DNA from: Demequina phytophila
Lineage (GTDB): Bacteria; Actinomycetota; Actinomycetes; Actinomycetales; Demequinaceae
Direction: 5' to 3'
DNA: 64,000 nucleotides
Assembly (NCBI RefSeq): GCF_000971135.1
Contig: NZ_BBLW01000002.1
Coordinates: 248,001 to 312,000, forward strand
Shown: piece after piece, positions 1 to 64,000 of the stretch
How the letters are laid out: the number at the start of each line of letters is the position of its first letter
Numbering within the stretch: the first letter of the stretch is position 1
Made by a program: the position numbers and the translations under genes
Notes under the pieces: model-generated
Told to the model about the DNA's origin: nothing
Database searches by the model: none
The model's input: only the letters and a program-made list of their open reading frames with translations

Positions 1-1
1 C

Positions 2-2035
2 ATCGTTGCCGACGCCGAGTCCGCCGAGACCTGGGTCGAGTTCGAGGGCGTGAACTCGACCGCCCTCGTCTCCATGGGTGGGCAACTGCTCCGCCAGCAC
101 GACGGCGGGTACTCGACCTTCCGGGTGTGCCTCACCGACGCTCTCGTGGACGGCGAGGGGACGCTGGTCGTGGTGGTCGACAACGCCGCCAACGAGACCG
201 TCTATCCGCAGCAGGCGGACTTCACGTTCTATGGCGGGATCTACCGCGACGTGCGCCTCATCGGCGTCCCCGCGACTCACTTCGACCTCGCCGACGGCGG
301 GCCCGGTCTCACCGTCACTCCTGCGCTCGCGGGCGAGCGCGCCGACGTCGCGCTGACCGCCGGCGTGGTTGGCGCGACCGAGGGCGCCGTGGTCAGGTTC
401 GCCATCGACGGCGAGTCGGACGTCACGGTGCCGGTGGTCGACGGCGTGGCGCTGGCCGCGCTCACGATCGACCAGGTGCGGCGCTGGCACGGCGTGCGCG
501 ACCCGCACCGGTACACCGCTCGGGCCGAGGTGCTCGTCGGCGACCAGTTGGTCGACGCGGTCGAGCTGCGGTTCGGCTGCCGCGAGTTCAGCATCGACGC
601 TCAGCGCGGCTTCCTTCTCAACGGCGAGGAGTACCCCCTGCGAGGCGTGTCCCGCCACCAGGACTTCGAAGGCGTCGGCAACGCCATCACCGAGGGCATG
701 AAGCAGACCGACCTCGCGCTCATCAAGGAGATCGGCGCCACCACGGTGCGCCTCGCGCACTACCAGCACGATCAGCGCTTCTACGACCTCTGCGACGAGG
801 CGGGCCTGGTGGTGTGGGCCGAGATCCCGCAGATCACAGTCTTCCTGCCGGGCGCGGTCGCTAACGCCCGCGACCAGCTCACCGAGCTCATCGTCCAGAA
901 CCGCCACCACGCGAGCATCGTCTGCTGGGGGCTGTCGAACGAGATCACCCTGGCCGGCGCCGGCGAGGACGTCCAGGAGGCACACCGGGACCTCAACGAC
1001 CTTGCGCACGAGCTCGATGCCACCCGACCCACCGTCATGGCCAACCTGTTCCTGCTCGAGACCGACCACCCTCTGGTCACGCTGCCCGACGTCATGTCGT
1101 ACAACCTCTACTTCGGCTGGTACGTGGGTGAGGCCCCGGACAACGACACCTGGCTCGACGACTTCCACGCGGCCCACCCCACGACCCCGATCGGCCTGTC
1201 CGAGTATGGTGCCGACGCGAACCCTCGCTACCAGTCCGCCACTCCCGCCAAGGGCGACTACACGGAGACCTACCAGGCGCTCTACCACGAGCACATGGTC
1301 GAGATGATCGAGCAGCGACCGTGGCTCTGGGCGACCCACGTGTGGAACCTCGCCGACTTCGGCTCCGCCGGACGCGACGAGGGCGGCGTGACCGGGCGCA
1401 ACCAGAAGGGCCTGGTCTCCTTCGACCGGTCGCTGAAGAAGGACGCCTTCTACGTCTACAAGGCGGCCTGGTCCACGGAGCCATTCGTCCACGTCGCCGG
1501 ACGCCGCCGCCCCGATCGCGCCGAGCCCATGACCGAGGTGGTCGTGTACTCGAACCAGCCTGCCGTGACCCTGGTCGTGGACGGCGTCGAGCACGCCACC
1601 GTGACGGGCGAGCGCGTATTCCGCTTCCAGGTGCCGCTCACCGCGGAGCACCAGATCACCGCCCGCACGGGCGAGCTGGAGGACAGCATCACGATCCGGA
1701 AGGTCGAACACGCCCCCGACGCCGAGGTGATGCCGACCACCACCATCTCCAACTGGTTCGACAAGGCCGAGCTCCCGACCCCCGAGGGCTTCTTCTCCAT
1801 CCATGACACGCTCGCGGACATCAAGAAGTCCGAGGCCGGGGCGCAGCTTCTCGCGTCTGTCATGGAGGCGGTGGCCACCAGCCGCGGCGAGGTGGGGCGC
1901 GGGGTCGAGATCCCGCCGGCCATGCAGGCGATCGTCGACCGCATGAGCGTCGAGAAGCTCCTCCAGCAGGCGGGAGGGGTGCCGATCGAGCAGGTCGCGG
2001 CCCTCAACGCGCAGCTCAACCTCGTCGCCAAGTAG
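2..2035 (+). CDS. Glycoside hydrolase family 2 (beta-galactosidase-like), 5' end outside window
   Basis: A retaining exo-glycosidase of family GH2. The reading frame is open from base 2, so the start lies outside the window and part of the N-terminal sugar-binding domain is missing. What remains is the end of the jelly-roll domain, an Ig-like domain, and a TIM barrel. The general acid/base is Glu in the motif LSNE (codon 941-943) and the likely nucleophile is Glu in LSEYG (codon 1202-1204). After the barrel comes a further beta domain and then about 100 residues of unrecognised helical sequence rich in Glu/Ala. No signal peptide can be judged. Substrate could be a beta-galactoside, beta-glucuronide or beta-mannoside; motifs alone do not decide. 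It lies beside a rhamnosidase and a sugar transporter on the other strand, pointing to plant or algal polysaccharide use. Confidence 0.9.
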   Translation: MVADAESAETWVEFEGVNSTALVSMGGQLLRQHDGGYSTFRVCLTDALVDGEGTLVVVVDNAANETVYPQQADFTFYGGIYRDVRLIGVPATHFDLADGGPGLTVTPALAGERADVALTAGVVGATEGAVVRFAIDGESDVTVPVVDGVALAALTIDQVRRWHGVRDPHRYTARAEVLVGDQLVDAVELRFGCREFSIDAQRGFLLNGEEYPLRGVSRHQDFEGVGNAITEGMKQTDLALIKEIGATTVRLAHYQHDQRFYDLCDEAGLVVWAEIPQITVFLPGAVANARDQLTELIVQNRHHASIVCWGLSNEITLAGAGEDVQEAHRDLNDLAHELDATRPTVMANLFLLETDHPLVTLPDVMSYNLYFGWYVGEAPDNDTWLDDFHAAHPTTPIGLSEYGADANPRYQSATPAKGDYTETYQALYHEHMVEMIEQRPWLWATHVWNLADFGSAGRDEGGVTGRNQKGLVSFDRSLKKDAFYVYKAAWSTEPFVHVAGRRRPDRAEPMTEVVVYSNQPAVTLVVDGVEHATVTGERVFRFQVPLTAEHQITARTGELEDSITIRKVEHAPDAEVMPTTTISNWFDKAELPTPEGFFSIHDTLADIKKSEAGAQLLASVMEAVATSRGEVGRGVEIPPAMQAIVDRMSVEKLLQQAGGVPIEQVAALNAQLNLVAK

Positions 2036-2040
2036 CACGA

Positions 2041-2073
2041 GGATCGGCGCCCCGCGGTGCGGGGCGCCGATCC
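2041..2073 (+). terminator. Perfect GC-rich hairpin after the GH2 gene
   Basis: A perfect 15-bp inverted repeat (arms GGATCGGCGCCCCGC and its complement) with a 3-nt loop, starting 6 bp after the GH2 stop codon. There is no long U-tract, as is common for actinobacterial terminators. It also lies downstream of the convergent SDR gene, so it may act on both. Confidence 0.75.
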
Positions 2074-2138
2074 GTTCGTGCGAGCTGCCACCGCGAAGCT
2101 GTCACGGAGGTGTAGGCGTGCGGCGAGAAGCCGCGGGC

Positions 2139-2957
2139 TCAGCGTGCCCGCATCGCCAGTTCGATGAGCCGTAGCACGGGCCGGCGCGGAAGCTTCGGGA
2201 GCAGCGCCGCCATGGCGGCGTCCGCGCGACCATGCGTGGCGACGAGCGGCGCGCGTTCCCGGTCGACCGCCGCGAGGAAGCTGGCGGCGACATCCGCGGC
2301 GCGGGCGTGCATCGATGCGGGGCCGGGGATGCGGCCGCCGGCCTCGGCGAACTCGGTGGCGGTGGTGCCCGGCAGTGCGGTCACCACACGGACGCCGGTG
2401 CCTTCCAGCTCGACGGCGAGCGCCTGGCTGAAGCTCGCCACGTACGCCTTGCTCGCGGAGTAGACCGCCATGTGCGGCGCGGGGATCGCTGCCGCGACGC
2501 TCGCGATGTTGAGGATGGCACCCGCACCCGCGGCAGCCATGTCTGCCGCGAAGAGTCGTGACAGGCCGGTCAGCGCCGCGATGTTCACCTGCAGCAGGTC
2601 GTCGATGCGCGCCGGATCGGTATCGATCACGTCGCCGGAGGTGCCCAGCCCCGCGTTGTTGACAAGGACGTCCACCGCGATTCCGGCGCCGGTCATCGCC
2701 GTGTGGACAGCGATGGCTGCGCCCCGTCGGCTCAGGTCCTCGGCCAGCACGAACGCGTCGACACCGTGATCGGCGCGCAACCGCGCGGCCAGCTCCTCGA
2801 GGCGGTCCGCGCGGCGTGCGACGAGGGCCACATGGAGTCCTCGGGACGCAAGCTGTGCGGCGAGCTCTGCGCCCAGGCCGGAGCTTGCGCCGGTGATCAG
2901 CGCCCATCGACCCGGAGCGAGGATCGGGCTTGCGGCGGGGTGCGCGGTGGTGGACAT
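2139..2957 (-). CDS. Short-chain dehydrogenase/reductase (SDR)
   Basis: A 272-residue classical SDR with a Rossmann fold. The cofactor motif TGASSGLG is near residue 23, the NNAG motif near 100, and the catalytic YSASK near 165 with an upstream Ser. These define an NAD(P)-dependent alcohol/ketone oxidoreductase; the substrate is unknown. The C-terminal stretch after the catalytic core is typical of the SDR group often annotated as DltE/YqjQ-like. It starts 33 bp after the stop of the rhamnosidase gene on the same strand, so it is probably the last gene of that transcript. Its role there could be oxidation of a released sugar or aglycone, but that is inferred from position only. Confidence 0.85.
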   Translation of the reverse strand: MSTTAHPAASPILAPGRWALITGASSGLGAELAAQLASRGLHVALVARRADRLEELAARLRADHGVDAFVLAEDLSRRGAAIAVHTAMTGAGIAVDVLVNNAGLGTSGDVIDTDPARIDDLLQVNIAALTGLSRLFAADMAAAGAGAILNIASVAAAIPAPHMAVYSASKAYVASFSQALAVELEGTGVRVVTALPGTTATEFAEAGGRIPGPASMHARAADVAASFLAAVDRERAPLVATHGRADAAMAALLPKLPRRPVLRLIELAMRAR

Positions 2958-2990
2958 GGATGCTCCTTCGTCGCGTCGGGACGTGCGCGG

Positions 2991-5648
2991 TCAGACGGCG
3001 GGTGCGGGTGCGGCGACGGCTCCCCTCACGACCGTGGTGCCGGGGTCCAGGGGGGTGACGCCGCCATCGGGCATGACCACGGTGCCGTGACCCGCCGCAG
3101 GGGCGTCGACGGTCACCTCGAGCGCGCCGTCGACGATGCGCCATTCGACCGAGATGCGACCGCGCGGGGTGTCGTGATGACCGCGCGCCCACTCGAGTCC
3201 GTCGAGCGGCACGGGCGCGACCACGTAGCGTTCCCAGCCCGCCGAACCCGGCTCCTGTCGCAGCCCGAGCACGTGCGTGTGGAAGAAGCGCACGACCGCG
3301 CCCTTGCTGTAGTGGTTGAGCGACTCGTGGGGCACGCCGTCGCGGTCGATGCCGTCCCAGTCCTCCCAGATCGTGGTGGCGCCGCGGTCGACCATGTTGA
3401 GCCATGACGGCTCGGTGCGCTGGTAGAGCAGCGTGCGGGCAACGTCCGCGTGCCCGGCGTCGGCGAGGACGGGCAGCAGGCGCCCCGTCGCGAGAAAGCC
3501 CGTGGTGAGGTGATCGTCGGCGGCGTGGATCAGCTCGACGAGACGGTCGGCGGCCGCGTCCATGTGCTCGTCGGGGATCAGCCCGAAAGAGAGGGCGCGG
3601 ACGTAGCCGGCTTGCGTGTCCCCGACGGTGCGCCCATCCGCGGCGAGGAACTCGGTGCGCCAGGCCGTGAGGACCTTGCCGGCAAGGTCCTCGTAGCGCC
3701 GCGCATCGTCGCCATGCCCCAGCACCGCGGCGATCCGCGCGAGCGTCGAAGTCGACAGGTAGAGGTAGGCGGTGCCCACCTCCCCCTTGTCTGCCATGAA
3801 CCACTGCATCGGGTTGTCCTGGATCGGGTTCGCACGGCTGCCGTCGTCGTTGCGGGGCATGGGCTCGGTCCACTCGCCCCAGTGGAACGAGCCGTCCCAC
3901 AGGTACTGCTCGTGAGGCGCGGCCTCGGGGGAGCGCTGCATGCGCGAATGGTGGCGTGCGGTGCTGGCGTTGCCGAGCGCCCACTCCACCCAGCCGACCA
4001 TCGCGTCCCAGTTCTCTGCCAGCACGGTCGCGTCGCCGTAGGCCTCGTACATCTCCCAAGGCACCAGCACGACGGCGTCGCCCCAACCCGCGGAGCCGGT
4101 CATCATCGCGAACTGGTCGTCGAGCTTGGCCTTGATGCGACGCCCGTCGGGGGAGAAGTTCGCGATCCGCCCGTCCGGAAGCTGGTCGTCGCGCACGGCG
4201 CGCAGCCATTTGCGCGTGAAGCCTGCGACGTCGTAGAGGCGCGTTGCGGTGGGAGCGAACACCTGGTAGTCGCCGGTCCACGCGAGACGCTCGCGCGTCG
4301 GGCAGTCGGTCGGCACGTCCACGGCGTTGCCGCGGAAACTCCAGTCGGCGATCTCGTGGAGGCGGTTGAGGTCCGCGTCGCTGCATTCGAACGCGCCGGT
4401 GCGCGAGAGGTCGGTCTGGACCACGCGCATCGTCACCGTCGACGGGTCGAGCGGTCCACCGGTGCGGTGGACGCGCGCGTACTGGAAGCCGTGCACGGTG
4501 TGCCGAGGCTCGAAACGGCCACCCGAGCCGTCGGACACCGCCGTGTCCCGCTGCATGAAGCTTCGCGTCGGTTCGCCGGGGCGGTGCGAGTCGAGGTGCG
4601 ACATCAGCAGGTCGCCGCCCGGTGCCGCGAACTCGCCGTAGTCGATCCGGGTGACCGCGCCCGCGGGGCCGAGGTCGGCGAGCGCCACCCAACCCGAGGC
4701 GTTCTGCCCGAAGTCGAGGACCCAGGTCTCGTCGTCGATCCGCGTGGCGTGCTCGGCCGCGCGCGTCTCCACCACTCGCACCGGCGGCGCGGGCGACCAG
4801 GCGATCGGCGGCGCCGCGACGGCACCGACGCGCACGGGCGCGGCGACCTCGGCGGTGCGCGTCAGGTCCGTGCGCTGGCCGTCCATGAGATCGGCGGCGA
4901 TGATCGGGGACGATGCGCAGGTCCAGTCCGCGCCGGTCGCCACCACCTGCGTGGAGCCGTCTGCGAGCTCGAGGTGGAGCTCTGCGCGCACGCCGGGGGT
5001 ATCGCCCCACTCCGCGGGGATCCGGAAGGCGCCGACCTGGCCGAGATACCAGCCGGCCGACAGCGTGATCGTGATGGTGTTGCCGCCCTGGACCACGGCA
5101 TCGGTGACGTCATAGGCCTGGGCGTAGAGCGTGAGGTCGTAGGACGAGGTTCCCGGCGCGAGCTCCGTGGTGCCCACGCGTGCGCCGTTGATCGACGCCT
5201 CGTACACGCCGAGCGCGGTCGCGTAGAGGCGTGCTCGGGTCACGGGCGTCGCGACGTCCAACGTCGCGCGGAAGACGTGGGCCGGCAGAGCCCCGCGAGG
5301 CGAGTCCGCGGTCAACGGCGAGGCGATCCAGTCGGCGCTCCAGTCGTGGTCGAGCAGGCCTGACTCGAAGGTGTGCCACTCGCTCCAGTCCTCGGTTCCG
5401 GCGGGGCGCACGCGCCACTCGACCGCACGTCGGCTCGCGAGCGGCGGCCACGGCCACGCGACGGCGAGGACTTCGCCGGCGACGTCCTGAGGGGCGAGCG
5501 CGATGCCGTCGATGCGCGCCTCGAGCACGTAGCCCTCGGTCGCGGGCTCGAGCGACGCGGGGCGCCACGACAGGCGTGGTGCGGCGGAGGTCACCGGGAA
5601 CGCGTCGCCTCCCGCGTCGACCTGCAGGTGCGTCGGTGCGAGGGTCAT
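2991..5648 (-). CDS. Alpha-L-rhamnosidase, GH78
   Basis: An 885-residue GH78 enzyme that cleaves terminal alpha-L-rhamnose. The N-terminal third consists of beta-sandwich domains (Bac_rhamnosid_N-like; residues about 1-320). The (alpha/alpha)6 barrel follows and carries the family hallmark DCPTRERLAWTGD around residue 445, with further conserved acidic residues downstream; a C-terminal beta domain closes the chain. No signal peptide is seen, so the enzyme is probably cytoplasmic and acts on oligosaccharides after import. The MFS gene upstream is a candidate importer. The start ATG at 5648 gives the expected N-terminus (MTLAPTHLQVD). Its promoter carries a LacI-type operator over the -35 box, predicting induction by a rhamnose-containing sugar. 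Confidence 0.93.
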   Translation of the reverse strand: MTLAPTHLQVDAGGDAFPVTSAAPRLSWRPASLEPATEGYVLEARIDGIALAPQDVAGEVLAVAWPWPPLASRRAVEWRVRPAGTEDWSEWHTFESGLLDHDWSADWIASPLTADSPRGALPAHVFRATLDVATPVTRARLYATALGVYEASINGARVGTTELAPGTSSYDLTLYAQAYDVTDAVVQGGNTITITLSAGWYLGQVGAFRIPAEWGDTPGVRAELHLELADGSTQVVATGADWTCASSPIIAADLMDGQRTDLTRTAEVAAPVRVGAVAAPPIAWSPAPPVRVVETRAAEHATRIDDETWVLDFGQNASGWVALADLGPAGAVTRIDYGEFAAPGGDLLMSHLDSHRPGEPTRSFMQRDTAVSDGSGGRFEPRHTVHGFQYARVHRTGGPLDPSTVTMRVVQTDLSRTGAFECSDADLNRLHEIADWSFRGNAVDVPTDCPTRERLAWTGDYQVFAPTATRLYDVAGFTRKWLRAVRDDQLPDGRIANFSPDGRRIKAKLDDQFAMMTGSAGWGDAVVLVPWEMYEAYGDATVLAENWDAMVGWVEWALGNASTARHHSRMQRSPEAAPHEQYLWDGSFHWGEWTEPMPRNDDGSRANPIQDNPMQWFMADKGEVGTAYLYLSTSTLARIAAVLGHGDDARRYEDLAGKVLTAWRTEFLAADGRTVGDTQAGYVRALSFGLIPDEHMDAAADRLVELIHAADDHLTTGFLATGRLLPVLADAGHADVARTLLYQRTEPSWLNMVDRGATTIWEDWDGIDRDGVPHESLNHYSKGAVVRFFHTHVLGLRQEPGSAGWERYVVAPVPLDGLEWARGHHDTPRGRISVEWRIVDGALEVTVDAPAAGHGTVVMPDGGVTPLDPGTTVVRGAVAAPAPAV

Positions 5649-5680
5649 CGTGCTGCCTTTCGTCGTGGGGACGAGGATGC

Positions 5681-5720
5681 GGGGGCGGTGGGGGCGGTGG
5701 GGGCGCCGGGGGCGGTGGGG
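5681..5720 (+). repeat. Four 9-bp G-rich tandem repeats in the rhamnosidase leader
   Basis: The unit GGGGGCGGT is repeated three times with one GGGGGCGCC variant, ending in GGGG. It has several G-runs of four or more on the + strand, so a G-quadruplex is possible. It sits between the predicted rhamnosidase transcription start (about 5743) and its start codon (5648), so the mRNA would carry the C-rich complement. Confidence 0.85.
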
Positions 5721-5749
5721 TGCACGCGTCGCGTGCTGGGGATCACGCC

Positions 5750-5788
5750 AGCGTAGTCGCCGGCAGGAGCCATCGGCAATCGGTTGTC
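5750..5788 (-). promoter_or_regulatory. Rhamnosidase promoter with LacI-type operator
   Basis: Reading the minus strand, a -35 TTGCCG (5774-5779) and a -10 TACGCT (5750-5755) are 18 bp apart. The imperfect palindrome GACAACCGATTGCC (5775-5788) covers the -35 box. It has the central CG of LacI-family operators and shares its core with sites near 7268 and 7869. A repressor bound here would block RNA polymerase. No LacI-family gene lies in the window. Confidence 0.65.
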
Positions 5789-5861
5789 GCCGGGCGTGCT
5801 GTCGGATGTGACGACGCGGACCCGGCCGGGTAGGAGGGGCCCGCGTCGGGTGCGAGGAGGG

Positions 5862-7178
5862 TCAGCGGACGCTGCGGATCGGCAGGACCAGGAGGCCGCC
5901 GATCAGCGCCATGGCGCCGGCCGCGAAGTACACGGCCTGGTAGTTGTCTCCGCCTCCCGCGAGCAGGACGATTCCGGCCGCGGCGGCCGGTGCGATGGCC
6001 TTGGGGATCTCGTTCGCGAGCTGCATGATCGCGACCCAGCGGCCCGCCGCGGAGCGGTCCGGCAGCACGTCGAGCATGAGCGCCTGGTCGATCGCGCCGA
6101 ACACGCCGCTCGCGAAGCCGAAGGCGACCGAGCCGACGATGTACATGAGGTTCGACGTCATGAGCCCGATGACGAGCAGTGCGACCGCCATGATCACGCC
6201 GCTGGCGATGACGAGCGGCTTGCGGCGGCCGATCTTGTCCGAGATCACGCCGGACCCGATCGCGCCGAGCATCGCGAACATCATGCTCGCACCGCCCGCG
6301 GTAGCGGTCAGCGCGGCCACCGCTGCGGAGTCGAGACCGAGGCGCGACCCCAGGAAGTACACCGAGTAGATGGACATCATGTAGAGCGCCACGAACACGA
6401 GCAGCTTGCTGATCCACGCCCACGCGAAGTCGCGGTGCTGGCGCGGGTCGAACACCATGTGCGCGAACACGCCCTTGATGCTCACCTTGACGCGAGGCTC
6501 GTCGACGCTCGACGGGTCGTCCATTCGGGCCATGAAGATGAGCGAGCCCACGCACGCGAGCACGGCAGGCACGACGAACATGAGGACCGGTGCCGACACC
6601 AGGGCGCCCGCGAGCACGATGCCCGCGATCGATGCGACCTGGCCGACTGCGCCGTTGATGCCCGCAACCTTGCCGCGCTGCGACTCGGGCAACTTGTCGC
6701 CCATGTGGGTGAGGATCATCGAGCCGGTGGTCACGAGGCCGAGGTAGCCGATCAGCCACCCGAGGAGGACCACGGGGAAGCTCGAGCTGACGCCGATCAT
6801 CGTGTAGCCGATGAGTCCGGCGACGAGCCCGCCGAGCATCCACGGACGGCGACGGCCCATGCGCGAGCGGGTGGTGTCGCTGAGGATGCCGATGACGGGA
6901 TTGACGAAGACGAGCGCAACGGCCGCGGTGGTCATCACGATCGCAAGCAGCGAGTTCTTCGCTGCGGGGTTGATCTCCTCGACCTTGATCGCGAGCGAGA
7001 ACGTGCCCGGCGCGATGGTCGCGATCGGGATCGCGAACTGCGCGACGAACATCAGCGCCATATAGGACTTCGACCACCGTGCCTCGGCAGGCTCGACGGT
7101 GTCGGCTGCTGCGGGGGTGGTAGCAGATGCCTGTGCCGCCAGCGGGTCGGTGGCGGACTGGGACTCGATCTGAGTCAT
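5862..7178 (-). CDS. MFS sugar transporter
   Basis: A 438-residue major facilitator protein with about 12 hydrophobic segments. The loop after helix 2 has the MFS signature GILSDTTRSRMGRRRP, which resembles the GPH/oligosaccharide symporter style. The open frame extends further upstream, but the start ATG at 7178 (MTQIESQSATD) is chosen because a GAGG ribosome site lies just before it and the upstream extension does not look like transporter sequence. It probably imports the rhamnoside or other oligosaccharide hydrolysed by the neighbouring rhamnosidase. It has its own operator-bearing promoter, separate from that of the rhamnosidase gene. Confidence 0.88.
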   Translation of the reverse strand: MTQIESQSATDPLAAQASATTPAAADTVEPAEARWSKSYMALMFVAQFAIPIATIAPGTFSLAIKVEEINPAAKNSLLAIVMTTAAVALVFVNPVIGILSDTTRSRMGRRRPWMLGGLVAGLIGYTMIGVSSSFPVVLLGWLIGYLGLVTTGSMILTHMGDKLPESQRGKVAGINGAVGQVASIAGIVLAGALVSAPVLMFVVPAVLACVGSLIFMARMDDPSSVDEPRVKVSIKGVFAHMVFDPRQHRDFAWAWISKLLVFVALYMMSIYSVYFLGSRLGLDSAAVAALTATAGGASMMFAMLGAIGSGVISDKIGRRKPLVIASGVIMAVALLVIGLMTSNLMYIVGSVAFGFASGVFGAIDQALMLDVLPDRSAAGRWVAIMQLANEIPKAIAPAAAAGIVLLAGGGDNYQAVYFAAGAMALIGGLLVLPIRSVR

Positions 7179-7260
7179 GGGAACCTCGTCGTTCAAGTGC
7201 GTCGTTGCGGTGGTCAGGGTACTGCCACTGAGAGGCATGGGACCACAAAGCGAGGGCACT

Positions 7261-7276
7261 TGTCAATCGGTTGCCA
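7261..7276 (-). promoter_or_regulatory. LacI-type operator over a perfect -35 box of the MFS gene
   Basis: The site TGGCAACCGATTGACA (minus strand) contains TTGACA (7261-7266), a consensus -35 element, inside the operator palindrome. The ATG of the transporter gene is 83 bp downstream. The core CAACCGATTG is the same as at the rhamnosidase promoter. The -10 box is not clear. Confidence 0.65.
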
Positions 7277-7348
7277 GACCCGGCCGACGGCGCGCTCGCT
7301 GGCGATCGCGCGCGGCAACGCCCCGCGGCCGCGCCGAGCCGACCGGCG

Positions 7349-7846
7349 TCAGGCGATGAGCATCGCGGTGGCGAGCACGGCGAGGGGCGCGATGGTCGAT
7401 GTCGTCCACCTGCCTGCGCGCCCGGCGATGCGCCATGCGCGCAACTGGGCCTGGGAGACGTGCCAGGTGCCGGGGGTGATCGGGGTGTCCGCCAGTGCGA
7501 GCGCGATGTAGGGGAATGCCTCGACGTCCTCGACGTATCGGGGGGTCGTCCCGTCCGGCAGGCTCGGGGCTGTGCAATCTGCGCGCCATGCCCGGAGGAG
7601 CGCCGAGCGACGGGCCTCGGCTGCACGTGCATGCCGAGAAAGCGCGGCCGTGGGCACGAGGTGACCGTTCTCGAACCTGACGACCCCCGATGCCAACGCT
7701 GCGCCAACAAGTTCACGCACGGCGTCGGGGTCTCGGGCAAGCTGCGGTTCGATGAAGTCCGTGACCAGCGATCGGGGCCGAACTCGATGCAGCGCGGCGT
7801 CGGCGATCCCTCCGAGGGGTCCGGTCCACACGAGCGGAGTCTGCAT
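7349..7846 (-). CDS. Hypothetical protein under the same LacI-type operator
   Basis: A 165-residue protein I do not recognise. The frame is open further upstream, but ATG 7846 is chosen because it follows a TAGGAT -10 box by 7 nt (a leaderless arrangement) and an operator lies just beyond. Residues 1-110 look soluble with a helical, possibly winged-helix-like segment (a run of Arg/Ala-rich helices); the last 15 residues are hydrophobic (APLAVLATAMLIA) and could be a membrane tail. The sequence is Arg/Ala rich and gives no motif for function. The shared operator ties it to the rhamnoside regulon. Confidence 0.6.
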   Translation of the reverse strand: MQTPLVWTGPLGGIADAALHRVRPRSLVTDFIEPQLARDPDAVRELVGAALASGVVRFENGHLVPTAALSRHARAAEARRSALLRAWRADCTAPSLPDGTTPRYVEDVEAFPYIALALADTPITPGTWHVSQAQLRAWRIAGRAGRWTTSTIAPLAVLATAMLIA

Positions 7847-7853
7847 GCGCGCG

Positions 7854-7875
7854 ATCCTACCGCGCAATCGGTTGC
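7854..7875 (-). promoter_or_regulatory. Leaderless promoter with LacI-type operator
   Basis: Minus strand: a GCAACCGATTGC palindrome (7864-7875) lies 4 bp upstream of a TAGGAT -10 box (7854-7859), and the ATG follows 7 nt later. Here the operator falls in the spacer between -35 and -10 rather than on the -35 as at the other two sites. Confidence 0.6.
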
Positions 7876-8097
7876 CACCGGCGCTAGCATTCTTCGAGAC
7901 GTGCGGGTGCCCGAGTTGAGTGGTGGCTCGATGCCGTGCGGTCGTTGGGCCCGGGGCCCGCTGTCTTCGCGAACCTCGAGCGTCTTCGGCGCGATTCGTA
8001 GCCACCGCTCGCGTTGCCGCGCCTCGGCGCCAGCCGTAGCCTCGTCGAAGGGGACGGCGCCGTCCCTGATCGGGATGACGATCCGGGGGGGGCTCGG

Positions 8098-8824
8098 ATG
8101 TCGGATTTCTTCACCATGGAACCGGGCGAGGTCGCGGCGCCCGTGCCTGGCGGCCCGGTGCTGTGCACCGGCACCGCGGCGATGCGGCGCATCCACCGCG
8201 TCTTCCTCTGGTCGTACGACGAGGCGCCTGGGCTCGCGCGCTCCGCGGCCGCCGGCGACACGGAACGGTCCGGCTACGTCGGTGAGGTGCTCGCCAACAT
8301 CGACAAGGTCCTTCACGTGCACCACGAGGGCGAGGACCTGCTCATGTACCCGCAGCTGCGCGAGCGCGCGCCGGCCTGCGCGCTGCATGTCGACGAGATG
8401 CTCGCGCAGCACGCCGAGGTGAAGGCGATGCTCGACGAGATCGCCCCGATCCGCGACCGCTGGACGGCGACCGCCGACCCCGCTGCGGGGGGAGGAGCTC
8501 GCCCAGCACTATGAGCGGCTGCCCGCAAGGCTCAAGGTCCACCTGCGGCGCGAGGTCACCGAGGTGATGCCGGCCGTCGACCGCGTGCTGACCCTCGAGG
8601 AGTTCGACGCGCTCGCGCAGCACGGCTTCGACGAGTTCGAGAAGAAGGTGGTGATCGCCTACCTGGGCATGATCCTCGCGACCAACCCGATCGAGGACCA
8701 GCGGGAGTTCTTCAAGGAGGTCCCCGCCGTCGCGCGGCTGGCCTATCGGTTGGTGGGCAAGCGCATGTACCGCAAGCAGTACGCGACCCTGTTCCCGGGG
8801 CGCCCGATACCCGAGACCATCTGA
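8098..8824 (+). pseudogene. Hemerythrin HHE-domain protein, frameshifted at a G6 run
   Basis: Two adjacent frames together encode one hemerythrin-type di-iron protein of about 242 residues. Frame one (ATG 8098, stop at 8514) has the metal-ligand pattern HHEGED and further His/Glu positions. Frame two, from about 8493 to 8824, continues with HLRREVTEV and a C-terminal helical region. The break is at six G at 8487-8492: deleting one G restores a continuous reading (PAAGEELAQHYERL). Either the gene is inactivated, the run is prone to slippage, or the base is a sequencing error. Hemerythrin domains bind O2 or NO or sense redox state. The next gene (DHFR-like) follows 24 bp later. Confidence 0.8.
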
Positions 8825-8848
8825 ACGCGGCGCACAGGGGAGCACCTC

Positions 8849-9529
8849 ATGGGCAAGGTCGTCATGTACGCCTCGGTCTCCGTCGACGGCTTCATCGCCG
8901 ACGACGCCGACGACACAGGTCCGCTGTTCGACTGGCTCCTCAGCGGCGACGTCCCGCTGGACGATGGCGGCATCCTCAAGGTCTCGCAGGCGTCCTACGA
9001 CTACACGCGCGCGTACTGGGACGCGATCGGGGTCACCGTGGTCGGCCGCCACGTCTTCGACATGACGGGCGGCTGGGACGGGGTCCCCCCGAGCGGTGTC
9101 GCGCACGTCGTGGTCGTCACCCACCGGCCGCCGCCGGACGGGTGGAGGGACGATGCGCCGTTCACCTTCGTCGACGACGTTGCGCCAGCGGTGGCGACGG
9201 CTCAGCAGCTGGCCGGCGACCGCATCGTCGAGGTCTCGGCCGGCGACGTCGGCGGACAGGTGTTCGCCGCCGGACTGGTCGACGAGGTCCGGATGGACGT
9301 GGTGCCCGTGGTGTTCGGCTCCGGAAAGCGGGTCTTCGGCGCGGTCGACGCGCAACAGCTGCTCGAGGGCCCCGTCGACGTGATCCGGGGCGACCGGGTT
9401 GTGCACATGAGGTACGTGGTGCGAAGGCAGGATCCGAAGCGCCAGGCGGCGGCCGTTGCCGCGGAAGACAAGGTCTCCGACGACCAGGAGTTCATCGAGT
9501 CGATCGCGGTGCCGTGGGAGAATGCCTGA
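8849..9529 (+). CDS. Dihydrofolate reductase / RibD C-terminal-like protein
   Basis: A 226-residue member of the DHFR/RibD_C fold. It opens with [15 protein letters not shown], the classic start of this family, and has VVGRHVFD and a later FGSGKRVFG segment near residue 155. Members reduce pteridine- or deazaflavin-related substrates with NAD(P)H, but many actinobacterial copies are uncharacterised. The last 35 residues ([13 protein letters not shown]...) are a charged tail. A ribosome site (GGGGAG) precedes the ATG. It follows the broken hemerythrin gene closely and may be cotranscribed with it. Confidence 0.8.
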
Positions 9530-9848
9530 CACGTCGACATCGTCACTGAACCCGCGCATCGTCCCGGCCCTGGGCGTCCCAGCGCCGATGCCGTACACTC
9601 GTGGGAGCGAGCAGCCGCTCGCGTGCTCGTCGAGCCCGGCGGACCCGGGTTCCGAGCCTCGTCAGCGCCCAGGCGTGTATATCTCCGCCAGGACCGCGCA
9701 TCGGCCCCGCCGCCCGACCAGGGCGCGAACCGCATCGTGGCCCACCACAATCGTCCGTCGGCATCCGCCGCCGGTCACCCACGCACGTCGGCGCCGCCGG
9801 CGCAGCAACACCGACCGCCTCGCGGTCAGCAATACGAAGGACAGCAAT
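9530..9848 (+). promoter_or_regulatory. Long upstream region and likely 5' leader of the cold-shock gene
   Basis: A 319-bp stretch without a supported gene. A TACACT box at 9594-9599 could be a -10, though its -35 is weak; it would give a leader of about 240 nt. Long structured leaders are typical of cspA mRNAs and act as temperature sensors in known cases. A small inverted repeat (GCGAG...CTCGC) lies near 9606-9621, and an AAGGA ribosome site is 7 nt before the start. The 9-mer GCATCGTCC lies at 9556. Confidence 0.45.
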
Positions 9849-10052
9849 ATGGCTACCGGTACCGTCAAGTGGTTCAACCCGGACAAGGGCTTCGGCTTCA
9901 TCGCCCCGGACGACGGCTCGGCCGACGTCTTCGCGCACTTCAGCGCGATCAACACCCAGGGCTTCCGCACCCTCGAGGAGAACCAGCGCGTCGAGTTCGA
10001 CGCCGAGCGTGGCCCCAAGGGCATGCAGGCCGCGAACATCCGCCCGCTCTAA
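9849..10052 (+). CDS. Cold-shock protein, CspA family
   Basis: A 67-residue single cold-shock domain. The nucleic-acid-binding motifs KGFGFI (RNP1) and VFAHFSAI (RNP2) are intact, and the length is normal. It binds single-stranded RNA or DNA and acts as an RNA chaperone. Start ATG 9849 is fixed by the family N-terminus ([10 protein letters not shown]) and an AAGGA ribosome site. It is monocistronic: a hairpin follows and the next gene is convergent. Confidence 0.95.
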
Positions 10053-10066
10053 GCTTCAGCGGACTC

Positions 10067-10116
10067 GCGAGGCCCGTCCTGGCGTCCCTTCGGGGATGGC
10101 CGGGGCGGGCCTTCGC
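10067..10116. terminator. Bidirectional hairpin between csp and the oxidoreductase operon
   Basis: A long imperfect inverted repeat: GCGAGGCCCGTCC at the left pairs with GGGGCGGGCCTTCGC at the right, with an inner CCTTCGGGG stem-loop. It lies between convergent genes and probably ends both transcripts. Confidence 0.65.
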
Positions 10117-10131
10117 CGTTACCGGGAGGCG

Positions 10132-11775
10132 CTACCTGACCTCCGGCACCATGTCGATCGCCCCGCACGGGCACTCCGCGGCGCAGATGCCGCACCCCTT
10201 GCAGTAGTCGTAGTCGATCTCGTACCGCATCCCGGGACCCAGCTTCCGGATCGCGTCGTCCGGGCACATCCCGTAGCAGTTGTCGCATTCGAAGCAGCTT
10301 CCGCAGGACATGCAGCGCCGCGCCTCGAACACCGCGTGCTCCGCGTCGAGGCCGGTGAGCACCTCCTCGAAGCCCGTGACCCGGCGCGCCGCCTCCAGCT
10401 CCGAGCGGTGCTGCTTCGGTGCATCGGAGTAGTACCAGGCGTTCAACCGATCGGCCGAGGCCTCGCGCGCCACCGGCTCCGCGGGCAGCACCCGCGACGC
10501 GAGCCACGCGTCGACCGCCTTCGCCGCCCGCGCCCCGCGGCCGATCGCGTAGGTCGCGGTCCTCGACCCCGGGGACACGTCCCCGGCCGCGAACACCCCG
10601 TCCCGCCCGGTCATCAGCGAGACAGGGTCCACGCGCACCACCCCGTCGACGACGGTCACGTCCGGCGCGTCGGACAGCAGCGACAGGTCCGCGTCCTGCC
10701 CGACCGCGAGCAGCACCGTGTCCGCGTCGAGCTCCTCATACTCGCCTGTTCCGTGCGGCCGCCCGTCGGCGTCCAGCTCCATCCGCTCGATCGTGACGCG
10801 CGGCCCGTCGACCGCGGAGATGGTCGACAGCCACTGCACCCGCACGCCCTCGCCCACGGCGTCCGCCAGCTCGGTGGGATGTGCGGGCATCTGCTCGCGG
10901 GTACGCCGATAGACCACCACCGCGTCGGACGCGCCGAGCCGCCGCGCGGTCCGCGCCGCGTCGATCGCCGTGTTGCCGCCGCCGTACACGGCGACCCGAC
11001 GTCCGAGCAGCGGCGGGTGGCCGCTCGCCACGTCGCGCAGCACGTCGATCGCGTCGACGATGTGGGACGCCGCCCCCGCGGGGATGTCGACGTGGTGGGC
11101 CACCCCGGCACCGACGGTCAGGACCACGGCGTCGAACTCCGCCTGCGCGTGGTCGAGCGACGTGACGGCCGTCGAGCACTCGATGCGCACCCCGGTCGCC
11201 TCGATGCGGCGGATCTCGGCCGCGAGCACGTCGCGCGGCAGCCGGTAGGCGGGGATGCCGTAGCGCATCATGCCGCCGGGCTCCGCGGCGGCCTCGCGCA
11301 CGGTGACCGCGTGGCCCAGCTGGCGCAGGTGGTAGGCGGCGGACAGGCCCGCGGGTCCCGACCCCACCACCAGGACGCGGCGGCCGGACTGTGCTGCGGG
11401 CGCCGGGAGCGCCCAGCCCCGGGCGAGCGCGGTGTCGCCCAGGAACCGCTCGACCGCGTTGATCCCCACCTCCTCATCCACGTCGCCGCGGTTGCACGCC
11501 GTCTGGCAGGGGTGATAGCAGATGCGCCCCATCACCGCGGGCAGCGGATTGGCCGCGACCAGGCGCCGCCACGCCTTCTCGAAGCCCACCTCGCCCTCCT
11601 GCGTGGACCCCAGCCAGCCGCGGATGTCCTCGCCGGACGGGCACGCGAGCGAGCACGGGGGAGCGAGGTCGACGTACACGGGCCGCTCCGTCCGCCACGT
11701 GCCCGTGTGATAGGCCAGCGAGGTGGCGGGGCCGGTCGAGACGCCCACGGTCGGGGGAGAGTCATGGCCGCTCAT
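10132..11775 (-). CDS. GltD-like FAD/NAD(P) oxidoreductase fused to two 4Fe-4S motifs, 2-oxoacid oxidoreductase partner
   Basis: A 547-residue electron-transfer protein. The N-terminus resembles the Fe-S domain of glutamate synthase small subunit (CSLACP near 40, CYHPCQTAC near 88). An FAD Rossmann motif (GSGPAGLSAA) lies near 138 and an NAD(P) motif (GGGNTAIDAARTARRLG) near 240. The C-terminus has two ferredoxin clusters (CMSCGSCFECDNCYGMCP and CKGCGICAAECPCGA). It probably moves electrons between the TPP enzyme encoded upstream and NAD(P)H or ferredoxin. ATG 11775 overlaps the stop of the preceding gene (ATGA), so translation is coupled. This replaces the simple delta subunit of classical enzymes. 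Confidence 0.85.
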   Translation of the reverse strand: MSGHDSPPTVGVSTGPATSLAYHTGTWRTERPVYVDLAPPCSLACPSGEDIRGWLGSTQEGEVGFEKAWRRLVAANPLPAVMGRICYHPCQTACNRGDVDEEVGINAVERFLGDTALARGWALPAPAAQSGRRVLVVGSGPAGLSAAYHLRQLGHAVTVREAAAEPGGMMRYGIPAYRLPRDVLAAEIRRIEATGVRIECSTAVTSLDHAQAEFDAVVLTVGAGVAHHVDIPAGAASHIVDAIDVLRDVASGHPPLLGRRVAVYGGGNTAIDAARTARRLGASDAVVVYRRTREQMPAHPTELADAVGEGVRVQWLSTISAVDGPRVTIERMELDADGRPHGTGEYEELDADTVLLAVGQDADLSLLSDAPDVTVVDGVVRVDPVSLMTGRDGVFAAGDVSPGSRTATYAIGRGARAAKAVDAWLASRVLPAEPVAREASADRLNAWYYSDAPKQHRSELEAARRVTGFEEVLTGLDAEHAVFEARRCMSCGSCFECDNCYGMCPDDAIRKLGPGMRYEIDYDYCKGCGICAAECPCGAIDMVPEVR

Positions 11776-12767
11776 GAGGCGCCTCCCAGCAGGTCGTATC
11801 GGCGGATGTTCGCCTCGGCGAGCGCGCGCCACCGGTCGAGGGCGTCCTCGCCGCCGGGCGTGAACAGGTGGGCGAACCGGGCCTGCGGCTCGAGATACGC
11901 GGAGACGTCGACACGCTCGCGGATGCGCTGCACGTCGGTGAGCTCGCCGGCCCGCGCCTCGATCACCGGGAAGATCCCCGACTGCACCGCCGCGCGTGCG
12001 AGCGCGATCGACGCCGAGGACGCGGACCCCCAGCCGAGCGGGCACGGCACCAGCACGTGGAGGTAGCGGGCGCCGCGGATCGACATCGCGGTGCGCACCT
12101 TGGCCTCGAGGTCGCGCAGGTCGGCGGGGGTCGCGGAGGCGACGTAGGGGATCTCGTGCGCCATCGCGATCTTCACCATGGACTTGCCCTGGCCGAACGC
12201 CTGCCCCGGGTGCCGCCCGACTGCGGGCGTGGTCGCGGTGCGCGCGGTCGCCGGCGTCGCCGAGGACCGCTGGACACCCGTGTTCATGTAGCCCTGGTTG
12301 TCGTAGCAGACGTACAGGACGTCGTCGTTGCGCTCGAACATGCCCGACACCGCCGCGAGCCCGATATCGACGGTCCCGCCGTCGCCGCCCTGCGCGAGCA
12401 CGCGGACGTCGTCGCGACCCTGCGCGTGCAACGACGCCGCGATGCCGGTCGCGACCGCGGCAGCGTTGGCGAACAGCGAGTGGATCCACGGCGGCTTCCA
12501 CGCGCTCTCCGGGTACAACGTCGAGAACACCTCGAGGCAGCCGGTCGCGTTCGCCACGATCAGTTTGCCGCCCGCGGCCTCGACCGCGGTGTCCATCACC
12601 CAGCGCGCGGCGAGCGCCTCCGCGCAGCCCTGGCACGCCCGGTGGCCCTTGGTGAGCGACGAGGGCCGGTCGGCGTGCGACTGCACGGAGCGCTCCTCCT
12701 CCGTGAGCAGCCGCCCGCCCACCGCGAGCGTGCCGGTCTGCAGGAACGGGATGTGCACGGTGGTCAT
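11772..12767 (-). CDS. 2-oxoacid:ferredoxin oxidoreductase beta subunit (TPP-binding)
   Basis: A 331-residue PorB-type subunit. GHRACQGCAEAL near 41 supplies cluster-binding Cys residues, NATGCLEVF follows, and GGDGGTVDIG near 125 with a later DNQGYMNTG is the thiamine diphosphate/Mg site. The enzyme catalyses CoA-dependent oxidative decarboxylation of a 2-oxoacid or the reverse. PorB-type sequence fits pyruvate, but other 2-oxoacids cannot be excluded. The start at 12767 overlaps the preceding stop by 4 bp. Confidence 0.9.
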   Translation of the reverse strand: MTTVHIPFLQTGTLAVGGRLLTEEERSVQSHADRPSSLTKGHRACQGCAEALAARWVMDTAVEAAGGKLIVANATGCLEVFSTLYPESAWKPPWIHSLFANAAAVATGIAASLHAQGRDDVRVLAQGGDGGTVDIGLAAVSGMFERNDDVLYVCYDNQGYMNTGVQRSSATPATARTATTPAVGRHPGQAFGQGKSMVKIAMAHEIPYVASATPADLRDLEAKVRTAMSIRGARYLHVLVPCPLGWGSASSASIALARAAVQSGIFPVIEARAGELTDVQRIRERVDVSAYLEPQARFAHLFTPGGEDALDRWRALAEANIRRYDLLGGAS

Positions 12768-13993
12768 CGCGTCACCTCCGACGCGCCCTCGACCGGCACC
12801 GGCACGCCGCCCGTCTTGAGGTCGAGGAACTCGAGCGCGCCCAGCTCCCCCGCGAGCGCGCGCCGCACCGCACCTTCCAGTGACGACTCGAGGATGGGCC
12901 GCCCGCCCAGCCCCGCGACCACCGAGTGGATCCGCGACCGCGTGCCGGCGAGCGCACGTCCCACCGAGCCGGTGAGCGCGCCGCCCGCGCCGAGCTCGAG
13001 CGCGCGGTCCACCACGATCACGTGCCGCGACCCGCCAAGAGCCTCGCGCAACGCCGCCTCGGGGAACGGCCGGAACGAGGTCACCCCCACCAGCCGCACC
13101 GGCACGCCCTCCGCGCGCAGCGGCGCGAGCGCCGCCTGCAACGTCCCGAGCACGGACCCCATCGCGACCACGGTGAGGTCGGTGGACGATGCGGGGGGCG
13201 CCTGGGCGTCCCGGTCCAGCGTGTCGGGGGAGTAGCGGGCGATCAGCCCTCCCGCTTCGCGCCCGAACGCCGCTCGGAAGCGGTCCGACCACGCCGCGAT
13301 GACGTCGGCGGCATCGAGGAACCGCAGGTGCTGGAGGTACCGGGTCTCCGTGAAGGACTCGGGGCCGGCCATGGTGCCGATGGTGGTGGGGCGGTCGATG
13401 TCGAGCACCTGCTGCGGGTGGTACGGCGGCAGGAACGCGTCGATCTGGTCGGCGGTCGCGAGCTCGACCACGTCGGAGGCGTGGGTGAGCACGAACCCGT
13501 CCATGCAGACCATGGCGGGGATCCCCAGCTCCTCGGCGGCGGCGAACGCGATGACGTGGAGGTCGGCGGCCTCCTGGTTGTCGGCGGCGAAGAGCTGGAG
13601 CCAGCCGGCGTCGCGCATCGCCATGGCGTCGGAGTGGTCGTTCCAGATGTTGATGGGGGCGCCCACGGCGCGGTTGGCGACGGTCATGACGATCGGCAGC
13701 CCCATGCCGGCCGCGTTGTAGACGGCCTCGGCCATGTAGAGCAGCCCCTGGGAGGCGGTCGCCGTGTAGGCGCGGGACCCCGCGGCGCACGCGCCGATCG
13801 CGACCGACATCGCGGAGAACTCCGACTCGACGTTGACGTACTCGCAGTCCGCGAGCTCGCCGGTGCGCGCCATCCCCGCCAGCGCCTCGACGATGTGGGT
13901 CTGCGGGGAGATGGGGTACGCGCACACCACCCCGGGGCGGCAGCGCGCCACCGTCCGTGCCACGGCCTGCGAGCCCTCGAGCACCTCACGCAT
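12764..13993 (-). CDS. 2-oxoacid:ferredoxin oxidoreductase alpha subunit
   Basis: A 409-residue PorA-type subunit. The YPISPQTHIVEAL motif near 27 and VESEFSAMSVAIGA near 55 are hallmarks of the pyrimidine-binding domain of pyruvate/2-oxoacid:ferredoxin oxidoreductases. A transketolase C-like domain begins near 260 (VVAMGSVLGT). The longer open frame upstream is not used: ATG 13993 gives the family N-terminus and overlaps the gamma gene stop by 8 bp. It forms the alpha-beta-gamma core with its neighbours. Confidence 0.9.
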   Translation of the reverse strand: MREVLEGSQAVARTVARCRPGVVCAYPISPQTHIVEALAGMARTGELADCEYVNVESEFSAMSVAIGACAAGSRAYTATASQGLLYMAEAVYNAAGMGLPIVMTVANRAVGAPINIWNDHSDAMAMRDAGWLQLFAADNQEAADLHVIAFAAAEELGIPAMVCMDGFVLTHASDVVELATADQIDAFLPPYHPQQVLDIDRPTTIGTMAGPESFTETRYLQHLRFLDAADVIAAWSDRFRAAFGREAGGLIARYSPDTLDRDAQAPPASSTDLTVVAMGSVLGTLQAALAPLRAEGVPVRLVGVTSFRPFPEAALREALGGSRHVIVVDRALELGAGGALTGSVGRALAGTRSRIHSVVAGLGGRPILESSLEGAVRRALAGELGALEFLDLKTGGVPVPVEGASEVTR

Positions 13994-14570
13994 GGTCCGC
14001 CCCCTCCCGGGCGACCGTGGTACGGATGTGGGTGAACGCATCGTCCGCCGCGTGCGCGTTCGCCTCACCCACCGGCCCCGGGAAGCGGTCCCGGAACACG
14101 GCCTTCACCGCCTCTAGCGTGATGTCGTCCGAGGCCGCCGCGTACGCCGCGAGCATCGCGGCGGCGGGCTTGGGGCGCCCCAGCCGCGCGAGCGCGATCC
14201 GCAGCGCCGGGACGGTGAGGACCGTCGCGTCGACGTCCTCGGCGCCGGCGGCCGCGCGCACGTCGACCGCGTCGGCCTCGGTGTTGACCACCACCAGCCC
14301 GCCCGGCACGAGGCCCGCGAACGGGTGCTCCGAGGCGAGCAGCGTGGGGTCCTGGACCAGCACCACGTCGGGGGCGAGCACGGGCTCACGGGTGCGCAGC
14401 GGCACGTCCGCGAAGCGGCAGTACGCCACCACGGGCGCACCCGTGCGCTCGGACCCGAATGACGGGATGGCCTGCGCCTCGTGGCCGGCGAGGAACCCCG
14501 CGCGGGCGAGCATCTCCGCGGCCGTGACGACCCCTTGGCCGCCACGCCCATGGATCCTCACCTGCCTCAT
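13986..14570 (-). CDS. 2-oxoacid:ferredoxin oxidoreductase gamma subunit
   Basis: A 194-residue PorC-type subunit, first gene of the operon. The signature IHGRGGQGVVTAAEMLA lies at residues 5-21 and SFGSERTGAPV near 40. ATG 14570 is chosen over the longer open frame because it places this motif at the normal N-terminal position. The four-gene order gamma-alpha-beta-FeS/flavoprotein, all overlapping, shows one transcript and fixed stoichiometry. Having this oxygen-sensitive enzyme as well as aceE implies both aerobic and oxygen-limited pyruvate metabolism. Confidence 0.9.
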   Translation of the reverse strand: MRQVRIHGRGGQGVVTAAEMLARAGFLAGHEAQAIPSFGSERTGAPVVAYCRFADVPLRTREPVLAPDVVLVQDPTLLASEHPFAGLVPGGLVVVNTEADAVDVRAAAGAEDVDATVLTVPALRIALARLGRPKPAAAMLAAYAAASDDITLEAVKAVFRDRFPGPVGEANAHAADDAFTHIRTTVAREGADHA

Positions 14571-14684
14571 GGGACAGCCTCCACCCGGCGTCGCGCGCGG
14601 CCCGACACCGAAGGCGGGCCACCCCTTCACGGTATGCCGGTGGGGGTGTCGCGGGCGGGACCGAGGTCCCGGCCCGCGCACGTC

Positions 14685-16382
14685 TCAGACGCCCGCGGTC
14701 TCCCGGTCCGGCTCCGGTTCCGCGGGTGGGCCGGCCTGCTGCGCCTCCGCGCGGCGCGCAGCCTCGGGGATGAAGCGGAACACGGCCCACGCGGTCAGCG
14801 CGATCACGCCGAACCCGCCGACGATCAGCAGCCATGTGAGGAGCGGGGTCTGCGACTCCTGCCAGTCGTCCCCGGTGGGCACCGCGATGATGACGAACGC
14901 GGCGGCCGCCACGAAGTAGGCCGCACCCCAGACGCGGCGGTTCCAGTCGTGGATCGCCTTGCCGTCCAGGTAGGTGAACGGCAGCAGGCCCACCACGAGC
15001 GCCGCCAGGGTCTCGAGCACGACTCCGGCGAGGGTCTCCTCGAGGAGGATCACCGCGGTGCCGGGCTCGCCGGTGAAGAAGGCCTCGAGCACGCTGAGGA
15101 GGAGCCACGAGACCAGGCCCAGCGTGAACGCCGAGGCCACGCCAACCAGCGCCAGCCTGCCCTCGTTGCGTGAGGAGAGGGAGCGGCCGTACTGCACGGT
15201 GACGACGGCGCCGAAGAGCAGCGCCGGCTCGATGTGGAGCACCTCGGAGATCACCACGGACACCGCGACCACGACCAGCGCGCCCGGCATGGGCATGATC
15301 CGCCCGGGGGTGCGCAGCCTGCGGCGGGCGGCGATGAGGCGTCCGGCGTTGAGGCCCAGGTTGAGCGCCGTGAGCGACAGGAACAGGCTGACGAAGGTGA
15401 TCGCGGCCTCGGCGCCCAGGTGCCACCCGGTCTGGCCGAAGCCGAGGATGAGCGTCGCGACCGCCACGGTGATCCCGCTGAGGAGCCACGGCTTGCGGAG
15501 CGCACGCGGCAGGAGATGCCAGCGGGTGCGGCGCCTCCGGCGTGCCGTCCAGCCGAACGCACGCCCGTAGTTCTCGGTGAGGGTGGACTGCAGGAGCTCC
15601 GCGGGGATCGCGGCGAGCAGCAGGAACGCCGAGGCGAGGGTCGCCGTGGCCGCGACCTTGAGCGGCGTGAAGTGCAGGTCCGCGAGGGTCGGCACGGTGG
15701 GCGAGAGCCACTGGTACCCCGCCTCGAGGGTGACGCCGGCGGAGGCCGTCGACGGGGCGTAGCCGTCGACGGTGAGGGTCGCGACCACCTCGTGGTCGCC
15801 GGGCTCGGTGGCGTCCGGGATGGTGACGGTCATCGCGAGGCTGCCATCGTCGGCGACCGTGCCCGCGCCCATCTCCCGCGGGGTCGAGTGGAGCTCGACG
15901 TCGATCCGGGCGCCGGGCGGCAGTCCGTCCGCGGCGATGCGGATCCGGTCGCCGGGCCTGAGGGTGCGGCCGTCCAGCCCGAGCCCGTCCTCGCCGGCGA
16001 GGTCGAAGTGCCACACGAGCGTGGCGTCCGCGGGCGTCGAGACTGCCACGGGCGCCGCCGCGACCGGAGCGTCGGGCGTGGGCTTGCGCTTCCTGTGCTT
16101 CTCAGGGGCGTCGACCGCCGCCGCGGGCGTCCACCACGTGGTCGGTGCCCACGCGTCGGTTTCCGGCGCATCGGGATCCGGCTGGGGCGGCGTCGGTTCC
16201 GGTGCGGGCGGTCGGGGCGACGGGGCAGGGTAGCCGTGCCGGGCATCGTCCCGGCCCGTGTCCGCGCTCGCCGCGCCGGCGCCCACGGCCACGGCCCCGA
16301 CCGCGCACAGCGCGGCGACGACGAGCGCGGCGGCGCGCCGCATCACGGTGCGTCGAGACCGCGCCCCCGCAGGACCGTTCAT
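14685..16382 (-). CDS. Secreted-N-terminus, polytopic membrane protein (FGLLP-motif type)
   Basis: A 565-residue protein. Residues 1-41 form a signal peptide ending near ASA-DT. Then comes a Pro-rich stretch (about 45-100) and an Ig-like or adhesion-like extracellular domain (about 118-225). The second half has around eight membrane helices, with ARRRRRTR and similar positive loops on the cytoplasmic side and the GLLPFTYLDGK motif near 465 that defines FGLLP-motif membrane proteins. Function is unknown in the family. A Glu/Pro-rich tail ends the chain. It stands alone between the oxidoreductase operon and divergent gntK. Confidence 0.75.
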   Translation of the reverse strand: MNGPAGARSRRTVMRRAAALVVAALCAVGAVAVGAGAASADTGRDDARHGYPAPSPRPPAPEPTPPQPDPDAPETDAWAPTTWWTPAAAVDAPEKHRKRKPTPDAPVAAAPVAVSTPADATLVWHFDLAGEDGLGLDGRTLRPGDRIRIAADGLPPGARIDVELHSTPREMGAGTVADDGSLAMTVTIPDATEPGDHEVVATLTVDGYAPSTASAGVTLEAGYQWLSPTVPTLADLHFTPLKVAATATLASAFLLLAAIPAELLQSTLTENYGRAFGWTARRRRRTRWHLLPRALRKPWLLSGITVAVATLILGFGQTGWHLGAEAAITFVSLFLSLTALNLGLNAGRLIAARRRLRTPGRIMPMPGALVVVAVSVVISEVLHIEPALLFGAVVTVQYGRSLSSRNEGRLALVGVASAFTLGLVSWLLLSVLEAFFTGEPGTAVILLEETLAGVVLETLAALVVGLLPFTYLDGKAIHDWNRRVWGAAYFVAAAAFVIIAVPTGDDWQESQTPLLTWLLIVGGFGVIALTAWAVFRFIPEAARRAEAQQAGPPAEPEPDRETAGV

Positions 16383-16531
16383 GGCTCCCCTCGACCGGCG
16401 ACCCGCATGACGATGCGAGGGCAGCGCCGGCCCCCGAGGGGCAGGCTAAGCCCTTTCGCGTGTCCGATATGTGGGAAATGCGCAGATTTAACGCGCGCGA
16501 AACACGGCGGCGAGGCCTCTAGTGTCGTGGC

Positions 16532-17047
16532 ATGGACCTCGCACGTCATGCCGATGCACCGCTGATCGTGGTGATGGGGCCGTCCGCCACCGGGAAATCC
16601 ACGGTCGGCGCGGCCCTCGCCGCCGCGTTTGGCGTGCCTTTCATCGACGGCGACGACCTCCACCCCGCGGCGAATGTCGCCAAGATGGCGGCCGGCATCC
16701 CGCTCGAGGACGAGGACCGCTGGCCGTGGCTCGATCGCGTGGGCCGCACGTTGGACGATGCCGCGGCCGGAGGAGGAGTCGTGGTCGCCTGCAGTGCCCT
16801 CAAGAGGGCCTACAGGGACCGCATCCGCGCGGTCGCTCCCGGTGCTCGTTGCGTCGAGCTCGCCATCAGCGAGGATGAGGCGGTGCGGCGCTCGTCCGCA
16901 CGCGCGGCGCACTTCATGCCGCCCGCGCTCGTCGCGTCGCAGTTCGCGACCCTCGAGCCGCTCGGCTCCGACGAGCCGGGGGTTCGGGTGGACGCCACGC
17001 AGCCCGTGGCGCGGATCATCGAGAGCGCGCTAGCGTCGCTCGTGTGA
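16532..17047 (+). CDS. gntK: Gluconokinase
   Basis: A 171-residue GntK that phosphorylates D-gluconate to 6-phosphogluconate. The P-loop GPSATGKST is at residues 16-24, DGDDLHP near 41 and a CSALKRAYRD segment near 88 match the family, and the length is normal. A TAGTGT box (16520-16525) ends 6 nt before the ATG with no ribosome site, suggesting a leaderless mRNA. The stop overlaps the next gene (GTGA). Confidence 0.93.
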   Translation: MDLARHADAPLIVVMGPSATGKSTVGAALAAAFGVPFIDGDDLHPAANVAKMAAGIPLEDEDRWPWLDRVGRTLDDAAAGGGVVVACSALKRAYRDRIRAVAPGARCVELAISEDEAVRRSSARAAHFMPPALVASQFATLEPLGSDEPGVRVDATQPVARIIESALASLV

Positions 17048-17340
17048 CCTCCTACGAGTTCGACGCGACCCTCTACGCGTGGGACGCCCGCACGGATACC
17101 TGGATCTTCGTCGACCTGCCGTTCGACATCGCCGACGAGATCGAGGACGCCCAGACCGGTCCGCGCCGCGGCTTCGGCGCCGTCAAGGTGGAGGTCGCCA
17201 TCGGCGCGACCACGTGGCGCACCAGCATCTTCCCGTCCAAGGAGCGGCGCACGTTCGTGCTGCCCGTCAAGCGCGCCGTCCTCAAGGCCGAGTCGCTCGA
17301 GGCGGGCGCGACCGCGTCGCTTACGCTCACGCCGCTGTGA
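17044..17340 (+). CDS. DUF1905 domain protein
   Basis: A 98-residue protein of the DUF1905 family: MTSYEFDATLYAWD at the start and GFGAVKVEVAIGATTWRTSIFPS in the middle are characteristic. It folds as a small beta barrel; the biochemical role is unknown. It starts with GTG overlapping the gntK stop, and its own stop overlaps the next ATG, so the three genes are translated together. Confidence 0.85.
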   Translation: MTSYEFDATLYAWDARTDTWIFVDLPFDIADEIEDAQTGPRRGFGAVKVEVAIGATTWRTSIFPSKERRTFVLPVKRAVLKAESLEAGATASLTLTPL

Positions 17341-17918
17341 TGGCGGCGACCCCCGCACCGCAGGCACCCGCGAGCCCGTTCGTGGCGTCCTGGGTCGCCA
17401 TCGTGGTCGACGTGCCCCTCTACACGGTGCTCGGCACGGCCTTCGCGTACGCGGGCGCGCAGGTGTGGGAGGCGCTCTCAGGGGCCGACGCGGCGACCCG
17501 CGCGACCGTCGACTCGACGGAGGCCGCGGTGCTCGCGACCACCGCCCTCATCGTGACGGTCGGCATCGCCGTGGTCGCCCACACCGTAGGGAGGTGGGTG
17601 CATACGCGCACCGACGCGCTCCCGACCCGCCGCGCGTCCTCGCGATTCGCGCTCATGGGTGCGCTCCTCGGGCTGATCCCCGCGACGGTCGTGGCCGTCG
17701 CGAGCGGGGAGCCGGCCGCGATCGCCTTCGTCGCCATCGCGATCGTGGCGCCCTGCGCCCTCGTGGCGGGCCTCACCCGCGCGCTGCTGCCTCACGTGTG
17801 GCCGTCCCAGGCCCGGGTGGTCGGCTTCGCCGTCGCCGCGGTCGTCTGCGTCCTCCTCGCCGCAGCGGTGCTGGCGGGCCTCGCGTTCGGCGAGCCGTCG
17901 CTGACGTTCGCCGATTGA
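17340..17918 (+). CDS. Small four- to five-TM membrane protein, copy A
   Basis: A 192-residue hydrophobic protein with about five membrane segments and a conserved cytoplasmic loop (HTVGRWVHTRTD...RRASSRFALMG). Unknown function. It is a tandem paralogue of the next gene: HTxGRWVxxRT, RxAS-R-FAxMGALL and GLTRAxLP occur in both at matching positions. The ATG overlaps the previous stop (TGATG). Not matched to a known family. Confidence 0.75.
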   Translation: MAATPAPQAPASPFVASWVAIVVDVPLYTVLGTAFAYAGAQVWEALSGADAATRATVDSTEAAVLATTALIVTVGIAVVAHTVGRWVHTRTDALPTRRASSRFALMGALLGLIPATVVAVASGEPAAIAFVAIAIVAPCALVAGLTRALLPHVWPSQARVVGFAVAAVVCVLLAAAVLAGLAFGEPSLTFAD

Positions 17919-17981
17919 CGGCTCCCCGCTGTCACACTGGAGGCGTGGGCGCCACCGACGCCGCCCGATCGGAGGGATCTG

Positions 17982-18554
17982 ATGTCCAGCACCGATGCTC
18001 CCGTCGCCGCTCCCTCGCGTCCCCTGGTGGGCGCGACGGCATCGTGGCTCGCCACCGCGATCGGGATCCCGCTCTACGGCCTCATCGCGCTCGGGTGCGC
18101 GCTCGCCGCGGCGCCGCTGGCGAACGCGCTCGCGCCCGACACCGCCGGCATGGAGGGTCTCGCGATGTTCGTGGCGGTCGCGATCGTCAACGTCCTCATC
18201 GCGGTGATCGGCGTGCCGGTGATCGCGCACACGCTCGGCCGGTGGGTGTTCGCGCGTACCTCGCACGCGTCCACCCGGGCGGCCTCGCGCGGATTCGCGG
18301 TGATGGGTGCGCTGCTTGCCGTGCCGCTCGTGGTGTTCATCGCGCTGGGCCAGTCGCTGCACGCGGTCGGCGGGCTCTACGCGGCGCTCGCGATCGGGGT
18401 GCCGTGCGGCGTGACCGCGGGCCTCACCCGCGCGATCCTGCCCTGGGTGGCGGCCACCCCGGCGCGGCGCGGCTGGGTGGGAGCGATCGGCGCCGCGGGC
18501 CTGTTCGCGGTGGTGTGGTGGGCGATCGTCGTCCTCTTCGGCCCCGGCTTCTGA
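17982..18554 (+). CDS. Small membrane protein, copy B (tandem paralogue)
   Basis: A 190-residue protein with the same layout as the preceding gene: about five membrane segments, the HTLGRWVFARTSHA loop, a RGFAVMGALL segment and GLTRAILPW. Function unknown. A GGAGGG ribosome site lies just before ATG 17982. The 63-bp gap and moderate similarity indicate an old tandem duplication rather than a recent one. Confidence 0.75.
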   Translation: MSSTDAPVAAPSRPLVGATASWLATAIGIPLYGLIALGCALAAAPLANALAPDTAGMEGLAMFVAVAIVNVLIAVIGVPVIAHTLGRWVFARTSHASTRAASRGFAVMGALLAVPLVVFIALGQSLHAVGGLYAALAIGVPCGVTAGLTRAILPWVAATPARRGWVGAIGAAGLFAVVWWAIVVLFGPGF

Positions 18555-18564
18555 GCCCCCGCGC

Positions 18565-19410
18565 TCAGGGCCGCAGCAGCTCCGCCACCACCGCGGGCAC
18601 CGCGCCCGCGACGTCCAACGCCGCGACGGGCCCGCCGCCGGACGCGTGCTCGGCGGCCCGCGCATGCACCCAGGACGCGCTCGCGCCCGCGACGTCCGCC
18701 ACCAGCCCCGCCGCCAGCAGCGCCCCAGCGATCCCGGCCAGCACGTCGCCCGCGCCCGCGGTGGCGAGCCACGCGGGGGCCTCGGGCAGCTCGATCGCGG
18801 CGCCGCCGGGGGAGACGATCAGCGTCACCGCCCCCTTGAGCAGCACGGTCGCGCGCGCGGTCTCCGCGAGCAGGCGTGCGTGGCCCACGCGGTCGCGCTC
18901 GACGTCCGCGGCGGTGACGTCGTGCCGCAGCGCGCCCAGCGTGCGCACCAGCTCACCCGCATGCGGGGTGAGCAGCACGCGCTCCGCGCCGACCGCCCGC
19001 ACGCCGGCGGCGCGCGCCCGTGCGACGGTCTCGAGCGCACCCGCGTCGACCACCATCGGCGCGGACTCCGCGATCACCGCGCCGATCGCGGCGTCCTGCT
19101 CCGGGTAGTCGGACACTCCGGGCCCGAGCACCCATGCCTGCGCGCGGGGGACCCGCTCGGCCACGTCGACGGGGTGGTGGACCACCGCCTCGGGACGATG
19201 CGCGAGCACCAGGTCCTGCGCACGCGCCGGCCCCACATAGCGCACCATCCCTGCGCCGGTCCGGACCGCGCTGGAGACCACGAGCGCCGCGGCGCCCGGG
19301 TACGCCTCCGAGCCCGCGATCACCCCCACCACGCCGCGCGAGTACTTGTCGTCCGCGGCGCCGGGCACGGGAAAGGCCGCCGCGACGTCCGCGCGCTCCC
19401 AGCGGCGCAT
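18565..19410 (-). CDS. nnrD: ADP-dependent NAD(P)H-hydrate dehydratase
   Basis: A 281-residue carbohydrate-kinase-like dehydratase that repairs hydrated NAD(P)H (NADHX/NADPHX). RGVVGVIAGSEAYPGAA near 25, LTPHAGE near 148 and the C-terminal GAGDVLAGIAGALLA near 223 are the nucleotide and catalytic motifs. The open frame continues upstream, but the family N-terminus begins at ATG 19410. In many bacteria the activity is fused to the epimerase as one protein; here the epimerase is a separate gene 1.1 kb away. The 3' end is convergent with the small membrane gene. Confidence 0.88.
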   Translation of the reverse strand: MRRWERADVAAAFPVPGAADDKYSRGVVGVIAGSEAYPGAAALVVSSAVRTGAGMVRYVGPARAQDLVLAHRPEAVVHHPVDVAERVPRAQAWVLGPGVSDYPEQDAAIGAVIAESAPMVVDAGALETVARARAAGVRAVGAERVLLTPHAGELVRTLGALRHDVTAADVERDRVGHARLLAETARATVLLKGAVTLIVSPGGAAIELPEAPAWLATAGAGDVLAGIAGALLAAGLVADVAGASASWVHARAAEHASGGGPVAALDVAGAVPAVVAELLRP

Positions 19411-19415
19411 CGGGG

Positions 19416-19973
19416 TCAACGCGCGAGGGAGAGCGCGTAGAGGTCGGAGTGCATCCACTGACCGTCGCGCTCGACGTCGTTCTCGATGCGCCTCACCAGC
19501 GACAGGCCCAGGTGCGCCATCACCTTGGCGGACGCCTTGTGCTCGGGGCGGCAGCGCGCGTGCACCTGCTCGAGCTCGTCCTGCTCGATCAGCGCCTCGA
19601 TGACGGCGCGGACCGCCTCGGTCGCGATGCCGCGTCCCCACAGGTCGCGTCGCACCACCCAGCCGAGCTCGCGGATGCTCGGGCTCGCGTCCAGCGGGCC
19701 GCGGTTCTCGCCGTAGACGCCCACCCCGCCCACCACCGTGCCGGCGGGGATCCTGCCAGCCGCGCCCACCGCATCGTCCCTCAACGTGATCGCCCAATGC
19801 GCCGGGATACCGGCGGCTTCGGCGTCCTCGAGCCACTCCCGGGTGTCCTCCTCGGAGTTGGGGCCCCACTCCGTGAAGCGGCAGACAGCGGGGTCCGAGG
19901 CGTAGACGTGGACGTCCGCGGCATCCTCGGTGGTGAACGGCCGTAGCAGGAGTCTCGCGGTCTCGAGCGTCAT
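19416..19973 (-). CDS. GNAT N-acetyltransferase (RimJ/RimL type)
   Basis: A 185-residue GNAT protein. [17 protein letters not shown] at the start, [19 protein letters not shown] (acetyl-CoA loop) near 95-113, and the later [10 protein letters not shown] are typical of the RimJ/RimL group that acetylates protein N-termini or small amines. A TATCGT box at 19980-19985 stands 6 nt before ATG 19973, a leaderless pattern. Divergent from def with 44 bp between starts. Confidence 0.87.
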
Positions 19974-20017
19974 ATCCCGACGATACGCCCACGTCCAGGG
20001 CGTGGGAGGATACCGCC

Positions 20018-20515
20018 ATGGCAATGCGTGACATCCGAGTCGTGGGCGACCCCGTCCTCCGCACCCCCTGCGAGCCGATCACCGTGATCGACGACCGCGT
20101 GAGGCAGCTGGTCGAGGACCTGGTCGAGACCGTCGATCACGACGGCCGCGCGGGGCTCGCCGCCAACCAGATCGGCGTGTCGCTGCGGGCGTTCTCCTGG
20201 AACATCGACGGCGAGATCGGGTACATCCTCAACCCTGAGATCGTCGAGGTGAGCGACGAGCTCCAGGAGCTCGGCGAGGAGGGCTGCCTCTCGGTCCCCG
20301 GTCTCTGGTACGAGTGCGAGCGCCCCGCGTACGCGCGCGCCGTGGGCACCGACCTCGACGGCAACGAGGTGGTCATCGAGGGCGAGGAGATCTGGGCCCG
20401 CCTCATCAAGCATGAGGTGGACCACCTGGACGGTCACCTCTACCTGGACCGCCTGCGCAAGGACGTGCGCAAGCGCGCGATGCGCGAGCTGCGCGAGTCC
20501 CTCGAGAAGGCCTGA
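20018..20515 (+). CDS. def: Peptide deformylase
   Basis: A 165-residue deformylase that removes the formyl group from nascent proteins. All three motifs are present: GLAANQIG (residues about 46-53), EGCLSVPG (about 87-94, metal-binding Cys) and HEVDHLDG (about 132-139, metal-binding His pair and catalytic Glu). The short length and LWYECERP segment resemble the compact actinobacterial type. A second, essential def may exist elsewhere. The promoter region is shared with the divergent GNAT gene. Confidence 0.93.
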
Positions 20516-20516
20516 C

Positions 20517-21197
20517 TCAGCCCTCGAGGTCGATCCCGACATCCGCGACGATCACCCGTCCGGCCGCGGCGGACGCCGGCGCCTCCACGAGGCACCGCTT
20601 GGGCGCCGTGAACGTGACGGTCACGTCCGCGACCACGTGCCGTGGTGGCGCGTCGGGGGAGTCGCGCGCGGGCAGCGCGGCGGAGTCCGCCGCGAGGCCC
20701 GACGGCACGTCGACCGCGACGATGAGCCGGCCCGCGTCCACGGCGCGCCCGAGGATCCCGTAGGCCGCGTCCGGCAGTCCGAGCCGGCCGCCGATCCCCG
20801 AGAATCCGTCGATCACCAGCTGCGCGTCGAGCACCCGCTCGCGCCCCACCGGGAAGTCGACGCCCGACAGTGCGCCCGGACCGGCGGCCTCGGCGAGCAC
20901 GCGCGCCCCGCGCGCGTGGACCCGGTCGCCCACCGCGACCGCCACCACGCGCGCGCCGTGACGGGCGAGCATCGCCCCCGCGAGCAGCGCGTCCCCGCCG
21001 TTGTTGCCCGGCCCCGCCACCACGCACACCTCGAGCCCCGCGAGCGGCAGCCCGCGCTCCGCGGCAAGCCGGGCCGCGGCATCGGCCACCGCGACCGCCG
21101 CCCGGTCCATGAGGACGTCCTCGGGGACGGTGCGCATGGTGTGCGCCTCCGCCGCCCGCAGCTCCGCGACGGTGACGATGTTCTCGCTGGTGCCCAT
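20517..21197 (-). CDS. nnrE: NAD(P)H-hydrate epimerase
   Basis: A 226-residue YjeF_N-type epimerase acting on R/S hydrated NAD(P)H. GPGNNGGDALLAGAMLARHG near 70 is the cofactor loop, DGFSGIGG and VDVPSGLAADS are the other conserved segments, and it ends with a VTFTAPK-like motif. The start at 21197 (MGTSENIVTV) is preferred; an upstream GTG at 21227 is possible and neither has a well-spaced ribosome site. It is the functional partner of nnrD, separated from it by a GNAT gene and def. Confidence 0.86.
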   Translation of the reverse strand: MGTSENIVTVAELRAAEAHTMRTVPEDVLMDRAAVAVADAAARLAAERGLPLAGLEVCVVAGPGNNGGDALLAGAMLARHGARVVAVAVGDRVHARGARVLAEAAGPGALSGVDFPVGRERVLDAQLVIDGFSGIGGRLGLPDAAYGILGRAVDAGRLIVAVDVPSGLAADSAALPARDSPDAPPRHVVADVTVTFTAPKRCLVEAPASAAAGRVIVADVGIDLEG

Positions 21198-21350
21198 GCC
21201 CTCCACCCTCGCACGGCCCTCCGACACTCACGGCGCGGCGCTGGCGCATCCGGCTCGGGTGAGGCAGAATCGTGACCGCACACCCGGTGCAACCGGCAGT
21301 TTCTTTTCGAGGTCGTAGGGGAAGACGCACCTCAGAGGAAGGAAAAGGTC

Positions 21351-21848
21351 ATGGCTGCAATCACCCGTGGTGTCCTTTTCGTGCACTCCGCCACCCGCGC
21401 GATGACTCCGCACATCGAGTGGGCCGCGCAGGGAGTGCTGGGCTCGCGCGCCCAGTTCGACTGGACCGACCAGCCCGCCGGCTCCGGGCTGCTGCGCGCC
21501 GAGGTGGCCTGGCAGGGGCAGCAGGGCACGGGCGCGCAGCTCGCGTCCGCGCTGCGCGGCTGGGAGCATGTGCGCTACGAGGTCACCGAGGAGCCGTCCT
21601 TCGGCGCCGACGGTGGCCGTTGGTCCCACACCCCGTCGCTCGGCATCTTCCACGCCGTCATCGACGTGCACGGCAACACCGTGGTGCCCGAGGACCGCAT
21701 CCGCGCGGCGCTCGACAACGGCGCGACCATGGGCGACTTCGCGCGCGCCATGGACCTCGCGCTCGGGACCGCATGGGACCAGGAGCTCGAGCCGTTCCGC
21801 TACGCCGGCCACGGCGCCCCGGTGCGCTGGCTGCACCGGGTCGGTTGA
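21351..21848 (+). CDS. DUF3145 family protein
   Basis: A 165-residue protein of the actinobacterial DUF3145 family: TRGVLFVHSATRAMTPHIEWA at the N-terminus, WTDQPAGSGLLRAEV near 43 and a FAGH/YAGHGAPVRWLHRVG ending. Function is unknown but it is widely conserved in actinobacteria. The ribosome site (GAGGAAGGA) is strong. Preceded by a 153-bp intergenic region divergent from nnrE. Confidence 0.9.
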   Translation: MAAITRGVLFVHSATRAMTPHIEWAAQGVLGSRAQFDWTDQPAGSGLLRAEVAWQGQQGTGAQLASALRGWEHVRYEVTEEPSFGADGGRWSHTPSLGIFHAVIDVHGNTVVPEDRIRAALDNGATMGDFARAMDLALGTAWDQELEPFRYAGHGAPVRWLHRVG

Positions 21849-21903
21849 GACCCGGAGTGTCGGCGCTCGTGTGGGGAGCCACCAGGAGCGTTAGGGTGAA
21901 GGC

Positions 21904-22485
21904 GTGACAGAGCACCGCCGCCCCGGGCGGCCGCAGATCGCGGATCCCGACCAGATCGCGCGCATCGCCGCGACGCTGTTCGCCGAGCGCGGCTACGCGG
22001 CGGTCTCCATGGATGACATCGCCGAGCGCTCGGGCGTGTCGCGCCGCACCCTGTTCCGCCACTTCACCAACAAGGCCGACCTGGTGTGGCGCGACTTCTT
22101 CGCCACGTACCGACGCCTCGCCGAGGTGCTCGAGGAGCCCTCCACCGCGCCCGGCATGCCGGGGCTGCGCGCCGCGATGCGCCAGACGCTCGGGGTGCCC
22201 TCCGAGGAGGAGGAGATCTCCCGGGTGCGGCTCACCATCATCGGCGCGTCCGCGGAGGTGTTCGCCGCCGGGGTGCGCGGGCTCGCCGACATGACCGAGG
22301 AGCTCACCCGCCATCTCGCCAAGGGCGGCGCCTACGCGGAGGACAGCCTCGAGGCGCGCACCGCCGGCCAAGCCGTCACCGGCGCGATCCTCGCCTCGGC
22401 GGTGTGGTGGGCCGGCCACTCCGAGGACCCGATCGAGGACGCCATCGACGCGGCGCTCGAGCAGCTCGAGGCCGGCCTGCGCTGA
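21904..22485 (+). CDS. TetR-family transcriptional regulator
   Basis: A 193-residue TetR repressor. The helix-turn-helix is at residues about 25-62 (FAERGYAAVSMDDIAERSGVSRRTLFRHFTNKADL). The ligand-binding half is helical without a recognisable subfamily. The GTG start lies 6 nt after a TAGGGT box (21892-21897) with no separate ribosome site, so it is probably leaderless. The target is not evident: both neighbours are also candidates. Confidence 0.88.
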   Translation: MTEHRRPGRPQIADPDQIARIAATLFAERGYAAVSMDDIAERSGVSRRTLFRHFTNKADLVWRDFFATYRRLAEVLEEPSTAPGMPGLRAAMRQTLGVPSEEEEISRVRLTIIGASAEVFAAGVRGLADMTEELTRHLAKGGAYAEDSLEARTAGQAVTGAILASAVWWAGHSEDPIEDAIDAALEQLEAGLR

Positions 22486-22522
22486 CACGAGCCTTCGCGA
22501 CGGCTCGCGCCGGGACGATGCC

Positions 22523-23815
22523 TCAGTCCAGCAGCCCTGGACGTGCCACCACCGCCTGGTAGGAGACCGTGTGCCCCAGGTCGGGCTGCTCCGTCGCCAC
22601 GTCGACCAGAAGGTCGGCCTCCAGCGCGGCGTCGAGGTCGATCGCGAGGCGGGCGACCTCGCGACCGTCGTCGGTCATGACCGACACCCCCGTCTCGCTG
22701 CAGCCCCAGGAGACGGCCCAGAAGCGCTCGTCCGCGTCGAGCGGCCGGGCGGATCCGGTACAGCGCGACTCGCGTCCGTCGGGGTCCTCGACCACGGTCT
22801 CGACGGTGGCGGTGCCGCCCGCGACCGAGAACACGATGAACCGAGCGGGGCCGGCGCCGCCGGAGCCGTTGTCGAACACGGAGAAGCGATCGCCCCCCAG
22901 CCAACGGAAGTCGTGCTGGCCGCTCAGCACCGGCCGCCCGTCCAACAGGCCCTCCGGGTCCTCGACCTCCAGCGCGGCCTCGGTCGCGTCGATGCCGAGG
23001 GTCCACAGGATCTCGCCCGAGCCGACGTCGATCGCCATCACGGTGCTCGGGTGGCGCATCGACACGTAGGCGACCTCGCCTGCGTCGTCGGGCTGAACGG
23101 AGTTGCAGTGGAAGGGATCGGCGGGCTCGTAGATCGGCGTGGTCGCCGCGGCATCGAGCGTGCTGTCGGCGACGTGCTCGAGCGCCGACCACTCCCACAC
23201 CGCCTTGCCGTCGCGCACGTGCACCACCTCGCAGTCGAGCACGCGATCGAGAGGCTCGTCCTCGGTCGGGAAGTCGCATGGATGGACGTCGCCGTCGCAC
23301 GGTGTGGGGACGTAGCGCAGCGCCCAGAAGCCCTCACCGTCCGGGTCGGGCGCGATCGCGTGGTGGTCGAGGTCGAGCGCCTCGGCGTCCTCGTCGATCG
23401 CGGCGCCGTCCGCGCCGAGCCGGGTGGGGCGTGCGCAGAACGCGTACCCGCCGTTGTCGGACACGCAGGCGCGGCTGAGCCCCACCAGCGCGTCGTCCGT
23501 CGCGCCGAGCGCCGCAAGGCTCGCGCCGGTCACATCGACCGCGGTCAGGGGCGCGAGGTCTCCGCGCAGCTCGATCACCGCCTGCGTCCCCTTCGTCAAC
23601 AGGGGAGCGGCGACGTAGATCGACGCGTCGAGGGCCTCGGCCTCCTCCGCCAAGCCCTCGTCGACCACGGTGAGCGTGAGCGCGTACCCGGCCAGGGCAT
23701 CGTCCTCGGGGACGGCGGGCGCGTGCGTCGGCGAGGGCCCCGCGTCGCCGACCGTGCACGCGGCCAGCGTGAGGGCGCACGCCAGCATCAGCCCTGCGTG
23801 GATGGGGCGCGTCAC
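22523..23815 (-). CDS. Lipoprotein with arylsulfotransferase (ASST)-like beta-propeller
   Basis: A 430-residue exported lipoprotein. The signal peptide ends with the lipobox LAAC at residues about 17-20. The mature part resembles ASST beta-propellers: FHCNSVQPDD near 226, a S-MRHPSTVMAIDVGSGEILWTLG segment, GQHDFRWL and FDNGSGG. In true ASSTs a His in the FHxNS motif is the sulfate-carrying residue. Whether this copy transfers sulfate is unknown, and no sulfatase lies nearby. It is convergent with the TetR gene and 19 bp downstream of fabF. Confidence 0.7.
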   Translation of the reverse strand: MTRPIHAGLMLACALTLAACTVGDAGPSPTHAPAVPEDDALAGYALTLTVVDEGLAEEAEALDASIYVAAPLLTKGTQAVIELRGDLAPLTAVDVTGASLAALGATDDALVGLSRACVSDNGGYAFCARPTRLGADGAAIDEDAEALDLDHHAIAPDPDGEGFWALRYVPTPCDGDVHPCDFPTEDEPLDRVLDCEVVHVRDGKAVWEWSALEHVADSTLDAAATTPIYEPADPFHCNSVQPDDAGEVAYVSMRHPSTVMAIDVGSGEILWTLGIDATEAALEVEDPEGLLDGRPVLSGQHDFRWLGGDRFSVFDNGSGGAGPARFIVFSVAGGTATVETVVEDPDGRESRCTGSARPLDADERFWAVSWGCSETGVSVMTDDGREVARLAIDLDAALEADLLVDVATEQPDLGHTVSYQAVVARPGLLD

Positions 23816-23834
23816 GCCCCGAACGTAACCCCGA

Positions 23835-25070
23835 TCAGGCGCCGAAGACCAGGGCGACGTTGTGGCCGCCGAAGCCGAACGAGTTGTTGATCGCGGCGAT
23901 CTGGCCCGCGGGCAGCGCGCGCGGCGTGTCGCGGACCAGGTCCACCTGGAGCTCCGGGTCGGGCTCGGTGACGTTGATGGTCGGGGGAGCCTGACGCGTC
24001 TCGAGCGCCTTCACGGTGAAGACGGACTCGAGCGCGCCCGCGCCTCCCAACAGGTGGCCGGTCATCGACTTGGTGGCAGACAGCAGCACCTGGTCCGCGT
24101 GCGAGCCGAGCAGCGCTCGGATGCCGCGCGCCTCGATCATGTCGCCCACGGGGGTGGAGGTCGCGTGCGCGTTGACGTGCGCGACGTCGGCCGTGGTGAG
24201 GCCCGCGCGCTCGAGCGAGAGCTCCATGGCCTTGGTCTGGCCCGCGCCGTTGGGCTCGGGCGCGGCGATGTGGTGCGCGTCGGCGGTCATGCCGACGCCG
24301 AGGACGTGCGCGTAGACGCGCGCACCGCGGGCCTTCGCGTGCTCCTCGGACTCGAGGATGAGGACGCCGGCGCCCTCGCCCATGACGAAGCCGTCGCGGC
24401 TCACGTCGTACGGGCGGGAGGCTCCCTGGGGGTCGTCGTTGCGCTTGGACAGCGCCTGCATCGCCGCGAACGCGGACAGCGGCAGCGGGTGGATCGCGGC
24501 CTCGGTGCCGCCGCAGATCACCACGTCGGCGCGGCCCGACTGGATCATCTCGAAGCCCATGCCGATCGCCTCGGCGCCCGACGCGCACGCGGACACGGGC
24601 GAGTGCGAGCCTGCGCGGGCCTTGAACTCGAGCGACACGTACGCCGTGGGGGAGTTGGGCATCAGCATGGGCACGGTGAGGGGCAGGACGCGCGCGGCGC
24701 CGCGGTCCCTCACCGTGTCCCATGCCGTCAGCATCGTCCACACGCCACCGATGCCCGAGGAGACGATGCTCCCCAGACGGTCGGGGTCCACCCCGTCCTC
24801 ACCGAAGCCCGCGTCCGCCCAGGCCTCGCGCGCGGCCACGATCGCCATCTGGGCGGACGGGTCCATGCGCTTGGTCTCGGGACGCGAGAGCACCTCGGAC
24901 GGCTGCACCACCAGCTGACCCGCGAAGGTCACGGGGACGCCGTACTTCTCCGCCCAGTCGTTCTCCAGCGTGCGCACGCCGGAGCGGCCGGCGAGCGCGG
25001 CCTCCCAGGTGCTCGCGACATCCCCGCCGAGCGGCGAGGTGGTGCCGAGTCCGGTGACGACGACGTTCAT
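23835..25070 (-). CDS. fabF: 3-oxoacyl-ACP synthase II
   Basis: A 411-residue condensing enzyme that elongates acyl-ACP with malonyl-ACP. The Cys nucleophile sits in SACASGAEAI near 165 and the two catalytic His in NAHATSTPVGD (near 303) and SMTGHLLGGAG (near 339); the C-terminal NSFGFGGHN is present. It is last in fasR-fabD-fabH-acpP-fabF and separated from acpP by 51 bp. The order matches the actinobacterial type II fatty acid cluster. Confidence 0.96.
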   Translation of the reverse strand: MNVVVTGLGTTSPLGGDVASTWEAALAGRSGVRTLENDWAEKYGVPVTFAGQLVVQPSEVLSRPETKRMDPSAQMAIVAAREAWADAGFGEDGVDPDRLGSIVSSGIGGVWTMLTAWDTVRDRGAARVLPLTVPMLMPNSPTAYVSLEFKARAGSHSPVSACASGAEAIGMGFEMIQSGRADVVICGGTEAAIHPLPLSAFAAMQALSKRNDDPQGASRPYDVSRDGFVMGEGAGVLILESEEHAKARGARVYAHVLGVGMTADAHHIAAPEPNGAGQTKAMELSLERAGLTTADVAHVNAHATSTPVGDMIEARGIRALLGSHADQVLLSATKSMTGHLLGGAGALESVFTVKALETRQAPPTINVTEPDPELQVDLVRDTPRALPAGQIAAINNSFGFGGHNVALVFGA

Positions 25071-25121
25071 GGGCGGTCCTCCGAGGGGGTGAGGGGGAAG
25101 GGGACGATGGTGCGTGCGGTC

Positions 25122-25364
25122 TTAGGCCGCGGCGATGAAGTCGACGGCGTCGCCGACGGTGACGAGGTCCTTGACCTTCTCGTCGGGGATGCGGACGTCG
25201 AACTTCTCCTCCGCGAGGGTCACGATGGTCATCATCGACAGCGAGTCGATGTCGAGGTCATCGGTGAACGACTTCTCGAGGGTCACCTCGGCGGTGTCGA
25301 TGTCGGTCTCCTCCGAGACGATCTCGGCCAGACCGGCGAGGACCTCGTCCTTGGACAGTGCCAT
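25122..25364 (-). CDS. acpP: Acyl carrier protein
   Basis: An 80-residue acyl carrier protein. The phosphopantetheine Ser is in DIDSLSMM near residue 40, a DSL motif of normal fatty-acid type. The helix-II region is acidic as expected for binding FabD, FabH and FabF, whose genes flank it. A GGAGC ribosome site precedes the ATG. Confidence 0.96.
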   Translation of the reverse strand: MALSKDEVLAGLAEIVSEETDIDTAEVTLEKSFTDDLDIDSLSMMTIVTLAEEKFDVRIPDEKVKDLVTVGDAVDFIAAA

Positions 25365-25447
25365 TGCTGCTCCTTTGTTGGGGATGGGTGGCGCCTGCGG
25401 CGCCGTGTTCGTTGCGAACGCTTGTGAACTCTACGCGGGGCCCTGCG

Positions 25448-26449
25448 TCAGGGCAGGACCACCACCTGGGCGGCGTAGACCAGGCCGGCGCCGAACCCGA
25501 TCTGCAGCGCGATGTCGCCGCTCTTCGCGTCGCCGTCGCGCAGCACGCGCTCCGTCGCGAGCGGGATCGACGCGGCGGAGGTGTTGCCGGAGTCGACGAT
25601 GTCCTTCGCGACCACCACGTGCGACGGCAGGCCGATCTGCTTGACCATCTGGTCGATGATGCGCAGGTTCGCCTGGTGCGGGATGAACACGTCGATGTCG
25701 TCGGGCGTGAGGCCCGCGGCCTCGATGGCCTGGAGCGCGACCGGCGCCATCTTGAAGGACGCCCACTTGAAGACGCTCGGGCCCTCCTGGCGCAGCGTCG
25801 GGAATGGCAGGTCGCGGTCCTCGCGGATCTCGAGCCACGTGTGGTTCTGCTTGATGAGCTCCGACGCGGAGCCGTCGGAGCCCCAGATGGTCGGGCCGAT
25901 CGCGGCGGTGTCGGACGGGCCGATGACCACGGCGCCGGCGGCGTCGCCGAGGAGGTACGAGATGGAGCGGTCCGCCGGGTCGACGAAGTCGCTGAGCTTC
26001 TCCGCGCCGACGACGAGGACGTTGCGGGCCGCGCCGGACCGGACCAGGGCGTCGGCCTGGCCGATGCCGTAGCAGTAGCCGGCGCACGCCGCGGAGATGT
26101 CGAACGCCGCCGCCGGGGTGGCGCCGATGCGATCGGCGAGCACCGGCGCGCCGCCCGGCGTGATGCGCGGGTACGAGATGGTCGAGAGGATGACCGCGTC
26201 GAGCTCGGACGCGTCGATGCCGGCCTGCGCGAGAGCATCGTGCGCGGCGCGCTCCGATAGGTCGATCACGGACGTGTCCTCGTGCGCCCGGACGCGGGTG
26301 GCGATGCCGGTCATCTTGCGGATCCACTCGTCCGACGAGTTGATCGGCTCGACGAGGTCGTCGTTGGGGACGGCGTTCTCGCCGCGCGCGACGCCGAGGC
26401 CGAGGATGCGGGTGAACTCGGGGCCGCGGCGGACGTTGAGGGTGGTCAT
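25448..26449 (-). CDS. fabH: 3-oxoacyl-ACP synthase III
   Basis: A 333-residue FabH that starts fatty-acid synthesis from acyl-CoA and malonyl-ACP. The catalytic triad is visible: Cys in SAACAGYCYG near 121, His in PHQANLRI near 257 and Asn in NTSAASIP near 288. ATG 26449 overlaps the fabD stop by 4 bp (ATGA), so the two are translationally coupled. In actinobacteria FabH often prefers branched acyl-CoA primers; that is family knowledge, not seen here. Confidence 0.95.
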   Translation of the reverse strand: MTTLNVRRGPEFTRILGLGVARGENAVPNDDLVEPINSSDEWIRKMTGIATRVRAHEDTSVIDLSERAAHDALAQAGIDASELDAVILSTISYPRITPGGAPVLADRIGATPAAAFDISAACAGYCYGIGQADALVRSGAARNVLVVGAEKLSDFVDPADRSISYLLGDAAGAVVIGPSDTAAIGPTIWGSDGSASELIKQNHTWLEIREDRDLPFPTLRQEGPSVFKWASFKMAPVALQAIEAAGLTPDDIDVFIPHQANLRIIDQMVKQIGLPSHVVVAKDIVDSGNTSAASIPLATERVLRDGDAKSGDIALQIGFGAGLVYAAQVVVLP

Positions 26450-27360
26450 GCGGCGGTCTCCAGAAGCTCGCGGGCGGCGGTGAGGTCGTCGGGGGTCTTG
26501 AGGGCGACGGCCGGGACGCCCTTCATGGCGCGCTTGGCCAGCCCGGTGAGGACGCCGCCGGGGGAGACCTCGATGATGCCGGTGACGCCGAGCTCCAGCA
26601 TGCTCTCCATGCAGAGGTCCCAACGGACGGGGTTGGCGACCTGGCGGACGATGCGCGCGAGGGCGTCCGCGCCGTCCGTCACCTGGGCGCCGTCGGCGTT
26701 GGACAGCAGGATCCCGCCGGGCTCGCGGGGCGTGAGGGACGATGCCGCGGCGTCCAGGTCCGCGACGGCCGGGACCATGTATGTGGTGTGGAACGCGCCG
26801 GCGACCTGCAGCTCGATCACGCGGGCGCGGGCCGGGGGAGCGGCGACGAGCGCCTCGATCGCGGACTTCGCGCCCGCGGCCACCACCTGGCCGCCTCCGT
26901 TGACGTTCGCGGGGGTGAGGCCGTGGGACTCGAGCGCGGCGGCCACCTCGGCGGCGTCGCCGCCGAGCACCGCGGCCATCGAGGTCGCCTCGGAGGCGGC
27001 GGCGGCGCGGGCCATCGCAGTGCCGCGCACCGCGACCAGGCGCATCGCGTCGGCGTCGGTCAGGACGCCCGCGAGCGCCGCCGCGCCGAGCTCGCCCACG
27101 GAGTGCCCCGCGGCGAGGGCGGGGGCGGCGCCACCCAGCAGCGCCCGACCCGTCGCGATCGCTGTCGCGACCAGCAGCGGCTGGGCGATCGCGGTGTCAC
27201 GGATGGTGTCCGCGTCGGAGGTGGTGCCGTGCGCGACCACGTCGACGCCGGCGGCCTCGGAGAGGGCGGCGAGGGAGGCGGCGACCTCGGGGAGCTCGAG
27301 CCACGGGGCGAGCATCCCGGGCGCCTGCGCACCCTGGCCGGGACAGAGAAGGGCAATCAC
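26446..27360 (-). CDS. fabD: Malonyl-CoA:ACP transacylase
   Basis: A 304-residue acyltransferase that loads malonate onto ACP. GQGAQ is at residues 8-12, the nucleophile Ser in GHSVGELG near 88, and the catalytic His in GAFHTTYM near 195. It starts with GTG 27360. Between it and the regulator upstream lie 78 bp that include a probable FasR-type operator and an AT-rich TATAAC just before the start codon. The normal length and cluster position make this confident. Confidence 0.95.
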   Translation of the reverse strand: MIALLCPGQGAQAPGMLAPWLELPEVAASLAALSEAAGVDVVAHGTTSDADTIRDTAIAQPLLVATAIATGRALLGGAAPALAAGHSVGELGAAALAGVLTDADAMRLVAVRGTAMARAAAASEATSMAAVLGGDAAEVAAALESHGLTPANVNGGGQVVAAGAKSAIEALVAAPPARARVIELQVAGAFHTTYMVPAVADLDAAASSLTPREPGGILLSNADGAQVTDGADALARIVRQVANPVRWDLCMESMLELGVTGIIEVSPGGVLTGLAKRAMKGVPAVALKTPDDLTAARELLETAA

Positions 27361-27427
27361 GGGTTATAGCCTGCCTCACATCGAAGGGCCCTCCGCGGCA
27401 TCAGGGTACCGATTCGGGCGCGAGTTG

Positions 27428-27444
27428 TTGTCGAAAACCTACAA
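27428..27444 (-). promoter_or_regulatory. Candidate FasR operator upstream of fabD
   Basis: The imperfect palindrome TTGTAGGTTTTCGACAA (minus strand) lies 70 bp before the fabD start and overlaps the 3' end of the regulator gene. It is AT-rich in a GC-rich setting. FasR-type regulators are known to bind at the fabD promoter in related actinobacteria. I infer the site from position and symmetry only. Confidence 0.4.
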
Positions 27445-28608
27445 AGTGGTGGGAGATGCGTCCCGGAGGCGCCCCAGCGCGAACGCGATCTGGAGCACGT
27501 GCGCGTCGCGCGTGGACAGCACGTCCCAGCCGGTGAGCTCCGCGACCTTGCGAAGCCGGTAGCGCACCGTGTTGGCGTGAACGAACATGGTGCGGCTCGC
27601 CAGCTCGAGCGACCGCCCGCAGTCGAGGAACGTCGCCACCGTCTCCTTGAGCGAGCCTCCCGCGGCGGAGATCGGGTCGTAGGCGACGGCGATGAGCCGC
27701 TCCGCCGCCGCAGAGTCGCCGACGAGCACGCGCTCCGGGAGCAGGTCGTCCGCGTTGACGGGGCGCGGCGCGAGCGACCACGCTGGCGCGGCGGTCGCGC
27801 CGTGCATCGCGGCGCGGGTGGCGCGCGCGACCTCGATCAGCGTGACGGCGGGCGGGCCCACCACCACGGGTCCCGGGCCGAAGCACGGCAGCAGCGACCG
27901 GGACAGGTCGCCCAGATCGGCGTCCGCCCGGGCGATCACCACGAGGTCCTCGCCGTGGATGCCCACCAGCGCGCCGTGCGAGGCGCGACGGATGGTGCGA
28001 CGCAGCTCCGCGGACTGCACCTCGCCCAGCGGGCCGTCGGTGCGACCCACCATGACGAGGGTGGGTCCCGGCTTCCAGCCCATGGCCGCGGCGCGCGAGG
28101 GGAGGTCGTCGTCCACCTCGCCGCGGACCAGGGCGTCGACCACCAGCGCCTCGAGCCGGGCGTCCCACGCGCCGCGCGACTCCGCGGCTCGGGCATAGAC
28201 CTCCGCGGCGGAGAACGCGATCTCCCGTGAGTAGCGCAGGATCGACTCGCGCAGCACGGCCTCGGAGCCCGGCGCCGCGAAGTCGTCGGAGTGGTCCTCG
28301 ACGATCGCGACGAACGTCCTCACGATGGTGAGCGTGTGCTGCAGCGAGATCGACCGCGTGAGCTCCGGGGGTGCGGAGGCGAACATCTCGAGCGCGCCGC
28401 GGTGCCCGGCGTTCGCGTCCGCGAAGTAGGCGACGAAGGACGCGATGCCCGCCTGCGCCACCGAGCCGACGTATGAGCGCTCCTGCGCCGACAGCTCCCG
28501 GAACCACGGGTAGTCGGAGTCCAGCTTCTTGAGCGCGATGGTCGCGAGGCGACCGGTGCCGGCACGGAGTCGGCGCAGGGTCTCGGCACGCGCGTCGGGG
28601 CTGGGCAT
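27439..28608 (-). CDS. PucR-type regulator, FasR-like
   Basis: A 389-residue transcriptional regulator with the PucR C-terminal helix-turn-helix (SRTMFVHANTVRYRLRKVAELTGWDV near residues 335-365) and a GGDEF-like/diverged central region. A gene of this type immediately before fabD is the FasR activator of fatty acid synthesis in Streptomyces and relatives, so it likely regulates the fabD-fabF genes. ATG 28608 is 7 nt after a TACGCT box (28616-28621), a leaderless pattern. The longer open frame upstream does not resemble the family. Confidence 0.82.
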   Translation of the reverse strand: MPSPDARAETLRRLRAGTGRLATIALKKLDSDYPWFRELSAQERSYVGSVAQAGIASFVAYFADANAGHRGALEMFASAPPELTRSISLQHTLTIVRTFVAIVEDHSDDFAAPGSEAVLRESILRYSREIAFSAAEVYARAAESRGAWDARLEALVVDALVRGEVDDDLPSRAAAMGWKPGPTLVMVGRTDGPLGEVQSAELRRTIRRASHGALVGIHGEDLVVIARADADLGDLSRSLLPCFGPGPVVVGPPAVTLIEVARATRAAMHGATAAPAWSLAPRPVNADDLLPERVLVGDSAAAERLIAVAYDPISAAGGSLKETVATFLDCGRSLELASRTMFVHANTVRYRLRKVAELTGWDVLSTRDAHVLQIAFALGRLRDASPTTL

Positions 28609-28752
28609 GCGGGCCAGCGTACCGGCGGTTTGTGGAAGCCGCACAACAACGCGCGCCGTGCGAAGGCGACGGCGTGCGCGACGGTGCGTCCCGCATCGTC
28701 TCTCCGCTGTGACTCCCCACAACCCGCGTCCCCGCTGGTGCCGCGCTGGCCG

Positions 28753-28857
28753 CTCTCCACACGCCAGTGGCGATGTGAACGTTCGCGCGACGCAAATCGG
28801 GTCGCGAATCGCGACGAAATGGCGTGGAACTGCATTTCCCGTGTGGGGCGCGGTCGG
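28753..28857 (+). repeat. Conserved 105-nt intergenic element, copy 1
   Basis: Aligns without gaps to 44826-44930 at about 70% identity (73 of 105 by hand). Blocks at identical spacing are CTCTCCACAC, TGTGAACGTTCGC, GCGAATCGCGAC, GTGTGG and CGCGGTCGG. The ends carry CCACAC and GTGTGG as an inverted pair. It lies in the 350-bp gap between fasR and a membrane protein gene, which contains no other supported feature apart from the fasR promoter. Confidence 0.75.
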
Positions 28858-28958
28858 CGGCAGCGCTCTGTCGCGTTTGGGGGGTTTGCCGAGTGTCGTC
28901 ACGATTGTCGCGTGCCGCGCACGTAGCGTCGCGAGCAGGCACGACGCTTGGAGGAGAC

Positions 28959-30182
28959 ATGACGCCACGCCCGCGACCCCTGCTGGGGATGCTGCTGGGA
29001 CTGCTCCTGGGTCTCGCGGTGGTCGGGCTGCTGTGGCAGCTCGGCGTGATACCTCCCGAGCGGACCGTGCTGTTCGGCATCACGGCGCTGACGGTGGCGC
29101 TGGTCGCGGGGCTGCTCACGCGCGAGCCCGCCCGTGCGCGCGGCCGGTACACGGCGGCGCTGGTGCTCGCCAGCATGCTCGGCGGTGTCGCGCTGGTGGG
29201 CATCCCCGAGCTGGTGGCGCGCGGGTCGATCTCCGACGGCTGCACGCTGGAGGCGACGGTCGGCGACACGACGGCCACCCCCACCGGGACCACGGCGTTC
29301 GCGCCGCTCGACGTGCCCGCGGACGGCGTGGTGACGTGGACCGCTGCCTCCGACAGCCCGATCGCGGTCACCGACCGCGTCGCGGGCGTGATCATCGGCG
29401 GCTTCGAGATCCCCGTCCGCACGCTCACCGGCGAGGCCGCGCCCGAGACGCAGGAGATCTCCGGCGAGGTCGCGGTCGCGGACGCGATCACATGGATCCA
29501 GGACCGCGCGTGGCTCGAGCCGTCCGGCGTCTATCACGCGTACGGCTCCGTGGCCGGGGGCGCCGCCGCCTGCGCCCTCGACGGCTACGTGAGCGTCGCG
29601 CCCGCGGGCGTGTTCGCGACGAACACCCTGGTGATCCTGTGGATCGCGGTGGGCGTGCTGCTGCTCCTCATCGCGTGGGGCGCGCTCGCGGTGCGTCGCA
29701 GCTTCGCGGGCGCCACGCGGGACGATGCGGCGGTCACCGGAGCACCCGCCACCGGCTTCGCGACGGGCGGGCCGGGTGAGGAGGCCGACGCGGCACCCGC
29801 CGACCACATCGATCCGGTGCCCGCGTGGACGCCGGGCCGCCGGTCCGCTGCGTCGGACGACACTGAGATCATCGCGGCTCCCGCGGAGGACCGGGTGCAC
29901 CGCGCGTCGGCCTTCGCACCCCGCGGAGCCGGGGCCGACGGGGGCGATGGCGGCGATGCCGCGGCCCCGGCCACCGAGGTGATGTTCCGCGAGCCGCCGG
30001 TGGTCGAGGACGAGCCCATCGTCGAGGACGAGCCGCTGCCCGAGGACGCGCCGCTCGACGAGGACCCGGCCGCCGACGACGGCGAGCCGGAGGACGATGC
30101 CAAGGAGCGCATCGTCCCCTCTGAGAACGACGCAGGGCCGGAGGCCCCGTCCGAGGACGAGGGCTCCGGCCCCAGGCCGTGA
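28959..30182 (+). CDS. Membrane protein with acidic cytoplasmic tail, unknown function
   Basis: A 407-residue protein I do not assign to a family. Three N-terminal hydrophobic segments (about 8-28, 37-53, 65-83), an extracellular region with two Cys (about 90 and 200), one more membrane segment (about 223-245), then a 160-residue cytoplasmic tail very rich in Glu, Asp, Pro and Ala (VEDEPIVEDEPLPED). A strong GGAGGAG ribosome site fixes ATG 28959. It is convergent with aceE, 9 bp apart. The acidic tail may bind a basic partner, but that is a guess. Confidence 0.7.
   Translation: MTPRPRPLLGMLLGLLLGLAVVGLLWQLGVIPPERTVLFGITALTVALVAGLLTREPARARGRYTAALVLASMLGGVALVGIPELVARGSISDGCTLEATVGDTTATPTGTTAFAPLDVPADGVVTWTAASDSPIAVTDRVAGVIIGGFEIPVRTLTGEAAPETQEISGEVAVADAITWIQDRAWLEPSGVYHAYGSVAGGAAACALDGYVSVAPAGVFATNTLVILWIAVGVLLLLIAWGALAVRRSFAGATRDDAAVTGAPATGFATGGPGEEADAAPADHIDPVPAWTPGRRSAASDDTEIIAAPAEDRVHRASAFAPRGAGADGGDGGDAAAPATEVMFREPPVVEDEPIVEDEPLPEDAPLDEDPAADDGEPEDDAKERIVPSENDAGPEAPSEDEGSGPRP
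30092..30117. repeat. Inverted pair of the GGACGATGC 9-mer
   Basis: GGACGATGC and GCATCGTCC with an 8-nt spacer, 65 bp before the stop of the acidic-tail membrane protein. A 9-bp hairpin could form close to the convergent aceE 3' end. In species with DNA uptake sequences such inverted pairs often serve as terminators. Confidence 0.6.
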
Positions 30183-30191
30183 ACCGCTAGG

Positions 30192-32906
<2,715 letters not shown>

Positions 32907-33106
32907 AGGTGACCTTCCTGTCGGGCGCGCGGTGGCGCGCCTAATGAATGGGGTGCTCGCGCAGCATGTAGGCCGGCGTTCCCCACATTGTTTGCCACAG
33001 ACCAGGTTACTGTCACGCCGGGAGTGCTACGCACGGGGGCGGGTGCGCGACTTGCGCCGCGGGGTTGCGCTCGCCGCGACGCATAGGCGCCGGACCAGCG
33101 CGTTGA

Positions 33107-33136
33107 TTGCACCGTGCCGCGCGGTGCCTCTACTGT
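33107..33136 (+). promoter_or_regulatory. Promoter of the DUF3052-peroxiredoxin pair with inverted repeat
   Basis: TTGCAC (33107-33112) and TACTGT (33131-33136) are 18 bp apart. The spacer contains GCACCG and CGGTGC as a 6-bp inverted repeat (33109-33114 and 33122-33127) that starts within the -35, so an operator is plausible. The first gene begins 56 bp downstream. Confidence 0.5.
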
Positions 33137-33192
33137 GGACGCCAGGCACATGCTCAGGCGTGTGAAGCACCGATGAAGGGGGTCCCGCCACC

Positions 33193-33621
33193 GTGGCGAC
33201 GCAGGAGGACGCGAAAGCGGCGGTCGACGCCGTGGTCGCCAAGCTCGGACTGAAGAGCGGCCAGATCATTCAGGAGTTCGGGTTCGACGACGACACCGAT
33301 GCGGACTTCCGCGCGGCGATCGAGTCCATCACGGGCGAGGACCTTGTCGACGAGGACTACGGCGACGTCACGGACGGCACGCTCGTGTGGTTCCGCGACG
33401 GCGACGACGACCTCGCCGATCTGCTCATGGACGCGCAGACACTGCTCGACGACGGCGCCGCCGTCTGCGTGTGCGTCCCCAAGGCCGGACAGGACGGCCA
33501 CGTGCTCCCGCGCGACGTGCAGGAGGCGGCCTCCGTCGCCGGCCTGCACGCGACCTCCACCTTCGTCATCGGTTCCGAGTGGACCGCGACCTACCTGGTC
33601 GAGAAGGGCCGCTCCAAGTGA
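33193..33621 (+). CDS. DUF3052 family protein
   Basis: A 142-residue protein of the actinobacterial DUF3052 family (KLGLKSGQIIQEFGFDDDTD at the start, LPRDVQEAA...STFVIGSEWTATYLV at the end). Function is unknown; in other actinobacteria it is found downstream of or near aceE and before a peroxiredoxin, as here. It starts with GTG and its stop overlaps the next GTG. Confidence 0.9.
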   Translation: MATQEDAKAAVDAVVAKLGLKSGQIIQEFGFDDDTDADFRAAIESITGEDLVDEDYGDVTDGTLVWFRDGDDDLADLLMDAQTLLDDGAAVCVCVPKAGQDGHVLPRDVQEAASVAGLHATSTFVIGSEWTATYLVEKGRSK

Positions 33622-34082
33622 CCCACCCCCTGGTGGGCCAGCAGGCCCCCGCGTTCCGCATGACGGACACCCACGGCCGGACCGTGACCACCGAGGACCT
33701 CGCCGGCACGGCGTACCTCCTGGTGTTCGTGCCGTTCGCGTTCTCCGACACCTGCACCAACGAGCTCATCGACCTGCGCAGCGCCGACGACCTGCTGGGC
33801 CGCGACGACCTCCGCGTGATCGTGGTGAGCTGCGACTCCGTCTACACGCTCAAGGCGTGGGCGGACACCCACTCGTACAAGGCGGACCTGCTGTCCGACT
33901 TCTGGCCCCACGGCGAGGTGTCTCGGCAGTACGGCGTGTTCAACCCGCACAAGGGGCTCGCGGGTCGTGGCTCCTACCTGGTGGACGCGTCGGGCACCGT
34001 GAGGTGGGCGATCGTCAACCCCGAGGGTGAGGCGCGCGACCTCGCCGAGTACCGGACCGCGGTGCGCTTCCTGCTCGGTTGA
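33618..34082 (+). CDS. Peroxiredoxin, AhpE/AhpC-TSA type
   Basis: A 154-residue thiol peroxidase. The peroxidatic Cys is in FAFSDTCTNEL (residue about 45) within the PxxxTxxC-like motif; no obvious resolving Cys lies in the usual place, so it is probably 1-Cys (AhpE-like), with a second Cys near 74 (VVSCDS). GTG 33618 overlaps the DUF3052 stop (GTGA). It marks the last gene of ordinary base composition before the island. Confidence 0.87.
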   Translation: MTHPLVGQQAPAFRMTDTHGRTVTTEDLAGTAYLLVFVPFAFSDTCTNELIDLRSADDLLGRDDLRVIVVSCDSVYTLKAWADTHSYKADLLSDFWPHGEVSRQYGVFNPHKGLAGRGSYLVDASGTVRWAIVNPEGEARDLAEYRTAVRFLLG

Positions 34083-34113
34083 ACGCGGTCCCGGCATTGC
34101 ACAAGTGGCTGAA

Positions 34114-34782
34114 ATGACGACTGAGAGTCCTGTGGCAACATCGCCGTCCGTGACTCGCTCAGTGACAGCAGTCATCGTGGACATTGTCGGCTCCCGCAGA
34201 CTTCTTGACCGGCGTGGCGCGCAAATTGGTGTGCTGGAAGCATTTATGAGTGCAGAGCACGCGACGCGCCCGCTGGTACCTCTTGGCGCGACCGTTGGCG
34301 ATGAGTTTCAAGCCGTTTACGTTGACGTCGAATCCGCCGTGCGGGTCACGACCCTCGCCGCGCTGCTACTAGCCGACGACGTCGAGTTTCGTGTTGGGAT
34401 AGGTATCGGCGAGGTAGTTCAAATTGACGGCGACATCTCGGACGGTAGCGCTTGGTGGAGAGCTCGCGAAGCGATCGACGAGGCCCACCGTAGGGAACGC
34501 GCAGGCGAGGCGAGCGTGCGCTCCTGGTGCGTCGGAGACGGCGAGCGCCATGCGTTCGAGGTATGCGCAGTGTTGTTGTTGCGAGACCACATTCTCAGCC
34601 GTATGAAGGCACGCGAACGACGCATCGCGGCGCAAGTGCTCCTGGGCGATAATCAAGTTGCGATCGCGGTGCGCGAGGGCATCAGCCAAGCCGCGGTATC
34701 TCAGTCCGCGCACCGCTCTGGGGCCATCTCACTTCGAGAAGCAATTGGGGCCCTATGCGCCCGCCCGCGCGGGTTGCGCTGA
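34114..34782 (+). CDS. SatD-family protein: cyclase-like palm motifs plus HTH
   Basis: A 222-residue protein resembling the SatD family. The N-terminal half carries DIVGSR (23-28), GDEFQ (62-66), GIGIGE (95-100) and SDGSAWWRA (109-117). This order mirrors the metal-binding palm of class III cyclases and GGDEF proteins, although SatD activity is not established. Residues about 180-205 look like a helix-turn-helix (QVAIAVREGISQAAVSQSAH). Codon use is more AT-rich than neighbouring genes, suggesting transfer. A GTG at 34105 is an alternative start; no good ribosome site is seen. The next gene, 159-177 bp downstream, is a Pycsar-type effector, so it could regulate or make the signal for it. Confidence 0.7.
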   Translation: MTTESPVATSPSVTRSVTAVIVDIVGSRRLLDRRGAQIGVLEAFMSAEHATRPLVPLGATVGDEFQAVYVDVESAVRVTTLAALLLADDVEFRVGIGIGEVVQIDGDISDGSAWWRAREAIDEAHRRERAGEASVRSWCVGDGERHAFEVCAVLLLRDHILSRMKARERRIAAQVLLGDNQVAIAVREGISQAAVSQSAHRSGAISLREAIGALCARPRGLR

Positions 34783-34959
34783 TACCGGACCGCGCTTCAA
34801 GGCGCTGCTCCTGGGCGGATAGCGCTGCACATGGTATTGCCCGCGTTTCAGTAAATCCGCCGCCAACAGCAGTTCTCGGTCGACGATGTGGACGCGCTTG
34901 CGAGCACGACGGTCTGGACTGGGCGTGGGTAGGATTCAGTCTTGACCTTTCCGGGGGGC

Positions 34960-35451
34960 ATGTTGAAGAAGTCCGAACTCGCGGTGCTGAGTGAGATTCA
35001 CGCTGAGGCGCGGTCAGAGATCGCCGTCGCTGACCAGAAGGCAGCGATCCTTCTTGCGACCATTAGTGTCACGACCGTTGCCGTTCTCGCCGCTGCTCTC
35101 GCTGGCCAGCTCACATCGGCCCAGTTGGCCGGCGCGAAGTCATTCGTGTGGTGGGGTGCGCTCGCGGGCGCCGGTCTCGCGTATTACTTCTGCGCGGCTG
35201 CGCTATGGCCACGGCTCGCGCCTGCTCGCGCGTCGAATCAGATTGCTTACTGGGGGCACGTCGCGGAGTTCAAGGGCATTTCAGATCTCCACTCGGCGAT
35301 TGATGACGAGTTGCTTGCGCCGGACGAGCGACTCCTGCATCAGTGCTGGCACGTCGCTCGGATTGTGCGGAGGAAGTACGTGTATATTCGCCGAGGCCTG
35401 CTATGCGCCGGACTCTCTGCGGCGCTCGGCGCAGCGGTCGTTCTACTGTGA
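34960..35451 (+). CDS. Pycsar-type transmembrane effector (PycTM-like, DUF5706)
   Basis: A 163-residue membrane protein. The N-terminal helix LSEIHAEARSEIAVADQKAAILLA followed by two membrane segments (about 28-48 and 57-78), a cytoplasmic region with YWGHVAEF and RRKYVYIRRG, and a final hydrophobic helix (about 146-163) match effectors that disrupt the membrane when bound by cCMP or cUMP in Pycsar phage defence. A TTG at 34942 with AGGA 7 nt before it is a possible earlier start. The usual partner is an adjacent pyrimidine cyclase; here the upstream neighbour is SatD-like and a cyclase lies across the tRNA. Base composition is lower in GC than flanking genes. Confidence 0.78.
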   Translation: MLKKSELAVLSEIHAEARSEIAVADQKAAILLATISVTTVAVLAAALAGQLTSAQLAGAKSFVWWGALAGAGLAYYFCAAALWPRLAPARASNQIAYWGHVAEFKGISDLHSAIDDELLAPDERLLHQCWHVARIVRRKYVYIRRGLLCAGLSAALGAAVVLL

Positions 35452-35632
35452 TTGACCTCGTCGGCTGACGGACTGTAGTTGCACGGCCTCGCGGTGTTCG
35501 CGATGCGAACTCGAACGTGCATTGGTTGGGTCGCCAGCGGGCCATCGTGCAGGTTGCTGGTTCGACGGCGAACTCGAGACGCGAGACCTACCGTGGCGCC
35601 CGGTCATGGTCCGTCCTGCCACAATGGTCTGC

Positions 35633-35709
35633 GGGCCCTTAGCTCAGTTGGTTAGAGCACTGCGTTTACACCGCAGGTGTCGTCGGTTCGAGTCCGGCAG
35701 GGCCCACCA
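35633..35709 (+). tRNA. tRNA-Val (anticodon TAC)
   Basis: The acceptor arms GGGCCCT and AGGGCCC pair fully, the D-arm contains AGCTCAGTTGGTTAGAGC, the anticodon stem CTGCG/CGCAG encloses TTTACAC with anticodon TAC at 35667-35669, and the T-arm has GGTTCGAGTCC. The discriminator A (35706) and an encoded CCA (35707-35709) follow. It splits two groups of defence genes, a common position for integrated islands. Confidence 0.95.
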
Positions 35710-36002
35710 GTGCTTGTGGCCTGCAAGCGGGTCCGTATGGTACCCGCGCATGCCTGCTTGAGGATTCGTGCGAGCCGGGTGGGCGACGTGCGCGGCCTCG
35801 ACGTGAGTCGACCTTGAGGGCGCCGCGCGACGGTTCCTCCAACTAGTCGGCGGTCTTTCGGCGTGCCAGCGGCGCTCGACCGACTATACATATCAGCGCG
35901 TGGGTCGGCCGCAAGGTCAGGTCTCCGGGTCGACTCCCCGATCGCCGCATTCGACGGGCGACACTTGCGTGAGTGTCGGAGGGTGCGAGTACCGTGATTC
36001 AC

Positions 36003-36914
36003 ATGGCAACCTCGACGATTGACCTGGTATCCCTGCTCGATGACGTCGCGAGTAGTGCGCAGTCCACCATCAACACGGTTCCGCGGGTGGACGAGGTCGA
36101 CGGCGACTTCGACGCGGCTGACATCCCGAGCGCCGCAGCTCAGCGGTGGGTGAAGATCCCCGACGTGGTCGTCGTCGTGTGTGACCTCAAAGGGAGCACC
36201 GCGTTGGGCACTGGTGGCAAGCACGACACCACCACCGCACGTATCTACAAGTCCGCCGTCGACGGTGCCGTCAGGATTCTCCACGAGTTCGGAGCCAACT
36301 ACATCGACATCCAAGGCGACGGCGGATTCGGCGTGTTCTGGGGTGACAACCGCTACGAGCGCGCTTTCTGCGCTGGCGTGACGATCCGCACTTTCAGCGA
36401 CGCCTGGTTCGCCGCGCTACGGGCGAAAGACGCGACCGTCCCGCATACGGGTTACAAGGTTGGCATCGCCTCGGAGCGAGTGCTCGTCAAGCGTCTCGGG
36501 ACTCGCAACGACCTCGAGGAGCAGGAACCTGTCTGGGCCGGCAAGCCCGTCAACTTCGCGTCCAAGTGCGCACAGGCCGCTGACGTTGCTGAGCTGATCG
36601 TCACCGACAAGGTTTGGGATCGCCTTAGTTCCAACGACTACGTCGCGTTCTCGTGCGACTGCCATGGAGCGCCCGCGGAACTCTGGGAGGCCGTAGAGGT
36701 CGAGGTCCTGCCCGAGGACAGCCGAGGAGCAGTCCGTCTGACTTCGGCATGGTGTGACACCTGTGGTCCGTCGTTCTGTGACGCCATCATGACGGGTGCG
36801 CGCAAGCGGGCGTCGGTGACAGAGGCTAAGCGCCAGGAGCACGACCGGAACTTCCGGGCGGCATTGCTGGCAATTCGCAAGCGTGACGCGGAGCACCGGT
36901 ACCCCAAGTGGTGA
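36003..36914 (+). CDS. Class III nucleotide cyclase, PycC-like
   Basis: A 303-residue cyclase. Metal-binding Asp are in CDLKGST (D61) and IQGDGGFGVFWGD (D106); a VWAGKPVNFASKCAQ segment (178-191) matches the region after the catalytic loop and resembles the VWxGxxxNxAxKL block of pyrimidine cyclases. A Cys-rich C-terminal part (CDTCGPSFC near 250) is unusual and could bind a metal. Proposed role: making cCMP or cUMP on phage infection to trigger an effector. ATG 36003 follows a TACCGT box by 7 nt; GTG 35994 is an alternative. The 293 bp between tRNA and gene hold no gene I can support. AbiV follows after 85 bp. Confidence 0.78.
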   Translation: MATSTIDLVSLLDDVASSAQSTINTVPRVDEVDGDFDAADIPSAAAQRWVKIPDVVVVVCDLKGSTALGTGGKHDTTTARIYKSAVDGAVRILHEFGANYIDIQGDGGFGVFWGDNRYERAFCAGVTIRTFSDAWFAALRAKDATVPHTGYKVGIASERVLVKRLGTRNDLEEQEPVWAGKPVNFASKCAQAADVAELIVTDKVWDRLSSNDYVAFSCDCHGAPAELWEAVEVEVLPEDSRGAVRLTSAWCDTCGPSFCDAIMTGARKRASVTEAKRQEHDRNFRAALLAIRKRDAEHRYPKW

Positions 36915-36999
36915 GCGCAGAAGCCCCACCGCGGTCGACGCGCGAAGACGCATGGGCGCTCGTCGCAGGAGAGTCGGTGGAGTCGGAGATGGACGCGGA

Positions 37000-37674
37000 A
37001 TGACAGCAATGACGGCGGAGCAGGCGCGCGCCTTTTGGCGTGCGCTCGTAGACAACGCGGCGCACCTGGTAGACGACTCGGCGCTGCTCGCAGCGACTTC
37101 GCCCGCACGGTCGCGATCGCTGCCCGTCCTCGCTCAGGAAGAGCTCGGCAAGGCGGTCCGGGTCTACAACGCATTCGAATCCTCCTGGAGCAGCGGGCGC
37201 GACGAAGAACGCGCGGTGCCGGAGTTGAGCAAGGGAGCCCGCGACCATCTGGCGAAGTTCATGGAGGCCTACAAGTACGGCGACGACCTCGACCACTTCT
37301 GGGGCGACTTTTCGTCGATAGGCGACCTTCCAGATTCTGATGACGCTGAGGATTGGAGAGCTTGGGCGCAAGCGCGCCAGACGCAGGCGCGGGAGGCGTC
37401 GCGGGAGGCCAATGCGGCCAAGCAGGCCGGCTTCTACGTCGACCTCAAAGACGGTGGCGCATGCAAGTCGCCGACTGACGTCGATATTCCTCACCTCGCA
37501 GGTCGGAGGGCGTTCGTCGCGGGCGTCATCGAGATGCTGCTTATCCAGGATCACGTGCGGATGAAGCACCAGGGCATGACGTACGACTCGACCCACGCGA
37601 CACAGGCGCGACTCTTGAGGCACGCGCATCCCGAGTACTTCGAGGAGGCTGGCGCCGACGGCGGTCTCGCATGA
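37000..37674 (+). CDS. AbiV-family abortive infection protein (HEPN)
   Basis: A 224-residue protein of the AbiV type. The core RSLPVLAQEELGKAVRVYNAF near residues 35-57 is the characteristic A-x-EELGK helix of the HEPN_AbiV family; a long charged helical region follows. In lactococci AbiV blocks phage translation, so abortive infection is the expected role. No RxxxxH RNase motif of active HEPN toxins is obvious. It lies 85 bp after the cyclase gene and overlaps the next ORF by 4 bp, so it may be part of the same response. Confidence 0.75.
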   Translation: MTAMTAEQARAFWRALVDNAAHLVDDSALLAATSPARSRSLPVLAQEELGKAVRVYNAFESSWSSGRDEERAVPELSKGARDHLAKFMEAYKYGDDLDHFWGDFSSIGDLPDSDDAEDWRAWAQARQTQAREASREANAAKQAGFYVDLKDGGACKSPTDVDIPHLAGRRAFVAGVIEMLLIQDHVRMKHQGMTYDSTHATQARLLRHAHPEYFEEAGADGGLA

Positions 37675-37970
37675 CTGCCTCGCTCCTCGGCGGGCTGATC
37701 GCCCTCTACGCGGTGTCGTTCGCGTTGCCCACGTGGGCTCTTGGCCGATACGTGGTCCGAGCACAGCGAGACCTCACCGTGCTTGAGGCGCGCGCGAATC
37801 TGAGCGGCAAGGACGAGGGCGCGTGGGACGACTTCGATGAGGCGTACCGCCATCCGGCGGCCAATGTGCGTGCGTCTCGCAACGCGTACCTGCTTGACGT
37901 CGCACTCATCGGCACCGGCACGGCAGCCGGCGCGATCGCCTCGGTGATCGCGCTGCTCGCGACGGCCTAG
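37671..37970 (+). CDS. Small two-TM protein coupled to abiV
   Basis: A 99-residue protein with a membrane segment at about 4-24, a charged cytoplasmic loop (RAQRDLTVLEARANLSGKDEGAWDDFDEAYRH region), and a second membrane segment at about 74-96. It is not recognised. The ATGA overlap with the AbiV gene shows translational coupling, so it may be the membrane arm or an immunity/anchor partner of AbiV. Its end marks the right side of the probable island. Confidence 0.65.
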   Translation: MTASLLGGLIALYAVSFALPTWALGRYVVRAQRDLTVLEARANLSGKDEGAWDDFDEAYRHPAANVRASRNAYLLDVALIGTGTAAGAIASVIALLATA

Positions 37971-38127
37971 GCTGGTCGCCAGGCGTCGTGCGGGCTGATC
38001 GAATGGCGCAGGAGTGCGGTTGCGACGTCACTCCGATGGGCTCGAAACATCGCTATGACGGACTCGAGCGCTCAACGGCCTTGTATCGTCCCTGGTAGAA
38101 GGTTTCGCGAACTCCCCGCCACCCGTC

Positions 38128-38883
38128 TTACGCGGCGCTCACCAGCGGCACGCCGGCCTCCGCCAACGCACGCATCGACGCCAGCGCGGGATCGGCGTCC
38201 GTGATGACCCCGCTCACGGCATCCAGGCTCAGTACCGCGAACCGTGACGCCGCGCCGATCTTCTCCTCGCTCGCCATCACGTACGTCTCCGCGGCGCACG
38301 ACGCGAGCGTCCGCTTCATCGCGGCCTCGTCCGCGTCGCCCGTGGTGAGGCCTGCGTCAGCGTGCACGCCGGTCACGCCGAGCAGGAACAGGTCTGCGCT
38401 CACGCCCCGCGCCGCCTCGGCGGCCGCCGCCCCGCACGCGACCGCCGAGTGCTTGAACAGCGCCCCGCCGATCAGGAGCACGGGCGCACGGTGCTCGAGC
38501 AGCGCCGCGGCGACGGTGACGCTGTGCGTGATGATCGTGCAGTCCAGGTCGCGGGGGAGCGCCGCCACCGTCGCGAGCGCCGTGGTCCCGCCGTCGAGGA
38601 TCACCGTCATCCCGGGGGCGATGAGCGCGGCGGCCGCCGCGGCCACCCGCGACTTGCTGTCCGGCGCCACCCGGGTGCGGGTCGCATAGTCCGCCACCGC
38701 GGGGGAGGCGGGCAGCGCGCCACCGTAGACACGCACCGCGAGCCCCTCCGCGTCGAGCTCGCGCAGATCGCGGCGGATGGTGTCCTCGGACACCCCCAGC
38801 TCGGCGGCCAGGTCCTTCGCGACGATGCGCCCGTCGCGGGCGAGGCGGTCCAAGAGGAGCGACCGTCGTGACGCTGCCAGCAT
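38128..38883 (-). CDS. DeoR-family transcriptional regulator
   Basis: A 251-residue DeoR repressor. The N-terminal helix-turn-helix is SRRSLLLDRLARDGRIVAKDLAAELGVSEDTIRRDLRELD (about 5-44), and the sugar-phosphate-binding domain has VILDGGTTALATVAAL near 95 and LLIGGALF near 137. Members sense phosphorylated sugars. ATG 38883 has an AAGGA site; GTG 38907 is an upstream alternative. Divergent from a small 2-deoxyribosyltransferase-like gene, with 55 bp between, which is a probable target. Confidence 0.88.
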   Translation of the reverse strand: MLAASRRSLLLDRLARDGRIVAKDLAAELGVSEDTIRRDLRELDAEGLAVRVYGGALPASPAVADYATRTRVAPDSKSRVAAAAAALIAPGMTVILDGGTTALATVAALPRDLDCTIITHSVTVAAALLEHRAPVLLIGGALFKHSAVACGAAAAEAARGVSADLFLLGVTGVHADAGLTTGDADEAAMKRTLASCAAETYVMASEEKIGAASRFAVLSLDAVSGVITDADPALASMRALAEAGVPLVSAA

Positions 38884-38902
38884 TCCGATTCCTTCCGACT
38901 TC

Positions 38903-38932
38903 TTCACATTCTTGCATGATTGTGCCTACAGT
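38903..38932 (+). promoter_or_regulatory. Leaderless promoter of the DUF4406 gene
   Basis: TTCACA (38903-38908), an 18-bp spacer and TACAGT (38927-38932) end 6 nt before ATG 38939, so transcription should begin at the start codon. It lies between divergent genes and includes a TTGCATGATTGTGC stretch that may be the DeoR operator. Confidence 0.55.
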
Positions 38933-38938
38933 GCGGTC

Positions 38939-39313
38939 ATGAACACACCGATGCTCATCCTCATCGCCGGTCCCTACGCCTCCGGAACCGGAGGCGACCC
39001 CGCCCTCATGGCGCGCAACCTCGAACGCCTCGAGGAGGCGGCCTGGCCCGTCTTCGCCGCGGGTCACGTCCCGATGATCGGCGAATGGGTCGCCCTGCCG
39101 GTCCTCCGGAGCGCGGGCGCCGACGGCCCGCAGGACCCGCTCGCCGCGCAGGTCATGTACCCCACCGCCGAGCGTCTGCTCGCGCACTGCGATGCCGTCC
39201 TGCGCCTGCCCGGCGACTCGAAGGGCGCGGACCAGGACGTCGCCATCGCACGCGAGCGCGGCATCCCCGTGTACTTCTCGCTCGAGGAGATCCCCCGCCA
39301 CGTGCGCGCGTGA
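38939..39313 (+). CDS. DUF4406 / nucleoside 2-deoxyribosyltransferase-like protein
   Basis: A 124-residue Rossmann-like protein: LILIAGPYASGTGG at the start and LLAHCDAVLRLPGDSKGADQDVAIARERGIPVYFSLEEI at the end match the DUF4406 family related to nucleoside 2-deoxyribosyltransferases. The activity is uncertain. It is probably under the divergent DeoR regulator. Confidence 0.72.
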   Translation: MNTPMLILIAGPYASGTGGDPALMARNLERLEEAAWPVFAAGHVPMIGEWVALPVLRSAGADGPQDPLAAQVMYPTAERLLAHCDAVLRLPGDSKGADQDVAIARERGIPVYFSLEEIPRHVRA

Positions 39314-39375
39314 CCCCGGGTGCCGCCCACCGCCCGCGCTAGCCTCGACCCAAAGATGGGCGAGGGGAGCACCAG

Positions 39376-40224
39376 GTGGCATTCGACCTCGAGGAGCATG
39401 AGGGCGGCCTGCGCAAGGGCGAGAGGTACAGTGCGTTCGCCAAGCGCGCGGACGGGGCGATGGCGGTGCTCGCGTTCGTGTTCCTGGTCGTGTGGTCGGC
39501 GCGCATCGTCTGGCGGGAGGAGCTCCCGGGCAGCGTGCGAGCGACGCTGCTCACCATCCAGGGCGTCATCTGGCTGGTCTTCCTCGCGGACCTCATCATC
39601 CGCGTCGCCCTGCACAAGCAGCGCTTCAGGTTCCTCCTCACGCACCCGCTCGACGTCATCGCCGTGATCATCCCCGCGGCGCGTCCGCTCAAGGTGCTGA
39701 GCGTCTTCGCGTCGGGCACCATGCTCGCGAGCCGCAAGGGCGTGGTGAAATCCACGCAGGCCGTCGTGATCGCCGTGCTCCTGCTCCTGTGGATCGCGTC
39801 CGTCGCGATGCTCGACGCGGAGCGCGGTCACAAGGGCGCGCAGATCGAGAACTTCGGGGACGCGTTGTGGTGGGCCATGGTGACGGTGACCACGGTCGGG
39901 TACGGCGACCTCGCACCCGTCACCGTGCAGGGCCGCGTCATCGCGACGGTGCTCATGCTCCTGGGCATCGCCCTCATCGGTATCGTCACCGCCTCCGTCG
40001 CCGCCTGGTTCGTGAGCCTCACCCAGGGCGAGGACGAGGCCCGCGAGGAGGAGCGCGAGGAGGTCACCCGCTCGCAGCTGCTCGCCCGGATCGGCGAGCT
40101 GGAGGCCAAGATCGACGGCCTGTCGCAGCCATCCGGGGGACTGTCCGGGCTCCCGCATCAGACGCCCGCGCCGGCCACCAAGAAGCCCCGCCGCTCGAAG
40201 GCCGAGGGCGGCGCCACCGAGTAG
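39376..40224 (+). CDS. Ion channel with K+ selectivity filter
   Basis: A 282-residue channel. An N-terminal group of hydrophobic segments (about 28-47, 58-78, 90-105) is followed by a pore domain (helices near 128-146 and 190-213) with the filter TVTTVGYGD near residue 175. The C-terminal tail has a short coiled coil (REEEREEVTRSQLLARIGELEAKIDGL). It resembles small voltage-gated-type K+ channels, though a clear S4 arginine ladder is not visible. GTG start with a GGGGAG ribosome site. Confidence 0.87.
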   Translation: MAFDLEEHEGGLRKGERYSAFAKRADGAMAVLAFVFLVVWSARIVWREELPGSVRATLLTIQGVIWLVFLADLIIRVALHKQRFRFLLTHPLDVIAVIIPAARPLKVLSVFASGTMLASRKGVVKSTQAVVIAVLLLLWIASVAMLDAERGHKGAQIENFGDALWWAMVTVTTVGYGDLAPVTVQGRVIATVLMLLGIALIGIVTASVAAWFVSLTQGEDEAREEEREEVTRSQLLARIGELEAKIDGLSQPSGGLSGLPHQTPAPATKKPRRSKAEGGATE

Positions 40225-40234
40225 CCTTGTCCGC

Positions 40235-41047
40235 ATGACCTCTGTGGCCGATGTGATGGATGCGCTCGAGAGTCGCTTCCCCCTCGACCTCGCGGAGGAC
40301 TGGGACGTCAACGGCCTCTCGGTCGGGCGAGCGGACGCGACCGTCACGCGCGCGCTGTTCGCCGTCGACCCCACCATGGCCGTGGTCCAGGAGGCGATCG
40401 AGGCCGGCTGCGACCTCATCGTCACCCACCACCCGCTGCTGCTGCGCGGCGTCACCACCGTCCACGCGGGCACTCCGAAGGGCGCCGTGATCCACGCGCT
40501 CATCGAGAACGGCATCGCGCTGTACAACGCCCACACCAACGCGGACCACGCCGGCACAGGCGTCGCCGAGGCCCTGGCGAACGTGCTGGGGGTCTCCGGC
40601 GCGCTTCCCCTGGTCCCGCTGAGGGACGATGCCGAGCAAGGGACCGGACGGATCGGTCGCCTCGACGCCCCCATCAGCCTGCGACAGTTCGCGGAGCGGG
40701 CCGCGGCCGTCCTTCCCGAGACGGCGCACGGCGTACGCGTCGCCGGGGACCTCGACGGCACCGTGCAGACCGTGGCCGTGGTGGGCGGCTCCGGCGACTC
40801 GTTCCTCGCCGCCGCCCGCGAGGCCGGCGCGGACGTCTACCTCACCGCGGACCTGCGCCACCACCCGGCCTCCGACGCGCGCGAGACCGCGATGCTCGGC
40901 AACGGCCGGCCCTACCTTGTCGACGTCGCCCACTACGCGTCCGAATGGACGTGGCTGGAGGCCGCCGCCGAGTACCTCGGCGACGCGACCGGCATCGACA
41001 CCCTCGTCTCCACCCTCACCACCGACCCCTGGACCGCGCGCTTCTGA
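40235..41047 (+). CDS. Nif3-like dinuclear metal centre protein
   Basis: A 270-residue Nif3/DUF34 (GTP cyclohydrolase I type 2-like) protein. HHPLL near 68, NAHTNADHA near 100 and the HYASEWTWLE ending supply the conserved His/Asp/Glu metal ligands. Function is poorly defined; roles in metal handling or NAD repair are proposed. A TAGCCT box ends 7 nt before the ATG. It heads an operon with a zinc-ribbon protein and a histidine phosphatase, a common actinobacterial arrangement. Confidence 0.87.
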   Translation: MTSVADVMDALESRFPLDLAEDWDVNGLSVGRADATVTRALFAVDPTMAVVQEAIEAGCDLIVTHHPLLLRGVTTVHAGTPKGAVIHALIENGIALYNAHTNADHAGTGVAEALANVLGVSGALPLVPLRDDAEQGTGRIGRLDAPISLRQFAERAAAVLPETAHGVRVAGDLDGTVQTVAVVGGSGDSFLAAAREAGADVYLTADLRHHPASDARETAMLGNGRPYLVDVAHYASEWTWLEAAAEYLGDATGIDTLVSTLTTDPWTARF

Positions 41048-41065
41048 CGCGCAAGGAGAACATCC

Positions 41066-41803
41066 GTGCCCTCTGCACCCGCCGCCGACCAGATCCGCCT
41101 CCTCGACGTGCAGGACATCGACCTGCGCGCCCAGCAGGCGCGTCACCGTCGCGACCACCTGCCCATCCTCACCCAGATCGCGGAGCTCGAGTCGCGCCTC
41201 AAGGACCTCGACGAGGCCCGCGTCGCGACCGCGACCCGCGTGTCCGATCTTCGCCGCGCCGTCCAGAAGGCCGAGGACGACGTCCAGGTGGTCCGCGACC
41301 GCGCCGCCCGCGACAACGCCCGCCTGTCCGCCGGCCAGGGCAGCCCCAAGGACCTCCAGGCGCTCCAGTCGGAGCTCGAGGTCCTGGGCCGCCGCCAGTC
41401 CGCGCTCGAGGAGGTGGAGCTCGAGGCCATGGAGGCGCTCGAGGCAGCCGAGGGCGAGCACGCCTCCGCCAAGGAGCAGGTCGACGCGATCACCGTGCAG
41501 GTCGAGGAGCTCGCCGCCGAGCGCGACGCCGCCTGGGCCGAGATCGACGAGGAGATCGCGACGCTCGAGCGCGACCGCAACCTGGTGGTCGACGGCATCG
41601 ACGCGACCCTGCTCGCGCTGTACGACAAGCTCCGCGCCGCGCAGGGCGGCATCGGCGCCGCCGCGCTCGCCCAGGGCCAGTGCCTCGGCTGCCGCACCGT
41701 GCTCAACCCGGGCGACCTGCGCGACATCGAGGCCAAGGCGCCCGACGCGATCGTCCGCTGCGAGGAGTGCGGCCGCATCCTCGTGCGCGGCGCGAAGCGG
41801 TGA
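41066..41803 (+). CDS. Coiled-coil C4 zinc-ribbon protein (CT398-like)
   Basis: A 245-residue protein with a long antiparallel coiled coil (residues about 10-185, rich in Glu/Ala/Arg) and a C-terminal zinc ribbon with CLGC near 211 and CEEC near 236. The family is thought to bind nucleic acids or protein partners but is uncharacterised. It lies 18 bp after nif3-like and its stop overlaps the next GTG. Confidence 0.87.
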   Translation: MPSAPAADQIRLLDVQDIDLRAQQARHRRDHLPILTQIAELESRLKDLDEARVATATRVSDLRRAVQKAEDDVQVVRDRAARDNARLSAGQGSPKDLQALQSELEVLGRRQSALEEVELEAMEALEAAEGEHASAKEQVDAITVQVEELAAERDAAWAEIDEEIATLERDRNLVVDGIDATLLALYDKLRAAQGGIGAAALAQGQCLGCRTVLNPGDLRDIEAKAPDAIVRCEECGRILVRGAKR

Positions 41804-42630
41804 GCGACACCCAGGTCGAGCCCCCGGTCCCGCACCGCGGGCACCGCTACGACGACGGCACCGACCTCGGAGGCGACGCGGCGGGAGAGGCGCGCGCCGC
41901 ATCGTCCCCCGTGCGCGTGCAGTCGCCGTTCGCACCCGACGAGGAGAACCTGGTCGCGCCGCTCACGCTCGTGCTGGTGCGCCACGGCGTCACCGAGCAC
42001 ACCGAGCAGCGACGCATGTCCGGCGGGGGAGTGCCGGGCCCGGCGCTGAGCGCCGCCGGCCGCGTTCAGGCGGCGAAGGCCGCGGACCTGGTCTACGGGA
42101 TGGGGCGCCGCACCTGGGTCCAGCTGCCGCACGTGACCCGGGTCATCGCCTCCCCGATGGTGCGCACGCAGGAGACGGCGGGCGCGCTGGGCCGGCGGAT
42201 CGGCGCGCACGTCGAGACCGAGCCGGGCCTGCGCGAGGTCGAGTTCGGCGAGTGGGAGGGGCTCACCGTCCCCGAGATCATCGCGCGCGACGGCGACGCG
42301 ATCCACGCGTGGCGTCGGGCGGAGACCCTTGCGCCGGGAGGCGAGTCGATCGCCCAGGTGGGCCCGCGCGGGCACGCCGTGGTCGAGTCGCTCGCGCGCG
42401 AGCACGCCGCCGAGTGCATGGGCGGACGCGACGTGCCGCGCGGCATCGCACTGGTGTCGCACGCGGTCGCGATCAAGTCGATCGTGGGCGTCGCGCTCGG
42501 GATGCCCGCCCGCCGTTGGGGTGCGATCTGGCCGTCGCCCGCGTCGACCACGATCCTCCAGGTCCGGGCCGCCAAGGACGGCACCATCGCGGAGACGCAC
42601 GTGCTCGCGGTGGGCATCCCCGTCGAGTAG
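41800..42630 (+). CDS. Histidine phosphatase superfamily protein
   Basis: A 276-residue phosphatase with LVLVRHGVTEHTEQRR near residue 60 (phosphorylated His in RHG), an EFGEWEGL segment near 150 and VSHAVAIKSI near 224 (second catalytic His). In many actinobacteria the gene at this position encodes a fused RNase HI plus acid phosphatase; here the RNase H part is absent and replaced by a 55-residue Pro/Asp-rich N-terminus. GTG 41800 overlaps the preceding stop. Confidence 0.86.
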   Translation: MSDTQVEPPVPHRGHRYDDGTDLGGDAAGEARAASSPVRVQSPFAPDEENLVAPLTLVLVRHGVTEHTEQRRMSGGGVPGPALSAAGRVQAAKAADLVYGMGRRTWVQLPHVTRVIASPMVRTQETAGALGRRIGAHVETEPGLREVEFGEWEGLTVPEIIARDGDAIHAWRRAETLAPGGESIAQVGPRGHAVVESLAREHAAECMGGRDVPRGIALVSHAVAIKSIVGVALGMPARRWGAIWPSPASTTILQVRAAKDGTIAETHVLAVGIPVE

Positions 42631-42640
42631 CGAACATGGG

Positions 42641-42657
42641 CTGGCGGGTACCGCCAG
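42641..42657. promoter_or_regulatory. Palindrome upstream of the XRE-MmyB regulator gene
   Basis: CTGGCGGGTACCGCCAG has perfect 6-bp arms and contains GGGTACCGC, close to the GGGTACTGC half of the two operators at 43566 and 44966. It ends 40 bp before the regulator's start, fitting autoregulation. Confidence 0.5.
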
Positions 42658-42697
42658 GGTCTCCCTCCCACGATGAGCGGCGCGTAGCGTCGGTGGA

Positions 42698-43564
42698 ATG
42701 ACAGCCTCCAAGGACGACGTCCGCGACTTCCTCACCAGCCGCCGCGCCAAGGTGACGCCCGCGATGGTCGGCCTGCCGGACCTCGGGAACCGCCGCGTGC
42801 CCGGCCTGCGCCGCGGCGAGGTCGCGATCCTCGCCGGCGTGAGCGTCGAGTACTACACCAAGGTCGAGCGCGGCGACCTGCGCGGGGTCTCCGACGAGGT
42901 CCTGGAGGCCATCGCGACGGCCCTGCGTATGGACGATGCGGAAGGCGCCCACCTCTTCGACCTCGCCCGGGCGGCGAACGCCGGGGTCAAGGCACGCCGC
43001 CGCGCGGCGCGCGCGCCGGGCGTGCGCACCGAGCTGCGGCACCTCATCGACGCGATGGGCGACGCGGTCGCCGTCATCGGCAACCCGCGCGGCGACATCG
43101 TCGCGACGAACGCCCTGGGTCGTGCCCTGTACTCACCCATGTACGACAGCCAGAGCGAGCCCGTCAACTACGGGCGGTTCATCTTCCTCGACCCCGCGGC
43201 CCGCACCTTCTACCCGAACTGGGCCGAGATCGCCGACGGCAACGTCGCGACCATGCGCACCGCCGCGGGGCGCGACCCGTTCGACCGGTCCATCTCCGAC
43301 CTCATCGGCGAGCTCTCGACCCGGTCGGAGGACTTCCGTACCCGCTGGGCCCGCCACGACGTCCGCCTTCACCAGCTGGGCCGCAAGCGCATCGTCCACC
43401 CCGAGGTCGGTCTGGTGGAGCTGGACTTCACCCGGCTCGAGCTGCCCGCGGATGCGGGCCTCGACCTCACCACCTACACCGCGCCTCCCGGATCGGAGTC
43501 CGAGGACAAGCTACGGGTTCTGGCGAGCTGGTGGGCGACGCAGGACGTGCACGCGCGCGCCTGA
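42698..43564 (+). CDS. XRE-family regulator with MmyB-like ligand domain
   Basis: A 288-residue regulator. The HTH (RRGEVAILAGVSVEYYTKVERGDL, about 40-65) is followed by the MmyB-like PAS-related domain (LRHLIDAMGDAVAVIGNPRGDIVATN near 110 and a C-terminal VHPEVG-ELDF segment). Such proteins often control neighbouring oxidoreductase genes. ATG 42698 follows a TAGCGT box by 7 nt, leaderless. Two near-identical 17-bp palindromes lie before the next two transcription units on its right. Confidence 0.88.
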   Translation: MTASKDDVRDFLTSRRAKVTPAMVGLPDLGNRRVPGLRRGEVAILAGVSVEYYTKVERGDLRGVSDEVLEAIATALRMDDAEGAHLFDLARAANAGVKARRRAARAPGVRTELRHLIDAMGDAVAVIGNPRGDIVATNALGRALYSPMYDSQSEPVNYGRFIFLDPAARTFYPNWAEIADGNVATMRTAAGRDPFDRSISDLIGELSTRSEDFRTRWARHDVRLHQLGRKRIVHPEVGLVELDFTRLELPADAGLDLTTYTAPPGSESEDKLRVLASWWATQDVHARA

Positions 43565-43565
43565 C

Positions 43566-43582
43566 GGGTACTGCGGGTACCC
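43566..43582. promoter_or_regulatory. Probable MmyB-regulator operator before the DUF2255 operon
   Basis: GGGTACTGCGGGTACCC: 6-bp arms GGGTAC/GTACCC around a 5-bp centre. It differs by a single base from the site at 44966-44982. The first gene of the operon begins 72 bp downstream. Confidence 0.65.
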
Positions 43583-43653
43583 CTCCCGGCCGGGGCTCCC
43601 ACACGGGCGCCTTGGACGCCACTCTGGAGTGGACGGCGTCGGAAGGAGACCTC

Positions 43654-44025
43654 ATGACCACCTGGAAGCCCGAGACCCTCGCGGACATCGCCGCGACGGA
43701 CGATCTTCACATCTCCCCGTTCCGTGAGGACGGCGTCACCCACGGGACGCCCACCGGGATCTGGTCCGTCGTGGTCGACGGCCGGCTCTTCGTGCGCGCG
43801 TGGAACGGCGTGCGCGGGCGGTGGTACCGCGCGGCGATCTCGCAGGGCGCCGGCCGCATCCGGGCCGGCGGTCACGCGGTCGACGTGCGCTTCGCCGCGG
43901 GGGACCCCGCGCTCGCGAAGGCGGTCGACTCCGCCTACGCGGCGAAGTACGCGGGCAGCCCGTACCTGCCGCCCATGCTCGGCGCGGGCCCGCGCGAGGC
44001 CACCGTCGAGATCACGCCCGCCTGA
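43654..44025 (+). CDS. DUF2255 family protein
   Basis: A 123-residue protein of the DUF2255 family with the IWSVVVDGRLFVRAWNGVRGRWYRAA core. Small beta-barrel proteins of this kind resemble flavin-binding split barrels, but no activity is known. ATG 43654 follows GGAAGGAG. It heads a three-gene operon with a carboxymuconolactone decarboxylase-like gene and a cupin gene. Confidence 0.83.
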   Translation: MTTWKPETLADIAATDDLHISPFREDGVTHGTPTGIWSVVVDGRLFVRAWNGVRGRWYRAAISQGAGRIRAGGHAVDVRFAAGDPALAKAVDSAYAAKYAGSPYLPPMLGAGPREATVEITPA

Positions 44026-44052
44026 CGCGCGGGACCCTCGGAAAGGAATGCC

Positions 44053-44388
44053 ATGACCGACCAGCAGACCCCCATCCAGCGCATGCTCGGCGACGTCGCG
44101 CCCGAGTTCGCGGCGCTCACCGACGACGTCCTGTTCGGACGCGTGTGGGCCCGCACCGCGGAGCTGTCCCCGCGCGACCGGAGCCTCGTCACCATCACCA
44201 GCCTGGTGAGCGCGGGCAACATCGAGCAGCTCTCCGCGCACATCCCCATGGGCGTGGCCAACGGCCTCACCCGGGAGGAGATCGTCGAGGCGATCACCCA
44301 CGTCGCGTTCTACGCGGGCTGGCCGCGCGCCGTCTCCGCGCTCACCCTCGCCAAGCAGCTGTTCGCATCCTCAGGAGAAGCCGCATGA
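44053..44388 (+). CDS. Carboxymuconolactone decarboxylase family protein
   Basis: A 111-residue CMD/AhpD-like helical protein (ARTAELSPRDRSLVTITSLVSAGNIEQLSAHI; ITHVAFYAGWPRAVSAL). The CxxC motif of true AhpD is absent, so it is not an alkylhydroperoxidase; a lyase or isomerase-like role is possible. Its stop overlaps the next ATG. Confidence 0.88.
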   Translation: MTDQQTPIQRMLGDVAPEFAALTDDVLFGRVWARTAELSPRDRSLVTITSLVSAGNIEQLSAHIPMGVANGLTREEIVEAITHVAFYAGWPRAVSALTLAKQLFASSGEAA

Positions 44389-44786
44389 ACATCGAACCCG
44401 CCATCCCGACCATCAAGAACCCGCCGGAGCAGTTCGCCGGCGACGTGTGGCTCGACCCCATCGTGATGCCGCACACGGACGACCAGCGGGCCGTGGTGGC
44501 GAAGGTGCGCTTCGCCCCCCACGCCCGTACCGCCTGGCATTCGCACGCGCGCGGCCAGTACCTCCACGTGACCCAGGGCGTCGCGTACTTCGGCGGCCGC
44601 GACGGCACCCTCATCGAGGTGCGCGCCGGTCAGACCCTCTACACGCCCCCGGGCGAGGACCACTTCCACGCGGCCGGCGACGCGTTCATGGAGCACCTCG
44701 CGATCCTCGAGAACGCCGACGACCCGGCGACCACCACGGTGTGGAAGGAGCACGTGGCCGACTCGGACCTGCCGGGTGCGCGCTGA
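44385..44786 (+). CDS. Cupin-domain protein
   Basis: A 133-residue single cupin. Motif one HSHARGQYLHVTQGVAYFGG (metal-binding His) near 52-71 and motif two PPGEDHFHAAG near 87 are complete. With the CMD-like gene it forms the common 'CMD + cupin' pair of actinobacteria, substrate unknown. ATGA overlap shows coupling. Confidence 0.87.
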   Translation: MNIEPAIPTIKNPPEQFAGDVWLDPIVMPHTDDQRAVVAKVRFAPHARTAWHSHARGQYLHVTQGVAYFGGRDGTLIEVRAGQTLYTPPGEDHFHAAGDAFMEHLAILENADDPATTTVWKEHVADSDLPGAR

Positions 44787-44825
44787 ACCTGGGTCCGCGC
44801 GCTGATCGCGCCCCACGCTCGGCCA

Positions 44826-44930
44826 CTCTCCACACCACGGCCGGCCTGTGAACGTTCGCCCGCGACAACTCGCGATGCGAATCGCGACCACGCGGGTGCG
44901 AGTTGCAGATCTGGTGTGGAACGCGGTCGG
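44826..44930 (+). repeat. Conserved 105-nt intergenic element, copy 2
   Basis: The partner of 28753-28857: same block order and identical spacing, bounded by CCACAC and GTGTGG. It lies in the 279-bp gap between the cupin gene and the Zn-dehydrogenase gene, followed by the GGACGATGC complement at 45003. Confidence 0.75.
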
Positions 44931-44965
44931 GTCGGCCCGGTCCGGGTTGCCGAGCGCCCCGTGAG

Positions 44966-44982
44966 GGGTACTGCCGGTACCC
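44966..44982. promoter_or_regulatory. Probable MmyB-regulator operator before the dehydrogenase
   Basis: GGGTACTGCCGGTACCC, a palindrome differing from the site at 43566 by one central base. It lies 83 bp before the alcohol dehydrogenase start, linking that gene to the XRE-MmyB regulator. Confidence 0.65.
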
Positions 44983-45065
44983 GTCCCCACCCGCTCTCCC
45001 GAGCATCGTCCCCAGGCGGGAGGCTAGAGAAGTCCCCAGCAACCCCCTCAAGGAGACCTCAATTG

Positions 45066-46121
45066 ATGAAGGCCGCTTTCATGTACGGCGCGGGCGATGT
45101 CCGCGTCGAGACCACCCCGAAGCCCGGGATCCAGGAGCCCACGGACGCGATCGTGCGCACGGTGCGGGCGTGCATCTGCGGCTCCGACCTGCACCCTTAC
45201 CACTCGATGCCCGCGTCCGAGCACGGCCAGAGCATGGGCCACGAGCTCATCGCGGTGGTCGAGGAGATCGGCGCCGACGTCAAGAACCTCAAGGTCGGCG
45301 ACTTCGTGGTGGTGCCGTTCGCGTTCTCGGACAACACCTGCGCGATCTGCAAGGAGGGCTTCCAGACGGCCTGCCCGCACGGCGGCTGGTACGGCACCCC
45401 CGCGGTGCCCGGCCTTCAGGCCGAGTACGCCCGCGTGCCCCAGGCCGACGGCTCGGCCGTGGTGGTCCACGACGTCGACCCGGAGACCGCCTCCGAGGAG
45501 ACGCTCGCCTCGCTGCTGGCGCTGTCCGACGTCTACCTCACCGGCTACCACGCCGCGTTCATGGCCGAGATCAAGCCCGGCCAGACCGTCACCGTGATCG
45601 GCGACGGCGCGGTGGGGCTGTCCGCGGTGCTCGCCGCGAAGCAGATGGGCGCCGCGCGCATCATCCTCATGGGCCGCCACGAGTCCCGCACCGACCTCGG
45701 CCGCGAGTGGGGCGCCACGCACGTGGTCGCCGAGCGCGGCGCCGAGGGCGTCGCGAAGGTCATGGAGATCACCGACGGCGAGGGCAGCCACGTGGTCCTC
45801 GAGGCCGTGGGCCACATGCCCGCCTACGAGCAGGCCTACGGCGTGGTCCGCGCGGGCGGCATCATCTCCCGCGTGGGCGTGCCGCAGTACGAGGAGGCCC
45901 CGATCGGGTTCGGCTCGCTGTTCGGCAAGAACGCCCGCCTCGCCGGCGGTCCCGCGCCGGTCCGCGCCTACCTCGAGGACGCGATCCAGCAGGTCGTGTC
46001 CGGCGAGATCAACCCCGGCAAGGTGTTCGACATGACAGTCGGCCTCGACGGCGTCCCCGCGGGCTACTCCGCGATGAACGACCGCGAGGCGCTCAAGGTC
46101 ATGGTGAACCCGAGCCTCTGA
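45066..46121 (+). CDS. Zinc-dependent alcohol dehydrogenase (MDR)
   Basis: A 351-residue medium-chain dehydrogenase. The catalytic zinc site is CGSDLHPYH (Cys near 38) and GHELIAVVEEIG (near 58); the region after CKEG-FQTACP provides part of a structural zinc site with fewer Cys than the usual four. The NAD(P) motif GDGAVGLSAV is near 181. Substrate unknown. It has a conserved operator upstream and a hairpin downstream. Confidence 0.9.
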   Translation: MKAAFMYGAGDVRVETTPKPGIQEPTDAIVRTVRACICGSDLHPYHSMPASEHGQSMGHELIAVVEEIGADVKNLKVGDFVVVPFAFSDNTCAICKEGFQTACPHGGWYGTPAVPGLQAEYARVPQADGSAVVVHDVDPETASEETLASLLALSDVYLTGYHAAFMAEIKPGQTVTVIGDGAVGLSAVLAAKQMGAARIILMGRHESRTDLGREWGATHVVAERGAEGVAKVMEITDGEGSHVVLEAVGHMPAYEQAYGVVRAGGIISRVGVPQYEEAPIGFGSLFGKNARLAGGPAPVRAYLEDAIQQVVSGEINPGKVFDMTVGLDGVPAGYSAMNDREALKVMVNPSL

Positions 46122-46133
46122 CAAACCTCGGAT

Positions 46134-46165
46134 GGGCCGCGCTCGCCGGGAGGCGACCGCGGCCC
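46134..46165 (+). terminator. Hairpin after the alcohol dehydrogenase
   Basis: GGGCCGCG and CGCGGCCC flank an inner TCGCC-GGGA-GGCGA hairpin. The inner 18-mer GCTCGCCGGGAGGCGACC recurs at 46485 and 46974, so this looks like a repeated hairpin cassette used as a terminator. Confidence 0.65.
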
Positions 46166-46191
46166 GTCCCCTTCATTCCAGGGAGGACATC

Positions 46192-46956
46192 ATGACCTCA
46201 GCACTGCAACCGGGAGCGACGGTCCTCGCGATCGGTGCGACCGGCTCCATCGGGCGCCACGTGGTGCCCGCGCTGCTTGCGGAGGGCCTCGCGGTCCGCG
46301 CGTTCGTGCGCGACGAGTCCCGCGCCCGCCGCATCCTTCCGGACGGCGTCGAGCTCGCGGGCGGCGACATCGAGACGGGCGCCGGCCTTGATGCGGCGCT
46401 CGACGGCGTCGACGGGATCGTGCTCACCCACGGCGGCGCGCCCCGCCAGGTCGACTACCAGGGCGTGGTGAACGTGCTCGACGCGCTCGCCGGGAGGCGA
46501 CCGCGCATCGCGCTCATGACCTCGATGTCGACGTCCAAGGGCGGTTCCCAGTACGGGGGCGTCCTCGACTGGAAGCGCCGCTCCGAGCGGCTGATCCGGG
46601 CCTACGGCGCGCCGTACACGATCGTCCGCCCGGGTTGGTTCGACTACCAGGCCGCGGGGGAGCGCGCGCTGCTCGTCGAGCAGGGTGACGTCTCGCCGGT
46701 CGACAGCCGCCGCGGCGTCGCGCGCTCGCAGATCGCGGCCGTGCTGGTCCACGCGCTGCTGTCCGAGGCAGGGGCCGGAGTCACGCTTGAGCTGTTCGCC
46801 CAGGCGGGCGAGATGCCGACCGACTGGGACGGCGTGTTCGCACCCTTGCAGAGGGACGATGCGGTGGCCCTGGGCGGTGCTCAGGACGCGGGCGTCGCGC
46901 TCGCGGACGAGCCGGCCGAGGTGCTCGCCGACATCGCGGGGTTCCGCGGGGCCTGA
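46192..46956 (+). CDS. NAD(P)H-binding atypical SDR (NmrA-like)
   Basis: A 254-residue atypical SDR. The nucleotide motif GATGSIGRHV is at about 14-23; there is no canonical YxxxK in the usual spacing, as in NmrA/HSCARG redox sensors, although SMSTSKGG is present near 110. Probably a reductase or NADP sensor. An in-frame copy of the GCTCGCCGGGAGGCGACC 18-mer encodes LAGRRP. GGGAGGACATC precedes the ATG. Confidence 0.82.
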   Translation: MTSALQPGATVLAIGATGSIGRHVVPALLAEGLAVRAFVRDESRARRILPDGVELAGGDIETGAGLDAALDGVDGIVLTHGGAPRQVDYQGVVNVLDALAGRRPRIALMTSMSTSKGGSQYGGVLDWKRRSERLIRAYGAPYTIVRPGWFDYQAAGERALLVEQGDVSPVDSRRGVARSQIAAVLVHALLSEAGAGVTLELFAQAGEMPTDWDGVFAPLQRDDAVALGGAQDAGVALADEPAEVLADIAGFRGA

Positions 46957-46964
46957 CACGCGTC

Positions 46965-47000
46965 GCGGCCGAGGCTCGCCGGGAGGCGACCCTCGGCCGC
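46965..47000 (+). terminator. Hairpin after the NmrA-like gene
   Basis: GCGGCCGAGG pairs with CCTCGGCCGC around the same TCGCC-GGGA-GGCGA core as at 46134. Its right half belongs to the 29-bp direct repeat that bounds the following inserted gene. Confidence 0.65.
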
Positions 47001-47009
47001 GCGGGCATG
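46981..47009. repeat. 29-bp direct repeat, left copy
   Basis: Identical to 48339-48367. Overlaps the 3' half of the terminator hairpin of the NmrA-like gene. Confidence 0.9.
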
Positions 47010-47020
47010 GTGCGCGGACG

Positions 47021-48271
47021 TCAGGGCCCGAGGCAGTCGATGGGGATCACGTGGACGCCGTCGTCGCGCAATCCGCCCGCGCCGGTCCCGGTGATGACCG
47101 CGAGAAAAGCCGGAGCTCCGTGCTTCTCATCGTCGACCTGAGCGCTGAAACGCAGAAGCGCCGCTGCCGCGGTGTCGACTGCATCGGGGTTGAGCTTGAC
47201 CTCGACCGCGCCCCATCGTCGCGGGCCTGCCGTGATGACCGCGTCGACCTCGTTGCCGTTCGAGTCGCGCCACGATTCAACACGTGCGTCGAGTGCCTGG
47301 GCGTAGACCCGGAGATCGCGGACGACGAGAGCCTCGAAGTGGAGGCCGAGCGCATTGAGGTCCGATGCGAGCTCGGCGCTGCCCACTCCTAGCGCCGCCA
47401 CGCCGAGCGACGGATCGACGAAGTAGCGCACCGGCGCGACCCGCAGTCGCGCCCGCGACCGCATATGCGGCAGCCACGCCTCAGAGTTGTCGAGGAGATG
47501 GAGCCGTGTCAGAGCGGAGATGTATGCGGAGAGCGTCTCCTTCGCGATGGGCCCCCCGTCGCCGCCTACATCCTTGGCGAGCTCGACCGACTTCGGGGCT
47601 TGCGCGACGAACCGACCTAGCGAGGTGAGCAGGCGGCGAAGGTTCTGGGGGTCCCGCCGCGCGCCGAGCCTCGGCACGTCGACTTCGACGATGTTGGCGA
47701 GGTAGTCGCTCAACCAGCGCCGCGCGTCTGACTCGTGCGAGTCGATGAGGTCCGGCCAGCCGCCGATGACAATGCGCCGGAGCAGTTCATCGAACTCAAG
47801 GCGTGTGCCTATTCCATGTTGGCGCTCGCCGGCCAGGAGCGCGGCGAGTGACATCTGGCCGTTCGAATATCCGGATTCGTAGAGGCTCATCGGCCGCATC
47901 GGCAATACCGAGACACGGCCGGCACCCGAGTGCCGTGCGACGTCGTCGGCGGGTGTGGCCGAGCCTGTGAGGATGAACTGACCCTTCGCCCTGCGGTCGT
48001 CCACCTGGCGACGGACCCGGTTCCAAATCCTCGGCTCGACTTGCCACTCGTCGAACAGGATGGGCGTGGGGTTGTCGAACAGCCGTTCAGGAGCGAGGGT
48101 GACGAGGGCGCGCGCCGAGTCATCGTCGTCGAGTCGAAACGCAGTCCGTGCGCGCTGTGAAGCGGTCGCTGTCTTTCCGCAGGCCTTCGGCCCCTCGATG
48201 AGGACAGCGCCCATGGCAGAGAGTCGGGCGTCGAGTTCGCCATCGGCGACACGCGGCACATACGCTTGCAC
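47021..48271 (-). CDS. AAA ATPase with DUF4143 domain
   Basis: A 416-residue P-loop ATPase. Walker A is GPKACGKTATA near residues 27-37, Walker B ILFDEWQ near 70, and LTGSATP is the sensor-like motif. The C-terminal half (DUF4143) ends with an EVDAVITAGPRRWGAVEVKLNPD segment, close in form to PD-(D/E)xK nuclease-like folds. Such genes are abundant, mobile-like and functionally unclear. It begins with GTG 48271, 6 nt after a TAGACT box: leaderless. It is the only gene in the inserted segment. Confidence 0.88.
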   Translation of the reverse strand: MQAYVPRVADGELDARLSAMGAVLIEGPKACGKTATASQRARTAFRLDDDDSARALVTLAPERLFDNPTPILFDEWQVEPRIWNRVRRQVDDRRAKGQFILTGSATPADDVARHSGAGRVSVLPMRPMSLYESGYSNGQMSLAALLAGERQHGIGTRLEFDELLRRIVIGGWPDLIDSHESDARRWLSDYLANIVEVDVPRLGARRDPQNLRRLLTSLGRFVAQAPKSVELAKDVGGDGGPIAKETLSAYISALTRLHLLDNSEAWLPHMRSRARLRVAPVRYFVDPSLGVAALGVGSAELASDLNALGLHFEALVVRDLRVYAQALDARVESWRDSNGNEVDAVITAGPRRWGAVEVKLNPDAVDTAAAALLRFSAQVDDEKHGAPAFLAVITGTGAGGLRDDGVHVIPIDCLGP

Positions 48272-48277
48272 TCCAGC

Positions 48278-48306
48278 AGTCTACCTTTTGCATCGTCGCG
48301 AGTCGA
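48278..48306 (-). promoter_or_regulatory. Leaderless promoter of the DUF4143 ATPase with tandem repeats
   Basis: Minus strand: -35 TCGACT (48301-48306), 17-bp spacer, -10 TAGACT (48278-48283), GTG 6 nt later. Each box is preceded by ATGCAAAA, forming two near-identical 16-mers (ATGCAAAAAGTCGACT and ATGCAAAAGGTAGACT) in direct orientation, a likely binding site for a repressor. Confidence 0.65.
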
Positions 48307-48338
48307 CTTTTTGCATTGGACGGGATCTCCGTCCTGCA

Positions 48339-48367
48339 GGGAGGCGACCCTCGGCCGCGCGGGCATG
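48339..48367. repeat. 29-bp direct repeat, right copy
   Basis: Identical to 46981-47009. Runs into a GCGCGGGC/GCCCGCGC inverted pair at the 3' end of the next gene, as would be expected at the original convergent gene junction. Confidence 0.9.
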
Positions 48368-48375
48368 CCCTCAGC

Positions 48376-49050
48376 TCACGCCCGCGCGGCCTCCCGCTCC
48401 TGCTCGCGCGACGCGGCGACGAGCCGCATGAGCTCCTCCGCCTCGACGTTCGCGCCGAACGCGGGGGCGCCCGGCTGCAGGTGCCAGCCCTCTTCGAGCT
48501 CGCCGATCGGCACGGGGTCGAAGCCCATGGCGTCGATCAGGCCGGAGACCGCGGCGACCGCCGCATCGTCCCCACCCGCCAGCGCGATCGCGCGGCGACC
48601 GGGGCTGCCGGCGGGGCGCGGGCCCTCGTCGAGGTCGTGATAGCCCATGTGGTTGAAGGCCTTGACCACGCGCGCGCCGGCGAGGCGCCGCGCGACGGTC
48701 TCGGAGGACGTGGTGGCGGGATCGGCCAGGTCGTCGCGCACGCCGTCGACCTCCCACCAGTAGTTCATCGCGTCGATGACGAGCGCGCCGTCGAGCGCGG
48801 CCGCGTCGACGGTGTGGTGCTTGCCGAGTGGCAGCGCGAGGATCACGACGTCCGCCTCGGCGGCGACGGCGGCGGCCGTCGCGACCCGCGCGCCCGGGGC
48901 CAGCACCTCGACGATGAGCGCGATGCGGTCGGGGTCGCCCGAGCCGGCCATCACGACGTCGTAGCCGGCCCCGACCGCAAGGCGCGCGAGCACGGTGCCG
49001 AGCTTGCCCGCACCCAGGATCCCCACGGTGCGGATGGCGGCGGCCGTCAC
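48376..49050 (-). CDS. NADPH-dependent F420 reductase-like oxidoreductase
   Basis: A 224-residue Rossmann protein. [27 protein letters not shown] at residues 8-34 is the nucleotide site; [11 protein letters not shown] near 70 and [13 protein letters not shown] near 129 match NpdG/F420-dependent NADP reductases and their paralogues. Whether it uses F420 is unknown. GTG 49050 overlaps the LLM gene stop (GTGA). LLM-type enzymes often use F420 or FMN, so the pair may be a redox couple. Confidence 0.8.
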
Positions 49051-50102
49051 GCGGCGCCCTCGGCGAGCAGCTCGCGCACGCGCGGGATGACCTGGGTGCC
49101 GAACAGCTCGACCGCGCGCAGGCGCGAGGACGCGGGCATGGCGCCGCCGCCGGTGTAGACGAAGTCGAAGCGGCCCACGTCGAGCACGCGGATCGCGGCG
49201 GTCATCTTCGCCGCGACGGTCTCGGGGGAGCCGACGTAGAGGGAGCCGAAGTCGACCTCGTCGTCGTACTGCGCGCGCGTCATCGCGGGCCAGCCGCGCT
49301 CCGCGCCGATCCGGTCCCGCATCGCCTTGTAGCCCGGGAAGTAGGACTCGCGCGCCTCCTCGTCGGTGGGCGCGATGAAGCCGTGGCTGTGCATGCCGAC
49401 GGGGTGCGCGGTGGTGCCGAGCTGCGCGGTCGCGCGCCGGTAGAGGTCGACGTACGGCGCGAAGCGGCCCGGGTCGCCGCCGATGATCGCGAGCATGAGG
49501 CGCAGGCCGTAGCGCGCGGTGCGGATCACCGACTCGGGGGAGCCGCCCACGCCCACCCAGGTGGTGAGGGAGCCGGAGTCGGTCTTGGGGTAGACGTCGG
49601 CCTCGTGGAGCGCGGAGCGCTTGGTGCCCTGCCACGTCACCGGCTTCTCGGTGAGCAGCTGCGCGAACAGCTCGAGCTTCTCCTCGAACAGCACCTCGTA
49701 GTCGGCGAGGTCGTAGCCGAACAGCGGGAAGGACTCGGTGAAGGAGCCGCGGCCCAGGATGACCTCCGCGCGACCGTTCGACACGGCGTCGAGCGTGGAG
49801 AAGCGCTGGAACACGCGGACCGGGTCGTCGGAGGACAGCACGGTGACGGCGGAGCCCAGGGTCACGCGCTCGGTGCGCGACGCGATGGCCGCGAGGACCA
49901 TCTCGGGGGAGGAGATCGCGAAGTCCGGGCGGTGGTGCTCGCCCAGCGCGACCGCGTCGATCCCGACCTGGTCGGCGAGGGCCGCCTCCTCCACCACCTG
50001 GCGCAGGGACGCGGCGTGGGACATCGGCTCGCCCGAGTCGTGCAGGGGCAGGTCGCCGAAGGTCTCGATGCCGAACTTCACGTCGGCTGCGGGGGTGGTC
50101 AT
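49047..50102 (-). CDS. LLM-class flavin-dependent oxidoreductase
   Basis: A 351-residue luciferase-like TIM-barrel monooxygenase/oxidoreductase. The [14 protein letters not shown] start, the [16 protein letters not shown] motif near 63, and a [18 protein letters not shown] segment near 130 are typical. ATG 50102 is chosen over the longer frame for the family N-terminus. A GTTGA/TCAAC palindrome lies 30 bp upstream. Cofactor FMN or F420; substrate unknown. Confidence 0.87.
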
Positions 50103-50131
50103 GCGGGGCTCCTCGTGCGCGCCCCGGGGTT

Positions 50132-50145
50132 GTTGAGGCGTCAAC
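50132..50145 (-). promoter_or_regulatory. GTTGA-N4-TCAAC palindrome upstream of the LLM gene
   Basis: Perfect 5-bp arms with a 4-bp centre, AT-richer than the surroundings, at -43 to -30 from the start codon. MarR- or HxlR-type sites have this form. No such regulator is adjacent. Confidence 0.5.
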
Positions 50146-50186
50146 TACTGAGCGTAGCGGGGGTCCGGTCTATTCCGCTGGTCGCC

Positions 50187-51041
50187 TTACCGGCCGTCGC
50201 GCGCCGCCTGGCGGCGCAGGTACTTGCGGTCGTCGTTGGCGTACGCGTAGTACCAGCCGATCAGCAGCCCGCCGCCCACGAAGTTGCCGACCAGCACGAT
50301 CGCGAGCTGGGCGAGAGCGAGCCCCCAGTCGAGGCCGTGCGTGAGGGCGGCCACCGAGAACACCACGGTGTTGGCGACCGAGTGCTCGAACCCCACGAAG
50401 GCGAACACGAACACCGACATGATCATCGCGATCGCCTTGGTGAGGTCCTCCTTGATGACGCCGTTGTAGACCAGCAGCATCCCCAGGTTGATCATGAAGT
50501 TGCACAGGATCGCGCGCACGAACAGGTCCGACATCCCTGCCCAGCCCTGGTCGAAGTAGGCGAGCTTGTGCTCGACGGAGGCGTCGAGCTGCGCACCCAT
50601 CGCGCCGCTGGCCATGGTCGAGCCGGCCACCAGGATCGCGACGGCGAGCCCGCCGATGATGTTGCCTCCGTAGCACATGGCCAGCACGCGCAGCGAGCGC
50701 AGCGGGGTGGTGCGCTTCCAGTACAGGCCGATGGTGACGATCATCATGTTGGACGTCAGCAGCTCGGACTTCGAGTAGTAGATGAACACCAGCGCGAAGC
50801 CGAAGATCATCGCGCCCAGGATCTTGCCGATGTTGACGAACGAGCCGTCGCCGGCGCTCTCGAACGCCGCGATGACCGCGAAGTTCGTGAGGTACATGAT
50901 GCCGATGATGATGCCGGCCATCGCGGCGCGCATGAGGTACACGCGGGCCAACCCGCCGCTCATGGCGGTCTTGGTCTCGAGCGCGTCGAGGACCGTGGAG
51001 ATGAACTGCTTACCAGGGAACAGCGCGCTCTGATCGCTCAT
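50187..51041 (-). CDS. Formate/nitrite transporter family channel
   Basis: A 284-residue FNT channel with six membrane segments. GSTMASGAMG near 140, a CNFMINLGMLLVYNG region near 185, GFEHSVANTVVF near 217 and GNFVGGGLLIGWYYAY near 253 are family hallmarks including the pore His of GFEHS. It conducts formate, nitrite or hydrosulfide; the sequence alone does not settle which. A terminator is not evident and the TetR gene ends 52 bp upstream. Confidence 0.92.
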   Translation of the reverse strand: MSDQSALFPGKQFISTVLDALETKTAMSGGLARVYLMRAAMAGIIIGIMYLTNFAVIAAFESAGDGSFVNIGKILGAMIFGFALVFIYYSKSELLTSNMMIVTIGLYWKRTTPLRSLRVLAMCYGGNIIGGLAVAILVAGSTMASGAMGAQLDASVEHKLAYFDQGWAGMSDLFVRAILCNFMINLGMLLVYNGVIKEDLTKAIAMIMSVFVFAFVGFEHSVANTVVFSVAALTHGLDWGLALAQLAIVLVGNFVGGGLLIGWYYAYANDDRKYLRRQAARDGR

Positions 51042-51093
51042 GGGGCCCAGCCTGCCACGCCCGACGCCGCGCGTCCCAGGACCCGCCTGGGAC

Positions 51094-51678
51094 TCAGTCG
51101 AGCCCGAACGCCTCGCGCAGCATCCGGCGGACCTGCGCGGGCACGTCGATCACGCCCGGGTGGAGCGCGTCGTACATCTGCAGCCCGTCCCACGCGCCCA
51201 CCAGGAACGCGGCCCGCTCGGCGGGGGACAGCGGGTCGTCGATCGGGAGCTTCGCGCGCTGCTGCATGATCATCCACGCGAAGACGCCCGCGACCAGGTC
51301 GTGCCGCTTCTGAAGCGTCTCGCGCGCGGGGTGATCCTCGGCGCCGGCCTCGGCCAGAAGTACGGAGAGCAGTTGGACCAGGCCCGGTGTCTCGGCGTTG
51401 CGCGCGGCCTGCCCCGCGAACCCTTCGACGACGTACTCCGCGGTGAGCTCTTCGGGCAGCTCGGTGGGCATGCCCTGTGCGTCGTGCCACTCGATGACCG
51501 CCAGCAGCAGCGCGGTCTTGTTGCCGAAGTGGTGTAGCAGCGTCGAGTGGTCGACGCCGGCCTCGCGCGCGATCGAGCGCAACGAGGTCCCGTAGAACCC
51601 CTTCTGCGCGAACGCCGTCGCCGCGCTCTCCACGATCGACTGCTTGGTCGCGCGCCCCGTGGCGTACCCGTCGGGCAT
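51094..51678 (-). CDS. TetR regulator of the GH3-sulfatase locus
   Basis: A 194-residue TetR repressor with the HTH in AFAQKGFYGTSLRSIAREAGVDHSTLLHHFGNKTALL (residues about 20-55). The ligand domain is helical. An AGGA ribosome site precedes ATG 51678. It is divergent from the GH3 operon, and two palindromes occupy the 117-bp intergenic region. The simplest reading is that it represses itself and the GH3 genes until a substrate-derived ligand appears. Confidence 0.9.
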   Translation of the reverse strand: MPDGYATGRATKQSIVESAATAFAQKGFYGTSLRSIAREAGVDHSTLLHHFGNKTALLLAVIEWHDAQGMPTELPEELTAEYVVEGFAGQAARNAETPGLVQLLSVLLAEAGAEDHPARETLQKRHDLVAGVFAWMIMQQRAKLPIDDPLSPAERAAFLVGAWDGLQMYDALHPGVIDVPAQVRRMLREAFGLD

Positions 51679-51716
51679 GGCCGTTCCTCTCGTATGCAGG
51701 CGCGTCGCGTCGGATT

Positions 51717-51774
51717 TTCCACCACGCGGTGGAATTTGTTACGCTCCACGCCGGAACCCCACCAACCGGTGGAA
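51717..51774. promoter_or_regulatory. Two TetR-type operators between the TetR and GH3 genes
   Basis: TTCCACCACGCGGTGGAA (51717-51734) has 7-bp arms; CCCCACCAACCGGTGGAA (51757-51774) repeats the CCACC-N4-GGTGG core and the right half. Centres are 40 bp apart. A TACGCT box at 51740-51745 lies between them, so both flank the probable GH3 promoter; the first also lies near the TetR promoter. Confidence 0.7.
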
Positions 51775-51795
51775 CTTGATGCGAGGTAGTTTCTC

Positions 51796-54231
51796 ATGAC
51801 GGTCGACGGCGACAGGATGCTGACGCGTAGCGCGATGACGCTCGCGGAGAAGGCGTCCCTCATGTCGGGCGCGAACTTCTGGAACACCAAGTCCGTCGAG
51901 CGCCTCGGCGTTCCGGGGATCATGCTGACCGACGGACCCCACGGCCTGCGCAAGCAGGGCGGCGCCGCAGACCACCTGGGCCTCAACGCCTCGCTCCCCG
52001 CCACCTGCTTCCCGCCCGCGGCGACACTGGCGAACAGCTGGGAGCCCGCGCTCCTCGAGCGCGTGGGCGAGGCGCTGGGCGCCGAGGCCGCCGCGGAGCG
52101 CGTGAGCGTCCTGCTGGGACCCGGCCTCAACATCAAGCGCAACCCGCTCGCGGGTCGCAACTTCGAGTACTTCTCCGAGGACCCGCTCCTGTCCGGCACG
52201 CTCGCGGGCGCGCTCGTGCGCGGCATCCAGACCCGCGACGTCGCCGCGTGCCTCAAGCACTACGCGGTCAACAGCCAGGAGACGCACCGCATGACCATCG
52301 ACGAGGTGGTCGACCGGCGCTCCCTCCACGAGCTCTACCTCGAGGGCTTCCGCATCGCCGTCCGCGATGGGCGTCCCTGGTCCGTCATGACCTCGTACAA
52401 CAAGGTCAACGGCACCTACGCGAACGAGCACGGCGAGCTCGCCGCGATCCTGCGCGACCGCTTCGGATTCGACGGCCTCGTGGTCACCGACTGGGGCGGC
52501 AACAACGACCGCGTCGCGGGCCTGATCGCCGGCAACGCCCTCGAGATGCCGTCCGCGGACGGCGTGACCGACGCCGAGATCGTGACCGCGGTGCGGGACG
52601 GCATTCTCGACGAGGCCGTCCTCGACGCACGGGTCGACGAGGTCCTGGCGCTCGTCGAGCGCACCTCCGGCGCGCGGGGGGACGATGCGGCGGTCGCCGA
52701 CCACGCGGCCCACCACGAGCTCGCGGTCGAGGCCGCGCGCCGATCGTTGGTCCTGCTGCGCAACGAAGGCGACGCGCTGCCGCTCGGGCCCGACGCGGGC
52801 CGCGTCGCCGTGATCGGCGACTTCGCCGCCACCCCGCGGTACCAGGGCGCCGGCAGCTCGCTCGTCAACCCCACCCGCATCGACGCGCCGCTCGACGCGC
52901 TCCGCGCCACCGGTCTCGACATCGTCGGCTACGAGCCCGGCTTCGCGCGCCGCGACAAGGCGTCGACCCGCCTGCGGGACCGGGCGCTGGCGCTCGCCAC
53001 GCGCGCCGACACGATCCTCCTGTTCCTGGGCCTCGACGAGTCCGCCGAGGCCGAGGGCGTCGACCGCGCCCACATGCGGCTCGCCGCGAACCAGCTCGAC
53101 CTGGTACGCGCGATCACCCGGCTGGGCAGGCGCGTGGTGGTGGTGCTCGCGGGCGGCGCGCCGGTCGAGCTCCCGTTCGCCGAGAACGTCGACGCGATCC
53201 TCCACGGCTACCTCGCCGGCCAGGGCGGCGGCCGGGCCATCGCGGACGTCCTCACCGGCGCGGTGAACCCCTCCGGCCGCCTCGCCGAGACCTACCCGCT
53301 GCGCTACGAGGACGTGTCCTCGCACTCCTCGTTCGGGCGCACCGAGGCCAGCTCGGAGCACCGCGAGGGCATCTACCTGGGGTACCGCTACTTCGACAAG
53401 GTCGGCGCGCCCGTGCGCTACCCGTTCGGCCACGGACTCGGCTACACCGCCTTCGAGATGACCGGCCTGGTCGCGGGCCCCGGATCCGCGCGCGTCACCG
53501 TGACGAACGTGGGCCACCGCGACGGCAGCGAGACCCTGCAGCTCTACGCGGAGGCGCCGGAAGGCGCCGAGGGCGAGTTCCGCGCACCCCGCGAGCTCGT
53601 CGGCTTCGCCAAGATCCACCTCGCGCCGGGGGAGAGCGCCACCGTCGAGATCCCCTACGCCGAGCACGCGTTCCACGTCTTCGATGCCGCCGCGGACGCG
53701 TGGCGCGCCGTCGGCGGCGCGTACGCGATCCTGGCCGGAGCATCGTCCCGCGACATCCGGGCCCGCGCGGAACTGGTGGTCGCGGGTGACCCCTGGACCA
53801 CGCCGGACGCCGCGCGGCTGCCGCACTACGTGTCGGGTCACGTCGAGGACGTCGACGCGGCCGAGTTCGAGGCCCTGCTCGGGCGGCCCCTTCCGCCGGC
53901 GACGTGGGACCGCGACCGCCCGCTCACGCGCGCCGACATCATCGCGCAGTGCCGGGGCAGGGGCGGCTTCGGCGGCCTCCTGTACTGGACCGTCGACACG
54001 GCCGGCACCGTGCTCATGGCGCTCGGCAAGCCGCTCGCGGCCAACAACACGAAGTTTGTGCTCGACCTGCCGTTCCGGTCGGTCGCGCGCATGAGCGGCG
54101 GAAGGGTCGACGAGCCGATGCTCGACGGCCTGCTGCTCATGGTCAATCGTCGCTTCTGGAGCGGGCTCGCCCGCGTCGGAGGCGCCTGGCGCGCTCGGCG
54201 AAGGAGCGAGCGCGCGTCACGCAAGGATTGA
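51796..54231 (+). CDS. GH3 beta-glucosidase-like enzyme
   Basis: An 811-residue GH3 enzyme in the normal domain order: TIM barrel first (GVPGIMLTDGPHGLRK near 40), nucleophile D232 in VVTDWGG, then the alpha/beta sandwich (RRSLVLLRNEGDALPLG near 317), and a fibronectin-III-like domain near residue 600. No signal peptide is seen. The last 35 residues are Arg-rich. GH3 includes beta-glucosidases and beta-xylosidases; specificity is unassigned. It is first of the operon under the divergent TetR and ends 7 bp before the next gene. Confidence 0.92.
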   Translation: MTVDGDRMLTRSAMTLAEKASLMSGANFWNTKSVERLGVPGIMLTDGPHGLRKQGGAADHLGLNASLPATCFPPAATLANSWEPALLERVGEALGAEAAAERVSVLLGPGLNIKRNPLAGRNFEYFSEDPLLSGTLAGALVRGIQTRDVAACLKHYAVNSQETHRMTIDEVVDRRSLHELYLEGFRIAVRDGRPWSVMTSYNKVNGTYANEHGELAAILRDRFGFDGLVVTDWGGNNDRVAGLIAGNALEMPSADGVTDAEIVTAVRDGILDEAVLDARVDEVLALVERTSGARGDDAAVADHAAHHELAVEAARRSLVLLRNEGDALPLGPDAGRVAVIGDFAATPRYQGAGSSLVNPTRIDAPLDALRATGLDIVGYEPGFARRDKASTRLRDRALALATRADTILLFLGLDESAEAEGVDRAHMRLAANQLDLVRAITRLGRRVVVVLAGGAPVELPFAENVDAILHGYLAGQGGGRAIADVLTGAVNPSGRLAETYPLRYEDVSSHSSFGRTEASSEHREGIYLGYRYFDKVGAPVRYPFGHGLGYTAFEMTGLVAGPGSARVTVTNVGHRDGSETLQLYAEAPEGAEGEFRAPRELVGFAKIHLAPGESATVEIPYAEHAFHVFDAAADAWRAVGGAYAILAGASSRDIRARAELVVAGDPWTTPDAARLPHYVSGHVEDVDAAEFEALLGRPLPPATWDRDRPLTRADIIAQCRGRGGFGGLLYWTVDTAGTVLMALGKPLAANNTKFVLDLPFRSVARMSGGRVDEPMLDGLLLMVNRRFWSGLARVGGAWRARRRSERASRKD

Positions 54232-54238
54232 GAGAGAC

Positions 54239-56986
54239 ATGGCTACCCGCAAAGAGATCAAGCAGGAGGCCGTCGCGCGCGTCAGGGACGAGCGCGCGGC
54301 CAGCCAGGCGCGCCGCGACGAGCTGAAGGCGATGACGCCCGACGAGCGCACCGCCGCCAAGGCCGCCGACAGGACGGCCGCGAAGGAGGCGAAGGCGACC
54401 GCGAAGGAGGAGCGCGCGGAGGTGCGTTCCACCATGAGCCGTGCCCAGCGCCGCGAGCTCAAGCGCCGCGAGCGCGTGTACCGCAAGGTCAGCCACCGCC
54501 GTCGCCGCGCGATCGGGTGGGGCGTCACCGGCGTCGCCGTCATCGGCATCGGTGCCCTCGCTGCTCCGTATGTCGGAGGAATTGCGCGCGTCGCGTCGCT
54601 CAGCTTCACCGACGACACCCCCCAGGCGGCCGCCGCGCGCGAGGCCGCGCTCGGCGTCTCCGAGTCCATCTCGGACGAGGGCATGGTGCTGCTGAAGAAC
54701 GAGGGCGGCGCGCTGCCGCTGACCGGCGGCGTCAACGTGTTCTCGTTCTCCTCGTTCAACCTGCGGCTGGGCGGCGGCGGCTCCGGAGGCTCCAACACCG
54801 CGGGCGCTCCCACGCTCTACGAGGCGCTCGAGGCCCAGGGCGTCGAGTACAACACCGACCTCTACGCGACCATGGAGGACGCGGGCGCCGCTCACTCCGA
54901 GAGCTCGAGCAACGCGTTCGTGCAGATCGCCGGGGCGCTCACGGGCGCCGGAGGCGAGCACGAGCCCGCCCCCGACTACCTCACGGATGACGTCCTCGCT
55001 CAGGCGCAGACCTTCTCCGACACCGCGATCGTGGTGGTGGGCAACGACGGCGTCGAGGGCTCCGACATGACGCATGCCGACCTCCAGCTCACCGACGCGC
55101 AGCGCGAGCTGCTCGACAAGGTCACGGCGGTCCAGGACCACGTGATCGTGGTGGTGAACTCGGGCAACCAGATGGAGCTCGGCTTCCTCGACGAGTACCC
55201 CGAGATCACCGCCGCCGTGTGGATGGGCACCCCCGGACCCCAGGGTGCGACCTCGCTCGCGAAGGTGCTCACCGGCGAGGTCAACCCGTCCGGGCGTCTC
55301 ACCGACACCTACGCGTACGACATCGCGTCCGCGCCCGCCGTCGAGAACTTCGGCGACTACAACTACACCAACGTCAAGCGCGGCTTCCTCGACTACGAGG
55401 AGGGCATCTACGTCGGATACCGCTACTACGAGACCCGCTACGAGGGTGACGAGGCGGGCTACGAGGAGACGGTGCAGTTCCCGTTCGGATACGGCCTCAG
55501 CTACACGTCCTTCGACTGGGCCGCAGCCGAGCCCGTGATGACCGACGCGACCGTGTCCGTCGACGTGACCGTCACCAACGGGGGTGACGTCGCGGGCAAG
55601 GACGTGGTCCAGGTCTACTTCTCCGCGCCCTACACCGGCGACATCGAGAAGTCCTCGATCGAGCTCGCGGGCTACGCCAAGACCTCGCTCCTCGAGCCCG
55701 GTGCGTCCGAGACGGTGACCGTCGAGTTCGCGGTCCAGGACATGGCCTCCTGGGACACCGCCGCGGGCGGCGCGTACGTGCTCGAGGCCGGTGACTACGA
55801 GATCTCAGCGCGCTCCGACGTCCACTCGCCCGTCGCATCGTCCACCGTGACCGTCGCGAACGACGTCACGTTCGACGCGGACGCGGACACCGGCGTCGCC
55901 TACGAGAACCGCTTCGACTATGTCGAGGGTGACCTCACCTACCTGTCCCGCGCGGACTGGGACGGCACCTACCCGGCCGCACCCGACGGCAGCGAGCAGG
56001 CGTCCGACCAGGTGCTCGCCCTCATGGACCCGACGTACGAGCCTGCCCAGGGCGACGCGCCCACGTACGGCGCCGACAACGGTCTGATGCTGTCCGACAT
56101 GGTGGGCCTCGAGCACGACGACCCGCAATGGGACGCGTTCCTCGACCAGCTCACGCTCGACGAGCAGGTGGACCTGTTCTCCTACGGCGCGTACCAGTCG
56201 GTCGCGGTCGAGCGCCTGGGCGTCCCGTCGATCACCATGCTCGACAGCCCCGCGGGCCTCAACTCGCTGTTCTCGCCGCTCGACTCCGCGGCCTACCCGA
56301 CCGAGGTGGTCATCGCCTCGACGTGGAACGACGAGCTCGCGTACGCGTGGGGCGAGTCCGTGGGCAACGAGGCGAAGGCCTACGGCGTCGAGGTCTGGTA
56401 CGCCCCCGGCATGAACCTTCACCGCACCGCGCTGGGCGGTCGCGACTTCGAGTACTTCTCCGAGGACCCGCTCCTGACGGGCAAGATGGCCGCGGCCGTG
56501 GTGTCGGGCTCGCAGGACCAGGGCGTGCCCACCACCATCAAGCACTTCGTGCTCAACGACCAGGAGGTCAACGCGCGCACGGGCATCAACGTGTTCGCGT
56601 CCGAGCAGGCGCTGCGCGAGCTGTACCTGCAGCCCTTCGAGATCGCGGTCAAGGAGGCCGATGCGGCGGGCGCCATGAGCTCCTTCATCAACCTCGGCGG
56701 CAGCTGGGCCGGCGGCAACGAGGATCTCCTCGAGGAGGTGCTGCGCGGCGAGTGGGGCTTCGAGGGCTTCGTGTCCACCGACGCCGTGCTCGGCGGCTGG
56801 ATGGCTCCCGAGCTCGCCGCCCGCGGCGGCAACGACTGGATGCTCGCGGTGTTCCCGTCCGCGACCGTGAAGTCCACCAAGGCCGCGGTCGACGCGGACC
56901 CGGTGGGCATGGGTGAGGCGCTGCGCGAGCGCGTGCACAACATCCTGTTCACCGTCGCCGGCTCGAACGCGATGGACGCGTCCTAG
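54239..56986 (+). CDS. Membrane-anchored GH3 with permuted domain order
   Basis: A 915-residue protein. A basic, Ala/Lys-rich cytoplasmic coil (about 1-85) leads to one membrane segment (about 97-117). The GH3 alpha/beta sandwich comes first (SDEGMVLLKNEGGALPL near 145), then the fibronectin-like domain (about 440-540), and the TIM barrel last, with EYFSEDPLL near 740 and nucleophile D848 in VSTDAVLGG. This is the reverse of the usual order and of the neighbouring gene. Permuted GH3 enzymes are known in Ruminococcus and Butyrivibrio. Anchoring outside suggests it trims oligosaccharides at the surface. Confidence 0.88.
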   Translation: MATRKEIKQEAVARVRDERAASQARRDELKAMTPDERTAAKAADRTAAKEAKATAKEERAEVRSTMSRAQRRELKRRERVYRKVSHRRRRAIGWGVTGVAVIGIGALAAPYVGGIARVASLSFTDDTPQAAAAREAALGVSESISDEGMVLLKNEGGALPLTGGVNVFSFSSFNLRLGGGGSGGSNTAGAPTLYEALEAQGVEYNTDLYATMEDAGAAHSESSSNAFVQIAGALTGAGGEHEPAPDYLTDDVLAQAQTFSDTAIVVVGNDGVEGSDMTHADLQLTDAQRELLDKVTAVQDHVIVVVNSGNQMELGFLDEYPEITAAVWMGTPGPQGATSLAKVLTGEVNPSGRLTDTYAYDIASAPAVENFGDYNYTNVKRGFLDYEEGIYVGYRYYETRYEGDEAGYEETVQFPFGYGLSYTSFDWAAAEPVMTDATVSVDVTVTNGGDVAGKDVVQVYFSAPYTGDIEKSSIELAGYAKTSLLEPGASETVTVEFAVQDMASWDTAAGGAYVLEAGDYEISARSDVHSPVASSTVTVANDVTFDADADTGVAYENRFDYVEGDLTYLSRADWDGTYPAAPDGSEQASDQVLALMDPTYEPAQGDAPTYGADNGLMLSDMVGLEHDDPQWDAFLDQLTLDEQVDLFSYGAYQSVAVERLGVPSITMLDSPAGLNSLFSPLDSAAYPTEVVIASTWNDELAYAWGESVGNEAKAYGVEVWYAPGMNLHRTALGGRDFEYFSEDPLLTGKMAAAVVSGSQDQGVPTTIKHFVLNDQEVNARTGINVFASEQALRELYLQPFEIAVKEADAAGAMSSFINLGGSWAGGNEDLLEEVLRGEWGFEGFVSTDAVLGGWMAPELAARGGNDWMLAVFPSATVKSTKAAVDADPVGMGEALRERVHNILFTVAGSNAMDAS

Positions 56987-57000
56987 CAGGGCGCGCCGCC

Positions 57001-57047
57001 CGACCCGTATGGCGGACGGATCGCATATCCGTCCGCCATACGGGTCG
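57001..57047 (+). terminator. 21-bp perfect hairpin between GH3 and the esterase
   Basis: A perfect 21-bp inverted repeat, its left arm beginning CGACCCGTATGGCGGACGG, with a 5-nt loop and no U-tract. It begins 14 bp after the second GH3 stop and may set the ratio of upstream to downstream transcripts. Confidence 0.8.
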
Positions 57048-57114
57048 CCCTCCACCTGCATGCAGGATCGATCCCCGATCGATCCGAACCTTCTCAGCAC
57101 ACGAAAGGTCGACG

Positions 57115-58134
57115 ATGACCACGCTTGAGGCGCCGTCCAGTCCCGTCACTCCCGCGCCACGCCGCTGGCGCCGCCGTCTCGCGATCACCGGAGGCGTGCT
57201 GGGCGGGCTGGTGGTCGCGGCCGGGGCCGTCGGCTGGTACTTCGCCTACGCCCCCGCACCCGCGGAGCCGGAGCTCGATGCCACGGTCGAGCAGCGCTCG
57301 CTCACCGTCGACGGGATGGAGCGCACCTACACCGCGGTGGTGCCGTCGTCTCTCGCGGACGATGCGCCGCTGTGGGTCGCGCTGCACGGCTCACGGATGG
57401 ACGGCGCCGGCATGCGTGCCGCGGCCGGCTACCAGCTCGATGAACTCGCCGTCGAGCAGGGCTTCGTGGTGATCTATCCCGACGGCTACGAGGACACGTG
57501 GCACGACTGCCGGCCCGACACCGGCTACCCCGCGACCGCCGAGGGCATCGATGACGTCGCGTTCCTCGAGGCGCTCGTCTCCGAGGCGGCGAGCGCGTAC
57601 TCGCTCGACGCGTCGCGCGTGTACGGCGTGGGCTACTCCAACGGCTCCCACATGCTCTTCCGCATGGCCGCGGAGTCGCCCGGCACCCTCGCAGGCATCG
57701 AAGCGAACGCGGCGAACCTCCCCACCTCGGACAACTGGTCCTGCGAGGCCTGGACCGAGCCGATCCCGACCATCCTGGTCGAGGGCACGGGCGACCCGAT
57801 CAACCCGTTCGACGGCGGCCAGGCCGGTGCCTTCGGGCAGGACCTCGGCGCGGTGATGTCGGCCGCGGAGTCCGCGGCGGCGATCGCGACCATCAACGGT
57901 GTCGCGGGCGAGCCCGCCGAGTCCGTGGTCGGGGGCGAGCCGGGCGAGGCCGGCGCAGTCACGCTGACCGCCTACGGCGCCGGATCCGAGGCCCCGGTGC
58001 TGCTCTACACCGTCGCAGGCGGAGGCCACGGCGTGCCGAACCCCGCGACCCGCCTGCCGCGCATGATGGGCGGCACCACCGACGAGCTCAACGCGCCGGT
58101 GGAGGCGTGGGAGCTGTTCTCGAGCCTCGGCTGA
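57115..58134 (+). CDS. CE1/PHB-depolymerase-like esterase, membrane-anchored
   Basis: A 339-residue alpha/beta hydrolase. A membrane segment at about 22-43 anchors or exports it. LWVALHGSRMDG near 82 is the oxyanion region, the nucleophile is S175 in GYSNGSHM, and GGGHGVPN near 303 holds the catalytic His. The family includes feruloyl and acetyl-xylan esterases and LpqC. Next to GH3 and sulfatase genes, a role in removing ester groups from a polysaccharide is likely. ATG 57115 is preceded by GAAAGG. Confidence 0.85.
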   Translation: MTTLEAPSSPVTPAPRRWRRRLAITGGVLGGLVVAAGAVGWYFAYAPAPAEPELDATVEQRSLTVDGMERTYTAVVPSSLADDAPLWVALHGSRMDGAGMRAAAGYQLDELAVEQGFVVIYPDGYEDTWHDCRPDTGYPATAEGIDDVAFLEALVSEAASAYSLDASRVYGVGYSNGSHMLFRMAAESPGTLAGIEANAANLPTSDNWSCEAWTEPIPTILVEGTGDPINPFDGGQAGAFGQDLGAVMSAAESAAAIATINGVAGEPAESVVGGEPGEAGAVTLTAYGAGSEAPVLLYTVAGGGHGVPNPATRLPRMMGGTTDELNAPVEAWELFSSLG

Positions 58135-58181
58135 CGCGGTCGCGGTTGCACTGTTCACACCCCTCAACAAGAAGGACGACG

Positions 58182-59747
58182 ATGTCATCAGAACTTCCCC
58201 CGGAGACTGCCGAGACGGCGCCCGACGGCGCCACCACGGCCGACGCAGCGTTCGAGGAGCAGACCACGGTCGCTCCCCAGCAGAAGCGCGGCCGCGGCAA
58301 GCGCATCCTCAAGGCCACGGGCCTGACGCTCGCGCTGCCCGGCGCAGCCGTGGTGGCCGGCGGTGGCTACGTCGCGGTCAAGTCGCTCACCGCAAGCCCC
58401 GACAACTCTCCCGAGCACGAGGAGTCGAAGGCCGACTACCTCGACGCGCTCGCCGGCACCACCGCGTCGGGAGATGCGCCCAACGTGCTCCTCGTGTACT
58501 ACGACGACCTCGGATACGGGGACCTCGGGTTCATGGGCGACACGCCGATCAAGACACCGAACATCGACAAGCTGGCCGAGAACGGCGTGGTGCTCACCAA
58601 CTACCACTCGCCGTCCGCGGTCTGCACACCGTCGCGCGCGGCGATGCTGACGGGACGCCTCGCCCCGCGTGCGGCGGTGCCGGACGTGCTGTTCCCGAGC
58701 GACAACCCGCTGGCTGTCATGAACAAGATGAGCGGCTCGTTCGGGCTGACGCAGGCCGAGATCACCATGCCCGACGTCCTGCAGGCGGCCGGCTACCAGA
58801 CCGGGATGATCGGCAAGTGGCACATCGGCGACACCGAGGGCTCGCTGCCCAACGACTTCGGATTCGACACCTTCCTGGGCGCGCGCTATTCGAACGACAT
58901 GACCCCGTTCAAGATCTACCGCGACAACGACGTGGTGGTCGAGGAGGTGGACCAGACGAAGCTCGACGCGCTCTACACCGACGAGGCCGTGAAGTTCGTC
59001 GGCGACGCCGCGGAGAGCGACGACCCCTTCTTCCTGTACTTCGCCCACAACTTCCCGCACGAGCCGCTGTTCGCGGCTGAGGAGAACGAGGGCCGTTCCG
59101 ACGCCGGGCTGTACGGCGACATCGTGGAGGGCCTCGACGACGGTATCGGCCGGATTGTCGACGAGCTCGAGGCGACGGGCCAGCTCGACAACACCATCAT
59201 CATGATCACCAGCGACAACGGCCCGTGGTACCAGGGCGATGCGGGCGATCACCGCGGTCGGAAGGGCGTGATCAACGAAGGCGGCATGCTGGTTCCGTTC
59301 CTGGCGCATTGGCCCGCGGGCCTTGAGGGTGGGCAGACGCTGGACACGATGACGATGGGCACGGACATCCTGCCGACGCTCATGGACTGGCTGGACATCG
59401 ACGCACCCACGGATCGTGTGCTGGACGGCTCGAGCATGGCGCCGTTGCTGGCGGGCGAGGCGGACTCGGTGAGCGACTTCTACTACTACTACGCGGGCGA
59501 GAAGCTCATCGCCGTGAGCGACGGCCGGTACAAGTACTACACCGAGCACCCGTACCTCTACGGCACCAGCGATCTGTCCTTCTCGGTCGCACAGAAGAAG
59601 GGTCCGTGGCTGTTCGACCTTGCGACGGATCCGGCCGAGGCGTACGACGTCAGCGCCAAGCATCCCGAGGTTGTCGCGGAGCTCAAGGCGGAGCTCGAGC
59701 GCCGCGACGCCGAGATGGCCGAGAACCCGCGCGGCTGGGTCTCCTGA
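58182..59747 (+). CDS. Sulfatase (type I, Cys-type)
   Basis: A 521-residue arylsulfatase-fold enzyme. An N-terminal membrane segment (about 45-68) anchors it outside. The metal site YYDDLGYGD is near 108, and the modification site C148-T-P-S-R needs conversion of Cys to formylglycine. Family S1; candidates are polysaccharide sulfatases such as those on ulvan, fucoidan or carrageenan. The following gene encodes its probable maturase. The signal sequence has a Pro/Thr-rich N-terminus. Substrate cannot be given from the sequence. Confidence 0.92.
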   Translation: MSSELPPETAETAPDGATTADAAFEEQTTVAPQQKRGRGKRILKATGLTLALPGAAVVAGGGYVAVKSLTASPDNSPEHEESKADYLDALAGTTASGDAPNVLLVYYDDLGYGDLGFMGDTPIKTPNIDKLAENGVVLTNYHSPSAVCTPSRAAMLTGRLAPRAAVPDVLFPSDNPLAVMNKMSGSFGLTQAEITMPDVLQAAGYQTGMIGKWHIGDTEGSLPNDFGFDTFLGARYSNDMTPFKIYRDNDVVVEEVDQTKLDALYTDEAVKFVGDAAESDDPFFLYFAHNFPHEPLFAAEENEGRSDAGLYGDIVEGLDDGIGRIVDELEATGQLDNTIIMITSDNGPWYQGDAGDHRGRKGVINEGGMLVPFLAHWPAGLEGGQTLDTMTMGTDILPTLMDWLDIDAPTDRVLDGSSMAPLLAGEADSVSDFYYYYAGEKLIAVSDGRYKYYTEHPYLYGTSDLSFSVAQKKGPWLFDLATDPAEAYDVSAKHPEVVAELKAELERRDAEMAENPRGWVS

Positions 59748-59758
59748 CCCCAGCGTGA

Positions 59759-59798
59759 ACGATGCGGCCGTCCACGGCGACGTGGGCGGCCGCATCGT
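59759..59798 (+). terminator. Two-tier hairpin between sulfatase and maturase
   Basis: ACGATGCGGCCG pairs with CGGCCGCATCGT (12 bp), with an inner CCACG/CGTGG stem. Its outer arms contain the ACGATGC core of the window's 9-mer on both strands. It may attenuate transcription into the maturase gene so that less maturase than sulfatase is made. Confidence 0.7.
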
Positions 59799-59828
59799 CG
59801 CCCCCGACCGAACAGAAAGGATGAGGCG

Positions 59829-61109
59829 ATGACCACGAGCCCTCACGAGCCCACCCCGCGCCCCACCGTGGTCGCGGTGCCGGGCCTCGACCCCGTGACG
59901 GCCGGGGGAAGGCGGCGCCTCCCGTTCACCGTGCTCGCCAAGCCCACCGGGGCGGCCTGCAACCTCGACTGCACGTACTGCTTCTTCCTGTCGAAGGAGC
60001 TGCTGTACGACGGCGACGGCCAGCGCATGTCAGAGGCGGGACTCGACGCGTACCTAGCCAACCTGCTGCGCTCTCAGCCCGACGGCGACGTCGAGATCGC
60101 GTGGCAGGGCGGCGAACCGACGATGCGAGGCATCCCGTTCTTCCGGCGTGCGGTCGAGCTCGCGGAGCAACTGCGCCGGCCGAAGCAGACCGTCCGTCAC
60201 ACGTTGCAGACCAACGGCACGCTGCTGGACGATGCGTGGGGCGAGTTCCTCGCGACGAACGGCTTCCTCATCGGCCTGAGCATGGACGGCCCCGCGCACC
60301 TCCACGACGCGTATCGGGTCAACAAGGCCGGGCGTGCGACGCACGCGCAGGTCCTCCGGGGGCTTGACGTGCTGAAGCGCCACGGGGTCGAGTTCAACAT
60401 CCTGTGCACCGTGCACGCGGTCAACCAGGATCACGGTCTCGAGGTGTACCGGTACTTCCGTGACGAGCTCGGGGCGCGTCACCTGCAGTTCATCCCGATC
60501 GTCGAGCGCGTCACCCGCGAGCAGCTGCCCATCGCCGAGCAGGGCTGGAAGGACGGCAACGGGACGCGGATCCTCTACCGCCAGGAGGGTGACGCCGTCA
60601 CCTCGCGCAGTGTGGATCCCGCGGCGTGGGGCGAGTTCCTGGTGGCGGTGTTCGACGAGTGGGCGGCCAACGATATCGGCGAGGTATTCGTGCAGCACTT
60701 CGACGTGATGCTCGGCAACGCGCTCGGCCAGTACTCGATGTGTGTGCATGCCCCCGAGTGCGGCTCCGCGCTCGCGGTCGAGCACACGGGCGACGTGTAC
60801 TCGTGCGACCACTTCGTGGAGCCCGGTTATCTCCTGGGGAACGTGGGGGAGCGGTCGCTCCAGACGATGCTGCAGTCGCCTGCGCAGCGGGAGTTCGGGG
60901 CGGCGAAGCGGACGTCGTTGCCACGGCAATGCGTGGAGTGCCCCGTGCGATGGGCATGCCACGGCGGGTGCCCGAAGGACCGGTTCGACGTCTCGAGGGA
61001 TGGCGAGCCCGGGCTCAACCACCTGTGCGCCGGCTACTACCGCGCGTTCTCGCACGCCGAGCCGACCATCCGACGCATGGCCGAGCTGGTCGCGCCGACG
61101 CTGGGCTGA
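59829..61109 (+). CDS. Radical SAM anaerobic sulfatase maturase (anSME-like)
   Basis: A 426-residue radical SAM/SPASM enzyme. C44-x3-C48-x2-C51 (CNLDCTYC) binds the SAM cluster; QGGEPTMRG follows near 95, and the C-terminal SPASM Cys (CVHAPECGSALAVEHTGDVYSCD near 305; CVECPVRWACHGGCPKD near 368) bind two auxiliary clusters. It oxidises the active-site Cys of sulfatases to formylglycine without O2. The preceding sulfatase is its obvious substrate. Its oxygen-independent chemistry fits the ferredoxin enzymes elsewhere in the window. Confidence 0.92.
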   Translation: MTTSPHEPTPRPTVVAVPGLDPVTAGGRRRLPFTVLAKPTGAACNLDCTYCFFLSKELLYDGDGQRMSEAGLDAYLANLLRSQPDGDVEIAWQGGEPTMRGIPFFRRAVELAEQLRRPKQTVRHTLQTNGTLLDDAWGEFLATNGFLIGLSMDGPAHLHDAYRVNKAGRATHAQVLRGLDVLKRHGVEFNILCTVHAVNQDHGLEVYRYFRDELGARHLQFIPIVERVTREQLPIAEQGWKDGNGTRILYRQEGDAVTSRSVDPAAWGEFLVAVFDEWAANDIGEVFVQHFDVMLGNALGQYSMCVHAPECGSALAVEHTGDVYSCDHFVEPGYLLGNVGERSLQTMLQSPAQREFGAAKRTSLPRQCVECPVRWACHGGCPKDRFDVSRDGEPGLNHLCAGYYRAFSHAEPTIRRMAELVAPTLG

Positions 61110-61128
61110 CGCGACGTCCGCGCAAGCG

Positions 61129-61962
61129 TCAGACTTCCTGCGAGAACCCGACCCGCCGCTCGCTCTCCGCCCAGAGCGCGTCGGCGAGCGCCGCATCGTC
61201 CATCTGTGGGTGACGCTTGCGAGGGAGGGCCCGGCGTTCGGTGTAGGTCTCGCCGGAGCGCGCCGCCGTGCTCTCCATCGCCCAGGTGAGGTTCGCGGCG
61301 CCGTCCTCCGGGGTCTTCAGGAACAGCGCGAGCGGACCCTTGTAGAAGAGCTTCATCGACGTGGTGCCGGTGTCCTTCGCGAAGTTCGACGCGACGTCGC
61401 CCGGGTAGATCGCGACCGCGCGCACGCCGTCGCCGCCGAAGCGTCCGTGCAGCGACCGGGCGAACAGCATGGTCGCGAACTTCGCGTTCCCGTAGGCCGT
61501 GGTCGGCTTGTACGAACGTGCCGAGTCGAGGTCCATCAGGTCGAGGCGGCCGTACTTGTCCGCCGCGGCGCTCGCGGTGTTCACCACGGTCCCGCGCGCG
61601 GCGACCACCAGGTCGAGCAGCAGGTTCGTGAGGAGGAAGCCGGCGAGGTGGTTCACCTGCAGGGTGCGCTCGTTGCCGTCGACGGTCACGGCCCGCTGCG
61701 CGAAGATCCCGCCGGCGTTGTTGGCGAGCACGTCGAGACGGTCGGTCCGCTCGCGCACCCAGCCCGCCAGCGCGCGTACGTCGTCCAGGCGCGCGAAGTC
61801 CGCGGGGCAGGCTTCGCCGCCCGTCGACGCTGCGACCGCCGCGAGCTTGGCGGGGGAGCGGCCGGTGAGGAGCACGCGGTCGCCGCGCTCCGCGAGGGCC
61901 CGCGCCGTCGCCGCCCCGATCCCGTCGGATGCGCCGGTGACGAGGATGGTGCGCTGCGTCAA
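61129..61962 (-). CDS. Short-chain dehydrogenase/reductase
   Basis: A 277-residue SDR with TGASDGIGAA near 9, NNAGG near 85 and a catalytic YKPTTAYGNAK stretch near 153; the GNAK replaces the more common SAK. NADP preference is suggested by the GRSP motif after strand 2. The substrate is unknown. It is convergent with the maturase gene and 45 bp after an aldo/keto reductase gene on the same strand. Confidence 0.85.
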   Translation of the reverse strand: MTQRTILVTGASDGIGAATARALAERGDRVLLTGRSPAKLAAVAASTGGEACPADFARLDDVRALAGWVRERTDRLDVLANNAGGIFAQRAVTVDGNERTLQVNHLAGFLLTNLLLDLVVAARGTVVNTASAAADKYGRLDLMDLDSARSYKPTTAYGNAKFATMLFARSLHGRFGGDGVRAVAIYPGDVASNFAKDTGTTSMKLFYKGPLALFLKTPEDGAANLTWAMESTAARSGETYTERRALPRKRHPQMDDAALADALWAESERRVGFSQEV

Positions 61963-62007
61963 GGTCTCCTCCAGAGGTGCGCGTGAATCGTACCGAGGAG
62001 GAGCGCC

Positions 62008-62979
62008 TCAGTAGCCGCGCGGCTCCCGCGCCTGGTACGGCGCCTCGAGCGCCTCGACCTCCGCCTCGGTGAGCTCGATGTCCAGCGCCGCGACGGCATC
62101 GGGAAGGTGATGCGGCTTGGTGGCGCCCACGATCGGCGCACTCACCACCGGGTTGCGCAGCACCCACGCGAGCGCGACCTGCGACATGGGGACCGCACGC
62201 TCAGCCGCGATCCGCTCGACCGCGTCCACCACGCCCTGGTCCGCGTCCATGAACGTCGCGTCCGCGACCGGGTCGTTCCCCGCGCGCGAGGTCTGCGTGC
62301 CCCACGGCCTCGCGACCCGGCCCTTCGCGAGCGGCGAGTAGGGGATCGCGCCCACGCCCTGGTGCGCGAGAAGGCCGAGCATCTCCCGCTCCTCCTCGCG
62401 ATACAGCAGCGAGTACTGGTCCTGCATCGACACGAACCGCGTCCACCCGCCCAGGTCCGCCGCGTGCTGCATGGTCGCGAACTGCCAAGCGTGCATCGCC
62501 GAGGCGCCGATGTACCTCGCCTTTCCCGCCGTCACCACGTCGTGGAGCGCCTCCATGGTCTCCTCGATGGGCGTCGTGGGGTCGAAGCGGTGGATCTGAT
62601 AGAGGTCCACGTAGTCGGTGCCCAGACGCGTGAGCGACGCGTCGATCTGCTCCATCACGGCCTTGCGGGACAGGCCCTGACCGCCGGGACCGTCGTGCAT
62701 CCGGAAGTGCAGCTTGGTCGCGAGCACTATCTCCTCGCGCGTGCTGAACTCGCGCAGCGCGCGCCCGGTGAGCTCCTCGCTCACGCCCTCCGAGTAGACG
62801 TTGGCGGTGTCCCAGAACGTGATGCCGAGCTCGACGGCCTGCCGGTAGAACGGCGCGGCCTCCTCCCACGCGAAGGCGCCCCACTGCGGCACCTGTGAGG
62901 TCGGGCTGCCGTAGGTCATGGTCCCCAGCGCGAGGCGAGGGATGCGGAGCCCGGAGGCTCCGAGGCGGGTGTACTTCAT
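62008..62979 (-). CDS. Aldo/keto reductase
   Basis: A 323-residue AKR. FWDTANVYSEG near 50 (catalytic Asp and Tyr), a Lys near 80 (ATKLHFRM) and HRFDPTTP near 130 give the catalytic tetrad region. The KYTRLGASGLRIPRLALGTMTYGS start fixes ATG 62979. It resembles the YajO/IolS group acting on sugars and aldehydes. NADPH binding is suggested by the C-terminal IPxxG-like segment. Confidence 0.9.
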   Translation of the reverse strand: MKYTRLGASGLRIPRLALGTMTYGSPTSQVPQWGAFAWEEAAPFYRQAVELGITFWDTANVYSEGVSEELTGRALREFSTREEIVLATKLHFRMHDGPGGQGLSRKAVMEQIDASLTRLGTDYVDLYQIHRFDPTTPIEETMEALHDVVTAGKARYIGASAMHAWQFATMQHAADLGGWTRFVSMQDQYSLLYREEEREMLGLLAHQGVGAIPYSPLAKGRVARPWGTQTSRAGNDPVADATFMDADQGVVDAVERIAAERAVPMSQVALAWVLRNPVVSAPIVGATKPHHLPDAVAALDIELTEAEVEALEAPYQAREPRGY

Positions 62980-63029
62980 CTTCTGCTCCTTTGCGAGGGA
63001 CGATGCGGTGGCTGGGTGGGCGACGAGGC

Positions 63030-63905
63030 TCAGGCCTCGGGGATGGCTCGGTCGAAGAACTCGTCGCGGATCGCGTCGGGCTCGGGGCCGCCGCGCACGC
63101 CGGTGTCGAGCGCGTCGATGGACGCGAGCTCCTGGTCCGAGAGCGTGAAGTCGAAGACGTCGAAGTTCTCCGCGATGCGGCTCGGGGTGACCGACTTGGG
63201 GATCACCTGGCGGCCCTCCTGGAGGTGCCAGCGCAGCATCACCTGCGCGGCCGTCTTGCCCTGCGCCGCGGCGATCTCGCCGATGGTCGGGTCCTCGAGC
63301 GTCGAGCGGCCCTCGCCGCGGTAGAACGTGATGCCGCCGATGGGAGACCACGCCTGGTTGAGGATGCCCGCGGCGGCGTCCGCCGCTTGGATCGCGCCCT
63401 GCTGGAAGTAGGGGTGGACCTCGATCTGGTTGACGGCGGGCACGACCTCGGCGACATCGAGCAGGCGCGCGAGGTGGTCGGTCATGAAGTTGGAGACGCC
63501 GATCGCGCGCACCTTGCCGTCCATGTAGAGGGTCTCGAGGGCCTGGTAGGCGGCGATGGTCTGCTCCCAGCGGGAGGGCGCCGGCTGGTGGAGGATCAGC
63601 AGGTCCAGCTGGTCGATCCCGAGCTTCGCCGTGGCCTTCTCGAACGCGTGGAGCGTCGCCGCGTGCCCGTAGTCGCTCACCCACACCTTGGTCTCGATGA
63701 AGAGATCGTCGCGCGGGATGTCGCTCGCGGCGAGCGCGGCGCCCACGCCGGACTCGTTGAAGTAGGCGGCGGCGGTGTCGATGTGGCGGTACCCGACTCG
63801 GAGCGCCGCCGTGACTGCGGTTGCGGTCTCGTCCGGCGGAGTCTGGAAGACGCCGTAGCCGAGGGCAGGCATGGTGACGCCGTTGTTGAGGGTGAAGGTG
63901 TCCAT
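63030..63905 (-). CDS. Aldo/keto reductase, DkgA-like
   Basis: A 291-residue AKR of the 2,5-diketogluconate reductase group: GVFQTPPDETATAVTAALRVGYRHIDTAAAYFNE near 20-53 with catalytic Asp, Tyr and, later, Lys (ETKVWVSD) and His (LLILHQP). IPKSVTPSRIAENFDVFDFTLS near 235 is the cofactor and C-terminal motif. It is a few tens of bp upstream of the other AKR gene, and both may serve sugar-aldehyde reduction. The 95 bp beyond its start show nothing I can support. Confidence 0.92.
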   Translation of the reverse strand: MDTFTLNNGVTMPALGYGVFQTPPDETATAVTAALRVGYRHIDTAAAYFNESGVGAALAASDIPRDDLFIETKVWVSDYGHAATLHAFEKATAKLGIDQLDLLILHQPAPSRWEQTIAAYQALETLYMDGKVRAIGVSNFMTDHLARLLDVAEVVPAVNQIEVHPYFQQGAIQAADAAAGILNQAWSPIGGITFYRGEGRSTLEDPTIGEIAAAQGKTAAQVMLRWHLQEGRQVIPKSVTPSRIAENFDVFDFTLSDQELASIDALDTGVRGGPEPDAIRDEFFDRAIPEA

Positions 63906-64000
63906 GCCGTCGACGCTAGGCCGCGAGCCAGCTGCGAGGGAGGGACTGGTGTTACCCCGATCGCGGAGTCCCGTGAGTCGGGACGCTGAGTCCTCAAGAG

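Follow-up and report, generated by a model that had tools for sequence, protein, structure and literature searches.

The window analysed here, a 64-kb stretch of a Demequina genome, is punctuated by a short word, GGACGATGC, which occurs in 31 exact copies, 17 on the plus strand and 14 on the minus strand. An earlier note on this DNA had counted 30 (16 and 14); its minus-strand figure stands, and the plus strand holds one copy more. Twenty-seven of the copies fall in called genes and four lie between genes, where copies had also been noted, and each of the readings listed previously (Asp-Asp-Ala, Ala-Ser-Ser, Arg-Ile-Val, Ala-His-Arg-Pro and Trp-Thr-Met) was found again among them. The copies of GGACGATGC, together with two hairpins, are arranged as follows:

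4908..4916, plus strand, copy in a minus-strand gene, read ASS
9148..9156, plus strand, copy in a gene, DDA
9556..9564, minus strand, copy between genes
13184..13192, plus strand, copy in a minus-strand gene, ASS
14038..14046, minus strand, copy in a gene, DDA
16243..16251, minus strand, copy in a gene, DDA
16753..16761, plus strand, copy in a gene, DDA
19193..19201, plus strand, copy in a minus-strand gene, AHRP
19771..19779, minus strand, copy in a gene, DDA
22513..22521, plus strand, copy between genes
23697..23705, minus strand, copy in a gene, DDA
24731..24739, minus strand, copy in a gene, WTM
26646..26654, plus strand, copy in a minus-strand gene, RIV
26737..26745, plus strand, copy in a minus-strand gene, ASS
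29720..29728, plus strand, copy in a gene, DDA
30092..30117, head-to-head pair of exact copies (30092-30100 plus, 30109-30117 minus), 9-bp stem in a called gene, DDA and RIV
40624..40632, plus strand, copy in a gene, DDA; ends a 10.5-kb motif-free gap
41899..41907, minus strand, copy in a plus-strand gene, ASS
42931..42939, plus strand, copy in a gene, DDA
43389..43397, minus strand, copy in a plus-strand gene, RIV
45003..45011, minus strand, copy between genes
46854..46862, plus strand, copy in a gene, DDA
48563..48571, minus strand, copy in a gene, DDA
52680..52688, plus strand, copy in a gene, DDA
53740..53748, minus strand, copy in a plus-strand gene, ASS
55835..55843, minus strand, copy in a plus-strand gene, ASS
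57357..57365, plus strand, copy in a gene, DDA
59759..59798, no strand assigned, inverted near-copy pair AACGATGCG...CGCATCGTC, long stem between two called genes; outside the 31
60227..60235, plus strand, copy in a gene, DDA
61193..61201, minus strand, copy in a gene, DDA
62998..63006, plus strand, copy between genes

The two hairpins are built from the word or its core, as first described: 30092-30117 consists of two exact copies (-19.1 kcal/mol when folded as RNA, z -3.2), and 59759-59798 of near copies with no exact 9-mer (-42.9 kcal/mol, z -5.6). The over-representation in the window is real, since dinucleotide shuffles (n=100) yielded a mean of 1.96 copies and a maximum of 7, and a third-order Markov estimate gave 1.99; an initial hand estimate of 0.8 expected copies was too low.

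Far from falling to expectation across the whole genome, the word recurs 1,538 times in 2.98 Mb, split 772/766 by strand, whereas the same word read backwards, used as a control, occurs 21 times. Within a 462-kb sample there are 241 copies against 21.7 expected. Copies are spaced nearly at random, with a mean of 1,869 bp, and the 10.5-kb stretch of the window that lacks the motif lies within expectation, about 0.9 such gaps being expected in the sample.

Half of the coding copies in 419 sampled genes (81/162) read Asp-Asp-Ala, which is what a codon-pair or dipeptide bias would offer as an explanation. The excess is nevertheless not codon bias, because synonymous shuffling of these genes leaves 21.6 +/- 4.0 copies of the 162 observed, and 16.0 when the next base is kept; synonymous shuffles were also exceeded in six further Demequina genomes, ruling this explanation out. 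The codons that the word forces are rare: in the sampled genes, GAT accounts for 8.7% of Asp codons and GCA for 4.0% of those for Ala. Enrichment is moreover stronger outside genes, which hold 78 of the 241 copies in 8.8% of the sequence (3.7-fold), and copies reach their highest density, 3.46 per kb, between convergent genes, versus 0.38 in genes. A dispersed repeat is likewise ruled out, as the flanks of copies are unrelated beyond ~16 bp. Taken together, bias or repeat is a scarcely credible account, and the independence from codon choice and the intergenic enrichment support the earlier suggestion of selection on DNA rather than protein. Known DNA uptake sequences show an excess between genes, where some of them form inverted pairs. 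In the 462-kb sample, eight head-to-head GGACGATGC pairs were found at 17-27 bp, of which three lie near gene 3' ends, three inside genes and two upstream only, a distribution that led us to reject terminators as the main role of the word; that no more than three are near 3' ends also counts against the uptake reading.

A recombination signal of the Chi type, halting end degradation by a RecBCD/AddAB/AdnAB-type enzyme and kept because it protects the chromosome, would also be expected to be short, dense and lineage-specific, as this word is, and to have many copies within genes. The orientation of Chi is biased with replication. Strand counts within contigs are instead balanced, at 76 vs 88 in 304 kb of C11 and 23 vs 25 in 100 kb of C4, assuming that origin and terminus split neither stretch, and so the Chi-like alternative raised at the outset is disfavoured; head-to-head pairs and intergenic enrichment would be unexpected under it as well. 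We therefore regard it as unlikely.

The word is sharply defined and has a longer form, AGGGACGATGCGnnGG. An outer GG at +12/+13, about one helical turn from the core, accompanies 65% of copies, compared with 8-37% for ten control words. The word with its outer element is non-palindromic and ~9-12 bp long, and could be read by a DNA-binding protein of another kind (a nucleoid protein, DNA methyltransferase or regulator) whose site came under selection genome-wide. To this we give a similarly low weight: most one-mismatch variants lie near expectation in the 462 kb, unlike the degenerate sites of regulators, the near-random spacing speaks against it, and a modification motif alone does not account for the enrichment.

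The comparison with related genomes that had been proposed was extended to 44 Demequina genomes. GGACGATGC is dense in 16 of these, GGCCGATGC takes its place in 18, and CCGACGCTG was found clearly in one and weakly in two (the cut-offs, applied in this order, were 900 or more for GGACGATGC, failing that 580 or more for GGCCGATGC, and failing both 350 or more for CCGACGCTG; G018 passes the first two and was placed in the GGACGATGC class). The words of sister species are related and keep the core, and these dialects too exceed synonymous shuffles; dialects of this kind are known among the uptake sequences of Neisseriaceae. Seven genomes are assigned none of the three words at these cut-offs; a PilB-like ATPase is encoded in all seven and ComEC in six, which counts against an uptake role.

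Dialects agree with a metE tree of 27 genomes (27 of 28 rows, the short G011 being left out), on which four label changes suffice, versus 11 on a pilB tree of 43 genomes. We read the difference between the trees as a probable exchange of the pilus cluster between Demequina species; the proposal that this cluster sets the dialect was rejected on the same counts. A search of metE, pilB, pilT and pilC for single-site dialect conversion produced one clear case, too few for statistics; at metE column 1169, G000 and G023 have GGACGATGC and ten others have GGCCGATGC.

As to uptake machinery, the source genome encodes a type IV pilus cluster and comEA-comEC, and across the genus a PilB-like ATPase is present in 44/44 genomes and ComEC in 43/44. 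Together with density, strand balance, intergenic enrichment, head-to-head pairs and dialects, these pilus and ComEA/ComEC genes support the resemblance to Neisseria and Pasteurellaceae uptake sequences that was first pointed out from the window.

Outside the pilus cluster the genome encodes a lone pilin of type IV, 137 residues long, which was found in 30/44 genomes and shares its stretch with metE at 28/32 loci; the match in G022 is a different pilin and was excluded from the pilin profile. Its predicted fold, in the lone pilin, is that of a pilin. Sequence matches in the PDB fell on the N-terminal helices of pilins, Foldseek with the model returned nothing at E 0.001 or better, and VIA-align matched pilins in general, ComP being absent from the 50 matches listed. 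One pilin type is common to 9 of the 12 genomes that have both GGACGATGC and a lone pilin, with exceptions both ways: G010, G019 and G028 combine GGACGATGC with a different pilin allele, G006, G014 and G042 have GGACGATGC and no lone pilin of comparable strength, and G043 has a similar pilin without GGACGATGC. This pilin is a candidate receptor whose match to dialect is imperfect, and it forms the weakest step of the explanation.

Outside the genus, family f20 of the same order has a related word, GGACGATGCCG, and pilus genes are also present there. In the sister genus, genome G192 showed no dense word in 120 kb, though a pilus cluster and ComEC are present, which is a main caution against the uptake reading. 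Family f19 possesses an equally dense word with a GATGC core, lying mostly inside genes and without intergenic enrichment, and no pilus gene was found there in 400 kb searched, syntenic place included, nor a similar pilin in three genomes. A dense, strand-balanced word therefore need not be an uptake tag, and the f19 word would fit a Chi-like role better. Genomes both with and without CGGATGCCG occur in f19 (e.g. G079 vs G108). In family f7, CGCCGAGG reaches 69 copies versus 25.7 in shuffles (2.7-fold) in 60 kb of G150, and we do not class it with the Demequina words.

These comparisons also bear on the idea that the word spreads through recombination itself, as a drive or hotspot, with no recognition at the cell surface. 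Such a process would fit dialects that follow descent and copies spaced as if at random; it leaves unexplained why pilus-bearing genomes repeatedly carry several related words that share a core and an outer GG, and we hold it to be very unlikely.

We consider it probable that GGACGATGC is an uptake-sequence-like self tag in the monoderm genus Demequina. On this explanation the pilus, via a pilin, would bind double-stranded DNA bearing the tag, and its retraction would deliver that DNA to ComEA/ComEC; the lone 137-residue pilin may be the receptor. Because DNA taken up recombines, a preference in uptake would, as we propose, spread the tag and maintain it, as has been argued for Neisseria and Haemophilus. 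With rather less confidence, we favour the broader view that Demequina has a sequence-specific DNA self-recognition for transformation, with its own dialects and pilin receptor, that arose independently of Neisseriaceae and Pasteurellaceae. Since the related word GGACGATGCCG occurs in pilus-bearing f20, the system may be older than the genus.

The reasons why some bacteria mark their own DNA for uptake, and the way in which tag and receptor change jointly, have so far been studied in two Gram-negative families, which a 2025 paper describes as the only ones known to do so (PMC12616744). Among the literature matches listed, a set whose scope excludes preprints and most subscription papers and whose texts were available in part, no uptake word was reported for Actinobacteria or other Gram-positives. 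The naturally transformable actinobacterium Micrococcus luteus is also a high-GC Gram-positive with ComEA and ComEC (PMC6370729), but uses Flp/Tad pili, and the terms 'uptake sequence' and 'sequence-specific' are absent from the paper describing them (PMC4322843). If our explanation is true, both questions could be tested in an independent case, an actinobacterial genus with a receptor candidate, several words and pilus genes that have been replaced; it would also supply a tag for transforming a high-GC Gram-positive group.

Set against known systems, the word resembles Chi sites in being short, dense and lineage-specific, and differs in having no strand bias. The USS of Pasteurellaceae (predicted receptor ComN/PpdA) has outer segments at helical-turn spacing. 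The Demequina word resembles it in having a 9-bp core, a longer form and an outer GG at a distance of roughly one turn of the helix; sequence and phylum differ. An extended USS of 17 positions is mentioned in PMC12616744. The likeness to the DUS of Neisseriaceae (receptor ComP) extends to some 1,500 copies per genome (the DUS 10-mer numbers ~1,900 in both N. meningitidis and N. gonorrhoeae; PMC3630211), core-keeping dialects, the presence of type IV pili and a candidate receptor that is a small lone pilin. The Demequina word differs in sequence, belongs to a monoderm actinobacterium and is described here from genome sequences, and its candidate pilin matches pilins in general, with a dialect match that is not clean. 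Features of the DUS/USS class found for GGACGATGC are high copy number, presence on both strands, independence of coding, intergenic excess, dialects, and a pilus with ComEC.

The window contains 31 copies (17 on the plus strand and 14 on the minus) of the 9-mer GGACGATGC, which the earlier note had singled out as over-represented on both strands; 100 shuffled windows gave a mean of 1.96 and a maximum of 7. Across the whole D. phytophila assembly (2,984,965 bases, 12 contigs) we counted 1,538 copies, 772 on plus and 766 on minus, or one per 1.94 kb; the same word with its letters reversed is found 21 times. Within a 462-kb sample of this genome (398 kb of stretches together with the window), GGACGATGC was the top over-represented 9-mer, with 241 copies versus the 21.7 expected under a fourth-order Markov model. 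The word has sharp edges, since most of its 27 one-mismatch variants lie near or below expectation in this sample; of the variants with useful counts, AGACGATGC (14 versus 5.7 expected) and GGCCGATGC (35 versus 19.2) rank highest. A longer form, AGGGACGATGCG, was found 32 times where 0.21 copies would be expected. The flanks of GGACGATGC carry a G at positions -1 and +9, followed by two looser bases, GG at +12/+13, a pyrimidine and C. This outer GG accompanies 65% of all copies and 71% of intergenic ones in D. phytophila, compared with 8-37% for ten look-alike control words from this genome. AGCGCCT shows a weaker apparent excess in the sampled sequence (266 copies versus 123 expected, with GAGCGCCT at 172 versus 64).

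Codon preference could generate such an excess within genes. Coding copies were assessed in 419 D. phytophila genes from our own simple gene caller, using 200 synonymous shuffles that preserve each protein and the codon set of each gene. These genes hold 162 copies, compared with 21.6 +/- 4.0 (maximum 31) after shuffling, and with 16.0 when codons were pooled and the next base kept. The excess does not come from codon choice, and GGACGATGC is selected as DNA, as the earlier note had proposed. Half of the Asp-Asp-Ala tripeptides (81/162) are spelled G-GAC-GAT-GC, even though GAT makes up 8.7% of Asp codons; likewise, 53 of 109 Ala-Ser-Ser tripeptides are spelled GCA-TCG-TCC, even though GCA makes up 4.0% of Ala codons.

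Although only 8.8% of the sampled sequence lies outside genes, 78 of the 241 copies are found there. Density is 0.38 per kb within genes, and 1.59, 1.88 and 3.46 per kb in divergent, tandem and convergent intergenic regions, respectively. Head-to-head pairs (plus then minus) 17-27 bp apart occur eight times in the sample (three near 3' ends, three within genes, two upstream only), and back-to-back pairs within 60 bp three times. At least one pair, spaced by 27 bp (positions 2940-3015 of stretch L009), folds together with its outer parts into an unbroken 19-bp stem (-53.7 kcal/mol, z -8.2). GC-poor 4-kb bins hold fewer copies (Spearman 0.34, p 0.0002), which would fit acquired DNA without the tag; GGACGATGC is itself less GC-rich than the genome. 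One GC-poor part of the window (32001-40000; 0.66-0.68) has zero copies and some genes without a Pfam match, and is possibly an acquired island.

The excess carries over to related genomes, in the form of dialects. Among the 44 Demequina genomes searched, GGACGATGC is dense in 16 (929-1,864 copies) and present at 49-275 copies in the other 28. Stretches of 60-80 kb from nine GGACGATGC-poor genomes indicate that it is rare there because other words replace it (GGCCGATGCG in G016, GGCCGATGCT in G005, GGGCCGATGCCG in G007 and GCCCGACGCTGTGG in G037); weaker forms were seen in G003 and G034, hints in G026 and G012, and no over-represented word in the stretch from G004. A CGAYGC core is common to the dialect words, with varying flanks. 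Genome-wide, GGCCGATGC reaches 584-2,018 copies in 18 of the 44 genomes (G018, which carries both GGACGATGC and GGCCGATGC, is left out of this count), and CCGACGCTG reaches 1,062 in G037, 404 in G034 and 363 in G026; seven genomes have no dialect label. Coding counts exceeded synonymous shuffles in six Demequina genomes besides D. phytophila (for example, 33 versus 5.8 in G016 and 27 versus 4.1 in G037). The outer GG stands out in G005 and G007 and is fainter in G016 and G037; it was not seen in G034 or G003. When the dialect labels are placed on a metE tree (27 genomes), they need four changes, compared with a shuffled mean of 11.8 (0/200 as low), and the GGACGATGC genomes form two separate groups, one a clade of ten and the other the pair G020/G028.

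Competence genes were sought and found in D. phytophila: comEA-comEC lies at 164.9-168.0 kb of contig C11, and a single pil cluster comprises pilB, pilT, pilC, pilins, pilD and pilM, together with two genes read by position as pilN and pilO. The cluster adjoins genes that we take to be aroE, mltG, ruvX and alaS. PilT and PilM pass NCBIfam cut-offs, and T2SSE, ComEC and the SLBB and HHH domains of ComEA pass those of Pfam; PilB, PilC, ComEA and ComEC give the expected best matches, below NCBIfam cut-offs. The T2SSE family is present in all 44 Demequina genomes, and in every one the best match is PilB-like, at E 8e-95 or better; ComEC is found in 43 (split or cut in a few), the sole genome without a match being the 85%-complete G036. 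In G010 and G019 (pil clusters on L056 and L115), metE is 95% but PilB only 77% identical to D. phytophila, and the topology of the pilB tree conflicts with that of metE; from these sequence comparisons, the pilus cluster seems to have been exchanged among Demequina species.

The candidate receptor is a lone type IV pilin encoded away from the pil cluster. With its C-terminal part as query, one scan of named genomes matched nine loci, every one in Demequina, D. silvatica being the closest of these to D. phytophila (pilin part 89% identical, PilB 99%):

G023, D. silvatica
G024, D. soli
G009, D. lignilytica
G008, D. iriomotensis
G001, D. activiva
G005, D. flava
G043, Demequina
G038, Demequina
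G035, metagenome bin

The pilin profile also matched membrane-anchored non-pilins, possibly with a DUF4190-like anchor, whose C-terminal part resembles that of the lone pilin (W-C ... C):

L065:11114-11968 (G007), non-pilin with pilin-like C-terminal part
L196:2876-3415 (G006), the same
L197:2439-2993 (G014), the same
L198:2134-2670 (G042), the same

Beyond the genus, G192, from a sister genus, encodes ComEC and a pilus cluster whose PilB is 75% identical, but 120 kb of its sequence showed no dense word. A genome of the same order (G095, family f20) has the word GGACGATGCCG; there, GGACGATGCC occurs 22 times in 146 kb, 15 times within genes (2.0 by shuffle) and seven times in the 11.7% of sequence outside them, and pilA, pilD and pilM homologues lie within one 16-kb stretch. 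In G150 of family f7 (L159-L161), CGCCGAGG was seen 78 times in 60 kb, with 69 copies in genes versus 25.7 by synonymous shuffle. The word of family f19 is CGGATGCCG: of the 22 genomes sampled, 16 hold 800-3,084 copies and the remaining six 175-677, the maximum outside the family being 495, in a 9.4-Mb genome. In 400 kb of the f19 member G079 (L156-L158, L174-L193), CGGATGCCG occurs 215 times with no strand preference (111/104), but only nine copies are intergenic, in 6.2% of the sequence. This 400 kb includes rpsD, alaS, ruvX, mltG and aroE together, and a tblastn search of it with six pilus proteins from Demequina gave no match at E 1e-5; three f19 genomes gave no pilin like the lone-pilin candidate at E 1e-8. 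Since CGGATGCCG is not enriched between genes and no pilus gene was found in the 400 kb, it may be something other than an uptake tag, a warning against labelling every dense word as one.

Taken together, DNA-level selection and the likeness to uptake sequences suggested by the earlier note are supported, and GGACGATGC is probably an uptake-sequence-like self tag, with the lone pilin as a candidate receptor. We found no account of such a tag in Actinobacteria in the literature searched, a scope that excluded preprints and most subscription papers. As for known systems, a 2025 paper calls two Gram-negative families the only ones known to tag their own DNA for uptake (PMC12616744), and a 2019 review places competence via type IV pili, so far, only in Gram-negatives (PMC6370729).
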